A stretch of 64,000 nt of DNA from positions 54,595,526 through 54,659,525 of the forward strand of contig CM034541.1 in the NCBI GenBank assembly GCA_020002185.1, written 5' to 3'. The notes below the pieces were generated by a model, which saw nothing but the letters and a program-made list of their open reading frames with translations, was not told where the DNA came from and did no database searches. The DNA comes from Paraescarpia echinospica. Taxonomy: Eukaryota; Annelida; Polychaeta; Sabellida; Siboglinidae. Positions 1 to 64,000 of the stretch are shown here, one piece after another. The position numbers and the translations under genes are program-made. Every line of letters starts with the position of its first letter. The stretch's first letter is position 1.

Positions 1-866
1 AGAGAGTTTATGTTTATGCTTGTTTTGTGAACAGAGAGTTGATGTTTCTGCTTGTGTTGTGAACAGAGAGTTGATGTTTCTGCTTGTGTTGTGAACAGAG
101 AGTTGATGTTTCTGCTTGTGTTGTGAACAGAGAGTTGATGTTTCTGCTTGTGTTGTGAACAGAGAGTTGATGTTTCTGCTCGTTTTGTGAACAGAGAGTT
201 AATGTTTCTGCTTGTGTTGTGAACAGAGAGTTGATGTTTCTGCTCGTTTTGTGAACAGAGAGTTAATGTTTCTGCTTGTGTTGTGAACACAGGGTTGATG
301 TTTATGCTTGTGTAGTGAACACTGAGTTGATGATTCTGCTTGTGCTGTGAACACAGTGTTGATGTTTCTGCTTGTTTTGTGAACACAGAGTTGATGTTTA
401 TGCCTGTGTTGTGAACAGAGAGTTGATGTTTCTGCTCATGTTGTGAACAGAAAGTTGATGTTTCTGCCTGAGTTGTGAACAGAGAGTTGATGTTTCTGCT
501 TGTGTTGTGAACACAGAGTTGATGTTTCTGCTTGTTTTGTGAACAGAGAGTTGATGTTTATGCCTGTGTTGTGAACAGAGAGTTGATGTTTCTGCTCATG
601 TTGTAAACAGAAAGTTGATGTTTCTGCCTGTGTTGTGAACAGAGAGTTGATGTTTCTGCTTGTGTTGTGAACACAGAGTTGATGTTTCTGCTTGTGTTGT
701 GAACAGAGAGTTGATGTTTCTGCTCATGTTGTGAACAGAAAGTTGATGTTTCTGCCTGTGTTGTGAACAGAGAGTTGATGTTTCTGCTTGTGTTGTGAAC
801 ACAGAGTTGATGTTTCTGCGTGTGTTGTGAACAGAGAGTTGATGTTTTTGCTTGTGTTGTGAACAG
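1..866. repeat. 32-bp minisatellite reaching the acceptor of the transmembrane exon
   Basis: About 27 head-to-tail copies of a 32-bp unit containing GTGAACAGAGAGTTGATG, running from the window edge into the transmembrane exon. The core GAACAG|AGAG is identical to the exon's acceptor junction. Variants (ACAGAG, CTCATG) are distributed in higher-order groups. Open frames across it on either strand are repeat artefacts. Confidence 0.95.
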
Positions 867-978
867 AGAGATCCATGCCGCCGAATGTCCAGCTCATCAT
901 TGGCATCACCGTTGGTGTGTTCCTCTTCCTGGTCATCCTCATTGCAGTTATTGTCATCATCATCATCAAACAGAGCAG
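867..978 (+). CDS. INSR: Insulin-like receptor exon 1 in window: transmembrane segment
   Basis: The frame reads RSMPPN, then a run of about 25 hydrophobic residues rich in Ile, Val, Leu and Phe, then KQSR as the stop-transfer charge. This is the single membrane helix of the receptor. The donor is AGCAG|GTAGGT (phase 2). The acceptor is GAACAG|AGAG at 866/867; an alternative AG two bases later (exon start 869) cannot be excluded. The exon abuts a 32-bp minisatellite whose units all carry the same GAACAG, so many similar acceptors lie upstream. Confidence 0.85.
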
Positions 979-3900
979 GTAGGTAACTCAGTCTCACTCA
1001 TTTAGTCATGAAACACAGCAGATAGGTGACTCACTTAGTCTCACTTATTTAGTTATCATCAAACACAGCAGATAGGTGACTCAGTCTCAGTCATCATCAA
1101 ACATAGCAAGTAAGTGGCTCACTCGTTTAGTCATAAGAAATGACTGTAAACGCAAGTTGTAAGTTTGTAAAAGAACCGCAAGTAATTGTGACTTGTTACT
1201 AGTGTTATTCAGCGTTCATCTTGGCCTCTGCGTGAAGTTAGGAGGTTAGTTGTGTTTGATGTCATCAAGTGGCTCACGTCTCATATTTCTCTGTCTTTAG
1301 ATTCACCCCGCCGTCAGACGCAGTTATTTCTTCAAATCCGGATTATTGGTCGGAAGGTGGGTAACTTCTATTCATTCACCATGCCAGACATATACATTGG
1401 TGGCACACAGGTCCAAGTGTTTCAGACAACACAAGGATCATTGGGACATTTTGGACAACGACAGGACCTTGTGGCCATTCCTGTGCAATGGAGATGAAAC
1501 TGGACGCAGGTTGCGATGGATTTAGGGGGTGCGAGGGGTGCTTTGGCTAGAAATTGTAGGGTTGAAACATCAAAGTCTGGTTGTATTTAATTTGGTTTAC
1601 AGACGATATTTTACCATTAAATACTGTGACTGATGGTTATAAAGTTCGGTGGCTATCAGCGTGGCTGGTTGTTGCCGTGTATTAACCTGACAAGTGGGAG
1701 GTGGCTGGTTGTTGCAGTGTATCAGCCTGACATGTGGGAGGTGGCTGGTTGTTGCAGTGTATCAGCCTGGCGTGTGGGAGGTGGCTGGTTGTAGTGGTTG
1801 TTGCAGTGTATCAGTCTGACGAGTGGGATATGGCTGGTTGTTTCAGTGGTTGTTGCTGGTTGTTGCAGGGTATCAGCCTGACAAGTGGGAGGTGGCTGGT
1901 TGTTTCAGTGGTTGTTGCAGGGTATCAGCCTGACAAGTGGGAGGTGGCTGGTTGTTTCAGTGGTTGTTGCAGGGTATCAGCCTGACAAGTGGGAGGTGGC
2001 TGGTTGTTTCAGTGGTTGTTGCTGGTTGTTGCAGGGTATCAGCCTGGCGAGTGGGATGTGGCTGGTTGTTGCAACGATTGTTGCTGGTTGTTGCAGCTTA
2101 TAAGCCTAATGATTGGGAGGTGGCTGGTTGTTGCAGTGGTTGTTGCAGGTTGTTAGAATATATCAGCCTGACTAGTGGGAGGTGACTGGTTGTTGCAGTG
2201 GTTGTTGCTGGTTGTTGCAGTGTATCAGCCTGACGAATGGGAGGTGGCACGGGAGAACATCAAGCTGTTGACGGAGCTGGGCCAGGGATCCTTTGGAATG
2301 GTGTATGAAGGGACTGCACGCAGCATCAAGGAACAGGCCGGCGTCATCAGGGTCGCGATCAAGGTCAGCAACATTCCGCTTAATACTTCCTTTGCGTGAT
2401 GTCATCTCACAGGTTTTGTCTGGTGTACGGGTGGAGTCAAAGATTATGGAAACAGGCTTCATGTGTCAAAGATATCAGTGTAACTCTTTTCGTCATCAAA
2501 GTTACTAATATATCTCTTTGTGCCATCAAAGTTACCAATATATCTCTTTGTGCCATCAAAGTTACCAAGATATCTCTTTGTTTCATCAAAGTTAACAATA
2601 TATCTTTTTGTGTCATCAAAGTTACCACTATATCTCTTTGTGTCATCAAATACAACTTTGTGTCATAAACAATCTCAATATAAGTTTGATTCATTGAAGA
2701 TATCAGTAAAATGCTCACTAAAGATATTAGTGTAACTCTTTGTGTCATCATATTATATATATCCCAGTGTAACTTTGAGATTCATAGAACATCAGTGTAA
2801 CTCTTCATGTCATCAGAGATATCAATGTAATACTTTGTGTCATTAAGTATATCAGTGTAACTCTTCATGTCAACAGAGATATCAATGTAATACTTTGTGT
2901 CATTAAGTATATCAGTGTAACTCTTCATGTCATCAGAGATATCATTGTAATACTTTGTGTCATTAAGTATATCAGTGTAACTCTTCATGTCATCAGAGAT
3001 ATCAATATAATACTTTGTGTCATTAAGTATATCAGTGTAACTCTTCATATCATCAGAGATATCATTGTAATACTTTGTGTCATTAAGTATATCAGTGTAA
3101 CTCTTCATGTCATCAGAGATATCAATGTAATACTTTGTGTCATTAAGTATATCTGTGTAACTCTTCATGTCATCAGAGATATAAATGTAATACTTTGTGT
3201 CATTAAGTCATGAATCTTCATGTCATCAAAGAATCAACATAATGAATCTTCATGTCATCAAAGAATCCACATCATGAATCTTCATGTCATCAAAGAATCC
3301 ACATCATGAATCTTCATGTGATCAAAGAATCCACATCATGAATCTTCATGTCATCAAAGAATCAACATAATGAATCTTCATGTCATCAAAGAATCCACAT
3401 CATGAATCTTCATGTCATCAAAGAATCCACATCATGAATCTTCATGTCATCAAAGAATCCACATCATGAATCTTCATGTCATCAAAGAATCCACATCATG
3501 AATCTTCATGTCATCAAAGAATCCACATCATGAATCTTCATGTCATCAAAGAATCCACATCATGAATCTTCATGTCATCAAAGAATCCACATCATGAATC
3601 TTCATGTCATCAAAGAATCACATCATGAATCTTCATGTCATCAAAGAATCCACATCATGAATCTTCATGTCATCAAAGAATCCACATCATGAATCTTCAT
3701 GTCATCAAAGAATCCACATCATGAATCTTCATGTCATCAAAGAATCCACATCATGAATCTTCATGTCATCAAAGAATCCACATCATGAATCTTCATGTCA
3801 TCAAAGAATCCACATCATGAATCTTCATGTCATCAAAGAATCCACATCATGAATCTTCATGTCATCAAAAAATCCACATCATGAATCTTCATGTCATCAA

Positions 3901-6900
3901 AGAATCCACATCATGAATCTTCATGTCATCAAAGAATCCACATCATAAATCTTCATGTCATCAAAGAATCCACATCATGAATCTTCATGTCATCAAAGAA
4001 TCCACATCATGAATCTTCATGTCATCATAGAATCCACATCATGAATCTTCATGTCATCAAAGAATCCACATCATGAATCTTCATGTCATCAAATAATCCA
4101 CGTCATGAATCTTCATGTCATCAAAGAAACCACGTCATGAATCTTATGTCATCAAAGAATCCACATCATGAATCTTCATGTCATCAAAGAATCCACATCA
4201 TGAATCTTCATGTCATCAAAGAATCCACGTCATGAATCTTCATGTCATCAAATAATCCACGTCATGAATCTTCATGTCATCAAATGAATCCACGTCATGA
4301 ATCTTCATGTCATCAAAGAAACCACATCATGAATCTTCATGTCATCAAAGAATCCACATCATGAATCTTCATGTCATCAAAGAATCCACGTCATGAATCT
4401 TCATGTCATCAAATAATCCACGTCATGAATCTTCATGTCATCAAAGAATCCACATCATGAATCTTCATGTCATCAAAGAATCCACGTCATGAATCTTCAT
4501 GTCATCAAATAATCCACGTCATGAATCTTCATGTCATCAAATGAATCCACGTCATGAATCATGTCATGAATCATCAAAGAATCCACATCATGAATCTTCA
4601 TGTCATCAAATAATCCACATCATGAATCTTCATGTCATCAACGAATCCACATCATGAATCTTCATGTCATCAAAGAATCCACATCATGAATCTTCATGTC
4701 ATCAAAGAATCCACATCATGAATCTTCATGTCATCAAAGAATCCACATCATGAATCTTCATGTCATCAAAGAATCCACATCATGAATCTTCATGTCATCA
4801 AATAATCCACGTCATGAATCTTCATGTCATCAAAGAATCCACGTCATGAATCTTCATGTCATCAAAGAATCCACATCATGAATCATTCATCGAATCCACA
4901 TCATGAATCTTCATGTCATCAAAGAATCCACATCATGAATCTTCATGTCATCAAAGAATCCACATCATGAATCTTCATGTCATCAAAGAATCCACATCAT
5001 GAATCTTCATGTCATCACATCATGAATCTTCATGTCATCACATCATGAATCTTCATGTCATCAAAGAACATCATGAATCTTCATGTCATCAAAGAATCCA
5101 CATCATGAATCTTCATGTCATCAAATAATCCACGTCATGAATCTTCATGTCATCAAAGATGAATCTTATGTCATCAAAGAATCCACATCATGAATCTTCA
5201 TGTCATCAAAGAATCCACATCATGAATCTTCATGTCATCAAAGAATCCACATCATGAATCTTCATGTCATCAAAGAATCCACATCATGAATCTTCATGTC
5301 ATCAAAGAATCCACATCATGAATCTTCATGTCATCAAAGAATCCACGTCATGAATCTTCATGTCATCAAATAATCCACGTCATGAATCTTCATGTCATCA
5401 AAGAATCCTCATCATGAATCTTCATGTCATCAAAGAATCCACATCATGAATCATGTGTTTTCTGACTCATTTGTTATTTCTCTTTCAGACTGTTAATGAC
5501 AATGCAACACCAAATGACAGAATCCAGTTCTTGAAGGAAGCGTCAGTGATGAAGTGAGTCTCAGCTCAAACTGTTGAGCTACTTTACGTCATATTTAAGA
5601 TATATACTGTTCTTTATTGTGTACACTTACATGATCAGAAAGATTGTCATATTGTTGAGATCGACACGTGCTTGTTAGTGTGAATATTTGTGAGAATATG
5701 GGCATGCATGTAAACATGTTTATCTTGAAAAAGTCCAGCGACCCTGCCATTAATTTAGCTGTAAATTCAGGTGGTATATATTGATGTTGAAAAAATAATA
5801 AACCAGATTTATGTACAGTACAATTTGCTTGGTTTCAGGGCTTTCGACTGCAGCCATGTTGTCAAGTTATTGGGGGTTGTATCAAAAGCCCAGCCAACGT
5901 TAGTGATCATGGAGCTGATGTCTAACGGCGACTTGAAACACTTCCTTCAGATGCATCGGCCTGACAGTGAGGTAGAACACAGTCATATTGCTATGTACTC
6001 TTTCTACCCGTAGTCTGCTTAGGTGGTCGCCTTCATACTTGTCCTTGATTGTTTTTTTGTGTGCAGAAATGCATAGCTTATAATCTCATGTTTCAATGTC
6101 TAGTTTATTTCACAATTCTGATGATGTTTTCAGAATCAGTTTATTTGACCTATTTATGCAAAACATATACAATGAATAACGTACGTAATACGTAAGGTCA
6201 AGAGACTCCCATTAAGATATATAATATTACTACCACAGGAGCCACCCAATCAATATAAACAACAACAAAATTTACATGAAACGATCGGAATAATATATGA
6301 CTTAAATAGATGGTTGAGGATATACATTCATGGTGTACATCCATATATACAAGTACGTATTATACGTTATCATGTATTGACATACATATAGATACATATG
6401 TATACATTTCAATATGTGTTATGAACTATAAATGTACATTTATGGATTCATAATTTTATTTTAACTTATAAGCTATCATTTTAAAGGAATCCACAAAAGT
6501 ACCAAACTGTATTTCACAATTATGTAAATTAATACCAGCTTTGCTGTGGCAAGTCAAGTGACTTGTATGTTTGTGTTGTGTAGGACAATGATGGCCGGGC
6601 ACCGCTGCAGGTCAGTCAGATCCTTCAGTGGGCTGGGGACATCGCAGACGGCATGGCCTACCTCTCCTTCAGGAAGTTTGTACACTGCGACCTGGCTGCC
6701 CGCAACTGCATGGTGTCAGAGAATGCAGTCATCAAGATTGGAGGTACACGGTCATTTGTGACATCCGACCTACTAGGTCCATGTCTGATAGTGAGAACTG
6801 TTACTGTTTACCTCCTCCCAGATGTAGCTGACATGTACGAGACAATGGGGTTGTTTACTGGACAACTAGAAAGAAGGAGGGATGTCTCAAAAGCTTTGTA

Positions 6901-9900
6901 TGAAACAAAATGTCCGTTTACTGGGCAACTAGAAAAGGCGAAACGTCTTAAGGGCAAAAACGACAGCAAAAACAAACTTATTAAACAAAATGAATTTTTA
7001 ATAAGTCTTTCAACTATAAGATGCGTATGAAGGTCCCCGTGCCAACTTTACAAGTTTGAAAGAAATTATTCTGGTCTTTCACCCACCTATCACCTTCCCT
7101 CACAGTCTGTGTGTATTGCTGTGGCAGACTTTGGCATGACCAAAGACATCTATGAGACGGACTACTACAGGAAAGGAGGAAAAGGACTGCTCCCTGTGCG
7201 CTGGATGGCTCCCGAATCGCTCCGGGATGGCAAGTTCGACAGTTGCTCTGATGTCTGGTGAGTGGCGTGTATGTGTATGGTCAGGGTACAAGTCTAGGGC
7301 ATGTTTGTTGTTACCTTGTGCAGATAATATTCTCTTAAATGTGTTATAGTGTGCACATGTCATCTTGGTCTAACCACGTCGACAGTCTTCATCAGGAATT
7401 CTGTAATGTAAAACCATTTTAAAAACCTAAGATAATCGATGTTTAAATGCTGTAGTTATGTTTGTTTCAATTTGTATAATGTGCTGTCTTGTTTCAGGTC
7501 ATACAATGTTGTACTGTCTTGTTTCTGGTAGTACAATGTTGTACTATCTTGGTTCAGGTCGTACAGTGTGGGACTGTCTTGTTTTAGGTCGTACAGTGTG
7601 TTACTGTCTTGTTTCAGGTCATACAGTGTAGTACTGTCTTGTTTCAGGTTGTACAGTGCTACTGTCTTGTTTCCAGTCGTACATTGTGGTACTGTCTTGT
7701 TTCAGATCATACAGTGTAGTACTGTCTTGTTTCAGATCATACAGTGTGGTACTGTCTTGTTTCCGGTCGTACAGTGTGATACTGTCTTGTTTCGGGTTGT
7801 ACAGTGTGGTACTGTCTTGTTTCTGGTCATACAGTGTAGTACTGTCTTGTTTCCGGTCATACACTGTGGTACTGTCTTCTTTCTGGTCGTACAGTGTAGT
7901 ACTGTCTTGTTTCAGGTCGTACAGTGTGGTGCTGTCTTGTTTCAGGTCGTACAGTGTAGTACTGTCTTGATTCAGGTCGTACAGTGTGGTACTGTCTTGT
8001 TTCCGGTTGTACAGTGTGATACTGTCTTGTTTCAGGTTGTACAGTGTGATAATGTCTTGTTTCAGGTTGTACAGTGTGGTACTGTCTTGTTTCCGGTTGT
8101 ACAGTGTGATACTGTCTTGTTTCAGGTTGTACAGTGTGATAATGTCTTGATTCAGGTTGTACAGTGTGGTACTGTCTTGTTTCCGGTTGTACAGTGTGAT
8201 AATGTCTTGTTTCAGGTTGTACAGTGTGGTACTGTCTTGTTTCTGGTCGTACAGTGTAGTACTGTCTTGTTTCCGGTCGTACACTGTGGTACTGTCTTGT
8301 TTCAGGTCGTACAGTGTGGTACTGTCTTGTTTCAGGTCGTACAGTGTGGTACTGTCTTGTTTCCGGTCATACAGTGTGGTACTGTCTTGTTTCAGGTCGT
8401 ACAGTGTGGTACTGTCTTGTTTCCGGTCATACAGTGTAGTACTGTCTTGTTTCAGGTCGAACAGTGTGGTACTGTCTTGTTTCCGGTCATACAGTGTGGT
8501 ACTGTTTTTGTTTCCGGTCATACAGTGTAGTACTGTCTTGTTTCAGGTCGAACAGTGTGGTACTGTCTTGTTTCCGGTCATACAGTGTGGTACTGTCTTG
8601 TTTCCGGTCATACAGTGTAGTACTGTCTTGTTTCCGGTCATACAGTGTAGTACTGTCTTGTTTCAGGTCATACAGTGTGGTACTGTCTTGTTTCAGGTCG
8701 TACAATGTGGTACTGTCTTGTTTCCGGTCATACAGTGTGGTACTGTCTTGTTTCAGGTCGTACAGTGTGGTACTGTCTTGTTTCCGGTCATACAGTGTAG
8801 TACTGTCTTGTTTCAGGTCGAACAGTGTGATACTGTCTTGTTTCCAGTCGTACAATGTGGTGCTGTGTTGTTTCAGATCATACAGTGTAGTACTGTGTTG
8901 TTTCAGGTCGTGCAGTGTGGTACTGTCTTGTTTCAGATTGTACAGTGTGGTACTGTCATGTTTCAGGTCGTACAATGTGGTACTGTCTTGTTTCAGGTTG
9001 TACAGTGTGATAATGTCTTGTTTCAGGTTGTACAGTGTGGTACTGTCTTGTTTCCGGTTGTACAGTGTGATACTGTCTTGTTTCAGGTTGTACAGTGTGA
9101 TAATGTCTTGATTCAGGTCGTACAGTGTGGTACTGTCTTGTTTCCGGTTGTACAGTGTGATAATGTCTTGTTTCAGGTTGTACAGTGTGGTACTGTCTTG
9201 TTTCTGGTCATACAGTGTAGTACTGTCTTGTTTCCGGTCGTACAGTGTGGTACTGTCTTGTTTCAGGTCGTACAGTGTGGTACTGTCTTGTTTCCGGTCA
9301 TACAGTGTAGTACTGTCTTGTTTCAGGTCGAACAGTGTGGTACTGTCTTGTTTCCGGTCATACAGTGTGGTACTGTCTTGTTTCCGGTCATACAGTGTAG
9401 TACTGTCTTGTTTCAGGTCGAACAGTGTGGTACTGTCTTGTTTCCGGTCATACAGTGTAGTACTGTCTTGTTTCCGGTCATACAGTGTAGTACTGTCTTG
9501 TTTCAGGTCATACAGTGTAGTACTGTCTTGTTTCAGGTCATACAGTGTGGTACTGTCTTGTTTCAGGTCGTACAATGTGGTACTGTCTTGTTTCCGGTCA
9601 TACAGTGTGGTACTGTCTTGTTTCAGGTCGTACAGTGTGGTACTGTCTTGTTTCCGGTCATACAGTGTAGTACTGTCTTGTTTCAGGTCGAACAGTGTGA
9701 TACTGTCTTGTTTCCAGTCGTACAATGTGGTGCTGTGTTGTTTCAGATCATACAGTGTAGTACTGTGTTGTTTCAGGTCGTGCAGTGTGGTACTGTCTTG
9801 TTTCAGATTGTACAGTGTGGTACTGTCATGTTTCAGGTCGTACAATGTGGTACTGTCTTGTTTCAGGTCGTACAGTGTGGTACTGTCATGTTTCAGGTCG

Positions 9901-12900
9901 TACAGTGTGGTACTGTCTTGTTTCAGATCATACAGTGTGGTACTGTCATGTTTCAGGTCGTACAGAGTGGTACTGTCTTGTTTCAGATCGTACAGTGTGG
10001 TACTGTCATGTTTCAGGTCGTACAGTGTGATACTGTCTTGTTTCCGGTTGTACAATGTGATACTGTCTTGTTTCAGATCATACAGTGTAGTACTGTCTTG
10101 TTTCAGGTCGAACAGTGTGATACCGTCTTGTTTCCGGTCGTACAATGTGGTGCTGTTTTGTTTCAGATCATACAGTGTAGTACTGTCTTGTTTCAGGTCG
10201 TGCAGTGTGGTATTGTCATGTTTCAGGTCGTACAGTGTGGTACTGTCTTGTTTCAGGTCGTGCAGTGTGGTACTGTCATGTTTCAGGTCGTACAATGTAG
10301 TACTGTCTTGTTTCAGGTCGTACAGTGTGATACTGTCTTGTTTCAGGTCATATGGCGTGGTGATGTGGGAGATGGTGACATTAGCAGAGCAGCCCTACCA
10401 AGGCCTGTCCAACGAGGAAGTCCTTCACTTTGTCATCGGCAGCCGCGTCATGGACACGCCAGAGCGGTGTCCAGAGAAAATGTAAGTACCACCAAGAGTT
10501 GTGGTCTCACTGCCTCGTTTAGTTGACCACTTTGAACAGGGCACTGTTGAACAGTCATTGGCACTACGCTTGATATTCTGTGCAAATATGTCCAGTGCCA
10601 TTTGTAATATTGATGGCATTGTTTGGAAACTAAATTGGTTGACTTTAATTTATCATCCACTTAGCGTGGTGATACACTGAGATGTGTGGTTTCAGTGTTT
10701 ACAGGACCTCAGTGAGACTGGGGACCAGGTCACTAAGATAAAGAACTCAAGGAAAATCCATCATAACAAATCTGCTACTAAATTTATGGAGCATTTTCTA
10801 AATGCAAAAAAACTACCGGCATATCACTGGGGAGATTATTTCCGTGACACACCCACAAACGTGTCCCAGTGTTACTTCCTGTTACTTGTGTTTTTTAATA
10901 TATGGGATCACTGTTAAGGCCAGACGCGGCAGGTAGATAGGATTATTTTTTAATTTGGTCAAACAGTTCAATTTTTTCTACCCAATGCATGGAATGGGTC
11001 TTACTGAGTAAAATATATATTGAACTTTTTTCAATCAGAACCCCCTTTTCCATGGTAACAAGCAAAATGGCCACCATTTTGAGCAAATATTGACAAATTT
11101 TGAAACACTGCCATTTTTTATTGAATCCATATATAGTTATAATTCTTGCAAATCCATGTTCTCTATAGATTCTATTGTGCAATGATCAGAGCATTTTTTG
11201 AAATGTGTTTTTATTTTTTTCATCATTTTTTGGTAAAATACGAAAAAAAATCAAGTTTTTTTGGCAACAAATATGGCTATATCTTTCAAACTATTCATGA
11301 TTTAAAAAAAGTGTCTGATCATTGCACACAGTAGAATATGCTGAATGCAACACTGAAAACATTATTTATATAGCATAATTATTCCCAGAGATATCCCGTT
11401 TCCAAATGCAGAAATTTGAAGAAAAGTGTTTTTGAGAAAATGGCTGTCAAAGATTGCATAATGGATTTCATTACATGATATCGACGTGCTTGATCCATGA
11501 CTAAAACTCACTTAAGAGGTACATAATTGTCATAGAAGTGAACTGTATTGATAGTATGCATGCAAAGGTATAATAATCTGGCAGAAAACCATTTTCAGTA
11601 TTTTTTGTCAAAAAACACCATTTCACCTGGGGTGTCTCTCCTTAAGGAGCAAGATCAGTTTTACACAGCAAAATGAGGCCTTTATGCTCCTAAGACTTAG
11701 AGAAATGGTGCCCTTTCTAAAGGTGCCTTCTCATTTCAATTTTTTGTTTGCATCACTTCAAATAAATTTTCAGCCGATGCAAACCTACATCTCTAGCATC
11801 TCCTTCAACATGCTGGCTCATTTTACAACTGTTTTTTATTAGTTTTGGTGAATTGTCAGACATACTTATTGAGATAGAATACAATATGTCAATTAAAACT
11901 AAACCAGTTGAAGAAGCAGCTTTAAGATTGAGATAGAATACAATATGTCAATTAAAACTAAACCAGTTGAAGAAGCAGCTTTAAGATTGAGATAGAATAC
12001 AATATGTCAATTAAAACTAAACCAGTTGAAGAAGCAGCTTTAAGATTGATATAGAGTACAATATGTCAATTAAAACTAAACCAGTTGAAGAAGCAGCTTT
12101 AAGGTTGATATAGAGTACAATATGTCAATTAAAACTAAACCAGTTGAAGAAGCAGCTTTAAGATTGAGATAGAATACAATATGTCAATTAAAACTAAACC
12201 AGTTGAAGAAGCAGCTTTAAGATTGAGATAGAATACAATATGTCAATTAAAACTAAACCCTCACAGAACTTGTTGCCACAACTCTGCGAGAGATCATAAA
12301 AGCAGCTTCCTCAACTAGTTTAGACCAAAATTAATCTGGTTCTTCAATGTCCAAATATGTAGTGTGAAGAATTTAAATAATAACCGCAGTCAGTTTAACA
12401 AAAAGGCGTGTCCATTTACTTAAATAGTTAAAAGAACTGATTTTCGTTGTTACCCCTGGTAACTTGCTGAAGCCAATTGTCGGGGCCAACATTCAGCCTT
12501 TAGCCACTGAATTTGTCATTGACACGATTTTTGAGAGAGAAAGAAAGTCAACATCATCACCAGAAAAACGTATTGTGATATCTCAATCTTAAAGCTGCTT
12601 CTTCAACTGGTTTAGTTTTAATTGACATATTGTATTCTATCTCAGTCTTAAAGCTGCTTCTTCAACAGGTCTAGCTCATCACAAATCCAGTTCTTTGATG
12701 TCCTGATATAAAGTCTGTGAATGGTTTAGATACTATTTGTATTCAGTTTAATAAATAAAGTGCATACATTTAAATGGTCGAAACAATGGACTGGTCATTA
12801 TGTCTGGTAATTTACCAAGATGAAGTGCGAGGCTGACATCTAACCATAAATCCATAGAATTTGTCAGTCACATGGTTTTTGAAAGACCAAAGAAAGTCGA

Positions 12901-13889
12901 CTAAATCAACACAGAAACTAATCATAATTACTTCAATTGATTGTACATCTTAATTAAGTTAATGGTGTGTTTGATGGTGTTTCTAAAATTACATTTTAAA
13001 AATTACACAATTGAGCTATCATGAGTAAGTGGATATTGCATAGGTTTGCTTTTCTACAAAATGAATTTGAAATAAGACGAGCGAAAAATTAAATTGAGGA
13101 GCCATCTTTAACGGAGGGTCAAAGTTGGTGCAGAATCTTAAAAATTATAAGTTGATGAAATATGAGTTGATGGTATACACAGACACGGGAGAATAACACA
13201 CCTTCAACCTATGTTACAGTGAGAAGTTGATGGCCATGTGTTGGAAATTCCGCCCAAACAGTCGTCCAAGCTTTGGACAGATCCTCGAGATACTGGAACC
13301 GGACCTGAGCAAGAGTTTCCGAGACGTGTCGTACTACTTCAACGAGGCTAACCAGAAACACTCTACAAGCGATGCCGACGATGACACCTTGACGGACGAT
13401 ACAAAGACACCACTGACAGGAACACCGCACTATGTGAGCACACCGATGGCGTCGTCGTTGCAACACCACAGTAGCAGCGTGCGTGGTGGCAGTGCTGGTT
13501 CTCACCTGCTGTCAGACGAGTTGGACTATCAGGACGAGAACAATGTGAGTGACAGCTGTGGCGGTAGTTCCGTGTTGAACCGCAGTCAAAGTCCACTCAC
13601 CTGTCTACACAGCAGTCCGTGTGAGTGTGTGCCACTGACGAACTTTGGTGGCTCGGCGAGGACTAGCAGGCCACCTGTTGGCAGTTACTGGAATGCCCAG
13701 GTCGAGCCGCCATGCTGGTTCGGACAGCGATCCGACTCTAACAGTGCAATACATTCAAATGGCGGGACAGCGGAGAATCATATAAGTGGGTCGGACTCGC
13801 TAGGGGATGGCAGCGGTTGTCCACGAAATGGCCTCGCAAATGGACATATTCCGATGTCCTATTATCCTTCTGGCGCCAACAGAGTCTGA
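867..13889 (+). CDS. INSR: Insulin/IGF-like receptor tyrosine kinase, 3' part (gene model of 9 exons)
   Basis: Proposed join: 867-978, 1301-1356, 2221-2363, 5489-5553, 5839-5971, 6584-6743, 7128-7257, 10347-10481, 13220-13889. All introns are GT-AG and every phase joins to one open frame. The product is the membrane-spanning beta-subunit region of an insulin-type receptor: helix, NPDY juxtamembrane motif, complete kinase domain (GQGSFG loop, VAIK lysine, DFGM, YETDYY activation loop, [22 protein letters not shown]) and a Ser-rich tail of about 190 residues. Family knowledge: such receptors bind insulin-like peptides, autophosphorylate the three activation-loop tyrosines and recruit IRS/Shc adaptors. 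The ligand-binding part lies left of the window. The oddities are an HCD in place of HRD and introns made largely of minisatellites. The assignment to the family is near certain; the INSR symbol stands for an ortholog of the INSR/IGF1R family. Confidence 0.95.
961..1135. repeat. Short tandem copies of the transmembrane exon's donor junction
   Basis: The exon end CATCATCAAACAGAGCAG followed by GTAGGTAACTCAGTC recurs about three times in the first 150 bases of the intron. The junction-like points are at 1022 (AGCAG|ATAGGTGAC), 1072 (AGCAG|ATAGGTGAC) and 1110 (AGCAA|GTAAGTGGC). The last copy is a strong donor consensus. Units are 38-50 bp, so the repeat is degenerate. Confidence 0.8.
1301..1356 (+). 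CDS. INSR: Insulin-like receptor exon 2: juxtamembrane NPDY motif
   Basis: A 56-bp exon with acceptor TCTTTAG|ATTCACC and donor GAAG|GTGGGT. It joins the upstream AG to give [19 protein letters not shown]. The SSNPDY stretch matches the NPXY juxtamembrane motif of insulin receptors, which in that family binds PTB domains of IRS and Shc. A second GT four bases downstream (GTAACT) would shift the frame against exon 3, so the 1356 end is preferred. Confidence 0.87.
1642..2220. repeat. Minisatellite built from the acceptor and 5' end of receptor exon 3
   Basis: About ten imperfect units of 36-62 bp, each with GTTGTTGCAG followed by GTATCAGCCTGACAAGTG and GGAGGTGGC. This is the exon 3 acceptor plus its first nine or so codons (YQPDEWEVA). 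The units keep the exon part better than expected for neutral intron. Most junctions look usable as 3' splice sites, but unit lengths are not all multiples of three, so use of many copies would shift the frame. Confidence 0.9.
2221..2363 (+). CDS. INSR: Insulin-like receptor exon 3: kinase N-lobe start, glycine loop and VAIK
   Basis: The exon joins in phase 1 to give [14 protein letters not shown], then [12 protein letters not shown] (glycine-rich loop) and RVAIK (ATP-anchoring lysine). It ends in phase 0 at ATCAAG|GTCAGC. This is the start of the tyrosine kinase domain. Its first 30 bases and the preceding acceptor are repeated about ten times upstream (1642-2220), and its last bases plus donor resemble the unit of the repeat downstream (2484-2672). 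Confidence 0.95.
2484..2672. repeat. 30-bp tandem repeat resembling the donor junction of receptor exon 3
   Basis: About six copies of a unit containing GTCATCAAAGTTACCAATAT. Exon 3 ends with GCGATCAAG|GTCAGCAACATT. Read in the exon's frame, the units give [10 protein letters not shown], against AIKVSNIPL across the true junction. The donor GT is kept (AAAGTTACC) but weakened. Confidence 0.8.
2785..3206. repeat. 60-bp minisatellite in receptor intron 3
   Basis: About 6.6 copies of a 60-bp unit, visible as near-identical 60-base lines containing CATCAGAGATATCAATG and CATTAAGTATATCAGTG. It shares CTTCATGTCATCA with the following 32-bp repeat and TCATCA with the preceding one, suggesting a common origin. 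The open frame on the - strand is a repeat artefact. Confidence 0.95.
3207..5452. repeat. 32-bp minisatellite, about 70 copies, in receptor intron 3
   Basis: Head-to-tail units containing CATCAAAGAATCCACATC and ATGAATCTTCATGT, with single-base variants (CACGTC, AATAATCC) that recur in blocks and a few truncated copies around 4560, 4880 and 5020-5160. It ends about 36 bp before exon 4. Each unit has TGAATC and ATGAAT steps but no coding potential. Confidence 0.97.
5489..5553 (+). CDS. INSR: Insulin-like receptor exon 4: kinase alpha-C helix
   Basis: A 65-bp exon with acceptor TCTTTCAG and donor GATGAA|GTGAGT. It reads [21 protein letters not shown] and continues the frame directly from VAIK. 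The Glu of KEASVM is the alpha-C glutamate that pairs with the VAIK lysine in active kinases. It is preceded by more than 3 kb of intronic minisatellite that stops about 40 bp before the acceptor. Confidence 0.93.
5839..5971 (+). CDS. INSR: Insulin-like receptor exon 5: kinase hinge region
   Basis: Acceptor GGTTTCAG, donor GAG|GTAGAA, phase 2 in and 0 out. It reads [17 protein letters not shown], then [16 protein letters not shown] and HRPDSE. VIMELM is the gatekeeper and hinge segment, and GDLKHFL is the alpha-D helix. The sequence is colinear with human INSR/IGF1R here. Confidence 0.95.
5972..6583 (+). other. Receptor intron 5, no feature recognised
   Basis: AT-rich sequence with scattered ATAC/GTAC runs (6180-6420). 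I see no repeat array, mobile element or open frame with recognisable similarity. Confidence 0.6.
6584..6743 (+). CDS. INSR: Insulin-like receptor exon 6: catalytic loop with HCD instead of HRD
   Basis: Acceptor TTGTGTAG|GAC, donor TTGGAG|GTACAC, phase 0 in and 1 out. It encodes the alpha-E helix (ADGMAYL) and the catalytic loop. Family members read [12 protein letters not shown]; here the codon at 6686-6688 is TGC, giving [12 protein letters not shown]. The catalytic Asp (6689-6691) and the AARN asparagine are intact. A single C-to-T change at a CpG would explain Arg (CGC) to Cys (TGC). It could be a real substitution, an allele or a base error. Confidence 0.94.
6744..7127 (+). other. Receptor intron 6, no feature recognised
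   Basis: The sequence is open in the frame of exon 6 up to about 7030 but shows no conserved kinase residues, and the exon 6 to exon 7 join (IKIG-DFGM) is exact without it. Two copies of a short segment (TGTTTACTGGACAACTAG at 6852 and a variant at 6915) form a small local duplication. Confidence 0.6.
7128..7257 (+). CDS. INSR: Insulin-like receptor exon 7: DFG and activation loop
   Basis: The acceptor GTGGCAG|ACTTTGG joins the upstream G to make DFGM. The exon then reads [28 protein letters not shown] and SDVW, ending in phase 2 at TCTG|GTGAGT. The three tyrosines of YETDYY are the autophosphorylation sites of insulin-type receptors, and the WMAPES segment anchors the substrate side. All catalytic residues seen here are intact. 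Confidence 0.95.
7480..10346. repeat. 30-bp minisatellite, about 95 copies, built from the acceptor of receptor exon 8
   Basis: Units contain GTACTGTCTTGTTTCAG followed by GTCGTACAGTGTG. TTTCAG|GTC(A/G)TA is the acceptor and start of exon 8. Because the unit is 30 bp, all frames stay open over long stretches. In the receptor frame the repeat reads [10 protein letters not shown] units continuously from 9127 into SYGVVMWEM of exon 8. Variant units (AGATCAT, TTGTACAG, GTCATG) form higher-order blocks: segments near 8450-9190 and 9320-9850 are near duplicates of each other. Confidence 0.96.
10347..10481 (+). CDS. INSR: Insulin-like receptor exon 8: kinase C-lobe
   Basis: The acceptor is GTTTCAG|GTCATATGG, joined in phase to give [16 protein letters not shown], then [14 protein letters not shown] and ERCPEK. 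The donor is AAAAT|GTAAGT. The preceding 2.9 kb is a 30-bp minisatellite whose every unit contains TTTCAG|GTCGTACAG, a near copy of this exon's acceptor and first codons. The last copy merges into the exon without a break, so the exon start rests on protein homology. Upstream copies would splice in frame. Confidence 0.92.
10482..11160 (+). other. Receptor intron 8, left part, no feature recognised
   Basis: Ordinary intron sequence. A small palindrome lies at about 11063-11083 (AAAATGGCCACCATTTT). No coding signal. Confidence 0.5.
11169..11337. repeat. Imperfect inverted repeat, possible small hairpin element
   Basis: The left arm at 11169-11195 (TTCTATTGTGCAATGATCAG) pairs with the right arm at 11311-11337 (CTGATCATTGCACACAGTAG) with few mismatches, separated by about 115 bp. 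This resembles a foldback or MITE-like relic. No target-site duplication was identified. Confidence 0.5.
11880..12260. repeat. 59-60 bp tandem repeat in receptor intron 8
   Basis: About 6.5 nearly identical copies of a unit containing GATAGAATACAATATGTCAA, AAACTAAACCAGTTGAAG and AAGCAGCTTTAAGATT. Low divergence suggests recent expansion. Inverted copies of the same unit lie at about 12577-12665. Confidence 0.93.
12285..12935. repeat. Two diverged tandem copies of a ~300-bp element, with an inverted copy of the 59-bp unit between them
   Basis: The segments starting at about 12298 and 12650 align. Both begin with AAGC(A/T)GCTTC(C/T)TCAAC, then a TTCTT(C/T)(A/G)ATGTCC block, CAGTTTAA(C/T)A, and later TAGAATTTGTCA or its equivalent and AAAGAAAGTC. 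Between them (12577-12640) lies the reverse complement of the 59-bp unit found at 11880-12260. The layout suggests terminal inverted repeats of a non-autonomous element that seeded the tandem array. No transposase is seen. Confidence 0.55.
13220..13889 (+). CDS. INSR: Insulin-like receptor exon 9: last kinase helices, C-terminal tail and stop
   Basis: The acceptor ATGTTACAG|TGAGAAG joins AT+T to give [11 protein letters not shown], then [12 protein letters not shown] and [17 protein letters not shown], which closes the kinase domain. About 190 further residues are rich in Ser, Gly, Asn and Asp and end in PSGANRV, with TGA at 13887-13889. The tail has tyrosines in SYYFN, PHYVST, LDYQDE, GSYWNA and MSYYPS, but no YxxM motif, so signalling through PI3K would have to rely on adaptors docked at NPDY. 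The tail is not conserved enough to align by eye with vertebrate tails. Confidence 0.94.
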
Positions 13890-14511
13890 TTGGTCGCGAC
13901 ACCTATGATGACGCACATCGTCACCTGTAGGGGGGGGCGCCATATCAAACAGTCGCATTTCCATATCAGCTGGCCAAACTGGTTGTGCTGCCACCTACCG
14001 TGTAGGTGTAAACGTTGAGTGTGCATATTTGTACGTGTGTATGTATGCGAGATCAGCTGACCACTGAGAGAAATTGTCATTCCAGTTACAAGTTGGTCAT
14101 ATGACAATGCTGCTTGAAGTGAAACGAGGCCACTGCAGCCGTCGGATAAGTTTAATGCGAGACGAGGCAGCTCCAAAGTGAAAGTGAAAGCTAAACTGTG
14201 TCCTTAGGTGAAAGTGACAGTGCTGGGTAGTGGCTGTCACTGGGGGGTGAGACTGGCGGGAGAGGGCGGCCGGACACTATTGTGCGAGGTCTTCTCATTG
14301 ATAGTTGGGCGTCACACTCACACCTGCAGAAGTCATTGTGACGTCGTCTCGCACCTGCCCAACACGACGGGCTCGCACGACAGGCTTCACTACACCCCAT
14401 TCCAGACACTAGGTTCTTATCCTGCCAAAATATCATTATGTAAATATGTACATATATATATTGATACGTGCTTGTCTCTGATTCGACTTTACAGTCAAGC
14501 TGGACCTTCAA

Positions 14512-14750
14512 GTAGACAAGTAACTTATCTTTCGGCCAAGTAGACAAATAACTTCTCTCTTGGCAAAGCACATTTCCCTGGCCAAGTAGACATGTAAACT
14601 CTCTCGGCCAAGGAAGTTTCCCCAGCCAAGCAGACAAGTGACTTCCCTCTTAGCCAAGCACGTTTCCCTGGGCAAGTAGACAAGTAACATCTCTCTCGGC
14701 CAAGTAGACAAGTAACTTCTCTCTCTTGCCTAAATTAGTTTCCCCGGCCA
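14512..14750. repeat. Degenerate tandem repeat downstream of the receptor
   Basis: Irregular copies of a 35-50 bp unit built from GGCCAAGTAGACAAGTAAC and TTCTCTCT(C/T)GGCCAAG. Open frames on the - strand here are repeat artefacts. Confidence 0.8.
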
Positions 14751-15739
14751 AGTACATTTCCTTGACCATGTAGGCACCCATCAATGGTCTGACGTCGGGT
14801 AACAAGCAAGAAAATTGCCAAAGTGGACCAAGCGATGCGACATTGAGTTGTGCGCGAACTGTGAGAATAGATGTACAAATTTGTATCAGGAAACCAGAGT
14901 ATTTATTGATGCGGTCTGCCGTCTCGCCGACGGTCGGCCGCATGTATTTATGTCATTGTATATCTGTTAATGTCGTCGGTGCCATTGTTGTAATTCTTCT
15001 ACACTGTCTTGTAAGTGACTCTCACTTTGTGTAAGTGAACGTCATTTCATGTACGTGATCAGGTGCATTCAGCATACATGTGAAAATATAAGACATTTGT
15101 ATATTAATGTACGCCAATGGTAAGTACTGTCATTGGCCCAGAAGTGACTCACTTCAGTAAGTGACAATGAAGTGACTGACTGGTCGGGAAGTGAGTGTCA
15201 CTTTAATTATTAATCATTTTAATGTTTCCTATTGTAAAGGGCGTTTAAGAAAGTGTCCTCAAACATTGTAGTCAATACACTTGTTTTTCACAGTTTGGGA
15301 TATGAGAAGGGATGCTAACATCACTAGTGGGGTTGAAAAGTCAACCCTTAATTATGTCCAACATGTTTTGTGTTAGGTGCTTCAAATCTTTGATTTGGTG
15401 GCCACCAAATGCCAAAACGCTTGACACAAACAACCCGATAAAACCAGCCACACAGATTGTTAGCATATCATATCAGCTCAAAGTTGCAGGATGTCGATTG
15501 TTTAATGGTGTACACTGTCCGTAAACAGCTCGCAGTTTAATAGCAAAACATGTAATACCTCAAAAATGAAAGGGTGATCTCTTTTGTCATTGTCATAGTG
15601 CATATCAGCTAAACATAAGTATCCCACAGTCATACGGAAAACAGCAGGATTTTACAATCTTGTGTGTTATTAAACCTCAAAGTTGTTCCGAGACACAGCT
15701 GGATCTAGAGACAGGATATATCTTTGAAATTCCTTAGAG

Positions 15740-15835
15740 CTGAGCATCAGGGCTAGGCACTAGGGCTCAGCATTAGGACTCGGCACTAGGGCTCAACACT
15801 GAGGCTTGGCATTAAGGCTTGGCACTTGGGACTCG
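15740..15835. repeat. Short degenerate repeat of ~17-18 bp
   Basis: Five or six imperfect copies of GGGCTCAGCATTAGG and GGCTAGGCACTAGG variants in about 95 bp. Confidence 0.65.
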
Positions 15836-18346
15836 GGCACCACAGTGCATTTTACTACACATTCTTTCCAGTGCCTACCCGGTATATCTAGGCAGTGTAA
15901 ATGCATATTCTGTGCCGTGAACCATCAAACAAACCCTGTCTCTTCATTGTTTGCCAGTTCACATGTGCTATTTTAAATAATGGATATTTTTGCACCATGC
16001 ATTTAAACAAACAATGATAAATGCCTTCCAAATAGCCTTTTGGTGGTTTAAGATTTTGCAACTTTTCAGTGGCAAAGTTAATGTTAAAAAAAAATTATGT
16101 GCAGTTTGTCATATTTTTTTAATACAAGGCGAACGGAAGGTAAATGACAGTTTATGAGACCACCTTATACAAAGTTATTAGTCGTCTTCAGTGTTTTGCT
16201 TCACCTATTTACTGGAACGTTCTCAGTGTAAACATTCAAACACCACAAAAGGGGTAAAGGGGCACAGCCCAAAAATGGTTGGGGCACTACCCAAGAGCTT
16301 GGGATAAGCCACGATGAAGATTTGTTTGTACAATTAAAAACTGGCCATTCAACCATGTTATTCTGAACTTGGTCTAAATGTCCACCCAGACCCAGGGTTA
16401 TTGTCCTATTCGGCCATTCAAATTCACCAGGACATTTTGCGTGCTGATGAAAGCAATTGTGTTGTAGATTGTGTGAAAAATTAGGCAAATATTGTCTACT
16501 TGGGTTGCGTTCCCTATCGTTCTAACTGGGTGATGACACTTCTCTGTCGGGTCATTGCAAGGTATGGGGTTTCCACATCAATCAATCCCGCATCTGAACA
16601 TTTGTCTGGCTACCGCCGGACTCTTCATAGGCATGTGCTGAATCTGGATTTAGCTGTGGCAACTCGTTTTTGGTTTTGGTCGCAGCGTCACGCAGATGAC
16701 GCCCAGGTGACGTCAGCGTCACACAGGTGACGTGTCACTGTTTTAATGGTACGCTTGACGACAACAGGTGACAGTGGAGTACTTAAGTTGTTTTGTGAGG
16801 AGACCTGTGAAACCGGTGTCATGTTACGTTGTCGTGCACTCAACAAATTGTGATAGAATGTAGGTGTGTCGTCTCAGAGGACAGCTTTGGGAACGGAGCG
16901 CACGTTTTAGTGACAGTTTTTATTGTCAGTTTTTATGGTATTTCGTCCCTGATGTCGGAATGTGATTTTACATGACGGAACTTGCTGTAACCAGTTGTAG
17001 GTGTTATGTGTCTGACGCCTTGCGTGGGAATTTGTGTGGGTGTGTCAACCGTTTACTGACACAGCCTGCCCTGCGATCTAGTGGAAAAGTCCCTAGTAAG
17101 TGGGGTCATTATTTGTGATAACGTCTCTTGGTTGGCGGCACTGTTTTCATTCGCAGATACACAAATGGTTGGTGAGTGTTAAAACCGCAGACATAGAGTG
17201 GAGAATCCGTAATGAAATGTTAGTTACATTTTAAAATTATTTTCCTTCATTATCATTAACCATTTCATGTGGTTAATCTGTTGGTCAACCTAAATCATAT
17301 ATAAATGATGACCGTACTGTCCGTTTTCCTGGATGGTTTGGCTGAAATTGGAAACCTGTACGACGTTAATCACTTAATGTCACATCAAAAATGAGTGTCA
17401 AAACTTGGTTTGTTACCACAGAAACATGTGGGCACCTGACTGGCAGATGCGAGACGTGCGGTACTTCTGTCGATTAGGTCCAACGAATATGTGATTCAGG
17501 CATATATGCCATTGTACATAATAGGACGCAGTCGGTCCAAATTCGTCCGTGTCTGCGGTGAAATGTGGTTAGTAGGTCCCGTGCTACCTCCGGTGTTCAT
17601 TGTGTCAATCGTCGCTTTGTAAGTTAATGCTAAGTTATGCTAATAATCATGGAATGTAAATAATTACTGTTGTGTATAAAGTCGACGGAGACGTTTTATA
17701 TTAGGACGAGTGAGTGGTTGTATCAATACAAATGGCGTCTAAAGGCATACTGTGGCAGAGTCGTCTCCTGTCGCTACGTAATTCTGCATACTGGATCGAG
17801 TCGTTTCTGACGCACTACGTAGATCGCTTCCGTCAGGGTAGACAGCTGTCAGGGAGTAGTCATTGTTTATTAAGAGGGAATCCAATCCACCCCAATATCT
17901 TATCTTCTCACCCACCAATCGTACACTGAAATCGCCCCCATTTGGAGCATTGATAAATTATTGTTGGAAAGTTCTGTGCCTTGAAAATTGATCCATTAGA
18001 AATTTCTAACACTGAAATATGTCCCACCCCAAATCCTGTGCGCCAAAAATTGAGCATACTCCTGCTTCCTCCTTATGACTTATGAACGGCTTCCATATCG
18101 GCTAGAACAAATACATCGAACACATTTTTCAAACACGCCCCAAGTTCTTTTTGGCCTACTAAAGGGTATTGTTGTCATGTAGAACATAGATAATGAATTT
18201 TCAAACATGCTATCTGCTGGTTTCCTCAGTGATGTAAAAATAAATGATAAACCAACCAGGACCTGGATACTGTTCTCATTCAATCATTATTTTTGTTGTC
18301 TGATTTGACAGAGCTAAGATCATTGTATATTTAACTATACATGTCA

Positions 18347-18352
18347 AATAAA
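18347..18352 (+). terminator. Candidate polyadenylation signal (AATAAA) for the receptor
   Basis: First exact AATAAA on the + strand after the receptor stop, about 4.5 kb downstream. A T/GT-rich stretch (TACTGTTGTTTATAAAATC) follows within 40 bp. Without transcript data this is only a candidate. Confidence 0.3.
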
Positions 18353-20739
18353 TTGCTGATAAAATACTGTTGTTTATAAAATCTCCTGTTCATTACTGTG
18401 TACGTCCCGAGTTATTTTCACACGTCTAATCAGATAGTGTATGTGGCTAGGGTTGATAATGAAATAACGTAATTACTTGTGCTTTTAACTTGTATAGTCA
18501 CCTTGTGCTTTACACTTCTTAAAGTGGTGTGTCAGAAACGAAAGTATTGATTAGTAGCAGTGGTCAACGCCAGGGTATTGGGGAGACGAAACGTCGGCGT
18601 ATTGTTTCATCGGCGTGCAGTAATCGTGTCGGACGTATGTATGTACATGTTTTTAAGCGATTGTTTCACGGACATGTCGTGGCGACAGCAGCAGCAACAG
18701 CAGCAGCATGATGTACTAAACTATGTCACGTGTGTCTTGCTTCATATTTGTTACAACGGTGAAACTTGTATATAGATTATACCATTAAAAATATTAAAAT
18801 GTATCATTCACGATGTGATTTGTCGTGTTCTGTTGTGCTACGTCGGCCATTTTGGGTGCTGCCTCAGTTCCAATTTATTTTTTTCACATTTCATTTAAAA
18901 TTAATTCGGTAGAAAAACAAACCTAGCTAGTATCCACCACAATACACTAGATCGTTTTTGCATGTAGTTCTAGTGAAATTGCCATATTATTTCAACTTGC
19001 TCAACATTTGCATTAATTCAAGTGATTCTCAAAACTGGAATTTTTACGTGAATGTAGGCACTTCGATGAATTCCGCAAACTGGGACGTTTCGCGTGCGTC
19101 GATTCTCGATCACAGCAATCCGTCTCGTTTGCCGGGACTGCGGTGATCGCTTTGTTTCAACTCGTGTTTTCGCGCTCTATTTCCGGTCATTGACGTCAAT
19201 CACTGCTGTGCCGCTGTCGAGAGAAAGTTGATCTTCGTCTACGTCGTTTAAATTTTGAAATTTGACCAGAATTAAGATAAATTACATATATTTTACGACT
19301 AAGTCTGTATTCATTTGCAGATATTATTTTCTAACAGCGTCTAACCCGAAATATTTTGTGCTTAGTCCTATCTATTAGTTTTGTTTAGCCTTTGTTGAAC
19401 AAATTGGTGTCATGCGCTGTCGTGAAATATGGTTTTGCACCATTCAAAAATAGTGACATTTGAAAGTTCTGTGTCGGCGAAACCGATTGCGCGCGTCACT
19501 GGAGGCGATGCCAGATGCAGATCGTGACTTAATCCATTTCTTTGAATTAAAATACTCTACAAAACCAATACTATTTATACCATATTTAAATAATATCCAT
19601 GTCAATTCTGCAATACTTTGTCTTAGATTTGCTAGTTGTAGAAATATGGCCCATGCCAGCCCATACTAGTCTACGGGTCAATCATGGTAGTCTTAGGCCA
19701 GGGCTGGTCATGGCATGTATTTAGACTTATAAATAATATAAATTTTAGTATGCAGTAATTTAAATTAAGTGTTGATAGTAACCTATTAAATCAACAATTT
19801 GTTTGAAAAGTTGTTTTTGAGGTAAAATACATAAATGATTTGATTTAATTTGTTTAAAAAAGAATTTTATAACAAATAGTCACTGCACAGAATTGCTAAA
19901 GCATGTTCTAATATAAACCATAAATGCCTTGATCATTTGTTTCATTGTGTGATAACACGCAATACATTAAACACCACAGTTCTCAAGAATCATAATTATT
20001 ATGAATTTATGTGACATAAAAAATAAAGCATTATTATAGAATTTCACATTGCCCTCTTGAGTAACAGAGGCAGGGATATGAAAATTATTTCACAAGATTT
20101 GCATGTAGAATCAAAATAGTTATCATTATATGATACATGATGGCCTTTTTATTTGAGATATTGTTTGCAGTTAAATGCAGTGACACTGATCTTACGCTGT
20201 TAACTGTGAAGGTACCAAGCCACAGAGTCGTCTGAATATGACACCCATCATCTGTCTGCATAAGTGCACATTTAATCTGGCTAATTATATATATGATATC
20301 TACATTGAACAGTGTCCAGTCAACATGACACGAACATTACTTATAGACATCATATTGAAGAACACAACATTATTTTACAGGATACTGAAATATGAACCTT
20401 ACTGCACAGATCTTGCAGCCTAGTGGCATTAAATTATGAGACAATCAACTGCCAATATTACAAAAAGACTGTATTATGAGCAGAGCAGACTTCTTCATGA
20501 CTTGACTCCCATGGGCCATGGGGAATAACGCAGAAAGCAATCTTGCATTTGGATTCAGCAACGGAATACTGTGAACAATTTATAAACATTACTTTATCAA
20601 GTTCATGTTGAAATGCAGAACATTATGCAGCAATGAAAATTGATTACTAGACTGTAAAGAACCTGCAGCATTCATCCAACATGTCATGACACACATAGAC
20701 ACAGTGAACTTGGGAGTATGAATATTGTATTTCATTGTG
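18353..20739. other. Intergenic sequence, no gene recognised
   Basis: Short open frames only. A CAG/CAA triplet run lies at about 18687-18710. An AT-rich segment from 19700 leads into the satellite-like repeat. I see no RNA gene or conserved protein. Confidence 0.5.
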
Positions 20740-21480
20740 ATGTATTGATCTGTTGAGTTTGTGTGCTATTTAGCCAATATTTACTTATTAATAAAGTTAT
20801 TGTTAATGCTGTATGACTTAATGTGTAATCATTTTATTTATTACTATGTTTAATGTGGTTGTAAACACTGCATAAATTATATAACTTGTCTTCATAATGA
20901 TGGACATTGCAGTCTTTTATTAAAATGTAACGGTCAGTCGAGTTAACGTGCTAATATTAAACAATATTAAGTTAATGTGAAATGAACGGTAGTATGTTTA
21001 TTACCATAATTAATGTGGTTTACTGCTTGCATAAATTATACAAATATATTCATAATCATGGACATTATGGCCTTTTTACTGAAATGTATCGATCGGTCTG
21101 TCAAGGTTGCGCACTAATTAGCCAATGTTAACTAATTAATTAAATTATTTGTTAATGTATATTAATTTCCATTATTAATAATATACACATTACATAATAA
21201 TAATGTATAAATATGTTTATAATCATGGTCTTTTACTGAAATTGTGTTGGTCTGCCGAGGTTGCTCGCTAATTACCCAATATTGACTAATTAATTAAAAT
21301 ATTATATGATTTGTTAATGCATATTTATTATCATTATTAATGTGGTTATACACATTGCATAATATGTATAAATATCTTCATAATCATGGACATTATGGCC
21401 TTTAATTGGAACGTTTTGGTCTGTTGAGTTTGCATGCTACATAATTAAAATTAACTAATTAATTGCATTAATTTGGTTAT
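20740..21480. repeat. AT-rich diverged tandem repeat of ~165-190 bp, 4 copies
   Basis: Each copy runs from a GGTCTG(T/C)(T/C)GAGGTTGC-like start through CTAATTA(G/C)CCAATATT, TTAATGTGGTTATACAC, TTGCATAA, and TTCATAATCATGGACATTATGGC-like ends. Copies start at roughly 20745, 20930, 21090, 21247 and, partially, 21416. Divergence is high, so the array is old. Confidence 0.8.
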
Positions 21481-22149
21481 AATGAGTATTAAAAATATTG
21501 TATATTTATTACTCTAGTCAATATCTTTAAAAACCCTGAAAACAGTATTTAAATATCTATATAAAAAACAAGTTTGACATTTTAAAGCAAATATTTATCT
21601 ACAGAAAACACAAAAATGAGTCCATTTTGCTATTGTAAGAGATACACAAAAATTATGCTGTTTTGTCGTCTTAAAACTGCAATATCTTTTGATCTATTAA
21701 AGATATCTTAATAAACAGTTATGTGATCCTTAAGCTATTACCTTTAATTTAAGCCAATTCCCAATGTTCTAGCATTATATTAATTTTGTTGTTGAAGTGC
21801 CTAGTGAATGGGCGATACAATTATACGTTAACTGACAGTTATATGAATTAGACATAATAGCTGCCTAATATTACCATTTCTCCTAAGGTTTATGTTAAGG
21901 TTTTACAGCAAATTTACCAGCATCCAACTAACCTGCTGTGGGGATTCGTAAATATGTGTAAAGACACCGTCACATGATACATACATCAGCTAATAATTAA
22001 AAAATTTTCAGTGTAATACTGTTTGTGTGTATATTTTATTTGGTTCCAAATATTTATTTGCGAAAAAAACCCAGCTAAATTGTTTCAGCGATGATACCAT
22101 GCAAGAAAGTATGATATGGCTGATGTCATATGCCAACCTAGATATGTAA
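21481..22149. other. Intergenic AT-rich sequence, no gene recognised
   Basis: Low-complexity AT-rich DNA between the diverged tandem repeat and the retrotransposon fragment. Nothing recognisable. Confidence 0.5.
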
Positions 22150-23165
22150 TGCACGCATGTAATTATTATGGCCAGGATTAGAAACAAAATAAAGCCGGAA
22201 ATTGATGAAGAACAATGTGGATGTGTAGAAGATAAAGGTACAAGTAATGCAATATACATCTTACGAACACTGATTGAGAGAGCACTGGAAGTGCAGAAAG
22301 ATCTGTATGTATGTTTTATTGATTACACAAAGGCATTTGACAGAGTTCGTCATGAAGAAATCATAAATGCTGGAAAGTTTGAACATTGATGGGAAAGATC
22401 TGAGAGTTGTGAGAAATCTGTACTGGGAACAAACAGCAGCAATACGAATAGAAAATGACATCAGTAAATTTCAAGAAATAAAACAAGGGTGTGTCCTATC
22501 ACCCGATTACTCAGTGAGATCATCTTGCGTACATTAGAATATATGCCATGTATTCAAGTAGGGGGGTACAACATGAATCATTTACGATATGCAGACGACA
22601 TGTACCGATTGTTGAGAATGAAACATATCTACAACAGATGCTAGATACAGTTATAAGCAACATACTAACATATGGCACTGTCTTGAAGCAAGTCCAAACA
22701 TTTTACTATCTGGGATCACTAAATAACATCCGACGGTCGATGCAACGATGAGATCAAGATACGAATTGCAAAGGCCAAAGCAGCTTTTCACAACATGAAA
22801 AACATGTTAACAAATAAAAATGTTTCACTTGAAGTGAGAAAACGTGCGGGTGCATGGACTGCAAAGCAAAGCAATGAAGTTATCCTTAAGACAGCCCAAT
22901 CAAAAAGAAACATAAACAAAATTAGAACACAACAAGCACGATTTATAGGCCATAACATGAGAAAGAAAAAGTTAGAACAGCAGGAAAGATAGAAGGAAAA
23001 ATATCCAGAGGACGCCAGAGAATAAAAATAATAGAATAAATTGTTAGTCGTCAACATGATGTGGAAGGAGCACAGCAGAACTGCTACAAGCTACAAACGA
23101 CAGTGCGGTTTGGAGGGCCAAGATCGCCAACGCCTGTGACAGACATGGCACATAGAAGAAAGAAC
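22150..23165 (+). pseudogene. Broken non-LTR retrotransposon, reverse transcriptase region
   Basis: Fragments in shifting frames match a reverse transcriptase of the endonuclease-bearing LINE type (RTE-like or related). IRNKIKPEIDEEQCGC and VCFIDYTKAFDRVRHEE (catalytic motif A) are at 22168-22370. DGKDLRVVRNLYWEQTAA and QGCVLSPD are at about 22390-22510. RYADD (motif C, the catalytic Asp pair) is at about 22585. The FYYLGS block, MKNMLTNKNVSLEVRKR and a GHNMRKKKLE tail follow, ending near ANACDRHGT at about 23150. Several frameshifts, stops and internal deletions make it dead. The 5' end is truncated. Confidence 0.85.
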
Positions 23166-23589
23166 ATGTCCAGAACTCTTAATTGAAAAATTATTACCTA
23201 CCTCCAATAACATATGTATCGTGCCTTTGTTAGTTTTGACAACTTTCAAAGCGATACCAGTTGAAAATGTGTTTGCATGTATTACATGTAGCATGGAAAA
23301 TATAAGATATATCGCGTGTTGTGTCGAGAGAGAATTATGGCGATATATTGCTGAATCATTCTAGCCCTATTACTTAAGACCCCAGTGGTAACAACATCGT
23401 GTAACTGCTCAATGGATATCAAATCTGGACCTTGAACGTAGACACTGAAAAGAGGTCACAAGTAAGATTAAGTGTCTTCAGAGAATCTATCTTGAAACTA
23501 TCTTACAATAAAAATAAAATCAACGAATTGGTATTACAAACCATCACAGCAAGAGTTAAAAACCAGTCTAGAATGATTTTTAAAAGGAC

Positions 23590-23835
23590 GCTACAGTTGT
23601 AAGTGCGGACACACATCACAACAGCATTGCAAAATAAATTGTACATAGGACTGTGTGGGCGGACGGTTAGGAAGACCACGGTAAATATGGTTCAACAGAA
23701 TAACAAAATGGACGGAGCTCAACAGGCAACTCAGAATAGGCACCGGTGGTGTCGGGTAGTTCACGAAGCTAGATAAGAACATGTGTAGACCGTAGCGTAA
23801 CGAAGAAAAGGAAAGGGAATATGGGCACAACAATA
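23590..23835 (+). pseudogene. Fragment of a second non-LTR retrotransposon (C-terminal tail)
   Basis: The + strand, interrupted by stops, reads GGRLGRPR, then WFNRITKWTELNRQLR and FTKLDKN. This resembles the conserved C-terminal block of LINE reverse transcriptases (GRPR...W.DNI..WT). It may belong to the same decayed insertion cluster as the fragment at 22150. The clade cannot be told from this length. Confidence 0.6.
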
Positions 23836-25346
23836 AGAAGGTAAGTAAGAGAGTCCAGTGAACGGAAGGTGCTAAACAACCTACCTATAAAGTGGTGTCA
23901 TCATGCGTATCACTGTTACTTAATGAAATACACTGATGTGCGGAATGACGTCAGTTCTAGGCTTCGTGTTCTATACAGCTGAATTAGTTATTGTGAAAGT
24001 ATTTTGATGACTTTGTTCGTGCGTGTTGGATATCAAAGTCTTCTTTTCGGTCGTGCGGTCTTCTTTTCGGTCGTGTAGTTATTGCTGAAACAGGCTGGTA
24101 AAAATCGCACATCTAATTTGGGTCAGTCACTTTACCGATTTGAATACCAATCGACCCTGCCTGTACGCTACATGCTCTGCACGTGACAGGCAATGTTGTC
24201 GCATCAGTAGACGCACCAACGACCAGAAGAGTTATACAGTACATGCTTGTCAGAGTTGTGGCCAAGTCCTACCCAAGTTACGCAGATACAGTGTATTGTC
24301 TACCCAGCTAGTTATAATCGTAGCGTGTGAAATGTCCAGCCAATATCCCACTCCACAAGTTTCAATGGCGGATCTAATTTGAGCCAGTCGTTTGACCAAT
24401 TTAGGATTTGACTAGAAATCGAATCTGCAGGTGATGTTCAATGTTGTCACATCAGTAGCGGGATAGTTACCTTGCGATGACCATTTGAAGGAGGCTATTT
24501 TATCGGCACCTCCGACCGTTGTGGAGATCTATCGTCGTCATGAAAGTAGTGAAATTTTTTTTCTGCAAGATGTACTTCAGTTCAGTCTAACTGACTGTCT
24601 GTCCTATGGTGCCTGTATTTGATGTTCAGTTGTGTTTTGACAGACTTTATACACGTTTTTGTTTCTGTATAGATAGATAGATATATGTATTTATTTTTCC
24701 AATAGTGTACAATACAAAGTAGTAATAGAAATAAAACAAATATATCGACCTATATTGTAACTACGTAACACAATAGTTATTTAGATTAAGTTTGTACAAT
24801 ATTTGGTGCAGGATACACCTATTAAAACAAATAAATAGTCGCTATCATAGGGGCCAACTTGGGGTTTGGTAATTGTCTATATTTTATATAATTCGTAAGT
24901 TATTGTTTTCCATTGACGCACCATTGTTCAATCCTATTTAGATGATTGTATATTCATGTGTGTCTTTATTAATGTTTGCTTCTGCACGCGTGTGGTAACT
25001 AGTGAGTGTGTGTGTACAATGTAATGTTTATGGTTGTACGTGTTACTGGGATGGGTGTTTATTCATGATTATGTGTGCATGTGTAGCAATTTACGACTGT
25101 ACATGTGTGTTTGTATCCTTGTATGATGTAGGTGGAGCTGAACCATTAGGTCGGCATTGCCATACGCCGGGATGCACGACTGTATATGGGCACGTAATAT
25201 GTAAATGATCCCCTGTTCTCATACCTTTCGACTAACAATCTTCATCATCATTATATGAACAGAAGTTCCAATAAATGTTGTATTTCAAACCGTATATCGT
25301 CAGCGGCTACAAGTAAAACACCAACTAAAATGTAATGCAACATACA
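23836..25346. other. Intergenic sequence between the convergent genes
   Basis: No gene recognised. Two segments (about 24110-24210 and 24370-24460) share CATCTAATTTG(G/A)G(T/C)CAGTC and CAATGTTGTC(G/A)CATCAGTAG, so one is a diverged duplicate of the other. A GATA-rich patch lies at about 24670. Confidence 0.5.
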
Positions 25347-25352
25347 TTTATT
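25347..25352 (-). terminator. Candidate polyadenylation signal of the giant gene
   Basis: TTTATT on + is AATAAA on the - strand, about 570 bp past the stop codon at 25921-25923. A second AATAAA is nearer, at 25509-25514, about 410 bp past the stop. Either gives a normal 3' UTR length. Confidence 0.45.
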
Positions 25353-25508
25353 AGAGTATTACATAGATTTGAAAGAGATAGTACAGTAACAAGGATGCTT
25401 TCAGTAACACAACTTTACACAACTTTTGACAGGCTAACTCTCCAACGACGATATATTAACATCGTAATACTATTGTTGTTTAACACATTTTGAAGCAACT
25501 GTAACATG

Positions 25509-25514
25509 TTTATT
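25509..25514 (-). terminator. Alternative polyadenylation signal of the giant gene
   Basis: An exact AATAAA on the - strand in the 3' flank, nearer to the stop than the one at 25347. Not distinguishable without transcripts. Confidence 0.35.
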
Positions 25515-25920
25515 GCATGTCATACTCCTGGAAATGATAATCTCATGCATTGATATTTGCTTTACATAAATTCTTACAATACATGGTTTCATATTTATGT
25601 TAAACAGTTACACAATTAGCAGATTAGCCGCAATGCCGCAATAAGAATGTCAGTATTTTATATTTTGTAGAAACTTAATTAAGAAACTGATGTGAACCAG
25701 AACGAGCGCGGCAGCCTTATGGGGTAATTAGACCTGAAGACGATGTGAAACATACTTGAATAGCCTAAGTTAAGACAATGTGAAACATACTTGAATAGCC
25801 TAAGTAAACACACATACACATATTGACATAAAAGTTCTCAGAGTCCGTTTGCATGGGACGAGCACAGAACAAAGTCGTGGTCATGCGCCCTCCCCGTGAG
25901 TCCGTTGGTCAATCGGCGCT

Positions 25921-28900
25921 CTAGGATTGGCTCGTGCGGTCAGCATTCGAGTCGAGGGAGAGCATCGACATCTTTGAGCCGGCGCGGCTCTTGCTGCGCA
26001 TCGGCGTCGTGTCGTAGCGAGACATCGGCCGGATGTTGAGACTGCCGTCGCCCTCGCCGATCGACGTCATCGTCGAGTCGCGACTGAGGCGCCCCCAGTG
26101 GGCGACCTTCGGCTGCTCGGGAGGTCGTCGGTTGACGCGCGGGGTGCCGCTACCGGTGCCCGTGTGTCGAGTCGGCACGATCGGCGTCGACAGTCCCTTC
26201 TTCGCACCTCGACCGCCCGCCTGTTTCGGCTTCTTATTAATCTGTTCCGCGTTTTCGTCGAGTACGATGGTGCTAGTACGAGACACGGAGCCTTCAAGCA
26301 GCGCGCCAGTCGAAGATAGCGTCGCACCGCCGGTGATTGCCGGAGACACGGTCATCTGTCGCAGTTCGCTCATCGCCCGCTTCGCCGTCACAGGCCTGCG
26401 CACCGGCTCCTTAGCCCCCAGCGGTGTCGGCGCTGGCATGGGATCTTTTACGTCGACGCTGCGCACTGACGGCGTCCTCGCCGGCAGAGGCTGCTGGGGA
26501 ACGTCGGGCCAGTCGCTGGCGTCGTCATCGGTCGTGTCGAACTGCATCATGTCGGGCTGAGACGGCTCTCGCGTCACACGTGCTTCTGGTTGATTGTCAT
26601 CCATGAGGGGACCGACGCGGCTAGAACTCCTCGACGTTCGCAGGGTGCCCAACTCGATGCTGGCGATGCTGTGGGTGCGAGACGCCGACCGCCAGGTGTC
26701 ACCCTGTGATTCACGTCTTGTGGTCGTTGACGAGAACGAGTTCGTGATTCGGTTCCACAGCGACGATATGCTACTGCGAGACCCGCTCTCTCGGATCTCA
26801 CGCTCCTGGAAACTTTGCTCGGTCGATGTCCTAGAGTCCCGCCTGCCATCCGGTGACGTCACCACGCTCGTCTGCCAGGTGCTGCTCGTCGTCTCTACGG
26901 GCTGTGTCGAGAATCGACTCTTCATTCGGTCCCACACCGAACTGACGCGTCCACGTAGTCCTTCTCCGTCGGTCCTGCCGCTGTCCTGGCCGGGGAACGT
27001 GTCGACAGACGACGACCTCGAGCCCCGCCGACCGTCCGGTGATGTAGTTACTTCTGCATGCAGGGTGTTGCCGTCCGAGTTCTGTGGCGTCGTTGTCTTC
27101 GTGAACGGCCGCTTCACCTGACTCCACAGGGAGGCAACGCGCGTCCGCAGAGCTCCGTCGTACTCATACTCGTTGTCGGCGGATTCCATGTCGACGGACG
27201 ACGACGTTGTTGCCTCCGAATCGCGGCGGTCTTCCTTCGAATAAGGGTAGTGCCTTGCGTCGATGAGACACGTCTCCATCATCGCGTCCTCCTCCTTCTC
27301 CTTCCTCTTCTTCTTGCGCCCGGCCAACAGCCACAGCCTGCAGCAGCAGAGCAGGAGAGCGGCAAGAGCCGCGAGGACGAGCAGGACAATGAGCGAGATG
27401 GCCCAGCCGGGCATGCCGGCGCCCGTGCTGGCGCTGGCGCGGGCCACACACAGGTCGAGGTAGCCGGAGAAGACGCACTCGTCGACGTCGTGCACGGCGC
27501 GGCAGAAGAACACGAGGGCAGCCTGCGCCGTCTCGGCCGCAGCCTTGCCGCCCGCCGTCACGTCCCTCACGCACGCTTCAAAGTAGAACTGCTGCACGCT
27601 GCCCAGGTCACCGCAATGCTGCTTCAACAGGTCGCTGTCCGTGGCGTTCTTGCATATGTCATACACGTCAGGAGCGATGGTGAGCGGGAGAGCGTCCGGC
27701 GCGGCATCGTGGTCGACAGGCAGCGAGGACGGCCGCCACACTTGCTCGGGACGCAGTGTCGACGACGAGTAGGGGTACACGTGTCCATAGAAGCTGCGCG
27801 GTGTCGGTGCGTCTGTCACGTTCTGCGCGTCGTAGATGGTTGCGTTCGTCTGGTCGCTTTCGCCGTCGTCGAAGAGCGCGCACAGCAGCAGCTGTCGACT
27901 GTAGACGTCCGAGTAGACGCCCGTTTCCGTCTCGACCGCCGAGCGCGCTTTGCTGTAGCGCCACAGCTTAAGCAGGTCCAAGTCCATGGCGAACGGTGCC
28001 CGAGCACCCAGCGTCAATGACGTCATCTGCACGGAGACACCGGCGTGCACGTCCGCAGCGCCGCCGCTAACTGTTGAGTTATCCGCCGTTCCACTCGCGT
28101 ACAACGTCAGCTTACCCAAAGTGGCCGACCATGTGACTGTGACTCGCTGCCAGACGTCGTACGTTGCCCGGATGTCAATCGCCACCTCGTGTTCCCATGA
28201 CAATCGCCAGTACCCGTCAACTGTGTATACCTGTAGTTGCCCGCCATCACTAAATTCGACGGCCAAAATACGGTTGTCGCCGGCCATTGTCCCGACCGAC
28301 GTTTGTAGTTTCACCCAGAAGGAGAGCGTGAACTCTGCGATGTCATCGCTCATGCCGAGTGGATCGAAGGCGACGTAACTGTTGTCGAGATGCAGCATGT
28401 GGCCGGCTCCCGACATTTCGAGCAAGGCGCTGTCGTGTGACAGGTAGGATTTCTCGACTGCGAACTTGGCGGCCATGTTCGTTGCGACGTAGACGGTGGA
28501 GAGGACTTCGCCGATAAGCGTCGCGTCGCTCACCGCTCTTGTCTCGCCCGTCGTCGCGTTGACCTCGCCAAAGTTCACGTCGTCCGACCAGACACCATTC
28601 AAGTTACCCAGCATGCCCTGCGACGCGCTGGCTTTGTCGAGTGGCACTTCGATGCCGCAGACGAGTTCTCCAGCGGCATATCCTACGAGCATTTCGAGTC
28701 TGCCGTCGTCGAATAACAGTCGCACGTAGCTGTCTTTCCTCCACTCCACCACGGCTCCGGTGAGTTCGTACGTCGTTATCCCGTCGCCACCGCGCTTCAC
28801 TTGTTCCCACGCGCTCTTGACAAGCACTGATACCGCGAGTTGATCTTCTGACAGCTGAACCGCGACGGTGAAGTCGTTGGTTCGGAGCGACACCTCGACG

Positions 28901-31900
28901 AGACGACGACACTTGTACGAGTGCGGACACGGCAGGAACAGCATCTGAACCGACAGGTCGGCCAGCCGCAGCATCTCGTACGCTCCGGGCTGGATCATCT
29001 CGAAGGAGAGGCCATCGAATGTCGTCAGGTGAATGCCGGTGACGACTGCGGCGTAGCGAAGCATCGACACTCCGAGGACGGCCATGTTGCAATCGATGCC
29101 GTGCCAGCCGTCCGTGCAGCCGTCGCACGCATAATCGTATGGCACGAGTGACATGCGCGTGACGTACTCGTTCAGCGGCAGCGGCACGCTCATCCAGCGC
29201 GACTTGCACAGGCACGTGCCGTCCGCCGGCTGGCACTCGCCGTGCGTGTCGCACGCGCCGTGCGTGCTGAACATGCACACGTTGTCGCACGCCTGTCCCC
29301 AGTAGCCGGGCGGGCAGCTGCACGACTGCACAGCGGCATCATAGAAGCCGAACGTGCAGCAGATCGGGTCGCTGCAGTTGAGCGGCTGGCGCCAGTTGAG
29401 CAGCTTGTAGCACAGCGAGTCGAACTGGGCGATGGCCGTGTCGGCGGCCGCCGGATTGCCAGCGAGCACCACGTCGTCTATGCACTGCTGCAGATAGAGA
29501 CTGAAGGTGGCAACACCGAGGGCACCACATCCCTGAAGTCGCTCTTCCGTCTGCAGCAGCGCCTTGCACGTTTCGGCAGCATCCTCCCGCGTCGACACAG
29601 CGAACACCGACGTTGTAATGTCAGCCGACGGCGTCATCTCCAGGTCGGTCGCCACCCAGCTGGGCGGACGGGCGAGCGACGTCGCCTCCATATGTTCGTA
29701 CTGCATCAGCTCGGACGCGACGGTGCCCTTGCCATCGTTGAAGTCCCAGTAGAGGGCGAGGTTGGGCGTGCCGGTCGTCACGGCGATGCGGTAGTTCTGC
29801 GCGACTACCGTCGGATTGTGAGGTCGCGTCCACACACGCATCTCATCCAGGTAGCCGTTGAACGGGATCCCCGTAGACGTCAGACGCTTCGCCTGTGGCG
29901 CCATCTGGCCGAGAGTGAGAGTGCCCCCAGGAGTGAAGGCACCAGACGGCAGACGCACGACATGTACGAGTGTGTCGGTGTACGAGACGACAACGTACAC
30001 GTGCAGCACGGACATCTCTACGTCCCAGTGCAGGTTGAGCTGTGACCACGTGTTCAGGGCCAGCACCATGCCGGTGCTGTAGACGTTCGCTCCGTGGTGG
30101 ATCTCCAGTCCACTCTCTCGGTTCACTACCGACAGCGTGTCTGAGCTGTGGTACGACAGCACGACGCCGCCATATGATATCGGGTTCACGTGGATCTCGA
30201 GCGTGAAGCTGCCGGACGGTAGGGCCGATAGGCTGTTGATATTCATGCCGTTGTCGTTGAAGAGAAGACACACGCCGAGTTTATCGCTATCCGTCGCTCC
30301 GCCGGTGAACATATCGTACACTGCGTTCTCTTCCGCTGAGCGAGCCGCAAACACGGCGACTGTCGACTTCGATATCGGTTGCTTACAACCGGAAATGTCG
30401 ACAGTGGAGGAGCATATATCTACGTTGGCGCATGTGACCGCTTGCACAGCAAGTGGCATGTTGCACGAGCTCACCAGACCCGTCGACTGTCTCCACAGCA
30501 TCTTCGTGGTCGACACTGTCATGTCGACACCACTGTCTTTGATGCTGACGTCGACAGTCGCTTGCAGGTCGGAGGCGTATAGATGCAGCGACTGCGATGT
30601 CATGCGTGTCACCCTGATACCCGAGATGGCCACCGCCGACAGAACGTCGTGACTCTGCGTCAGCGTCCACACGACCATCCTGTCCGGCTGCGAACTGCTG
30701 CTGTTCACAAACACGTGTTCTCCGTTGTACGTGAGCATCATGGAGTCGAAGCACTTGGCCGGACCCGCCGACGTTTGACAGGGGACGAGACGGACCCACA
30801 CGACAAACTTCGCCTGGATGTCGAGGACTCGGTAAACAGAGTATTTGGTCAGTTCGAACGTGGACCCGTCCAGTGACGTCACCGTGGCTTGACCGCGCAA
30901 CTGGGCCGCCACTAGATCGTCGGAGCTGACACGCGACATGTCGGACGGCAAGACGGCGCAGTCGGCGCCGACCCAGCCGGCGTCGCATTTAGACAGTTCG
31001 CACGCGGTGCCGCTGAAGTGAGGCTCACATACGCACGCTCCGGTGGGCTGACACTCGCCGTGGCCGCTGCAGATGCTGTCGACTCCGCCCGGGCAGACAT
31101 TGTCGCACGACTCGCCCCAGAAGCCGACGAAACACTGACACGCGCTGCCGTTCGACGAGCCGTACATGCATCCGGTGCACTCCGGTGTCAACCATTCCGG
31201 ATATGCCGACCCAGATATGCCGCACATAAGAGACTTGTAGTCGACGACTCCGGAGCCGGCAATCTCACACAGATGCGTGAACGCCATCATCGCGTAGTAG
31301 CCGTGCTGCACGTTCCACGTCTGCACGCTGCTGCGGACGCACGTGCTGCGGTAGTGTGCGCTCACCTCGGTGGACAGGTCTCCGCACGCGGTGCGCACGG
31401 CGGTCGAGTGGAAGTACGAGTCGCACAGATCGATCGTCTTCAGTGCCACGTCTTCGTTGGGCGTGTAGATCTGAGCGAGGTTGTAGGTCGGTAGGTCGGT
31501 CACCTCGAGGTCGGACGCCTCCCAGGTCGGGTGCTGCCACGGCGAGTACGGCATACGCACATCCGAGTTGCGCATCAGCTCGTTCGCCGTGAAACCAACG
31601 CCCTCCGTGAACCGGTACAGGTATGATAGTTGTCGGCGGAAGGCAGTAGGCTTGATGTTGAGATGGTAGGCCTGGAAGATGACGGTGTGCGGCAGCTGTT
31701 CGTACCACACGGACAACTCGTCGATCTGGCCGTGGAACGGCGACAGTTCGAACGTGACGCCGTCCGGTGCTCCCTGCCACGTGCCGAGACTCAGACGGCC
31801 GCCGACGTCCATCAGGTCGGGACAGTCGACGTCGAACGTCTCGTACACGAGGCCGCTGCTCGGACCGAAGTGGTAGAAATGCAGTCGTCCCGCGTCGCGT

Positions 31901-34900
31901 TCGTACGCCAGCACAATCTGGTTCCACGCGTCTAGTGTGTTGGTCGTCGCCGTCGACACTGACGTCTGGCCGCAGTGGATCGTGATATTGTAGTCGTTGC
32001 TCAGCGCGAACGTCTTGTTGTTGGCGTACGAGAACAGTATGCCTCCATAGCTGGTGGGTCGCACGAGCAGACTTATCGTTATGTCGCGAGCTCTGTCCGT
32101 TCCGGCGCCGTTCAGTGTGTACGTGAGCGGGTCCGAGGTGCCGGCAGTGTTGTTGAACGACAGCGAGTACCCGGCCTTTGTTAACTGTGTCAAGTCGAAT
32201 TTGACAGAGCTGCTGCGGAACATACTCAGCTCGACTGGAAGAAGACTCGCGTTGCTCACTCGGTCGGCAATGTCCGCCACGTTCGCCGTCGTCTTGTTGA
32301 ACGGCACATCGTTGTCGGCGTCGCCATCACACGATCCCAGCATGCCGTGCGCTGTCTGGCAAGAAGAGTTGTCAGTCTCGATAATCAGCTGCAGGAACTG
32401 CCCCATGATGTAGATGTTGCACCGTACGAGGTGCGGTGACGACAACTCGAGCACGACCTCGTGTAGTGACCTCATCGTCAACCGGAAGTTGGCGCTCAAC
32501 TGCTCGGACATGTCGCTCATCTCCAGCTTCTGTCCGCCGGTGTAGACGAGTGGCCAGCCCAAGCCGTCCAGCTGCGCGAACACCGTTACGTTGGCCGAAT
32601 CCGTCGCCATGGCAACGGCATCGACGCAAGAGCCGAACTCGCAGATGACCTGGTGGACTTGGACGCGGACGTCACCGGAAGACGAGACAAAGGCGTCGAA
32701 CGAGCCAGCCCTATTGTCGACGGGGAACTGCAGGTTGTCGAACGTGTGATATGTGGCTGTCGGTGTGACGAACGCGAGTCTCGCCGTCGAGCTGACGATG
32801 GGCGCAAACAACACGCTGCAGTCGGCGCCGTGCCAGTCGTCGGCGCACCGGTCGCAGCTGTCTCCGCTCCAGTTATAGTCGCACTCGCATCCGGCGGACG
32901 CGTTGCATCGGCCGTGCAGCGAACACGGCCGGTCCGTGCCGCCTGGACACACCAGCGAGCACGTCTCGCCCGCGTAGCCGGTCGCACATACGCACGTGCC
33001 GTTGGCGGTCGACGCGCCAAAAGCGCAATGCTGCTGACAGTCGGTGCCGTGACGCAGGTCGGCGGCACCAGACGACTCGTTGCACATCGCCTTCATCGGC
33101 CACGTCGCCAAGTCCCCGCTAAGTTGACACAGATCTGCCAGATCAAACACAACTTTGTAGGACGTGTCCAGGTTGTCGGTCATGCACACCTCCTGCGTGC
33201 AGAACACGACGTACATCTCGATGGAGGCGTTGTTGAAGGAAGCACATGCAGACACCATGGCCGCAGAGTAGAAGACGGAGCGACACTTTGCTTCTACCTG
33301 CTCCAGGAACGTGGAGTCGGAGCAGTCAACAGCCAGTGGCGTGCTCATGCTGTCCTCTCGGTCGGGGATGAAGGAGGGAACCCAGTCAGGCGAGACCCAC
33401 GGCAGGCCGGGAAGCTCCAGTCGATGGCCCTGCTTCATATCCTTCGCTAGACCGTGCTTGCCTTCGTCAAACAGCCAGCCAGCGGTTAGTTTGACAGCTG
33501 CGTTGTCGAGTTTCATCTTCCACAGGTCTTTGATGACGGTCGCCTCGACCTTTATGTCCCACACGAGGAAGTTGTCGAGGTAACCAACAAAGTTGGGAAG
33601 TCTCTCGTGGCGCCGGCCGTTCCGTGGCGGCTGCCACTGACCCAAGGCCAGCAGTCCCTCGTCGGTGAACACGTCCGGGGGCAGGTGTAGGATGGAGCGC
33701 AACGGGATCCCACGTGACCCGAATACATATACGTCGAGGTCTCCAGTGGCGCCCTCGTAGGCGAGAACCACCTTGTTCCACGTGTTGTTCTCGAGGGTCA
33801 GGTTCGAGTGGTAGACCGTGTCATTGTAGTGGATCTGCAGTTCGTCAGACACCGCCAGCACGGCGAGCGTGTGTTCGTTCGCGAACGAGAAAAGGACACC
33901 CCCGGCAGAGCTGTTGGTGTTCACGAACACCTCGATGCTCACGTTGCCGCCGATTACAGCCTTCGACGAGAAGTTGCTGAAAGCCGCCGCGCCTGTGAAC
34001 CTGAGGGAGTAGCCGCCACTGCCTTGGAGCTCGTACTCCACCGACGGGTAGCTGATGATACGGTGGCATGAGTCGACCTTCCAGTTGTGTGCGTACTTCT
34101 CAATGGCCCCGACGTTGAGCGAGTCTCCGTTGGACACGGTGTCTCCGCTGGGTGCGACCGCGGTGTCGAGTGGGAGCGTCGAGTCGTTCAGGGGGACTGA
34201 CTGCGGCGCCTGCACTGATGGCGCTCCACAGACTCCGAGAGACACGCCGACGTATCCGGTTGAGTTGAGGACGTACACAATGGCGTCGTCCACGGTGCTG
34301 CTGCCGTTGCCACTGAGTAGACCAGTGGTGAGGGCGATCAGTCGTTTCGGCACCGTCACGCTCGTGTGAAGGTAGCGGTCTATGGCACGCACAACGACGC
34401 GCAGGTCGGGCGACACGTCAATGCCGACCTCCGTCTGCGATATGCGCTGCACGGAGAAGCCGTAGAAGTAGTCAGTATCATCCAGAACCCGAGTGACGCC
34501 GTTCAGCGCAAATTCTAGCCTCATTTCAGCCGTCACATACATGCTCAGTGTGGCGTAGCCGTGCGTGTCGTCGCCGAGTCGCAGCGCGATGAACGTGATG
34601 CAGGCGAAGCGTTCGTGGCAGCGGATCATCTTGGCGTTGACGCGCACGTACGGGTGGATTTCAAAGACGTGGTACTCGCCGATGGTCGTCAACCGGAAGT
34701 GAAGTCCATCGACGGTGTGCACCTGGCCCATGTCCGTCAACTTGGCCATGACGGTGAGCTGTGTGTCGGTCGGCGGCGTGTACGTTACGCTGCAGTCATC
34801 GCCGACCCAGCCGGGCGAGCACACGGAGCAGCTGTCGGAGCCACGTCGGTTGATGGGGCAGTTGCACACACCCGTCGCCTTGTCGCAAGGCCCGACGCCC

Positions 34901-35236
34901 GAACACAGACTCTCAGCCCCGCCCGGACACTCTTCCTCGCACGTCGTGTTCCAGTAGCCGTCGTGACACTCGCACGTCCCCGGGTCCTGCGGGTCTCGGC
35001 TGCCGAAATAGCACGGGATGCTGCAGATGTCGCCGATCCACAGCGGGAAGCCGATGTCGAACTGGTTGCACAGTGACTGCGCCGGCCACAGCGTGTAATC
35101 GAGGGCCAACTGGCAGTAGTCGGAGAAGGTGACGACTTTGGCGGCGGCGGAGTTCTTGTCGTGCGTGTAGTATACGGCGAGCACGCACTCGAACGTGTAC
35201 TGCTTGATGAGTGGCTCACCCACCGGCAGGCACATA
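25921..35236 (-). CDS. Giant gene exon 21: 9.3-kb terminal exon, four modules, transmembrane helix, cytoplasmic tail
   Basis: Acceptor CTTGCAG|TATGTGC; stop TAG at 25921-25923; 3,105 codons including the stop. In roughly 650-residue periods from the start: the rest of the module 5 C8 cluster, EGF pair, then VWD-like, LamG-like, C8-like and EGF, four times. Clear marks are HTVDGLHFRL, YHTFDNLQF, TSLDGSTFEL and TTFDGLSFEM for VWD; QIDELSVWY and YLDEMRVWT for LamG. A helix of about 25 residues (WAISLIVLLVLAALAALLL and following, 27328-27405) is followed by RKKKRKEK, so the last 465 residues or so are cytoplasmic. The tail is rich in Ser, Thr, Arg and Pro and holds a threefold ~62-residue repeat. 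The exon is GC-rich, which leaves long open shadow frames on the + strand. Confidence 0.93.
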
Positions 35237-38200
35237 CTGCAAGGTACAAGCACGGTGTTGTTAGTTGGCAGTCATTGGGTTTTCCCGTGTAACTATTTAA
35301 AGAGAGGCAAGGCAGTCTGTTCCTCTACCCGGAATTAGCCTGCGTAGTAATTTGTAACAGGAAATGTGGTGTGTTGCACGTGGGAAACTGTTGACCATCA
35401 AAGGGCACTGCAATTAACTGAGCCCGCCCCGGCGATATTGCCAATACTGCTGCTGTAGACACTGTAACAAGGCTATATTGCCAATACTGCTGCTGTACAC
35501 AGTGTAACAAGACTATATTGCCAATACTGCTGCTGTACACACTGTAACAAGGCGATATTGCCAATACTGCTGCTGTAGACACTGTAACAAGGCTATATTG
35601 CCAATACTGCTGCTGTACACACTGTAACAAGGCGATATTGCCAATACTGCTGCTGTACACAGTGTAACAAGACTATATTGCCAATACTGCTGCTGTAGAC
35701 ACTGTAACAAGGCGATATTGCCAATACTGCTGCTGTACACAGTGTAGCAAGGCTATATTGCCAATACTGCTGCTGTAGACACTGTAACAAGGCTATATTG
35801 CCAATACTGCTGCTGTACACAGTGTAACAAGGCTATATTGCCAATACTGCTGCTGTAGACACTGTAACAAGGCTATATTGCCAATACTGCTGCTGTACAC
35901 ACTATAGCAAGGCTATATTGCCAATACTGCTGCTGTACACAGTGTAACAAGGCTATATTGCCAATACTGCTGCTGTAGACACTGTAACAAGGCTATATTG
36001 CCAATACTGCTGCTGTACACAGTGTAACAAGGCTATATTGCCAATACTGCTGCTGTAGACACTGTAACAAGGCTATATTGCCAATACTGCTGCTGTACAC
36101 AGTGTAACAAGGCTATATTGCCAATACTGCTGCTGTACACACTGTAACAAGGCTATATTGCCAATACTGCTGCTGTAGACACTGTAACAAGGCTATATTG
36201 CCAATACTGCTGCTGTACACAGTGTAACAAGACTATTCAGCTTCTTTAGAAACTCAGTGTTTACCATTTGAACATAATCTGGGGTCGTATCTTCCAAACC
36301 ACGAACGTTGTTACGGACTTATTAAACACAATTTGGCAGGCGATATAGGTTCAACATATTTATTCTAGTCTTTAGAACATTAACATTTATTAATTACTGA
36401 AAAACTAAGAATATACTGCCTTCTATTAAGACTGATGGCAAATGTAAAACGTGCCGTAAATATTAGTGTGATTCAAATAAGGCCGGTTTAAGTATAAAGT
36501 AGAAAGTGCTGTTTTAAATGTGGTACTTATTCTTGTGAAATTATATTAGTTATCAGGTGTTTTTGTGGGGGAAGACACACAATGTATAAGTCGGAATAAT
36601 TTAAGTTTCATATCTGTTCCACTTTTGCAGTTGAAATGTGTAATATTTTATGTATTCACGTACAACTGGGAAATACTATTTAATTGATTCATTCAATTTG
36701 TTAGACTACGAGGAGTGCGGACTGACTTTAAACAAATATATGCTTTACTGAAAATCTTTACAGTAGATAATTAAAATGCATGTTCTTGCACAGTGTAATA
36801 CAAAAAATCACTTTGGATTGCCAGCATTGGATCAGCTACTATACATGAAAGCATCAATTGTACGCGGGAACTACAACAAAACAGACAGTTGCTTACATTG
36901 AAGATTAGAGTTTCAGCTAAAAGACTGAAACTCAGATTGTACCACAGCACTCAATGTACAGCCAACAAGCTTATGTTATATCATATCTAGCGGCAATGCT
37001 CTTTCTGTTGACATCAGTGCCTGTACTTTACCGAATCAGCAATGCGTTGAGCAAAAAACGTCCCGTTGAAACAGTTTACTATAACGATGCATACTGATAC
37101 GTACTTGTACATAGCACCGGTATTGAAAAGTGTGTCACAGAAGTCGATGATGTCCTTGACGGTGAGTGTCGGGTCCACCTCCCTCCTACGACGTCGTCGA
37201 CTTGACGAATCGTCGCCCTCCGGCTCCACCGACTCCTCTGACTCGGAGTAGGGCACGGGGGCATTGGACGTCTGCAGCTCCGGGCTGCTGAACGGCTTCG
37301 TCGGAATCACAAACTCCTGCGCCACTATGTCGTCAAAACTCGTTGTACCTGCGGCACAGAAATATGATATTACTGTGTACACATCGGCAAACTGTAGATT
37401 GCAAGTGGACAAGGATATCATTGAAGAAATTAGTTCAATCATGCTGGTAGGAGTTCACATCATGCATCGTAATAATCAATTTTTTGCGGCATTAGCAAAA
37501 ACTTAAAAAAATTCTCCATTAACATAGCCATACAACCCATATTCCAAGTCTCGAATACATGAGTGTTCAGTGTCTAGGAAACAAACTGTTAGAGTTGTTT
37601 TGAGTGAAGTGCCTACGAAAACAGAACGGTGAAATTTAAATCCCGTAAAAGACACCTATATAAAAAACCGTGTATTCTATCTGCGCTGCGTAAATCGCTC
37701 TACGGCCAGAGCGTGTCACGTGAGTCAGTACGAGATCACGCAGTGTATTAAAATAGGCTGAGAGTGTTAGAACACAAGATTTCAATGACACGATTTCTCG
37801 CAGGGCATGAATTTTATGGTCGTGAGAATATGTTCTTAAACATTCAAATAATCATTCAAAATGGTTTTTCATTAGATAAACTCATAAGGCATATTCTTCA
37901 TAATTATTATGTTGCAAAAATACCTTAACATATATGTTACTTTCTTGGTTCTATTTTAAAGAGGTCAACTCACCAGTAAGTTCGTCAAACTTCCACAAGT
38001 AAGCAAGGTCTGGTTCGTTGCCAAAGAGAGTCGAATTCCAGTTTTCGCGTATCTCAAATGGACCAAAGCTCCTGGAAGAACAATCAACAATACAATGCTA
38101 TAATGGTCACGATTAAGACAATATGTCTGACTCAAGTTCTTAAAGTAGTCATAAATGTTTATATTGCACATAATTGAGCGAGTAACACTATTCACACTGC

Positions 38201-41200
38201 TGCAATTAACTGATCAAATGAAGACCACACATTCATTTCATAATCAAGACTAGGGATTCTGTCCCGTTCACGGATGTCTTAAAACATATCAAATTCTAAA
38301 TAGCTTTAAACTAATTAATGCATGTATAGGTTATTGTAAATGATAACAATAATAATAATACTACGTTGTAAACCATGTTATAAACTATGCAAAATATTCA
38401 CATGTATGAAACTTCCGAAAGCCTTCTTGCATTGGTATATAACTGTCTTCCGGCTTATTGTGAATGATGGTTTTATTCTCACCTGTACCAGATCCTGAGT
38501 TGGTCGAGGCAGCCGGTGAAGTGGTCCAGTTCGCCAAGCATGGTGCCGTCGGCAGATGGCTGCCATCGGCCGAGCCCGAGGTTGCCGGCGTTGTCCAGTG
38601 CCATTGGCAGTTGGAACTCGCTCATCTCTGGTGTGTCCTCGTTGCGGAAGATGTAGATCTGGCCTCGCTGGTTGACGTTGTCGATGATCAGCGAGATCTG
38701 CGACCAGGCAAGATCCGGCAGCGAGATGTGTGTGTCGAACATATACTGGTCGCCCTGCACGATGCGGATGGTGTCGAGGTGAAGGATGGCGAGCGTGCGG
38801 TTGCTGCCCGAGTATGACATCATAGTTCCGTGGCATGATTCGTTGACACACGTTCGCACAAGGAACTCGACCGTCATGACGTCACTGGTGAACAGCTGGA
38901 CATCCTGCGAGAGCGCGCTACAGTCGGCGAAGCATACACACTTCCCGGCGGCGATACCGTCGAGGAGGTATCCCGGAATCTCCGTGCCGACGATCAGCTC
39001 GTTGTTGACTTCTGGCGAAACAATTGTCTCATCAATCTTCTTCTTCAGCGTCTCCTGCGTGTCATCTTTCTCGATCTTCAGCACGCCCTTGTCGGTCTCC
39101 AGGTAATCGGTGTCAAGCATGGGGCAGTCTGGACCGATGGTACGTTCCGTGAGGCAGTCCCCACATCCGCCGCACAGGCCAACGAGCTTCAGGTCACAGC
39201 AGTTGGTGCGCTTGAACCGTGACGAGATGGACAGCGTCATCTTGAGCTGCATGATGAGCACCCGCAGTCCGATATTCTTGATGTAGATCAGGTAGTTGCT
39301 TTCGAAGCGACGACGCAGCGACATGACGCAGTCGCCGCTGATTTCCACATTGGTCGACTTCTCCGTCAGCTTGACGCCGTTGAGGTAGGCGACGAGGATG
39401 TACTGCAGCTCTGTCTCGCCGTCCTTCTCCACGTAAGTGAGGGTCGGCACGAATGTCACGTTGTGGTCATAGTATGTGAACGACGCCTTCGAGATGACCA
39501 GGTCGCGACCCATGCCTTGCTGTTGCATCTGCAATCATCACGGTCACTGACTATTATAATAGTGACTTTTGAGATGGCTTCTGTTGTTGAAATATTGACG
39601 TTTTGATAATCTTTGTGAATTATCCCAATTACATAAAAATCCACGGCGAAGCATCAATTATGAAACAAATTTGCGTACATTTCTAATTAGGCTAGACATT
39701 GTTCACTTCAATACACATTGACATTACATTATTAAAGAACAAAATATAAAATAATTTTTCACCGGATATGGTTAATATTCAGCAAGAAAAATGGCAAATG
39801 TAGTAAATATTATGATGAAGTAATCAGTTTCGAAAGTTATAAAAATCTAAGTTATTTTTTTACTGGCATTATTAAAAGAATGACACCTATTTGAACAGAC
39901 TTTGTATATAACTTAAACTATTCATGCATACTATGTACATTATATGTCATTAAACCTCATATGTATTGAATTGAGGACGATTATTAGAGTAGGTAAAGAA
40001 ACTAAGAAAAGTGAACACATCAGCTTACCCAGAAAGACAGATGCTGTGTCTTGATCATGTAGTAAGACTTTGGCTGTGACACGGAGAATGTGTAGCCAAG
40101 GAAGTTGGTTGTTTTGCCTGGTGACACGGAACAAGCCATCGTTGTGCGGTCTGGTGGTATGTCCTGCACAATGAAGCTGCAGTCGGGACCTTCGTGACCC
40201 TCCGTGCACGTGGAGCATACCTCGTCTCCTGCAGGCAATATGTCATGATTTTGTTAACTCAAACCCAGCGGGCTTCACTAACAATAACATGAGGTCTGCT
40301 ACTGACACAGTGAGGTCTAACATGAGGTCTGCTACTGACACAGTGAGGTCAAACATGAGGTCTGCTGCTGACACAGTGAGGTCTAACAGTTTCACATATT
40401 TTATAACGATATCGAATGATAATGGTTACAAACGGACATTATTTGATTATTGTAAAACAATCGTTGCATGTAGTCAAATACAATAGAACCTTGGATAAAA
40501 CACCTCTGACATTTATCAAGAACTGTGGTTCAAAACTAATAAAAATTATTATTTGGTTTGTGAAAATGTGTTAAACTTTCAGGTATTTTAATTCCAGGCG
40601 GTTGTTAATTATTTCATAATTAAATAAAAAATAACGAACTCGATTTTACAAGGTAATTCAACATAAAATCGTCATAATCATAGTTACAAAAGCATGCTTC
40701 ATCGGTCAATAACAATTACAAAAAAATTAAAATGTTTACCGCTATTTTAAACCCACTTAATACGGTTACATCTAGAGTCGATGCGTACCTTGCCAGCTTT
40801 CTTCACATCGACAGGTTCCGTCAGCACCGCACTTCCCGTGACCACTGCACACGTTGGCAGCGCCCCCTGGACACTCACTGCTACAGTCCTCACCCCAGTA
40901 TCCGGTGTCGCACACGCACACTTCCGGAGAGCGCGGGTCGACGTGGCCGAATATGCAGCGGATGTTGCACGGCGTTCCAATCCAGACAGGGAAGTGTCGC
41001 TTGGGAAAGGCGTTACACAGCGTCCTGGCCGGCCACTCGGACAGACCAAGCACCCGTTGACACGTCGTCGCAAACACCAACACCGAGTCCAGACTACAAC
41101 TGGCGTCACCCGTCGCTGCCACGCTGCGCAGACACGCCGCGTAGTAGTACGATGTTGCGCCTGTGAGTGTGCCACACAACTGCGACAGGACGCCGTCATT

Positions 41201-44200
41201 GTACAGCGAGTCGCATGTCGTCTTCGCCGTCTCCATCGCCGTTATTGAGACATACGTCAGTGACGCAGGGAAGGTGTCTGCGGGGTACGACGACGATACC
41301 GACACATCAGAGTTAGCCCACGTCGTCTGAGGATGCATGTACAGCAGCTGTGCATGCTGGGAGTCGATTGTGTTGCGTCCACTGCCCTCGCTCATTGTCC
41401 ACATGTAGGTGATGGACGGCTCGCGGAAGGCGATGTTCGTCTGCCAGTGGTAGCGAATGTCCTCGAGGAAGAAGGCGCGGTCCCAGATCGTGACGCGATC
41501 AACCGCACCGATCAGGTTCATGTCAGTCGAACCGTGCTGGGCGCCAATAACCAGTGTGCCCCAAGATGGGAAGCTACCAAGGCTAAAGCCTGTGTGTCTT
41601 TCGCAAATGATCGTGCCAGTAGTGGTGATATACACGAGTGTGACTTGCTTCGTTGACTTCCGGTAGCCAATGCTGAGCATACCCCAAACACCGGTCTCAA
41701 CAGATATGTCTGCCTCGAGTGTCTGTGTGTCGTGCTGGATGATAACCTTGCCATCAGTGTGTGCTACGGCAAACATCTCTTCTGCTGTGGTGTATGAAAG
41801 CAACACGGCTGATGACTCGATACTGTCGATGCGGAACACCATCTCAATTGTCAGCAGATCGCCGTTGGAAACATTATCAATTGACATCGATAAGGCGGTG
41901 GTACTGTCGAATGCAAAAGCCTTCCTCAGCGACCAGGAATCTCCCAGAACATTGTAGATCAGCGAGCTGGAATACGTCACCCGGTAGGTGGATCCATAGA
42001 CTGCAATCTTCTGCTGCTGCGTTGTCGGGTTTCGCTTGATGTATTCGACGAGTCCGAGTGATGCTATTTCACACTGTAATGTACTGCAGTCGGGCGCGGC
42101 CGGCGCACTGCATGGTGCCGCCACCAATCCCTCGACATTGCCGCAAGTTCCCATACTAAGATGTACATTCAGGTTGTACTCCTGGATGTCAACGATCACC
42201 TCAAAGCCGCCCGTGCCATTGATCTTGTACTGATACACATCTGTCCTGAACAGGTTGTAGCCGGCAACGATGGTAGTTGCACCAGTAGATGTCACGAATG
42301 TCTTCGTTCCGTCTAGGTACACGACAGACGGTTCAAGGCCGGAATTGCCGCTGATCACTATGCTGTGTCCGTTGACGTCCACTGCGACGGCTCGCACGCA
42401 CACTCCGAAGCTGGCACACTGAGCCTGGACCACCTCGACGAGGATGTTGGCAGACGGCTGTCGGTAGAAGGTGAACACACCGGTGTCGCGGAACACGATG
42501 CCAGCTCCGTCCAGCAGGGTCCAGTGGCCGCCAACATTGATGGTAGCTGTTCTCTGCGAGCTCGCTGCCGCCGCAGTCACAACAACGGAACAGTCGGAGC
42601 CGATGTATCCCGGCGTGCACATGCCGCAGTTGGCATCGCCCGCCCAGTTGGCATCACACGTACACGTGCCCGTCACTTGTCCGCAAATGCCGTGCTTGTT
42701 ACAGGCGTTCAGAGCGCCACCAGGGCATGTCTTTGAACATTCAGCTCCGTGGTAGCCATTATAACAGCGACATTCGTCGTTGGGGGTCATGTCGAATGAA
42801 CGGAAGTAGCATTTTGCGTTGCATTCTGGTCCCGCGTAGTAGGGGAATGTGCCTGGAGCGTAGGCAGCGCACAGCGACTGGGCTGGCCAGGACGTGGCTG
42901 CCGTCTTCTTGGCGCAGACATCCGCTACAGACGCAACAATGTGAAGAGACATGTCGAGCCGCCCACTTGCGGCGATGTCGTACTCACACACCTTCGTGTA
43001 GACGAGTTGTGCCATTGCACTGAGACATGTCGTCGCCATTGCTGGTGTTTCCAGTACTGACTTACACTTGGAGGAAGCTGCCGACGCCGCAGCATCGGTG
43101 TCGAAGAACTGTCCTGTCTTCAGTGGGGCTGGTTGCAGCGGAACATCGGAGAAGACCCACTGTGGAACGTGAGAGGTCCAAGAGTACCTTACGAAGTAGA
43201 GATGACTTGTGCCAACTAGGTCGTTCACCACGTCGCCTTCACCTTCGTCAAACTTCCAAGCCGCTAACAGATCCACTTGATTCTCATACACATTCTCCGT
43301 GTACATCTGCTGAACCTGCTGGTATGCTAGGGCCACCTTCCAGACACGGATCTCATCGATTGTCCCGACAAATCCTGCATTGACTGGCTTCCTGGATAGT
43401 GTGTCCTCGGACTCGATCCAACGACCAATGGCAAACGTACCTCCCTTTGTGAAAAAGTCTGTGCGCTTAACAATGAATGACTTATACCTGACGATGCCAT
43501 CTTGTTTGATGACGTACACAGTCAGCTGCTTGTTGACAGCGTCCCAAACAACTGTCACCTTGTTCCACTCTGATACTGTTAGCTGCATCTCCGTGTCGAG
43601 CACCTGCTCTGAGACCTGCACACGCACTGTGGTGTCCATGTATACGCTGAATGTACTGCGTATCCCGTATGACACCACAACGCCAGACGCCGACTCCGGT
43701 TTCACGAACAACTCAACGCTGGTGTCCTGCATGTACCGAAAGACGTCCTCGAGGACATCTGTCGCCATCCACGTCTTTGAGTCGAATCTCAGTGCATATC
43801 CGCCGCCAACAGTGACGTCTGACCGACCCATCGGAGAAGTCGCGGTGTCGAGGACGTCAAACAGAGAATCCTCGGCGGACACGCGCCAGATTTCACCAGT
43901 CTCGTCAACGTTGCTGCTGGCTGCCTCTGCACAGTCTCCGAGCATGGACTGCTGGTCGGAACAGTCATTGGTGGGAACTGTCAACGTGAGTGTGAGATAC
44001 TTGTGCACCTGTTTGATAGCCAGCATCACCGTGCTGTCACGCGTTACGTCAATGACGAATGTTGACTCGTGTGCCATGGTGAAGACACCAGCACTGCCGG
44101 ATGCCATCAGCTTGCCGTTGTGGTACACCAGCGGTTGTTGTATGCTGGTGTAGCCACTACGCACCACGACACTGTCAGGACCTTGGTTGATTGCGACGCC

Positions 44201-47200
44201 CTCGACACACACAGAACGGTCGTAACAGGACACCAGTTTCACCTGAACTTGCAAGCCGCTGCTCGCATGCAGCACATAGAACACGCCCAGTGCGTTCAGC
44301 TTGAATAAAGCATTCTTGAATGTAAGCACGTGTCCCTGGCCGAAGACTGTCGCCACCTCTTGGCCTAGTAGCAAAATCGTGTCGTTGGTCAATGTGGTGT
44401 CGAGCGAGAATTCGGAGCAGTCGGGTCCGGACCACCCATCGTCGCAGACTGTACAATCCGACGTGTCATTCCACGTAGCCTCGCACGCACACTCTCCCGT
44501 CGTCACATTACACAGTCCACGTCCGTTGCATGGGTTGTTGGCGCTACCCGGACACTCCTGGTCACACCGGACGCCCCAGTAGCCCTGGAAGCAGTCGCAC
44601 GAACTGTCAGCGTAGCTACTTCCAAGCTGGCAGTTGACGTCGTCCACACACACGCTAGACAGGTCAATGGAACTCTTCAGCGTACACGTTGCACCCATCA
44701 CGGCGGCAGGCTCCAGCATGTAGGCACAATAGTAGGCGTACTCTGTTGCCGTCGCAACTACAGTGTCGGGTGTCGGAGTGACGGCCGCGCTGTCGAAACA
44801 GTTCATGAGGAACGAATGTTTGATGGCGATGCCGAGGGCAGCGCACGAAGACGCCACCTCGTCAATCACTTCCACACACAGCGCCTTCAGTTCTTCCGGA
44901 GCCTCTACTGTGGTTGACGGGCTCAGGGCAGCTGTCACGTCGGCGTCAGACACGACCCATTTGTCTAGATCGCTGGACAGTGTCATTGTGATGTCACTGA
45001 CGCTGTCGGACGTTGTGTCACCAGAACCCTCTCCAAAGCTCCACTGTGCTGCCAGACCGCTGTAGGTGGAGGCGGCGTCTTTTTGTGAGCTCTGTAGAAT
45101 GTCCACCAGGCTGAGGCCACGGTTCCAGATGCGGATCTCGTCGACATGGCCTTCAAAGGTTGTGGGGTATGTCGTGGTTGCAGAGTCGCCGGGATAGGGA
45201 GCCTGCGCCCCCACAGCCAATAACCCGCCCTCTGTAAACACTCCGGTGCCAATGTTGATGGTCCTAATGGTGATTACACGCTCGCCGTTGATGTGGTAGA
45301 CACTTGTCGCCCCGTTGGTCTTGTTGTATGACACTGACAGGTACTGCCATGTTGTATCGGCCTCTATGCCAAGATCATACACAATGCCATCCACAGTTAA
45401 CTTCAATGTGCCGTCAGTAGTGATGGTGAATGCCTTCGTGCTTGTGTAGCTCAACAGCACGCCACTAGTGGCACTGCTGTCTACTTTGAAGCGTGTCTCA
45501 ACGGAAACGACGTCACTGTCAGGGTCGATAACCTTGCCCATCGGCGGAGACTGTATACTAGTGCGGTTTAAGTATAAGCAGTAGTCCCCGGTGGAATCGC
45601 CCATTGCTGCGTGTATTGCATCTGTGTACACGAATCCAACATTACTGGACTCAAATACCTGATCTCCGAAATCGCTGTTGACGATGTTCGCCGTGATATT
45701 ATCAAGGGCGACGGGTGCACCGGCAACTGTGGTGAAGTCGTTGTCGGGATTGTTGTCGCAACTACCACAAGCACCCTCTGCACTAGGGCAATCCGTGAGT
45801 GGGGCAATAACAGCGACAGACAGGTAGTTGGTGTATGACGTCATCTTCACCACCAGTCCCGTGCCAGTGCGTACCTTCATGCTGTTCTTCGGATACTTAT
45901 CAACGTCAACATCAGTCAGATGCAAGGTTATGTCGAATGTCTGGATGACGTCGTTCACAAACACGGTGTAATGCGCGGGGTTCAAGTCTTCCGGGGCACG
46001 GACGACAATGTTGTCTGAGGCAGACCGTATTGCCACTTCCGCCACGCAGTAGGTGTAGGGTGAGTCGCACTTCGTCTGGAGGACATATACCTCGATGTCT
46101 GCCGTCCTCACAAGGAGGAACTCCCTAGTGCGGTCGAGCGAGAACGTCTGCCCATCGAACATCACGTACGACGTGTGTCCGTAGGAGAGGCACATGGTGG
46201 CATTGTCGTCGTGACTGACGACGTCGGAGCGCGCTGCCGAGCAGTCGACGCCGTGCCAGCCGACGGCGCACGTGCTGCAGTTGGTGGAGGGGTCGCGGTT
46301 CAGCGGGCACTCACACTGTCCGCTCGCCTTGTTGCACGGGATGCCTGCGCAATTTGACTGGCAGCGGTGCTCGCACTTGGCACCCCAGAAGCCGTCCAAA
46401 CACGCGCACGCCCTGTCCGAGACCAGAGTGCCCGAGATGCACAGGACGTGGCATGTGGCTCCCTTCCATGTGCAGCCGCTGCCGTAGATCTCGCAGAGGA
46501 TCTGTTGCGGGTCCCACCCATTGCTGACGCTGCACAGAGCGAGCAGAGCAGAGACTGTTGAGTAGGAGGCGGCAGTGCTGCGGATGGTGTAGACGTCGTA
46601 CACGCACTGGTCGAGGAAGGTCTCGAGCACAGCAGTGCCGACGTTACCAACACTGCTACCGCAATTCAACTTGACGTCGCTGCGCCCTAGCACGGAACCA
46701 CAGAACACCCTCGCCTCTGCCAGTCGAGTCAGCTGGGACTCGGACATCGTGTTGCGCAGGACGTCGTACGCGATCTTGTCGAGAGAGTCTGGTACGACGA
46801 TTACACCATCCGACGTGACCCATTGAGGCACGGACCACTCACCAGTGCCCACAACATGCATGTCAATGCCCCCGACACTGTCGTATGCCACGCGGCCTTC
46901 GCCCTTATTCAGCCGCCAGTAGTTGCTCAGATCCAGCGTCTCACTTGGCACGTACGTCCACGCTTGTGCAACAATGCCTGTGCGATCCAACTTCGTGTTC
47001 CATATGCGCACCTCATCCACAACGCCATCAAAGTCCCAGCGTAGTTTTTCCGAGTCCAAGCTGTCCTTGTTCCACTGTCCTGTGGTCAGTGTTCCACATG
47101 GCCGGAGCACATTCACATCAAGCTCTGTGAAGCTGACGACGTCCATGAAGTTGGTGTTGTCCATGTACACCAAATAGATGAGGAGAAGATGATCGGAAGA

Positions 47201-50200
47201 CTTCCACCCAATGCTCATGTGATACCACGTGTTGACCGTCACTGTCAACGACGTCTCGCGGAAGGCGTCGCCGTAGTTGACAACGATCTTGCCATCACGG
47301 ATCATGAAGGTGGTTGTGACACGTTCTGGTTGGTTGAGGTACGAAATCAAGGCCGACGAACCAGACACAGACTTTGGTTTGAATTTCATCTCGAATGTAA
47401 CGTCGGACGCAGAGAACGTGCACAGGACTTTATCGGTGACAAAGCTTGCGCCGTCAAGATAAACCCCAGTGCCTGATGCAATCTCATCTTCCTTGGGACC
47501 GAGCGTGAACAAGGACTCTGACTGAGTCATCTGGTATGACTTAGCGAAGACATCGTGAATGGAGCTCTGGTCAAGCGTGGCATTGGCACCGGATGTAATC
47601 AACATGGTACCGTCCTTAGCAGTGAAGTCATCAGAAGGATCGTTGTTGCAGGTGCCGAGGAGCCCGAGACTGACCCCGCAGACACTCGGGTCTGCCGCCA
47701 CTGATGTGTACACATACTGGCCGTCTATCCTCACCTCGATCGTCAGACTCTCCCCAGCAGATATCCTGTACTTGTTCACACTGACCATCTCCATGACGAG
47801 ATCGCCGCTGAACGTCTCCGGCGCGTACAAGCTCACCGCCTTGCCGTCGATCAAGATAACGCCGCTGTTCACGCTACTAATGTCACCGGCGTAGATTTCG
47901 AAGTTGTGGCCGCCGGCGGAGAGCACCACCGCATCTGTGCCGATTCCGAGTCCATCAGGTGAAGCGACGACGTTTCTGAGGTTGACCGTGAAGTCGGTTC
48001 CTCCGTTGGTCATCGCTGCCATCAACGTTGTCTCTCCCCGTCCGTAGTATCTGTACTCCGACCCGTCAAAGGTCGATATCATGCCGCTGGGTGCTGCCGA
48101 GGCCTTGTAGCCGCCGTTGATATCTGCCACTCTAGCAAGGATGGCGACGGAACAGTCCCGTCCGACGTAGCCGTCCAGACACAGCTCGCAGTCACTCTCT
48201 GCAGAGAACTCCGGTCGACACGTGCACATGCCTGTCGTCACGTTGCACGAGCCGTGGCCGTAGCAGGGGTTGGTGGCGCCGCCTACACACTCGTTCTGGC
48301 ACTGCGGGCCCCAGTAGCCGTCGTAGCAGCCGCAGTAGCCCTCCACCGTGATGTTGTCAGCTGGCTGCAAGGATGGGCCACACGCATGTCACACGTATAC
48401 AAACAACTGAGAGAAATTAATTATTTAAATCATTTATTTATATTATATTATTATCTTGTATTGATGTTTCATGGCGTCTAACATGAATCATGGCATAACT
48501 TACAAAAACACTTTACAATGGTCTTGTGTATTTAAATAATTTTGTTTTGATAAAAATGAGTCGTTGGTGTCCTATTTTGTTTTCAACTCTAATCCAAATC
48601 CTAGTAGGTCCCTTGCTTGATGCCGATTTTTGCACATAACATATCACGCTTCTTAACGATCCTGGTTTATTGTGCCTGTGAGTTCAGGTTCCTTATTATA
48701 GGTTGGTGCTGTAGACATTATTTAGCATCATCATTAATGTAGTTTGCACTGGAAAAAATATACAACACTTACCAGATGAGGTTCCTCTGCACATACTCCA
48801 GCTGTTCCCATGGCAACTGTCACACTGCTGATGGCGTTCGACTTGATGTATGAGACATACCATGTGACACTGTCGGTTCCGCTGAGTGGTCTGCGGTGTA
48901 CAATGAACACAGTAAACATCCATCTTAAAGAATTCATAATCAAATGTGTCATTGGTTTCCCAACTTTTGCGGTTCAAGAACCCCAAAAGTTTGGGAAGAG
49001 GCTCCCCAATCCATGTGTGAAACACATTGTGTCATTCTAAATTTACTTTTCCATCTTTGCTAAGGAAACCCTATAAGATGAACCACCAGTGATCCCTAGT
49101 GAACATTTCAGGTCAAGAGTCTCTGCCATATGGCATGGTTGTGCCTGTTTCATAATTTGTGAAAGTTTTGCAAAATTCTATTTGCCATATCTCACAAGTG
49201 TACATTGCAGATACTATATCTACAACTAGAAATAAACAGTTCTTTTTCTTTCACTAAGTGCTTCGCTCTGTTAGCCACATGGGAATGTGTGCAGAGTATT
49301 AAGTGGAGCTGGGGTGGTGCATCTGATCACAGCAGGTGTGTAGTTTTAGATTAGGTCTATTGATTACACACTGGTAGTAGGCCCTACAGACGGTATTCCT
49401 ATAGGTGTGTAGGCATATATGAATTACCTGACATAGAGAAAGGCAGCTACCTTTATCACAGGACGAGTCCAAATATCACAATGAGGTCTGGACACAAGGT
49501 TTCAAATTTTCATAAATATCACTGGGTCCACGTTTCACAACACCAATATGGATGTTTGTATAACTTTTATTAACTTATTTCATGTATGCATTACTTTTAT
49601 TAACCATGTTTACCTAACATCTTATCCTCTTTATCTCTGATGCTCAGCAAGCATAGACAATTATAGAATGTTTTTATTGGACAATAAATGTGTATTGTAT
49701 TGCGCTATAATTTGTTTGATCAACTCACCCAACTTTGACGATGTTATCATGCATGCCAGGACGGAATCTTGTTGGTCGGTTCTCAACAACAGCGCCATCG
49801 TTTGTTGTTGTGATCATGTTGTCAGCTGGCAACGTCAGGTAGACATTATGTTCATTTAAATTCTCGTAGCCGAACCACGCATAGAGGGCACTGTTGGAGC
49901 CTTGAGACACGCAGTGGAAGTGCACAATGACGGGATCTGTCCCACCTTCTCCGTCCTCGTTGTCCTTGTAGTCTCCATGGTCTTGGACACACGGGATGGT
50001 GCAGTGACCGGGCCCAACGAAACCTGCGGCAGTTCATGAACATGTTCGCATGAGAGTTCATGAAAATGTTTTGTGAGAGTTCACAGATATGTTCACATGA
50101 CATATCATAAAATATTCATGACTTTACAAAAATGTTTGTGAGTGTCAACAAACATGTTCACATGACTGTTCATGAACAATATTCAATAGGTTAGTTTGTT

Positions 50201-52857
50201 TTATAATGGTCTGGGTTAAGGGCGAGTGGTGCAGTGCATTATGGGTGCTACAACTAAGGGTCACAATATCCATGTCAATAATATTTTATATTTGATGCAC
50301 TTATTAAATATCATCTAATAGAAATACTGAAACAAATCTAACATATCACAGTATCAATCCAATATCTAGGTATGGATTCTAGAACTAACATGTGTAACCA
50401 GTTATATGTTAATAACTCAATAATAAAAATCATATTAATGTCATTAATTTGTTTATTCAAAGGATAGTTTGCGTTTCAAAAATCTGAAGGATAATAATTA
50501 TAATGTATGTGACGGATATTCCTCTGTTCTGAAGTCACAACATTAATGTGAAGAAGAAAACTCAACAGTCTTTGAGAAATGCCACTCATTAGAGATGGTT
50601 GTTTTTCTTACCAGATTCACACTCTGTGCATGTTGGCTTCAAGAAGCCAGGTATGCACTCGTCACAGTTTCCACCTGTCCAGTAGCCATTAGTCTCATCA
50701 CTATAGCAACGACAGATCTTGCCACCTGAAACCACGTCAACCACATAAACATAGTGTCTAGAAAAACAGTTTATTGATTGTGTAAATGCTAGCCTTATGA
50801 ATATGTGATATTTATAAATATAAAAAATAACTGCTCTCTTGATAAGCCATGAGCTTTCAGCTGCACTTGCCCTTCTGGGTTTTGCATTGCATGGCAAGAT
50901 TGTTAAATAATAATTACATTATTATACACAAAATAATTGCATTATTATATAAATAAGTTACATTATATATATAAAATAATAATTACATTATTATATAATA
51001 AATGTTGTTCATTGAACTACATCTGGGCAGATGACATTAGAACAGATATACCATAATGGCAATATGTTTTGGGACACCCACAAAATCTAGACAAATAATT
51101 ATGTTTCTATACCGTATGTTTTGGGACACCTTAATAAATATAATTATTTTCTCTCTATGTATTTTGACAAATGGGTATAGCACCATCAAGACATGCAAAA
51201 ATGGCTAATAGCAGGATAATAGACAAGGATGACATGCCGTCAGGACTCGTTCGTGTCCCTAATTATTGCGACAATGAATCTGAGATTTATTTTTGTGCAC
51301 CGTATGTTTTGGGACAGCTGATAATTTAATTATTCTAAGTGTCCCAATACATACGGTCATTACGGTAATTTCAATTTTATAACATCATTTGATGAAACAA
51401 AAACGATCAGACTTTATACATTTAACAACACAATGACCCGACCTAATTACTTGTTAATCAATGCAATGAACTGACCTGGTTCAGTTGCATCTCCGTGGAT
51501 ACACAGCACATTGCAGTCAGTGTTGTAGCCGATGTAGTTAGGTTCACAAGCCTTGCACTGCTGAGATGGGTCAAAGTGCTCAATGCACACGCCGCATGCC
51601 AAGCCCTCCACCCCGTGTTTGCACATGCAGATAGGTGCAGCCGCCCCAACAGGGAGGGTGCAGTTACCTGGGGGTGACAACAGAAGCCCTTCATTAAAGG
51701 TGGCTCTCATGATAACAGCAGTGTCCTCACCACTGACACTTATTACATCACAATATGCGCTTGCAATTACATTGTTCAAATAAACAAATATCCAAAAATA
51801 AATACTATTCATTCATAAAAAAATCCTATCTAAACAACATGCAACATTAGAAACTACATGAAACATGTTCACAAGCTACTTAAATTCATTGAATGGATAA
51901 CAAATATACAAGGACAACCTGGTGAATTTCTACGTACACACAAAATAAAAGTTAAAGATCCACACAGTGATCTTCTGTACACATGGAATTTGAACACAGT
52001 TATGTCAACACACCACATTGAGAGCTTCAGTACACATGGAATATGAACACAGTTATGTCAATACACCACATTGAGAGCTTCAGTACACATGGAATATGAA
52101 CACAGTTATGTCAACACACCACATTGAGAGCTTCAGTACACATGGACTATGAACACAGTTATGTCAACACACCACATTGAGAGCTTCAGCATACAGAAAA
52201 TGTTCAAAAGATACGAATAACAAGTTTCTTAAAAATAACTTCTAACCTAAAATCTATTAAAACATTATTAAATGCATATATCGTACCAATTTTACTTTTA
52301 TTCAACCTTATGATTACAAAAATTAATTATTAAAACTTGAAAGTGTATTTAAAATAAATATTTTGATAATACGTACCATTGCCACCACAGTCTGGACCAG
52401 GACACACAAGTCCCGAACAGTCTTCGTCTGTGAATCCTGGACGGCAAGTACACAGGCTCTGGTTGCCGATACGGCGACAAACTCCGTGGTCCATGCAGTC
52501 TGGCTCTCCTGTGGAGGAAGACAGTAAGTTAGTGAACCATCATATGTGGCCAGTTTTAAGTAGAAGAAACTAAATCGGCCAAACCCAAATCAGCCTAACT
52601 AGAATGGCAATGATTTGAATGGATAACAGGCTTAACCAGATTTCCAAGGTAAGACAAGGTGATATGCTCAGCTTTATCTAGAGACCTGTCCACCAGTCTT
52701 TTCGACGAGCCGAGTTCGTTTTGGAACGTGGAAATTTGAGGTTGGACGGGTGGAAATTGAGGAGCCAAAAATAACCTTATATGACTCACTTATGTGTCCA
52801 CTATTCTTTAAAAATATGTGTCAAGTGTATGCATGTATCATTGTATACATGTGTATT

Positions 52858-52888
<31 letters not shown>

Positions 52889-55800
52889 GTGTGTGTATAG
52901 TATACATATAATATATATATATATACATTTACGCACGTTTAGACTGGATTGTGATTGTACTTGAGCGGATGTGAATATCTACCGGACATTTTTGGTAAAA
53001 TTTGATCCTGCATAAAGGCGTGGCGATATGCCAGGGGGTACTGTGACTATTGTAATCACCAGTGCCCCCTGGCGATATGTCAGGGGGTACTGTGACTATT
53101 GTAATCACCAGTGCCCCCTGGCGATATGTCAGGGGGTACTGTGACTATTGTAATCACCAGTGCCCTCTGGCGATATGTCAGGGGGTACTGTGACTATTGT
53201 AATCACCAGTGCCCCCTGGCGATATGTCAGGGGGTACTGTGACTATTGTAATCACCAGTGCCCCCTGGCAATATGTCAGGGGGTACTGTGACTATTGTAA
53301 TCACCAGTGCTCCCTTGTTCACAAGGATGGCAGACAAGAGTAATGAAGCATTCATCCTACCTGGACAGTCAAGCTGTTCACAGAGGTCTCCCTTGTAGCC
53401 CAACTCACACTCGCAGGTTCTGTTTGAACAACTGCCAAGGTTCGAGCACTGGACGTCACAGGCAGCGCCACCGTAGCAAGGGTCACACACACAGATCTGG
53501 GAGAATGGCGGATCCTCATGGCCATGGATACATGGAAGTTCACAGGCGGGGCCCATTGACTGGTAGCAATTGATGCACGTTGGTTTGTCGTACAGGTCCT
53601 TGTTGCATTCACCTGGAGTCAGGGCAAATCATTGCATGGTCACAAACACAGTTCTTTTGAAATGACCCCCAATCAATTTGCATTCTTTTTAAACTTACTA
53701 TTAAAAATATATTGAAGGAATTTGCAAAAAAATCAAAATGTTTTAGTTAATAATTGACTCCCAAAATACGTTATGCGTTATGTCATGACCACGTGCTATG
53801 GAGAAAATAAACTGCTATTGTGGCATCACCCAACAAGTGAAAGATGTCAGTGCAAACTGAGGCTGACAGTCAATTTGAATCGTTAAGATCGCAAGTCACA
53901 CATGCACTGGTATCTTGAACCAATTCTAAATGTATAACGTGTTTATACTTTGTGAACATATGAGACGATCCCTTACCTGTGCCATTGCAGTCAGGCGTGC
54001 CGGGGCAGTCAGGAATCTCACACCCTGTACCCTTCCACATGTCGTCACATGTACACTCCTGTTCAGCTATGTCACAGAACCCTCGTCCTGAGCAGCTCTC
54101 ACCCTCCCCTGGGCAGCCCCGGATGGTGCAGAGATCACCTGGGCAAACAGTCACATGACCATTTATGACCACATTTGGAATTGCAGAACATCGTTTTTAT
54201 GACTATATTTAGATTGCAAGTAGGAACTATGTTTATCTGTGTCCATGTTTTCAGCTGAAGCATTATTTAGTTTTCCAATTTATAACCATATTTAGACTTG
54301 CTGCCATATATTCATGCTTTCCCCTTCTACACAGGGTTTTAGTTTGGCAATTTATGGGCGGGTTCCACCACCTGTGTGTGGTTGGTTCCCCTCACCTTTG
54401 CTGTAAATTATTTATTAGAATTATATAGGCTAAAGCACTTCATGTACATATTGTATTGTATGGTTTAATGTTTGGCTTAATACAAAGCTCTGGTACAAAC
54501 TTACATCTGCCTTGTTATTTACAGCAAACTAGTTACGATTCTGAGTCAGTAACACCACTACACTAACAGGGAACACTGTCCCACATTCTGAGTCAGTAAC
54601 ACCACTACATTAACAGGGAACACTGTTCCACATTCTGAGTCAGTAACACCACTACATTACAGGGAACACTGTCCCACATTCTGAGTCAGTAACACCACTA
54701 CATTAACAGGGAACACTGTCCCACATTCTGAGTCAGTAACACCACTACATTACAGGGAACACTGTCCCACATTCTGAGTCAGTAACACCACTACATAACA
54801 GGGAACACTGTCCCACATTCCGAGTCAGTAACACCACTACATTAACAGGGAACACTGTCCCACATTCTGAGTCGGTAACACCACTACATTAACAGGGAAC
54901 ACTGTCCCACATTCTGAGTCAGTAACACCACTACATTAACAGGGAACACTGTCCCACATTCTGAGTCAGTAACACCACTACATTAACAGGGAACACTGTC
55001 CCACATTCTGAGTCAGTAACACCACTACATTAACAGGGAACACTGTCCCACATTCTGAGTCAGTAACACCACTACATTAACAGGGAACACTGTCCCACAT
55101 TCTGAGTCAGTAACACCACTACATTAACAGGGAACACTGTCCCACATTCTGAGTCAGTAACACCACTACATTAACAGGGAACACTGTCCCACATTCTGAG
55201 TCAGTAACACCACTACCAGGGAACACTGTCCCATTCTGAGTCAGTAACACCACTACATTAACAGGGAACACTGTCCCACATTCTGAGTCAGTAACACCAC
55301 TACATTACAGGGAACACTGTCCCACATTCTGAGTCAGTAACACCACTACATTAACAGGGAACACTGTCCCACATTCTGAGTCAGTAACACCACTACATTA
55401 CAGGGAACACTGTCCCACATTCTGAGTCAGTAACACCACTACATAACAGGGAACACTGTCCCACATTCTGAGTCAGTAACACCACTACATTAACAGGGAA
55501 CACTGTCCCACATTCTGAGTCAGTAACACCACTACATTACAGGGAACACTGTCCCACATTCTGAGTCAGTAACACCACTACATAACAGGGAACACTGTCC
55601 CACATTCTGAGTCAGTAACACCACTACATTACAGGGAACACTGTCCCACATTCTGAGTCAGTAACACCACTACATTAACAGGGAACACTGTCCCACATTC
55701 TGAGTCAGTAACACCACTACATTACAGGGAACACTGTCCCACATTCTGAGTCAGTAACACCACTACATTACAGGGAACACTGTCCCACATTCTGAGTCAG

Positions 55801-58800
55801 TAACACCACTACATTACAGGGAACACTGTCCCACATAAATTCATTTATGATCATATCTGGAGTTTCAGCAAGTTCATATTTTCCAGTTTATGGCCCCACT
55901 AAAACTTGCAGCCATGTGTTCTTTTATGACTATGTCTAGAGTTGCAGTGTAATCCCATTTTCAATTTTCATGACATTTCAATTTGCAGCAATATGTTCAT
56001 CTGTGACCAAATTTGGGAGTTCATTTGGCATGGTAAATAAAAAAAAATTATATGTGATTATCATGAATTTTCAACAAAGATTATGTGTCTTTTGCACGTA
56101 CCTCTCCAGCCTGGCTCGCAGGTACACGTGTCATTGTCACATGTGCCGTAGTTGTTACAAGTGTCATTGCAGCCACGTCCTGTCATACACGCATGACATA
56201 AACATGTGAGGTCTGGCTGCTTGTCGCCATGGACGCAAGGCAGGTCACATGACAGACCCATCCATTCAGAAGTGCAGTTACATAGTGGGCCGTCTGGACC
56301 AGCTCCACACGAACCTATAAGAATGCATGTCAGATATAAGATACCTTGCTCATGAGTTTTTGTGGGAAATGATGTTGTGGGCAGAAAGGAAAATGTATTT
56401 AAGAAATAAAAACAATTAATAATTCTCCAAGAAACATAGTGGAAAAATGTGCCGAGTCTGATGTTACAAATCTAATAAGATCTAAATGGGAACTCTCAAC
56501 AGATGGAGCCATTCACGTGATTCATGACCAAACAAGATGGAAAAGGGTGTTGCGAATTGCTGTGGATGTTTGGCCAAAATTAACAAGACGTATAATTATA
56601 AAAGATGATAAAAAATTAGAGAACATGACCTTTTACTGGCTACCTATTACTCCAGTGGGAGCAAACATGATTAAATCAGCGACAGTTTTGTGGGTCATAT
56701 TGTAGTAAACGTTTGAGTATAATGAACGTTTGGAGAGGAAAGTGATGTGTTGAATTTTAAATAAATACAGGCGCTGGTTTCATGAAGTGTACTTAAAGTT
56801 GCAGAATTACTTAGCGTCATGTATTTGTGTAAATTCCTGTTTGCTTATATTAAAAAATTGCATCGTTTATTAAGACAAACTTCTTAGCATTAAGAAAGTT
56901 CTTAGCCGCTTCATGAAACTAGCCCCTGGTTAATACGAACACAAATACATTTATTACAGGCAAATAAAAGTATATACCCATATATAATTGGTACATATAA
57001 TTACATTTATTTCAGGCAAATAAATGTATATACCCACGTATAATTGGTACATATAAATACATTTATTTCAGGCAAATAAATGTATATACCCATATATAAT
57101 TGGTACATATAAATAGGCAAAAAAATATAGCTTTTAAAAGTTAGAAATATAAATAGATAAATTAGAATAAAATAAGGTATAAAAGGTTATAAATAATTAA
57201 ATAAATATAAATAAATTTGATATGAAAGCACAAGACACATACCATGATTGTTGCAGTCTGGCTCCCCAGGACAGTCTGGCAGTTCGCAGGCCTCTCCGTA
57301 CCATCCTTCATTGCACACGCACACCTTCGTGTTCTTGTTACACGTGCCCTGCCCATTGCATGCCAGACTGCCGATACCTGGACAGCCGTCACGCTCACAG
57401 AAGTCTCCATAGTAACCCGGGTTGAGTCCCGTTGTCACGTTGGTGCAGTCACAAGTGTCGTCCACACACAGTCCCCGTTCGCTGCACATGTACTCGCAGT
57501 GTACACCGTGTGTACAGTTGTTGTCACACATACACATGTACCCGGTGTCAGTCTTCATGGCTGTTCCATTACACGGGATCTCGCAGGCCCCGCCCATCCA
57601 GCCGCGCTCACAGTTGGTGCATTGTGGGATGTCGTAGGAGGCGTCGCAGTCGCCGCGGTTGTTGCAGTCTTCGGGGCAGTGGGGTATCTCGCACCCGTCA
57701 CCAACCCACCCTTCGCGGCAGATACACAGCCCCATGATAGCAGTGGTCGAGATGAGGCAGTTGCCATGGTTACTGCAGTCGATGCCCTCCAGTCCGGGGC
57801 AGCCGGCTTCATCACAGAAGTCACCCCGGCCCCCGTCGAAGCCGCATGCGCAGGTGCCGTTGACCGTGCAGTTACCGACACTGTTACACAGCTCCTCGCA
57901 GTAGAAGCCGTGGTAGCAGGGCTCACACACGCACATGTTGTCTACCACGTTGCCATGCAGACACGAGTACTGGCATGCATCACCGAAGTACCCGTGGCCA
58001 CACTCACACTGGGGAGGGGTCGTAGGGTTGCAGTGACCTCGGCTGATGGGTAAATAACATGTTGCAATCACACAAACGGTAGAGTAATAATGTACCATAT
58101 ATACCTTACCCACGTTTTCTCCCAAAGTTTATATATATATATATATATTATAAGCTGTTAGTATTTTAACATTATTAGTAAAATAAGATCGATAACAAGT
58201 GACGATATTTAATAATTATATGTGATTAGTATTTATAAAAAAGGTCTGATTTCTAGTCTGAGTTTTGCTAACCCTGTTTGCTCCCACGTCAACAATGTCT
58301 AATGGCTTGATGAAACTTGTGTATGTTTTTATAATACTTTTTATGTATACAATTATTATCTTATAGAATGGCAGATGACAAGAGCAGTCACCAAAACCTT
58401 GAGCAGGATTTGGCTCAAGTTAATGGATATTTCAACACTTCTAAACCTTGTTAACAATCATGACAATATAATGGTGATACCACATATATCAAAGTGAAGT
58501 ATGTCTTACTTGTTGCAGTTGTCCTTACAGAGGGCGCTAGCGCAGTCCTTGCCGCCCCAGCCGGTGTTACAGAAGCATCGACCGCCTGTGCCGCACTCTC
58601 CGTGTCCGGAGCACCCCACGGGGTAGCCGGGACACCCTTGTAGCTGGCAGTAGGTGCCAGTCCACCCTTCATAGCCACAGTCACACACACCCTCCACACA
58701 GCGAGAGCCAATCTCAGAGCAGAAGACGTCACACGTGGTGCCATGATAACACGGCTCGCACACACACTCCCAGTTGCCGTCGTCATGACGAAGTGGGGTG

Positions 58801-61800
58801 CCGTGGTAACAACTGAAGTGAGGAGAATTTGTATGAGTTGCAGATAAATTATGAGCTTTTAAAAATATGTCCACACAAAACATAGTATTTAATAAACATC
58901 AAAACTGACTGACCTGACATATTTGTCATTTACTGATTATTGCTGTTAACGTTACAAATAACCAGATTATGATGTCAGCATTAAACTTAAATGAACAGTA
59001 CTAATGAAACAAAAAAGTAGAAATAATAAATTAAACAATAGAAAATGTTGTAGACATTTGCATTAAGCATTCTGAAGCTATAACAGAAATTACTTAATAA
59101 TTATGTTCTATCTTTCAGAAAATTGTCTGATAACTGCAGACACCACTCACAGTGATTCGCAGGCGTCTCCCATGTAGGGGGAGCTGCAGTTGACACAACG
59201 AGGACCGAGTTCCTCGCCCACCACCACGCAGACAGCGTCAACGCCATTACAGTCGGGGTTGCCTGGACAATCGAGTACCTCACATGCCTTGCCATGGTAA
59301 CCAGGGTTACACAGACACTGACCCGTTGCCAGGCAGTCACCGTGTCCGTCGCACGCCTTCGGCCACCCAGGACATGATGGGATATCGCAGTGTTCACCCG
59401 TGTATCCATCATAGAAGTTGCATTCGCATGCACCAGAGGCACCACAGTGGCCGTGTCCTGCGCATTCAAGTTGGCAGCCGACGCCATGGTAACACTGAGC
59501 CTCGCACGCACAAAAGCCTTTGACGTTCTCGCCATGGACACATGGGATGTGACAGCGGTCACCCACGTAGTGCGTGCCACAGGTGCACTGGCCCGCAAAC
59601 GTACAGTTGCCATACTCCGGACCTGCCGTGATATTGTCACATTAAAACACCAGGTAGGAACTAATATGTCATGAAAGCACACTAAAGTAAGAAAAATCAA
59701 AAAGTAAGAATTCAAGTTGGGGTTGGAATCAACAGGGCTAGTTTTTATTTATTTGCATTAACTAATAAGCAACATTATTTATAATGTAACAAAATGTGTA
59801 GTTAACAAGTATAATGTTCATGACACAATAATATCAATAATATAATCTATGAATTCGCACATCTTTTATCAAAACAAATTAAAGATATCTTTGCGACTGA
59901 GCTCACAAGATAAGTATCTGTGCGACTGAGCTCACAAGACAAGTATCTGTGCGACTGAGCTCATAAGATAAGTATCTGTGCGACTGAGCTCACAAGATAA
60001 GTATCTGTGCGACTGAGCTCACAAGACAAGTATCTTTGTGACTGAGCTCACAACATAAATATCTGTGCTCACCTCCACACATTGGGTCTCCGGGACAGAC
60101 TGGGTCCTCACAGGCGGGTCCCTCGTAGCCAACGTCACACGCACACTCCTGGGTCTGCGAGTTGCAGGTGCCCTTCAGGTTACACGTGCCATAAAAGCCG
60201 TGAGGACAGGACGTGTCCTCACACACCTCACCTGCATACGAGTTGCCTGGAACACAATGCAGTCATCACAGCAATTTGTTGAAACATAGCCAAGTCTAAT
60301 TATTCTCACAAACTTCTATCTATTAGTTGCCTGCCAACACAATGCAGTCATCTCACAGCAATGAGTTAAACGACAGCCAAGTCTGACTATTCTCACAAAC
60401 TTTTCCCATGTAAGAGTTGCCTGCACACACAATGCAATTGTCCCTGCAAAATATGTATATTTATTTATTCGCACACAGCTCTCCCATCTGGTAGTTACTG
60501 CCAGCACAATGAAACTTGTCAAAACAGGAATGTCCATTATTCTCATAAACTTCTGTGTATGAGTTGCCTGTGAACACAATGGATCTATCACATAATAATT
60601 CACCTAAATATATAACTAAACCTAATATGGAAATCTACACTCCCACGCAAAATCAAGCAGCGACTGTTTATTGCAACAGTAGAGTCTGTGCTACTCTACG
60701 GATGCGAAACATGAAAAATGACGAAAAACTTGACAAACAACTAGAAGGATGTTATACACGAATGCTTCAAGCCGCATTTAACATTTACTGGTAACAGCAT
60801 TTGACAAACATAGAACTATACAGTGGAATGTGTAAAGTCACCAGACACTGCAACAGACATAAGGATGAAATGGCATCTAAGGCCATCTTGTGGCAACCGA
60901 CACATGGAAGAACCAAGGCAGGAAGACCAGCAGCAACTTACATTGACTGCTTAAAGGAAGATGTGGGTCTAGAGATGGAGGAGCTGAAGACGGCAATGGC
61001 GGATGATTGAAGCCACTAATGTTCGACCCCAGTGGCCGACATGAGTGAGTGAGTGAGTGAAATATATTTATTGGGTATGTTTAATGTAGGAAAGGTTAAA
61101 AACACACAAGTTGTTGGCTTAAAGATGTAAATAAAATTACTATAAAATCTGATATATTTGACACAAAACAGATAAAAGAACACATAGCATATCATCATAA
61201 TTTAGTAGTAACATGACAACTTTTGTGTGTAATAGTTACACAAAAGTGATATAACATTATGAAGAAACTAGTGAAGAACACTTATTAATTGTAAACGCTG
61301 AACAATATCAATCACACGTCACAAGTGTATAAGTGAAGTCATCCAGTGATGGCTAGTGTTATTTATGTGGACGTTGTCAACCTACCTGTCTCCTCGTCGT
61401 CACACACACACTTGTCATTCTCACAGGTGCCGTGACCAGAACACTCAATGTTACAGTAGGCGCTGGAGTAGCAGGGGTCACAGATACACTCGTTGTTGAT
61501 CACCGTGCCATGCTCACACGGCTTGCTGCAGTCACGACCATACCAACCCTGCGACCATATAAGGCAACGTTACCCTGCACTGCCACCAACAGGCAAACTA
61601 CACATATGAAGTAATCACCTAATTTTGACATTGAAGCTCAGTGTGCTTGTCCACTTTTTTCTCAAACTGATAGAAATTAAGAAATTAAGTGTTGCTCACC
61701 ATGCCACAATCACAATCTCATCCATAGGTGGAAGGGAATATGAACGTATAGTTTGGGAACATGTCTATTTCTACCGCAAACTGATTTTGTAGTGTAATTC

Positions 61801-63010
61801 ACAAGAAACCTCCATGTCTCCACAGGTATTAGGAAAATGTAGGAATCTGCAATAATACACTGCATAATGTTCTGAGTGGTGGCAATTTAGATATTACTTT
61901 TAATAAACTCTATAATTATTTTGGAGTCCTTGTCTCGGCATCTTTGAATGAAAACCAGTAAGCACATTACACAAAGCTGGCAACCATGCAGTCACACTCA
62001 CCGCATAGCAGTTGCATTCTGGGATATCACGTCCAGTTGCATTACAGAAGCCGTGCCAGGAGCAGTCATTGTCACAGGTCGGAGTGTTGCAGTCCTCTCC
62101 TCCCCAGCCTGATGGTTAGGATAATAAAATAAGTCATCATAAACAGTGATGACGCAAGAAAACTATGGCTGCTAACACAGTACAGCATCACATCACTTCT
62201 ACTTACACCATTTCAATCACAAATACAACTGCAGGTAGGCTTAGTCCAATAGTTTAGAACTTGCTAATTATACTGCCGAATGTTGTATAAATTTACAATT
62301 GACAAAATGTGTCAGAGAGTGTCAACGATACATAGTTCACACAAAAATACTGTAATTAATTATAATTGATTAACAGTTGCAATTACATAAAGCAAGTCAA
62401 TTACAATTATGAGACTTTAAAAACCAGAATAAACTTCGTTTGCTGGCAATAAACTGTTACAGGAGTCTTGAGTTTGCTCCCTTTAGAGATGCTCAATACT
62501 GAGATGGTCTCTTAGTACGAACCTAATGAGTTTTGAGATGACGAGAACACTCACCGGGCATACACATGCACACGTGGTCAGCGCTGTTGCACGAACCGTG
62601 CAAGGAGCAGTCGTGTTTCTCTCCGGGACATCCTGGTATCTCGCAGAGACTCCCACGATGCACTGAATCACACTCGCAGCGTGTGCCGTCCGCGCTACAC
62701 TTCCCACTACCTGAACACTCGCTGTTACACCCCTTGCCCGCGTAGCAGGGGTGGCAGACACACATCCCGCTCTCTGGGGGTGATTGGGTTCCGTTCACAC
62801 ACGGCTCGTCACAGGCCTTGCCCATCCAGTCATCTTGGCAGTTGGTGCAGCGAGGGGGGTCAAGGGTCACGTTACACACACCCCTGTGGTTACAGTCAGG
62901 GCCAGGGCAGTCAGGGATGTCACACGCCTCGCCCGTCCAGCCAGGGTAACAACCACACACATGCAGGGCACTGTTACAGGTGCCATGGCCAGAGCAGTCA
63001 ATGTTGTCGC
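25921..63010 (-). CDS. Giant EGF / VWD / LamG-type transmembrane protein (gene model of 21 exons, 5' partial)
   Basis: Proposed join on the - strand, 5' to 3': 63010-62555, 62108-62002, 61548-61386, 60246-60073, 59622-59151, 58812-58510, 58042-57243, 56314-56102, 54138-53977, 53612-53361, 52508-52377, 51667-51476, 50725-50612, 50023-49729, 48890-48773, 48364-40789, 40228-40029, 39528-38483, 38071-37974, 37348-37105, 35236-25921. Every junction is GT-AG and all phases close, giving about 7,477 codons. Order: about 1,180 residues of EGF-like repeats; a beta-rich domain (exons 14-15); nine modules of EGF, VWD-like (HxxTFDGxxF ... CxNNPxDDF), LamG-like (ending VDEIRIWN) and a C8-like cysteine cluster; one membrane helix; a cytoplasmic tail. 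It should be a type I surface protein. The start codon and signal peptide lie beyond the window. The architecture matches no named family I know. The joining is well supported; one gene rather than two is inferred from unbroken phase. Confidence 0.85.
35430..36236. repeat. 40-bp minisatellite, 20 copies
   Basis: Perfectly spaced 40-bp units containing CTATATTGCCAATACTGCTG and CTGTACACAGTGTAAC, varying mainly at GTACAC/GTAGAC and GGC/GAC positions. It lies in intron 20 of the giant gene. Each unit carries CTTGTTACAG on the - strand, which resembles a 3' splice site, but it is not a copy of the exon 21 junction. Confidence 0.96.
36240..37104 (-). other. Giant gene intron 20, right part, no feature recognised
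   Basis: AT-rich intron between the 40-bp minisatellite and exon 20; nothing recognisable. Confidence 0.5.
37105..37348 (-). CDS. Giant gene exon 20: linker with polybasic RRRRRR site, start of C8-like cluster
   Basis: Acceptor TGCCGCAG|GTACAAC, donor GTACAA|GTACGT, phase 1 in and 2 out. After an acidic, Ser/Pro-rich linker it reads SSRRRRRREVDPTLTV, then DFCDTLFNTGAMY, the first cysteine of the C8-like cluster. Six consecutive arginines before Glu (37182-37199) fit a furin-type cleavage motif. No other module has such a site, so the protein may be processed here. Confidence 0.9.
37974..38071 (-). CDS. Giant gene exon 19: module 5 linker
   Basis: Acceptor CTTCCAG|GAGCTTT, donor CTTACTG|GTGAGT, phase 2 in and 1 out. 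It reads SFGPFEIRENWNSTLFGNEP, then DLAYLWKFDELT, equivalent to the LYWDFNDGKG-type linker after LamG in other modules. Confidence 0.85.
38483..39528 (-). CDS. Giant gene exon 18: module 5 VWD-like and LamG-like domains
   Basis: Acceptor GATTGCAG|ATGCAACAG, donor GTACAG|GTGAGA, phase 0 in and 2 out; 348 codons. The first half continues the divergent VWD-like domain with CCDLKLVGLCGGCGDC. The second half is LamG-like: VMTVEFLVRTCV, MMSYSGSNRTLAILHLD, SQISLIIDNVNQRGQIYIF, GNLGLGRWQPSADG and CLDQLRIWY. The ATG at the exon start is not a translation start, since it joins in frame to exon 17. Confidence 0.9.
40029..40228 (-). CDS. Giant gene exon 17: EGF end and start of module 5 VWD-like domain
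   Basis: Acceptor GCCTGCAG|GAGACG, donor TTCTGG|GTAAGC, phase 1 in and 0 out. It reads GDEVCSTCTEGHEGPDCSF, then ACSVSPGKTTNFLGYTFSV and YYMIKTQHLSFW. This VWD-like start lacks the TFDG motif of the other modules, so module 5 is divergent. Confidence 0.88.
40286..40387. repeat. 33-bp tandem repeat, 3 copies
   Basis: Three copies containing AACATGAGGTCTGCTACTGA and CACAGTGAGGTCT in the intron between exons 16 and 17 of the giant gene. Confidence 0.92.
40789..48364 (-). CDS. Giant gene exon 16: 7.6-kb intronless exon with four VWD-LamG-C8-EGF modules
   Basis: Acceptor CCTTGCAG|CCAGCTG at 48364, donor GGCAAG|GTACGC at 40789, phase 0 in and 1 out; about 2,525 codons. Counting from the acceptor, EGF-like at about 8-75, then four modules of about 630 residues. 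VWD-like starts near 85, 700, 1340 and 1985 (clearest: MISTFDGSEYRY ... LGTCNNDPSDDF; GACGSCDNNPDNDF). LamG-like follows in each (ending VVDEVRIWN, HVDEIRIWN, TIDEIRVWK, AVDRVTIWD), then a WxF.EG.G linker, a C8-like cysteine cluster, and a C..GYWG..C ... CPGGA.N.C..HG.C EGF pair. Proposed role: extracellular stalk or adhesive region, inferred from domains. The GC content is clearly higher than in the neighbouring introns. Confidence 0.93.
48773..48890 (-). CDS. Giant gene exon 15: end of the beta-rich domain
   Basis: Acceptor ACACCGCAG|ACCACT, donor CATCTG|GTAAGT, phase 2 in and 0 out. It reads GPLSGTDSVTWYVSYIKSNA, then ISSVTVAMGTAGVCAEEPHL. It continues the exon 14 frame through the split glycine codon and finishes the last strands of that domain. 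Confidence 0.85.
48891..49728 (-). other. Giant gene intron 14, no feature recognised
   Basis: AT-rich intron without repeat array or recognisable element. Confidence 0.5.
49729..50023 (-). CDS. Giant gene exon 14: beta-rich domain with FGY and RPTRFRPG motifs
   Basis: Acceptor TGCCGCAG|GTTTCG, donor GTTGG|GTGAGT, phase 1 in and 2 out. About 98 residues. After CTIPCVQDHG and an acidic linker comes HFHCVSQGSNSALYAWFGYE, then VYLTLPADNMITTTNDGA and RPTRFRPGMHDN. The FGY.N ... N.. ... RPT.F.PG pattern recalls, from memory, a beta-sandwich domain common in bacterial and microbial-eukaryote surface proteins; I cannot confirm it without a profile search. Exon 15 completes the domain. Confidence 0.88.
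50033..50182. repeat. Degenerate ~25-bp repeat beside the exon 14 acceptor
   Basis: Five or so imperfect copies of GTTCATGAACATGTTC(G/A)CATGA starting about 10 bp upstream of the exon 14 acceptor. They are intronic and do not contain the AG itself. Confidence 0.65.
50612..50725 (-). CDS. Giant gene exon 13: EGF-like
   Basis: Acceptor GGTTTCAG|GTGGCAA, donor GAATCTG|GTAAGA, phase 1-1. It reads GGKICRCYSDETNGYWTGGN, then CDECIPGFLKPTCTECES. Laminin-type EGF pattern; last EGF before the beta-rich domain. Confidence 0.87.
51112..51356. mobile_element. Candidate MITE with 18-bp terminal inverted repeats
   Basis: The left end CCGTATGTTTTGGGACAC (51112-51129) and the right end (51339-51356, reverse complement CCGTATGTATTGGGACAC) match at 17 of 18 positions, 245 bp apart. 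Two further direct copies of the same motif lie at about 51062 and 51299. There is no coding capacity. The size and inverted ends fit a non-autonomous DNA transposon. A target-site duplication is not clear. It lies in the intron between exons 12 and 13 of the giant gene. Confidence 0.55.
51476..51667 (-). CDS. Giant gene exon 12: EGF-like
   Basis: Acceptor CACCCCCAG|GTAACTG, donor GAACCAG|GTCAGT, phase 1-1. It reads CTLPVGAAAPICMCKHGVEG, then CGVCIEHFDPSQQCKACEPN and CNVLCIHGDATEP. Cysteine spacing closer to laminin-type EGF. Confidence 0.88.
51978..52189. repeat. 53-bp tandem repeat, 4 copies
   Basis: Four copies containing TACACATGGAATATGAACAC and CCACATTGAGAGCTTCAG, in the intron between exons 11 and 12 of the giant gene. 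Confidence 0.93.
52377..52508 (-). CDS. Giant gene exon 11: EGF-like
   Basis: Acceptor TCCACAG|GAGAGCC, donor GCAATG|GTACGT, phase 1-1. It reads GEPDCMDHGVCRRIGNQSLC, then TCRPGFTDEDCSGLVCPGPDC. One EGF-like repeat of the CPG type. Confidence 0.88.
52857..52925. repeat. GT microsatellite followed by TA run
   Basis: (TG)n with one C interruption from about 52857 to 52895, then a (TA)n run at about 52905-52925. Confidence 0.95.
53022..53315. repeat. 49-bp tandem repeat, 6 copies
   Basis: Six copies spaced exactly 49 bp (53022, 53071, 53120, 53169, 53218, 53267) containing GGCGATATGTCAGGGGGTAC and GTAATCACCAGTGCCCCCT. Only a few substitutions, so a young array. Intron 10 of the giant gene, near the exon 10 donor but not including it. 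Confidence 0.95.
53361..53612 (-). CDS. Giant gene exon 10: EGF-like
   Basis: Acceptor GACTCCAG|GTGAATG, donor TGTCCAG|GTAGGA, phase 1-1. It reads CNKDLYDKPTCINCYQSMGP, then CIHGHEDPPFSQICVC, CYGGAACDVQCSNLGSC and CECELGYKGDLC. The CIHG type followed by a CPG type start. Confidence 0.9.
53977..54138 (-). CDS. Giant gene exon 9: EGF-like
   Basis: Acceptor TTGCCCAG|GTGATC, donor GCACAG|GTAAGG, phase 1-1. It reads GDLCTIRGCPGEGESCSGRG, then FCDIAEQECTCDDMWKGTGC and CPGTPDCNGT. One and a half EGF-like repeats of the CPG type. Confidence 0.88.
54538..55836. repeat. 46-47 bp minisatellite, about 28 copies
   Basis: Head-to-tail units containing ACATTCTGAGTCAGTAACAC and CACTACATTAACAGGGAACA, with short indels (ACATTACAGG against ACATTAACAGG). 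It lies in the intron between exons 8 and 9 of the giant gene. There are no unique spacers, so it is not a CRISPR-like array. Copies are very similar, suggesting recent expansion. Confidence 0.96.
56102..56314 (-). CDS. Giant gene exon 8: EGF-like repeats
   Basis: Acceptor TCTTATAG|GTTCGT, donor GGAGAG|GTACGT, phase 1-1. It reads CGAGPDGPLCNCTSEWMGLS, then CVHGDKQPDLTCLC, CMTGRGCNDTCNNYGTC and CTCEPGWR. Two to three EGF-like sets. Confidence 0.9.
56315..56944 (-). other. Giant gene intron 7, no feature recognised
   Basis: A + strand open frame of 88 codons (56439-56705) has no recognised similarity and could be a relic of a mobile element. Otherwise AT-rich intron. Confidence 0.45.
56945..57115. 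repeat. ~56-bp tandem repeat, 3 copies
   Basis: Three near-identical copies containing ACATTTATTTCAGGCAAATA and ATATAATTGGTACATATA, in the intron between exons 7 and 8 of the giant gene. Confidence 0.88.
57243..58042 (-). CDS. Giant gene exon 7: EGF-like repeats
   Basis: Acceptor CCCATCAG|CCGAGG, donor ATCATG|GTATGT, phase 2 in and 1 out. About 267 residues holding eight or nine EGF-like sets, among them CECGHGYFGDAC, CVCEPCYHGFYC, CSNHGNC, CNNRGDC, CTNCERGWMGGACEIPC, CDCTNVTTG, CNGQGTC and CNEGWYGEACELPDC. Largest EGF exon of the N-terminal part. Confidence 0.92.
58510..58812 (-). CDS. Giant gene exon 6: EGF-like repeats
   Basis: Acceptor CACTTCAG|TTGTTAC, donor CAACAA|GTAAGA, phase 2-2. 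It reads CYHGTPLRHDDGNWECVCE, then CYHGTTCDVFC, CDCGYEGWTGTYC, CSGHGECGTGGRCFCNTGW and CKDNCN. About 101 residues, three EGF-like sets. Confidence 0.9.
59151..59622 (-). CDS. Giant gene exon 5: EGF-like repeats
   Basis: Acceptor CACGGCAG|GTCCGG, donor AATCACT|GTGAGT, phase 1 in and 2 out. About 157 residues with CTCGTHYVGDRC, CVHGENVKGFCAC, CYHGVGC, CAGHGHCGASGACEC, CDGHGDC, CNPGYHGKACE and CVNCSSPYMGDACE. It shows the alternation of CPG..DC repeats and CVHG repeats. Confidence 0.9.
59884..60072. repeat. 29-bp minisatellite starting at the donor of giant-gene exon 4
   Basis: Six copies of a 29-bp unit containing GACTGAGCTCACAAGATAAG and TATCTGTGC. On the - strand the units read TGTGAGCTCAGTCGCACAG; the true donor and the next bases are G|GTGAGCACAGATA, a shortened first copy. 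So each unit carries a GTGAGC donor-like site. Confidence 0.85.
60073..60246 (-). CDS. Giant gene exon 4: EGF-like, flanked by junction-derived repeats
   Basis: Acceptor TGTTCCAG|GCAACTC, donor TGTGGAG|GTGAGCAC, phase 1-1. It reads GNSYAGEVCEDTSCPHGFYG, then CNLKGTCNSQTQECACDVGY and CPGDPMCG. About 58 residues, roughly one and a half EGF-like repeats. Its acceptor junction recurs several times upstream (60250-60575), and the repeat on its 3' side starts exactly at the donor (59884-60072). Confidence 0.86.
60250..60575. repeat. Diverged tandem copies of the exon 4 acceptor junction
   Basis: The junction on the + strand is GAGTTGCCTGGAACACAATG (60240-60259). Similar strings recur at about 60325 (TAGTTGCCTGCCAACACAATG), 60413 (GAGTTGCCTGCACACACAATG), 60492 (TAGTTACTGCCAGCACAATG) and 60560 (GAGTTGCCTGTGAACACAATG), spaced 67-88 bp. 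Each copy carries the last intron bases, the AG and the first exon bases. They are old and diverged. Confidence 0.78.
60601..61014 (+). pseudogene. 3' fragment of a non-LTR retrotransposon in intron 3 of the giant gene
   Basis: The + strand reads, with one stop and small losses, LDKQLEGCYTRMLQAAFNI, then QHLTNIELYSGMCKVT, EMASKAILWQPTHGRTK, AGRPAATYIDCLKEDVGL and MADD. This is the C-terminal block of a LINE reverse transcriptase (GCYTRMLR...LW.P.HG....GRPA.TY.D). A (GAGT)n run follows at 61045-61060, a simple 3' tail typical of such elements. It is 5' truncated and opposite in orientation to the host gene. Confidence 0.82.
61386..61548 (-). CDS. Giant gene exon 3: EGF-like
   Basis: Acceptor GGTCGCAG|GGTTGG, donor GAGACAG|GTAGGT. 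It reads GWYGRDCSKPCEHGTVIN, then CICDPCYSSAYC and CSGHGTCENDKCVCDDEE. One EGF-like unit of the C.HG type plus the start of the next. Confidence 0.84.
62002..62108 (-). CDS. Giant gene exon 2: EGF-like
   Basis: Acceptor AACCATCAG|GCTGGGG, donor TATGCG|GTGAGT, phase 1 in and 0 out. It reads GWGGEDCNTPTCDNDCSW, then HGFCNATG and CNCYA. It completes the CMCMPGW repeat begun in exon 1. Too short for an ordinary open-frame search; supported by phase and cysteine spacing. Confidence 0.82.
62109..62554 (-). other. Giant gene intron 1, no feature recognised
   Basis: AT-rich intron with no repeat array or mobile element seen. The other unlisted introns of this gene (37349-37973, 38072-38482, 39529-40028, 48365-48772, 53613-53976, 58043-58509, 58813-59150, 61549-62001) are similar. 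A short (AT)n run lies at about 58127-58148. Confidence 0.5.
62555..63010 (-). CDS. Giant gene exon 1 in window: EGF-like repeats
   Basis: Acceptor TTGCGCAG|GCGACAAC, donor GCCCG|GTGAGT. About 152 residues with five EGF-like cysteine sets: CSGHGTC, CNHRGVC, CVCHPCYAGKGC, CSGSGKC and CSLHGSC. It alternates CPG..DC type repeats with CVNG type repeats, as in the later exons. It begins inside a codon, so at least one more coding exon lies upstream of the window. Confidence 0.88.
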
Positions 63011-63084
63011 CTGCGCAACATGCACACATTGTTAGGTTTCTGTCTTGTTTCAACGCTACAGTCTATTGCTTTATTGGAAAATTA

Positions 63085-63233
63085 TGTTACATCTAGTATA
63101 AAGTGTATTTATTCTACTGTTATATCTAGTATAAAGTGTATTTATTCTACTGTTATATCTAGTATAAAGTGTATTTATTCTACTGTTATATCTAGTATAA
63201 AGTGTATTTATTCTACTGTTATATCTAACAAGA
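63085..63233. repeat. 33-bp tandem repeat, about 4 copies
   Basis: Units contain TCTACTGTTATATCTAGTAT and AAAGTGTATTTAT. The array lies just past the stem-loop at the 3' end of the CR1-like element and may be its simple-repeat tail or an expansion of it. Confidence 0.93.
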
Positions 63234-63244
63234 TTTAACAAGAT

Positions 63245-63273
63245 TGCCATCCAGAAAATTACTCTGGATGGCA
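63245..63273 (-). other. Stem-loop in the 3' UTR of the CR1/L2-like element
   Basis: TGCCATCCAGA and TCTGGATGGCA form a perfect 11-bp stem with a 7-base loop, about 50 bp past the retrotransposon stop. LINEs of the CR1/L2 group often carry a 3' stem-loop that their reverse transcriptase recognises; this use here is inference. Confidence 0.6.
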
Positions 63274-63321
63274 GGTGGACAAGGAAGCCTTTTGGCTTAT
63301 CGAGAGTCCAATACTTTTTAT

Positions 63322-64000
63322 CTACATGTATCCCGCCTTTTTTAGGTGTGTGTCGATTTTATTTTTAAACATATTCACGCTACTAGCACCAACACAATCA
63401 GGAGATAATCTGTTCCATTCATTTACAGTCCTTTGTGAGAATGAGAACTTTCTTATATCTAATCTACACTGCTCCTTTACTAATGTAGCTTCATGTCCTC
63501 TGGTCCTTCTATCTTTCTTAACTGAGAAAAAAATGTTTCTATCAATATTTTCATAACCATTCAATATTTTAAACACTTCTATGTGATCTCCCCTCAATCT
63601 CCTGGTCTCTAATGTTGTTAAACCACATTCTTTTAGGCGTATTTCGTAACTAAGATCCCTCAGATTTGGTATCATTTTAGTCGCTCTCCTCTGTACTCTT
63701 TCTAGCATATCTATGTCCTTCTTGCGATATGGCCTCCATGCTTGTATACAATATTCTAAATGAGGCCTCACTATTGTTTTGTACAGCGGTACTATTAATT
63801 CTTTTTTTTTATACGCTATATTTAGCCTAATTAATCCAAGGATTTGATTTCCCTTTGACGCTGCAATTCCGCACTGCTCTGAAACCTTCATATCAGCACT
63901 AATGGTTAACCCCAAGTCCTTTTCTTTTACAGTAGTACTTAGAACAGTACCCCCCATTTTATATTTTACCTCTTCATTTCCATGACCTGTGTGGAGGCAT
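63322..64000 (-). mobile_element. CR1/L2-like non-LTR retrotransposon, C-terminal end of reverse transcriptase, running off the window
   Basis: An unbroken - strand frame from the window edge to a stop at 63322-63324, about 225 codons. It reads KEKDLGLTISADMKVSEQC, then LYKTIVRPHLEYCIQAW, LERVQRRATKMIP, GLTTLETRRLRGDHIEVFKI, FSQRTVNEWNRL and NMFKNKIDTHL. This is the conserved region after the catalytic core in CR1-like reverse transcriptases. The frame has no breaks, so the copy is fairly young. It sits in an intron of the giant gene, in the same orientation, upstream of exon 1. Confidence 0.92.

Follow-up and report, generated by a model that had tools for sequence, protein, structure and literature searches.

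The 64,000-nucleotide window analysed here (G000:C11:54595526-54659525, from a genome of 1.08 Gb) very probably holds, as judged from sequence comparison, the 3' part of a single gene with 115 exons, whose product would be a type I membrane protein about 21,600 residues long. The final gene model runs over 148,917 bp of the minus strand and encodes 21,599 residues (2.28 MDa). From N- to C-terminus, the predicted protein would consist of a signal-peptide-like start, an F5/8 type C (F5/8C) domain, about 33 glycine-rich units of ~400 residues each, a teneurin-type EGF array, nine modules that resemble D assemblies but each have a pentraxin/LamG domain placed between the VWD and C8-like parts, one membrane helix, and an intracellular tail. 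That this anatomy belongs to a single gene we consider highly likely. On balance we favour the view that the protein represents a family of giant proteins, membrane-anchored and so far undescribed, found at least in annelids and molluscs, with a stalk that is probably a beta-solenoid, perhaps distantly related to G8 proteins, projecting several tenths of a micrometre, an F5/8C domain near the tip, and nine D assemblies that each appear to have gained a pentraxin-like lectin domain.

Two minus-strand stop-to-stop frames, of 3,116 aa (25921-35271) and 2,538 aa (40772-48388), head the 41 frames in the ORF listing, where the third longest is a minisatellite-derived frame of 791 aa. Pfam models for VWD, Laminin_G_3, and EGF match both long frames, and among the giant-exon ORFs the VWD model (PF00094) reaches E 3.4e-27 on P0002 and 1.4e-12 on P0001. 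The corresponding exons, of 9.3 and 7.6 kb (window 25921-48364), stand out in a gene that otherwise has mostly small exons. The window also contains a 30-bp minisatellite (7484-10349, 95.6 copies) with a unit length that leaves several frames open (ORFs of up to 791 aa); ORFs at 7484-10526 with odd Pfam matches were rejected as genes on account of this repeat. Other minisatellites occupy 1-5452, 35431-36236, and 53021-55836, with periods of 32-96, 40, and 47-139 bp, respectively, and the last two lie inside introns of the giant gene.

A prior sequence-only reading of the window had joined 21 exons into one frame of more than 7,400 residues between 25921 and 63010. Our gene model agrees, with 21 minus-strand exons in one frame over that interval encoding 7,474 aa, but the whole protein is about three times larger, and the stalk and F5/8C domain lie outside the window. 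The gene finder used dynamic programming, was trained on the giant-gene locus, and took as input the window plus upstream sequence of C11; the GT-AG boundaries of all 114 introns and the open frame were imposed by the finder and are not observations. Intron phases in the 115-exon model are 68 phase 1, 33 phase 0, and 13 phase 2, and GC content over the whole gene is 0.564 in exons versus 0.348 in introns. An upstream end of the gene inside the window was ruled out, the chain remaining open until an ATG followed by a hydrophobic start. This ATG, at 174837 in window numbering and thus far outside the window, surfaced after 4 kb of extra upstream sequence was included, lies in a sequence whose splice to the following strong exon keeps the frame, and begins an N-terminus that appears signal-peptide-like by eye (MAATRLSLLLVLVLRTMPSAAEPACS). 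An earlier start (MTATQRRN...) and chains of 116 and 118 exons were dropped when further sequence revealed their 5' exons as spurious. Seven exons score below 5, among them exon 1, which was placed by hand without a score; donors at 174486, 174495, and 174504 and in-frame ATGs at 174858 and 174837 all keep its frame open, which leaves the protein length uncertain within a margin of a few residues up to about 13.

The finder chained 21,690 aa on the real strand with a score of 8,822 (a 118-exon chain), compared with 5,204 aa (1,354) on the plus strand, 3,076 aa (825) on reversed sequence, and 4,467 aa (774) on block-shuffled sequence. Since spurious exons are chained on these nulls too, the joins rest on other evidence. 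This permissiveness, and a single-gene model drawn from genomic sequence alone, are what speak for two or more adjacent genes having been falsely joined, an explanation that we regard as improbable in view of a bridging exon, Pecten and Lamellibrachia gene models spanning the main joins, and a collinear paralog on C13. In the bridging exon (68977-70594), a single frame holds both the final glycine-rich repeat and the EGF domains that open the array. Against residues 11,460-15,503 of an earlier model (add 72 for the final numbering), the Pecten protein P0008 gives a collinear alignment of 4,178 columns, 46.3% identical. It covers stalk and EGF array, continues through what exons 49729-50023 and 48773-48890 encode, and enters module 1 by some 60 residues. 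Lamellibrachia P0005 begins to align where module 2 ends and stays collinear as far as the module 8 LamG, taking in both giant exons and, between them, matching 40026-40229, 38482-39507, and 37960-38073. The C13 paralog is collinear with residues 1,607-21,245 (about 19,600 residues), in one chain that includes 93 of the 98 exons from its start onward and 21 of the 21 window exons. Some same-strand C13 match (E<=0.01), possibly to other repeat units, was found for 108 of the 115 exons and none for the other seven. Differences between the paralogs are most frequent at third codon positions (0.59-0.65), less so at first (0.29-0.44) and second ones (0.25-0.34), and stalk, array, and modules are alike in this. 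The first 17 exons precede the C13 chain, at the point where the fetched C13 sequence stops, and the weakest joins are those within the first 1,600 residues.

When its EGF pairs were used as cutting points, the assembled protein gave nine mutually alignable modules of about 560-660 residues each. An EGF pair, modules 1 (46238-48148), 2 (44414-46237), and 3 (42587-44413), and most of module 4 are encoded by the 7.6-kb exon (40789..48364, minus strand, as are all coding features that follow), which is defined by its ORF, Pfam, the module alignment, and the orthologous exon ORFs P0009 and P0010. An exon at 40029..40228, present in the gene model and the Lamellibrachia alignment, links the EGF of module 4 with the VWD start of module 5. 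Three exons of the gene model within 37105..39519 then supply the VWD, LamG, and beginning of the C8-like part of module 5; two of them (38483-39519 and 37974-38071) are matched by Lamellibrachia P0005, and the third (37105-37348) comes from the gene model and the C13 chain. The rest of module 5 (C8-like, EGF), modules 6 (32815..34788), 7 (30955..32814), 8 (29086..30954), and 9 (27406..29085), the helix, the tail, and the stop all lie in the 9.3-kb last exon (25921..35236), which is backed by its ORF, Pfam, and orthologs (P0003 at 87%, P0004 at 83%, and P0005 at 44% over 70%). Alignment and Pfam delimit modules 1-3 and 6-9, with the VWD of modules 6 and 8 assigned from alignment; module 7 (VWD, pentraxin/LamG, C8-like, two EGF) also has a predicted structure, and module 9 (weak VWD, LamG, C8-like) runs directly into the membrane helix.

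The earlier description of nine VWD-LamG-C8-EGF modules stood as to their number and alignability and the LamG in each, but module 9 lacks an EGF, and profile searches of each domain, which that description had proposed, named fewer domains. The Pfam scan of module pieces (E<=10) covered seven modules in full, module 4 as far as its intron, and, of module 5, the main exon. Laminin_G_3 matched nine of nine, above the cut-off in modules 3, 8, and 9 and below it in 1, 2, 4, 5, 6, and 7 (module 5 at E 0.027). VWD matched five of nine, above the cut-off in modules 1, 2, and 7 and weakly in 3 and 9; at E<=10 it had no match in modules 4, 5, 6, and 8 (the module 5 piece starting after its first residues), where the alignment is the sole basis for the domain. 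EGF-type models matched modules 2, 3, 4, 6, 7, and 8 (E<=0.035) and module 1 at E 9.9 only, with none in module 9 at E<=10. C8 matched none of the nine pieces at E<=10 (the module 5 piece excluding its C8 region), nor was a C8 structure found by sequence with the C8 profile; the C8 call is based on the fold predicted for module 7 and on six cysteines that are invariant in 11 segments. Structure prediction of one module, another of the proposed checks, was favourable, in that the predicted module 7 resembles the D assemblies of mucins and VWF. LamG follows VWD in nine of nine modules by Pfam and alignment, upholding the original observation that it sits between VWD and the C8-like part, and EGFs close eight of the nine.

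In mucins, VWF, FCGBP, and zonadhesin, D assemblies have the order VWD-C8-TIL-E, whereas here a pentraxin/LamG domain lies between VWD and the C8-like part and an EGF pair takes the TIL/E position. CxxC-like pairs serve multimerisation in mucins and VWF, and the GDPH motif has a role in autocleavage. Of the nine modules, only 2 and 5 have CxxC-like pairs in their VWD part, which together with the membrane helix and glycine-rich stalk sets the giant protein apart from mucins, VWF, and zonadhesin; GDPH occurs in none of the nine modules. Identification as a standard mucin or zonadhesin was rejected because VWD is not directly followed by C8 and then TIL/E. VWDE, like the giant protein, has VWD followed by EGFs, but it has one VWD and is without LamG, stalk, or membrane helix, and LamG is present in every module of the giant protein. 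PF26129, which we take to be the Vwde helical domain, is among the precomputed matches on P0003-P0005.

Only one segment of the entire protein exceeded 1.9 when hydropathy was scanned over 19 residues at a time, and two others reached 1.66-1.67. This segment, the predicted single transmembrane helix WAISLIVLLVLAALAALLLCCC (27340..27405), adjoins a putative cytoplasmic tail of 468 aa (25921..27339) that is rich in Ser, Thr, and Arg. The tail contains three W-containing repeats of the form RVxSLWxxxKxxF, which are also found in the similar tail of the ortholog P0003 and may be amphipathic or peptide-binding motifs. The single helix with a large tail reported in the sequence-only reading is thus recovered in the C11 protein, but the tail does not extend to the C13 paralog as far as seen: after module 9 a hydrophobic helix can be recognised there by eye, and the frame stops 56 residues beyond it. 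The C11 tail had no match (E<=10) in the C13 stretch searched, and for both reasons the long tail is perhaps not a general feature; the C13 paralog may have a further spliced tail exon.

An EGF array ahead of the modules, likewise noted from the start, was borne out by collinearity with Pecten P0008 (46% identity) and the C13 paralog. Its later part comprises 15 exons of the gene model (48773..63010), the first eight at 62555-63010, 62002-62108, 61386-61548, 60073-60246, 59151-59622, 58510-58812, 57243-58042, and 56102-56314, and the last seven at 53977-54138, 53361-53612, 52377-52508, 51476-51667, 50612-50725, 49729-50023, and 48773-48890. The final two encode a mostly non-EGF stretch that is present in Pecten too. 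A regular expression found 33 six-cysteine motifs across the array (residues 13,574-15,443). The Pfam models EGF_TEN and EGF_Teneurin are matched, with Pecten P0008 scoring 373.8 bits against the teneurin EGF model. Teneurins share this array, as the matches to their Pfam EGF models indicate, but they have an N-terminal cytoplasmic part and a YD shell, whereas the helix of the giant protein is near its C-terminus; Pfam found no teneurin C-terminal domains in the last exon. Two proteins on short contigs, P0011 and P0012 (4,680 and 4,517 aa), carry kelch and teneurin-type EGF Pfam labels and are 28-29% identical over about half of the EGF-array query. Stramenopile mastigoneme chains, OCM6 and 'Tubular mastigoneme protein', were also met; their resemblance is confined to the EGF region and was not read as kinship.

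The stalk, which extends to about residue 13,573, is made of glycine-rich units with a period of ~400 residues. Close to the beginning of the stalk an F5/8C domain is inserted (residues 247-395, E 1.2e-8; outside the window). We count about 33 units, a profile of four Pecten units having given 34 matches, split units included. The stalk may resemble plant glycine-rich proteins. Three large stalk exons were scanned with Pfam: P0007 (E<=5) and L010:3-3065 (E<=10) had no match, and L022:2-2830 (minus strand, outside the window) had a G8 match at E 9.1e-4, with 19.6 bits against a cut-off of 22.9. Solemya P0034 matches G8 at E 0.092; Pecten P0008 matched no stalk family (Pfam, E<=1), and P0007 had no PDB sequence match. 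An AF2 model of one Pecten stalk unit was all-beta but poor (pLDDT 51), and a Foldseek search with it returned many beta-helix proteins at no significant level (best E 0.1). G8-domain proteins, which include fibrocystin/PKHD1L1, TMEM2, and CEMIP, have beta-helix repeats, and it is from these repeats and the sub-cut-off G8 match that the lead to a beta-solenoid comes; it is not proof, and the fold, though probable, is a guess. The same match on L022:2-2830 is a possible link with beta-helix proteins of the fibrocystin/TMEM2 type, but it is too weak for membership, and we know of no D-LamG-C8 modules or EGF array in G8 proteins.

Protein searches returned 4, 9, and 182 matches; in the second and third, scoring was limited to the candidates with the most shared words, and the listing of the 182 comprised 120. 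The animals named among the matches listed were the annelid Lamellibrachia satsuma (LSAT2_008506, P0005) and the bivalves Pecten maximus (LOC117331103, P0008), Solemya velum (ScPMuIL_013264), and Mytilus galloprovincialis, all with proteins called 'hypothetical' or 'uncharacterized' that are 44-48% identical over the matched part. We interpret these as homologous pieces of a giant gene family, represented by partial models. Weaker matches in the list include named bacterial MAGs, to short glycine-rich stretches. The homologs in other animals that the sequence-only reading had advised looking for therefore exist, and its statement that no named family has the VWD-LamG-C8-EGF order holds among the animal relatives listed; literature searches, covering listings and the beginnings of abstracts, found no description of such a giant family. 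Its suggestion of an undescribed adhesion or receptor family is sustained as to novelty, as far as the searches reach, and the role is deduced from domains.

We propose that the giant protein serves adhesion, as a tether of great length anchored in the membrane. The stalk and EGF array would keep its far end several hundred nanometres off the cell; we estimate this length, several tenths of a micrometre, from the rises usual for solenoids and EGFs. Glycan or matrix partners would be bound by the F5/8C domain and the lectin-like LamG domains, the membrane-proximal D modules would stack like mucin/VWF beads, and the cytoplasmic tail would attach the tether to the cell. This reading is favoured because it accounts for all parts: stalk, F5/8C near the far end, LamG, D assemblies, and Ser/Thr-rich tail. 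Taken by itself, the tether or adhesion role, which draws on the domains, is an even call; the anatomy and the adhesive-tether reading in combination we judge somewhat better than even.

The strongest competing explanation, possible but distinctly less probable, is a load-bearing apical matrix anchor of the Dumpy kind that would link epithelium with an overlying layer (cuticle, periostracum, or shell matrix) and pass on tension instead of sticking to outside surfaces. The family occurs in molluscs and an annelid, animals with cuticles or shells. Dumpy carries EGFs, ZP, and DPY modules and, to our knowledge, neither D-LamG-C8 modules nor a glycine-rich stalk. In the available text of PMC8520396, Drosophila Dumpy is membrane-anchored, reaches about 23,000 aa in some isoforms, and gives mutants with altered wing tension; the giant protein is like it in size, membrane anchor, and EGF content, and the example indicates that a membrane-anchored protein of ~23,000 residues can act at an epithelial surface. 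Against a matrix anchor, Pfam gave no ZP domain in the parts scanned, which make up part of the protein only: no Dumpy-type ZP precedes the helix in P0001 (Pfam, E<=0.1), and module 9 occupies that region.

It is rather unlikely that the ectodomain is cut near the membrane and enters a glue or mucus as a secreted or shed bioadhesive. Flatworm Mlig-ap1/ap2 and sea star Sfp1 are large aquatic adhesives with vWD, C8, EGF, and lectin-type domains (PMC6410801, as far as available), and Mlig-ap2, at 14,794 aa, has giant repeats (PMC6410801/PMC8621496, likewise in part), so that domain content and repeats are in keeping with such a glue. The flatworm and sea star proteins are secreted, however, with TIL in Mlig-ap and other repeats, and in the text of PMC6410801 available neither a VWD-LamG-C8 order nor the word 'transmembrane' appears. 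Both paralogs have a hydrophobic helix after the last module (in C13 by eye), and the lack of GDPH motifs also argues against shedding. According to the accessible part of PMC8621496, the vWD-C8-TIL parts of flatworm glues do not bind the outside surface, an argument that counts against the D modules being the sticky end of the tether. A gamete or self-recognition surface protein, for which the D-assembly arrays of zonadhesin might speak, is very unlikely, since gamete proteins evolve fast and the identity to bivalves and an annelid is unlike that.

If confirmed as one transcript, the tether candidate would rank with Dumpy among the longest proteins of animals. Its D assembly split by pentraxin/LamG and its glycine-rich repeat were not named above any cut-off by the Pfam scans run, and the identity to bivalves and an annelid implies strong constraint on something basic to the surfaces of these animals. 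With relatives present as gene fragments, giant surface tethers may be overlooked in the annotation of marine invertebrates.

Two diverged paralogs in one genome allow comparative tests. In a quick tree of the P0007 exon (45 rows, midpoint root, some long branches), C11 adjoins a C13-like clade, apart from Mytilus and Solemya. The genome has at least 49 stalk matches (35 of 85 candidates scored), chiefly on C11 and C13; C9 and other parts of C11 have short pieces. A stalk fragment at C3:44995124-44996937 is 68% identical and has nine in-frame stops in its main match, and looks like a pseudogene copy. The near-full-length paralog lies at C13:42165001-42315000; near its 5' part and on both sides of it, pairs of near-equal stalk matches (C13:42305870-42309226 and 42339485-42343003; 42138456-42138860 and 42419101-42419505) suggest a local duplication or a duplication in the assembly.
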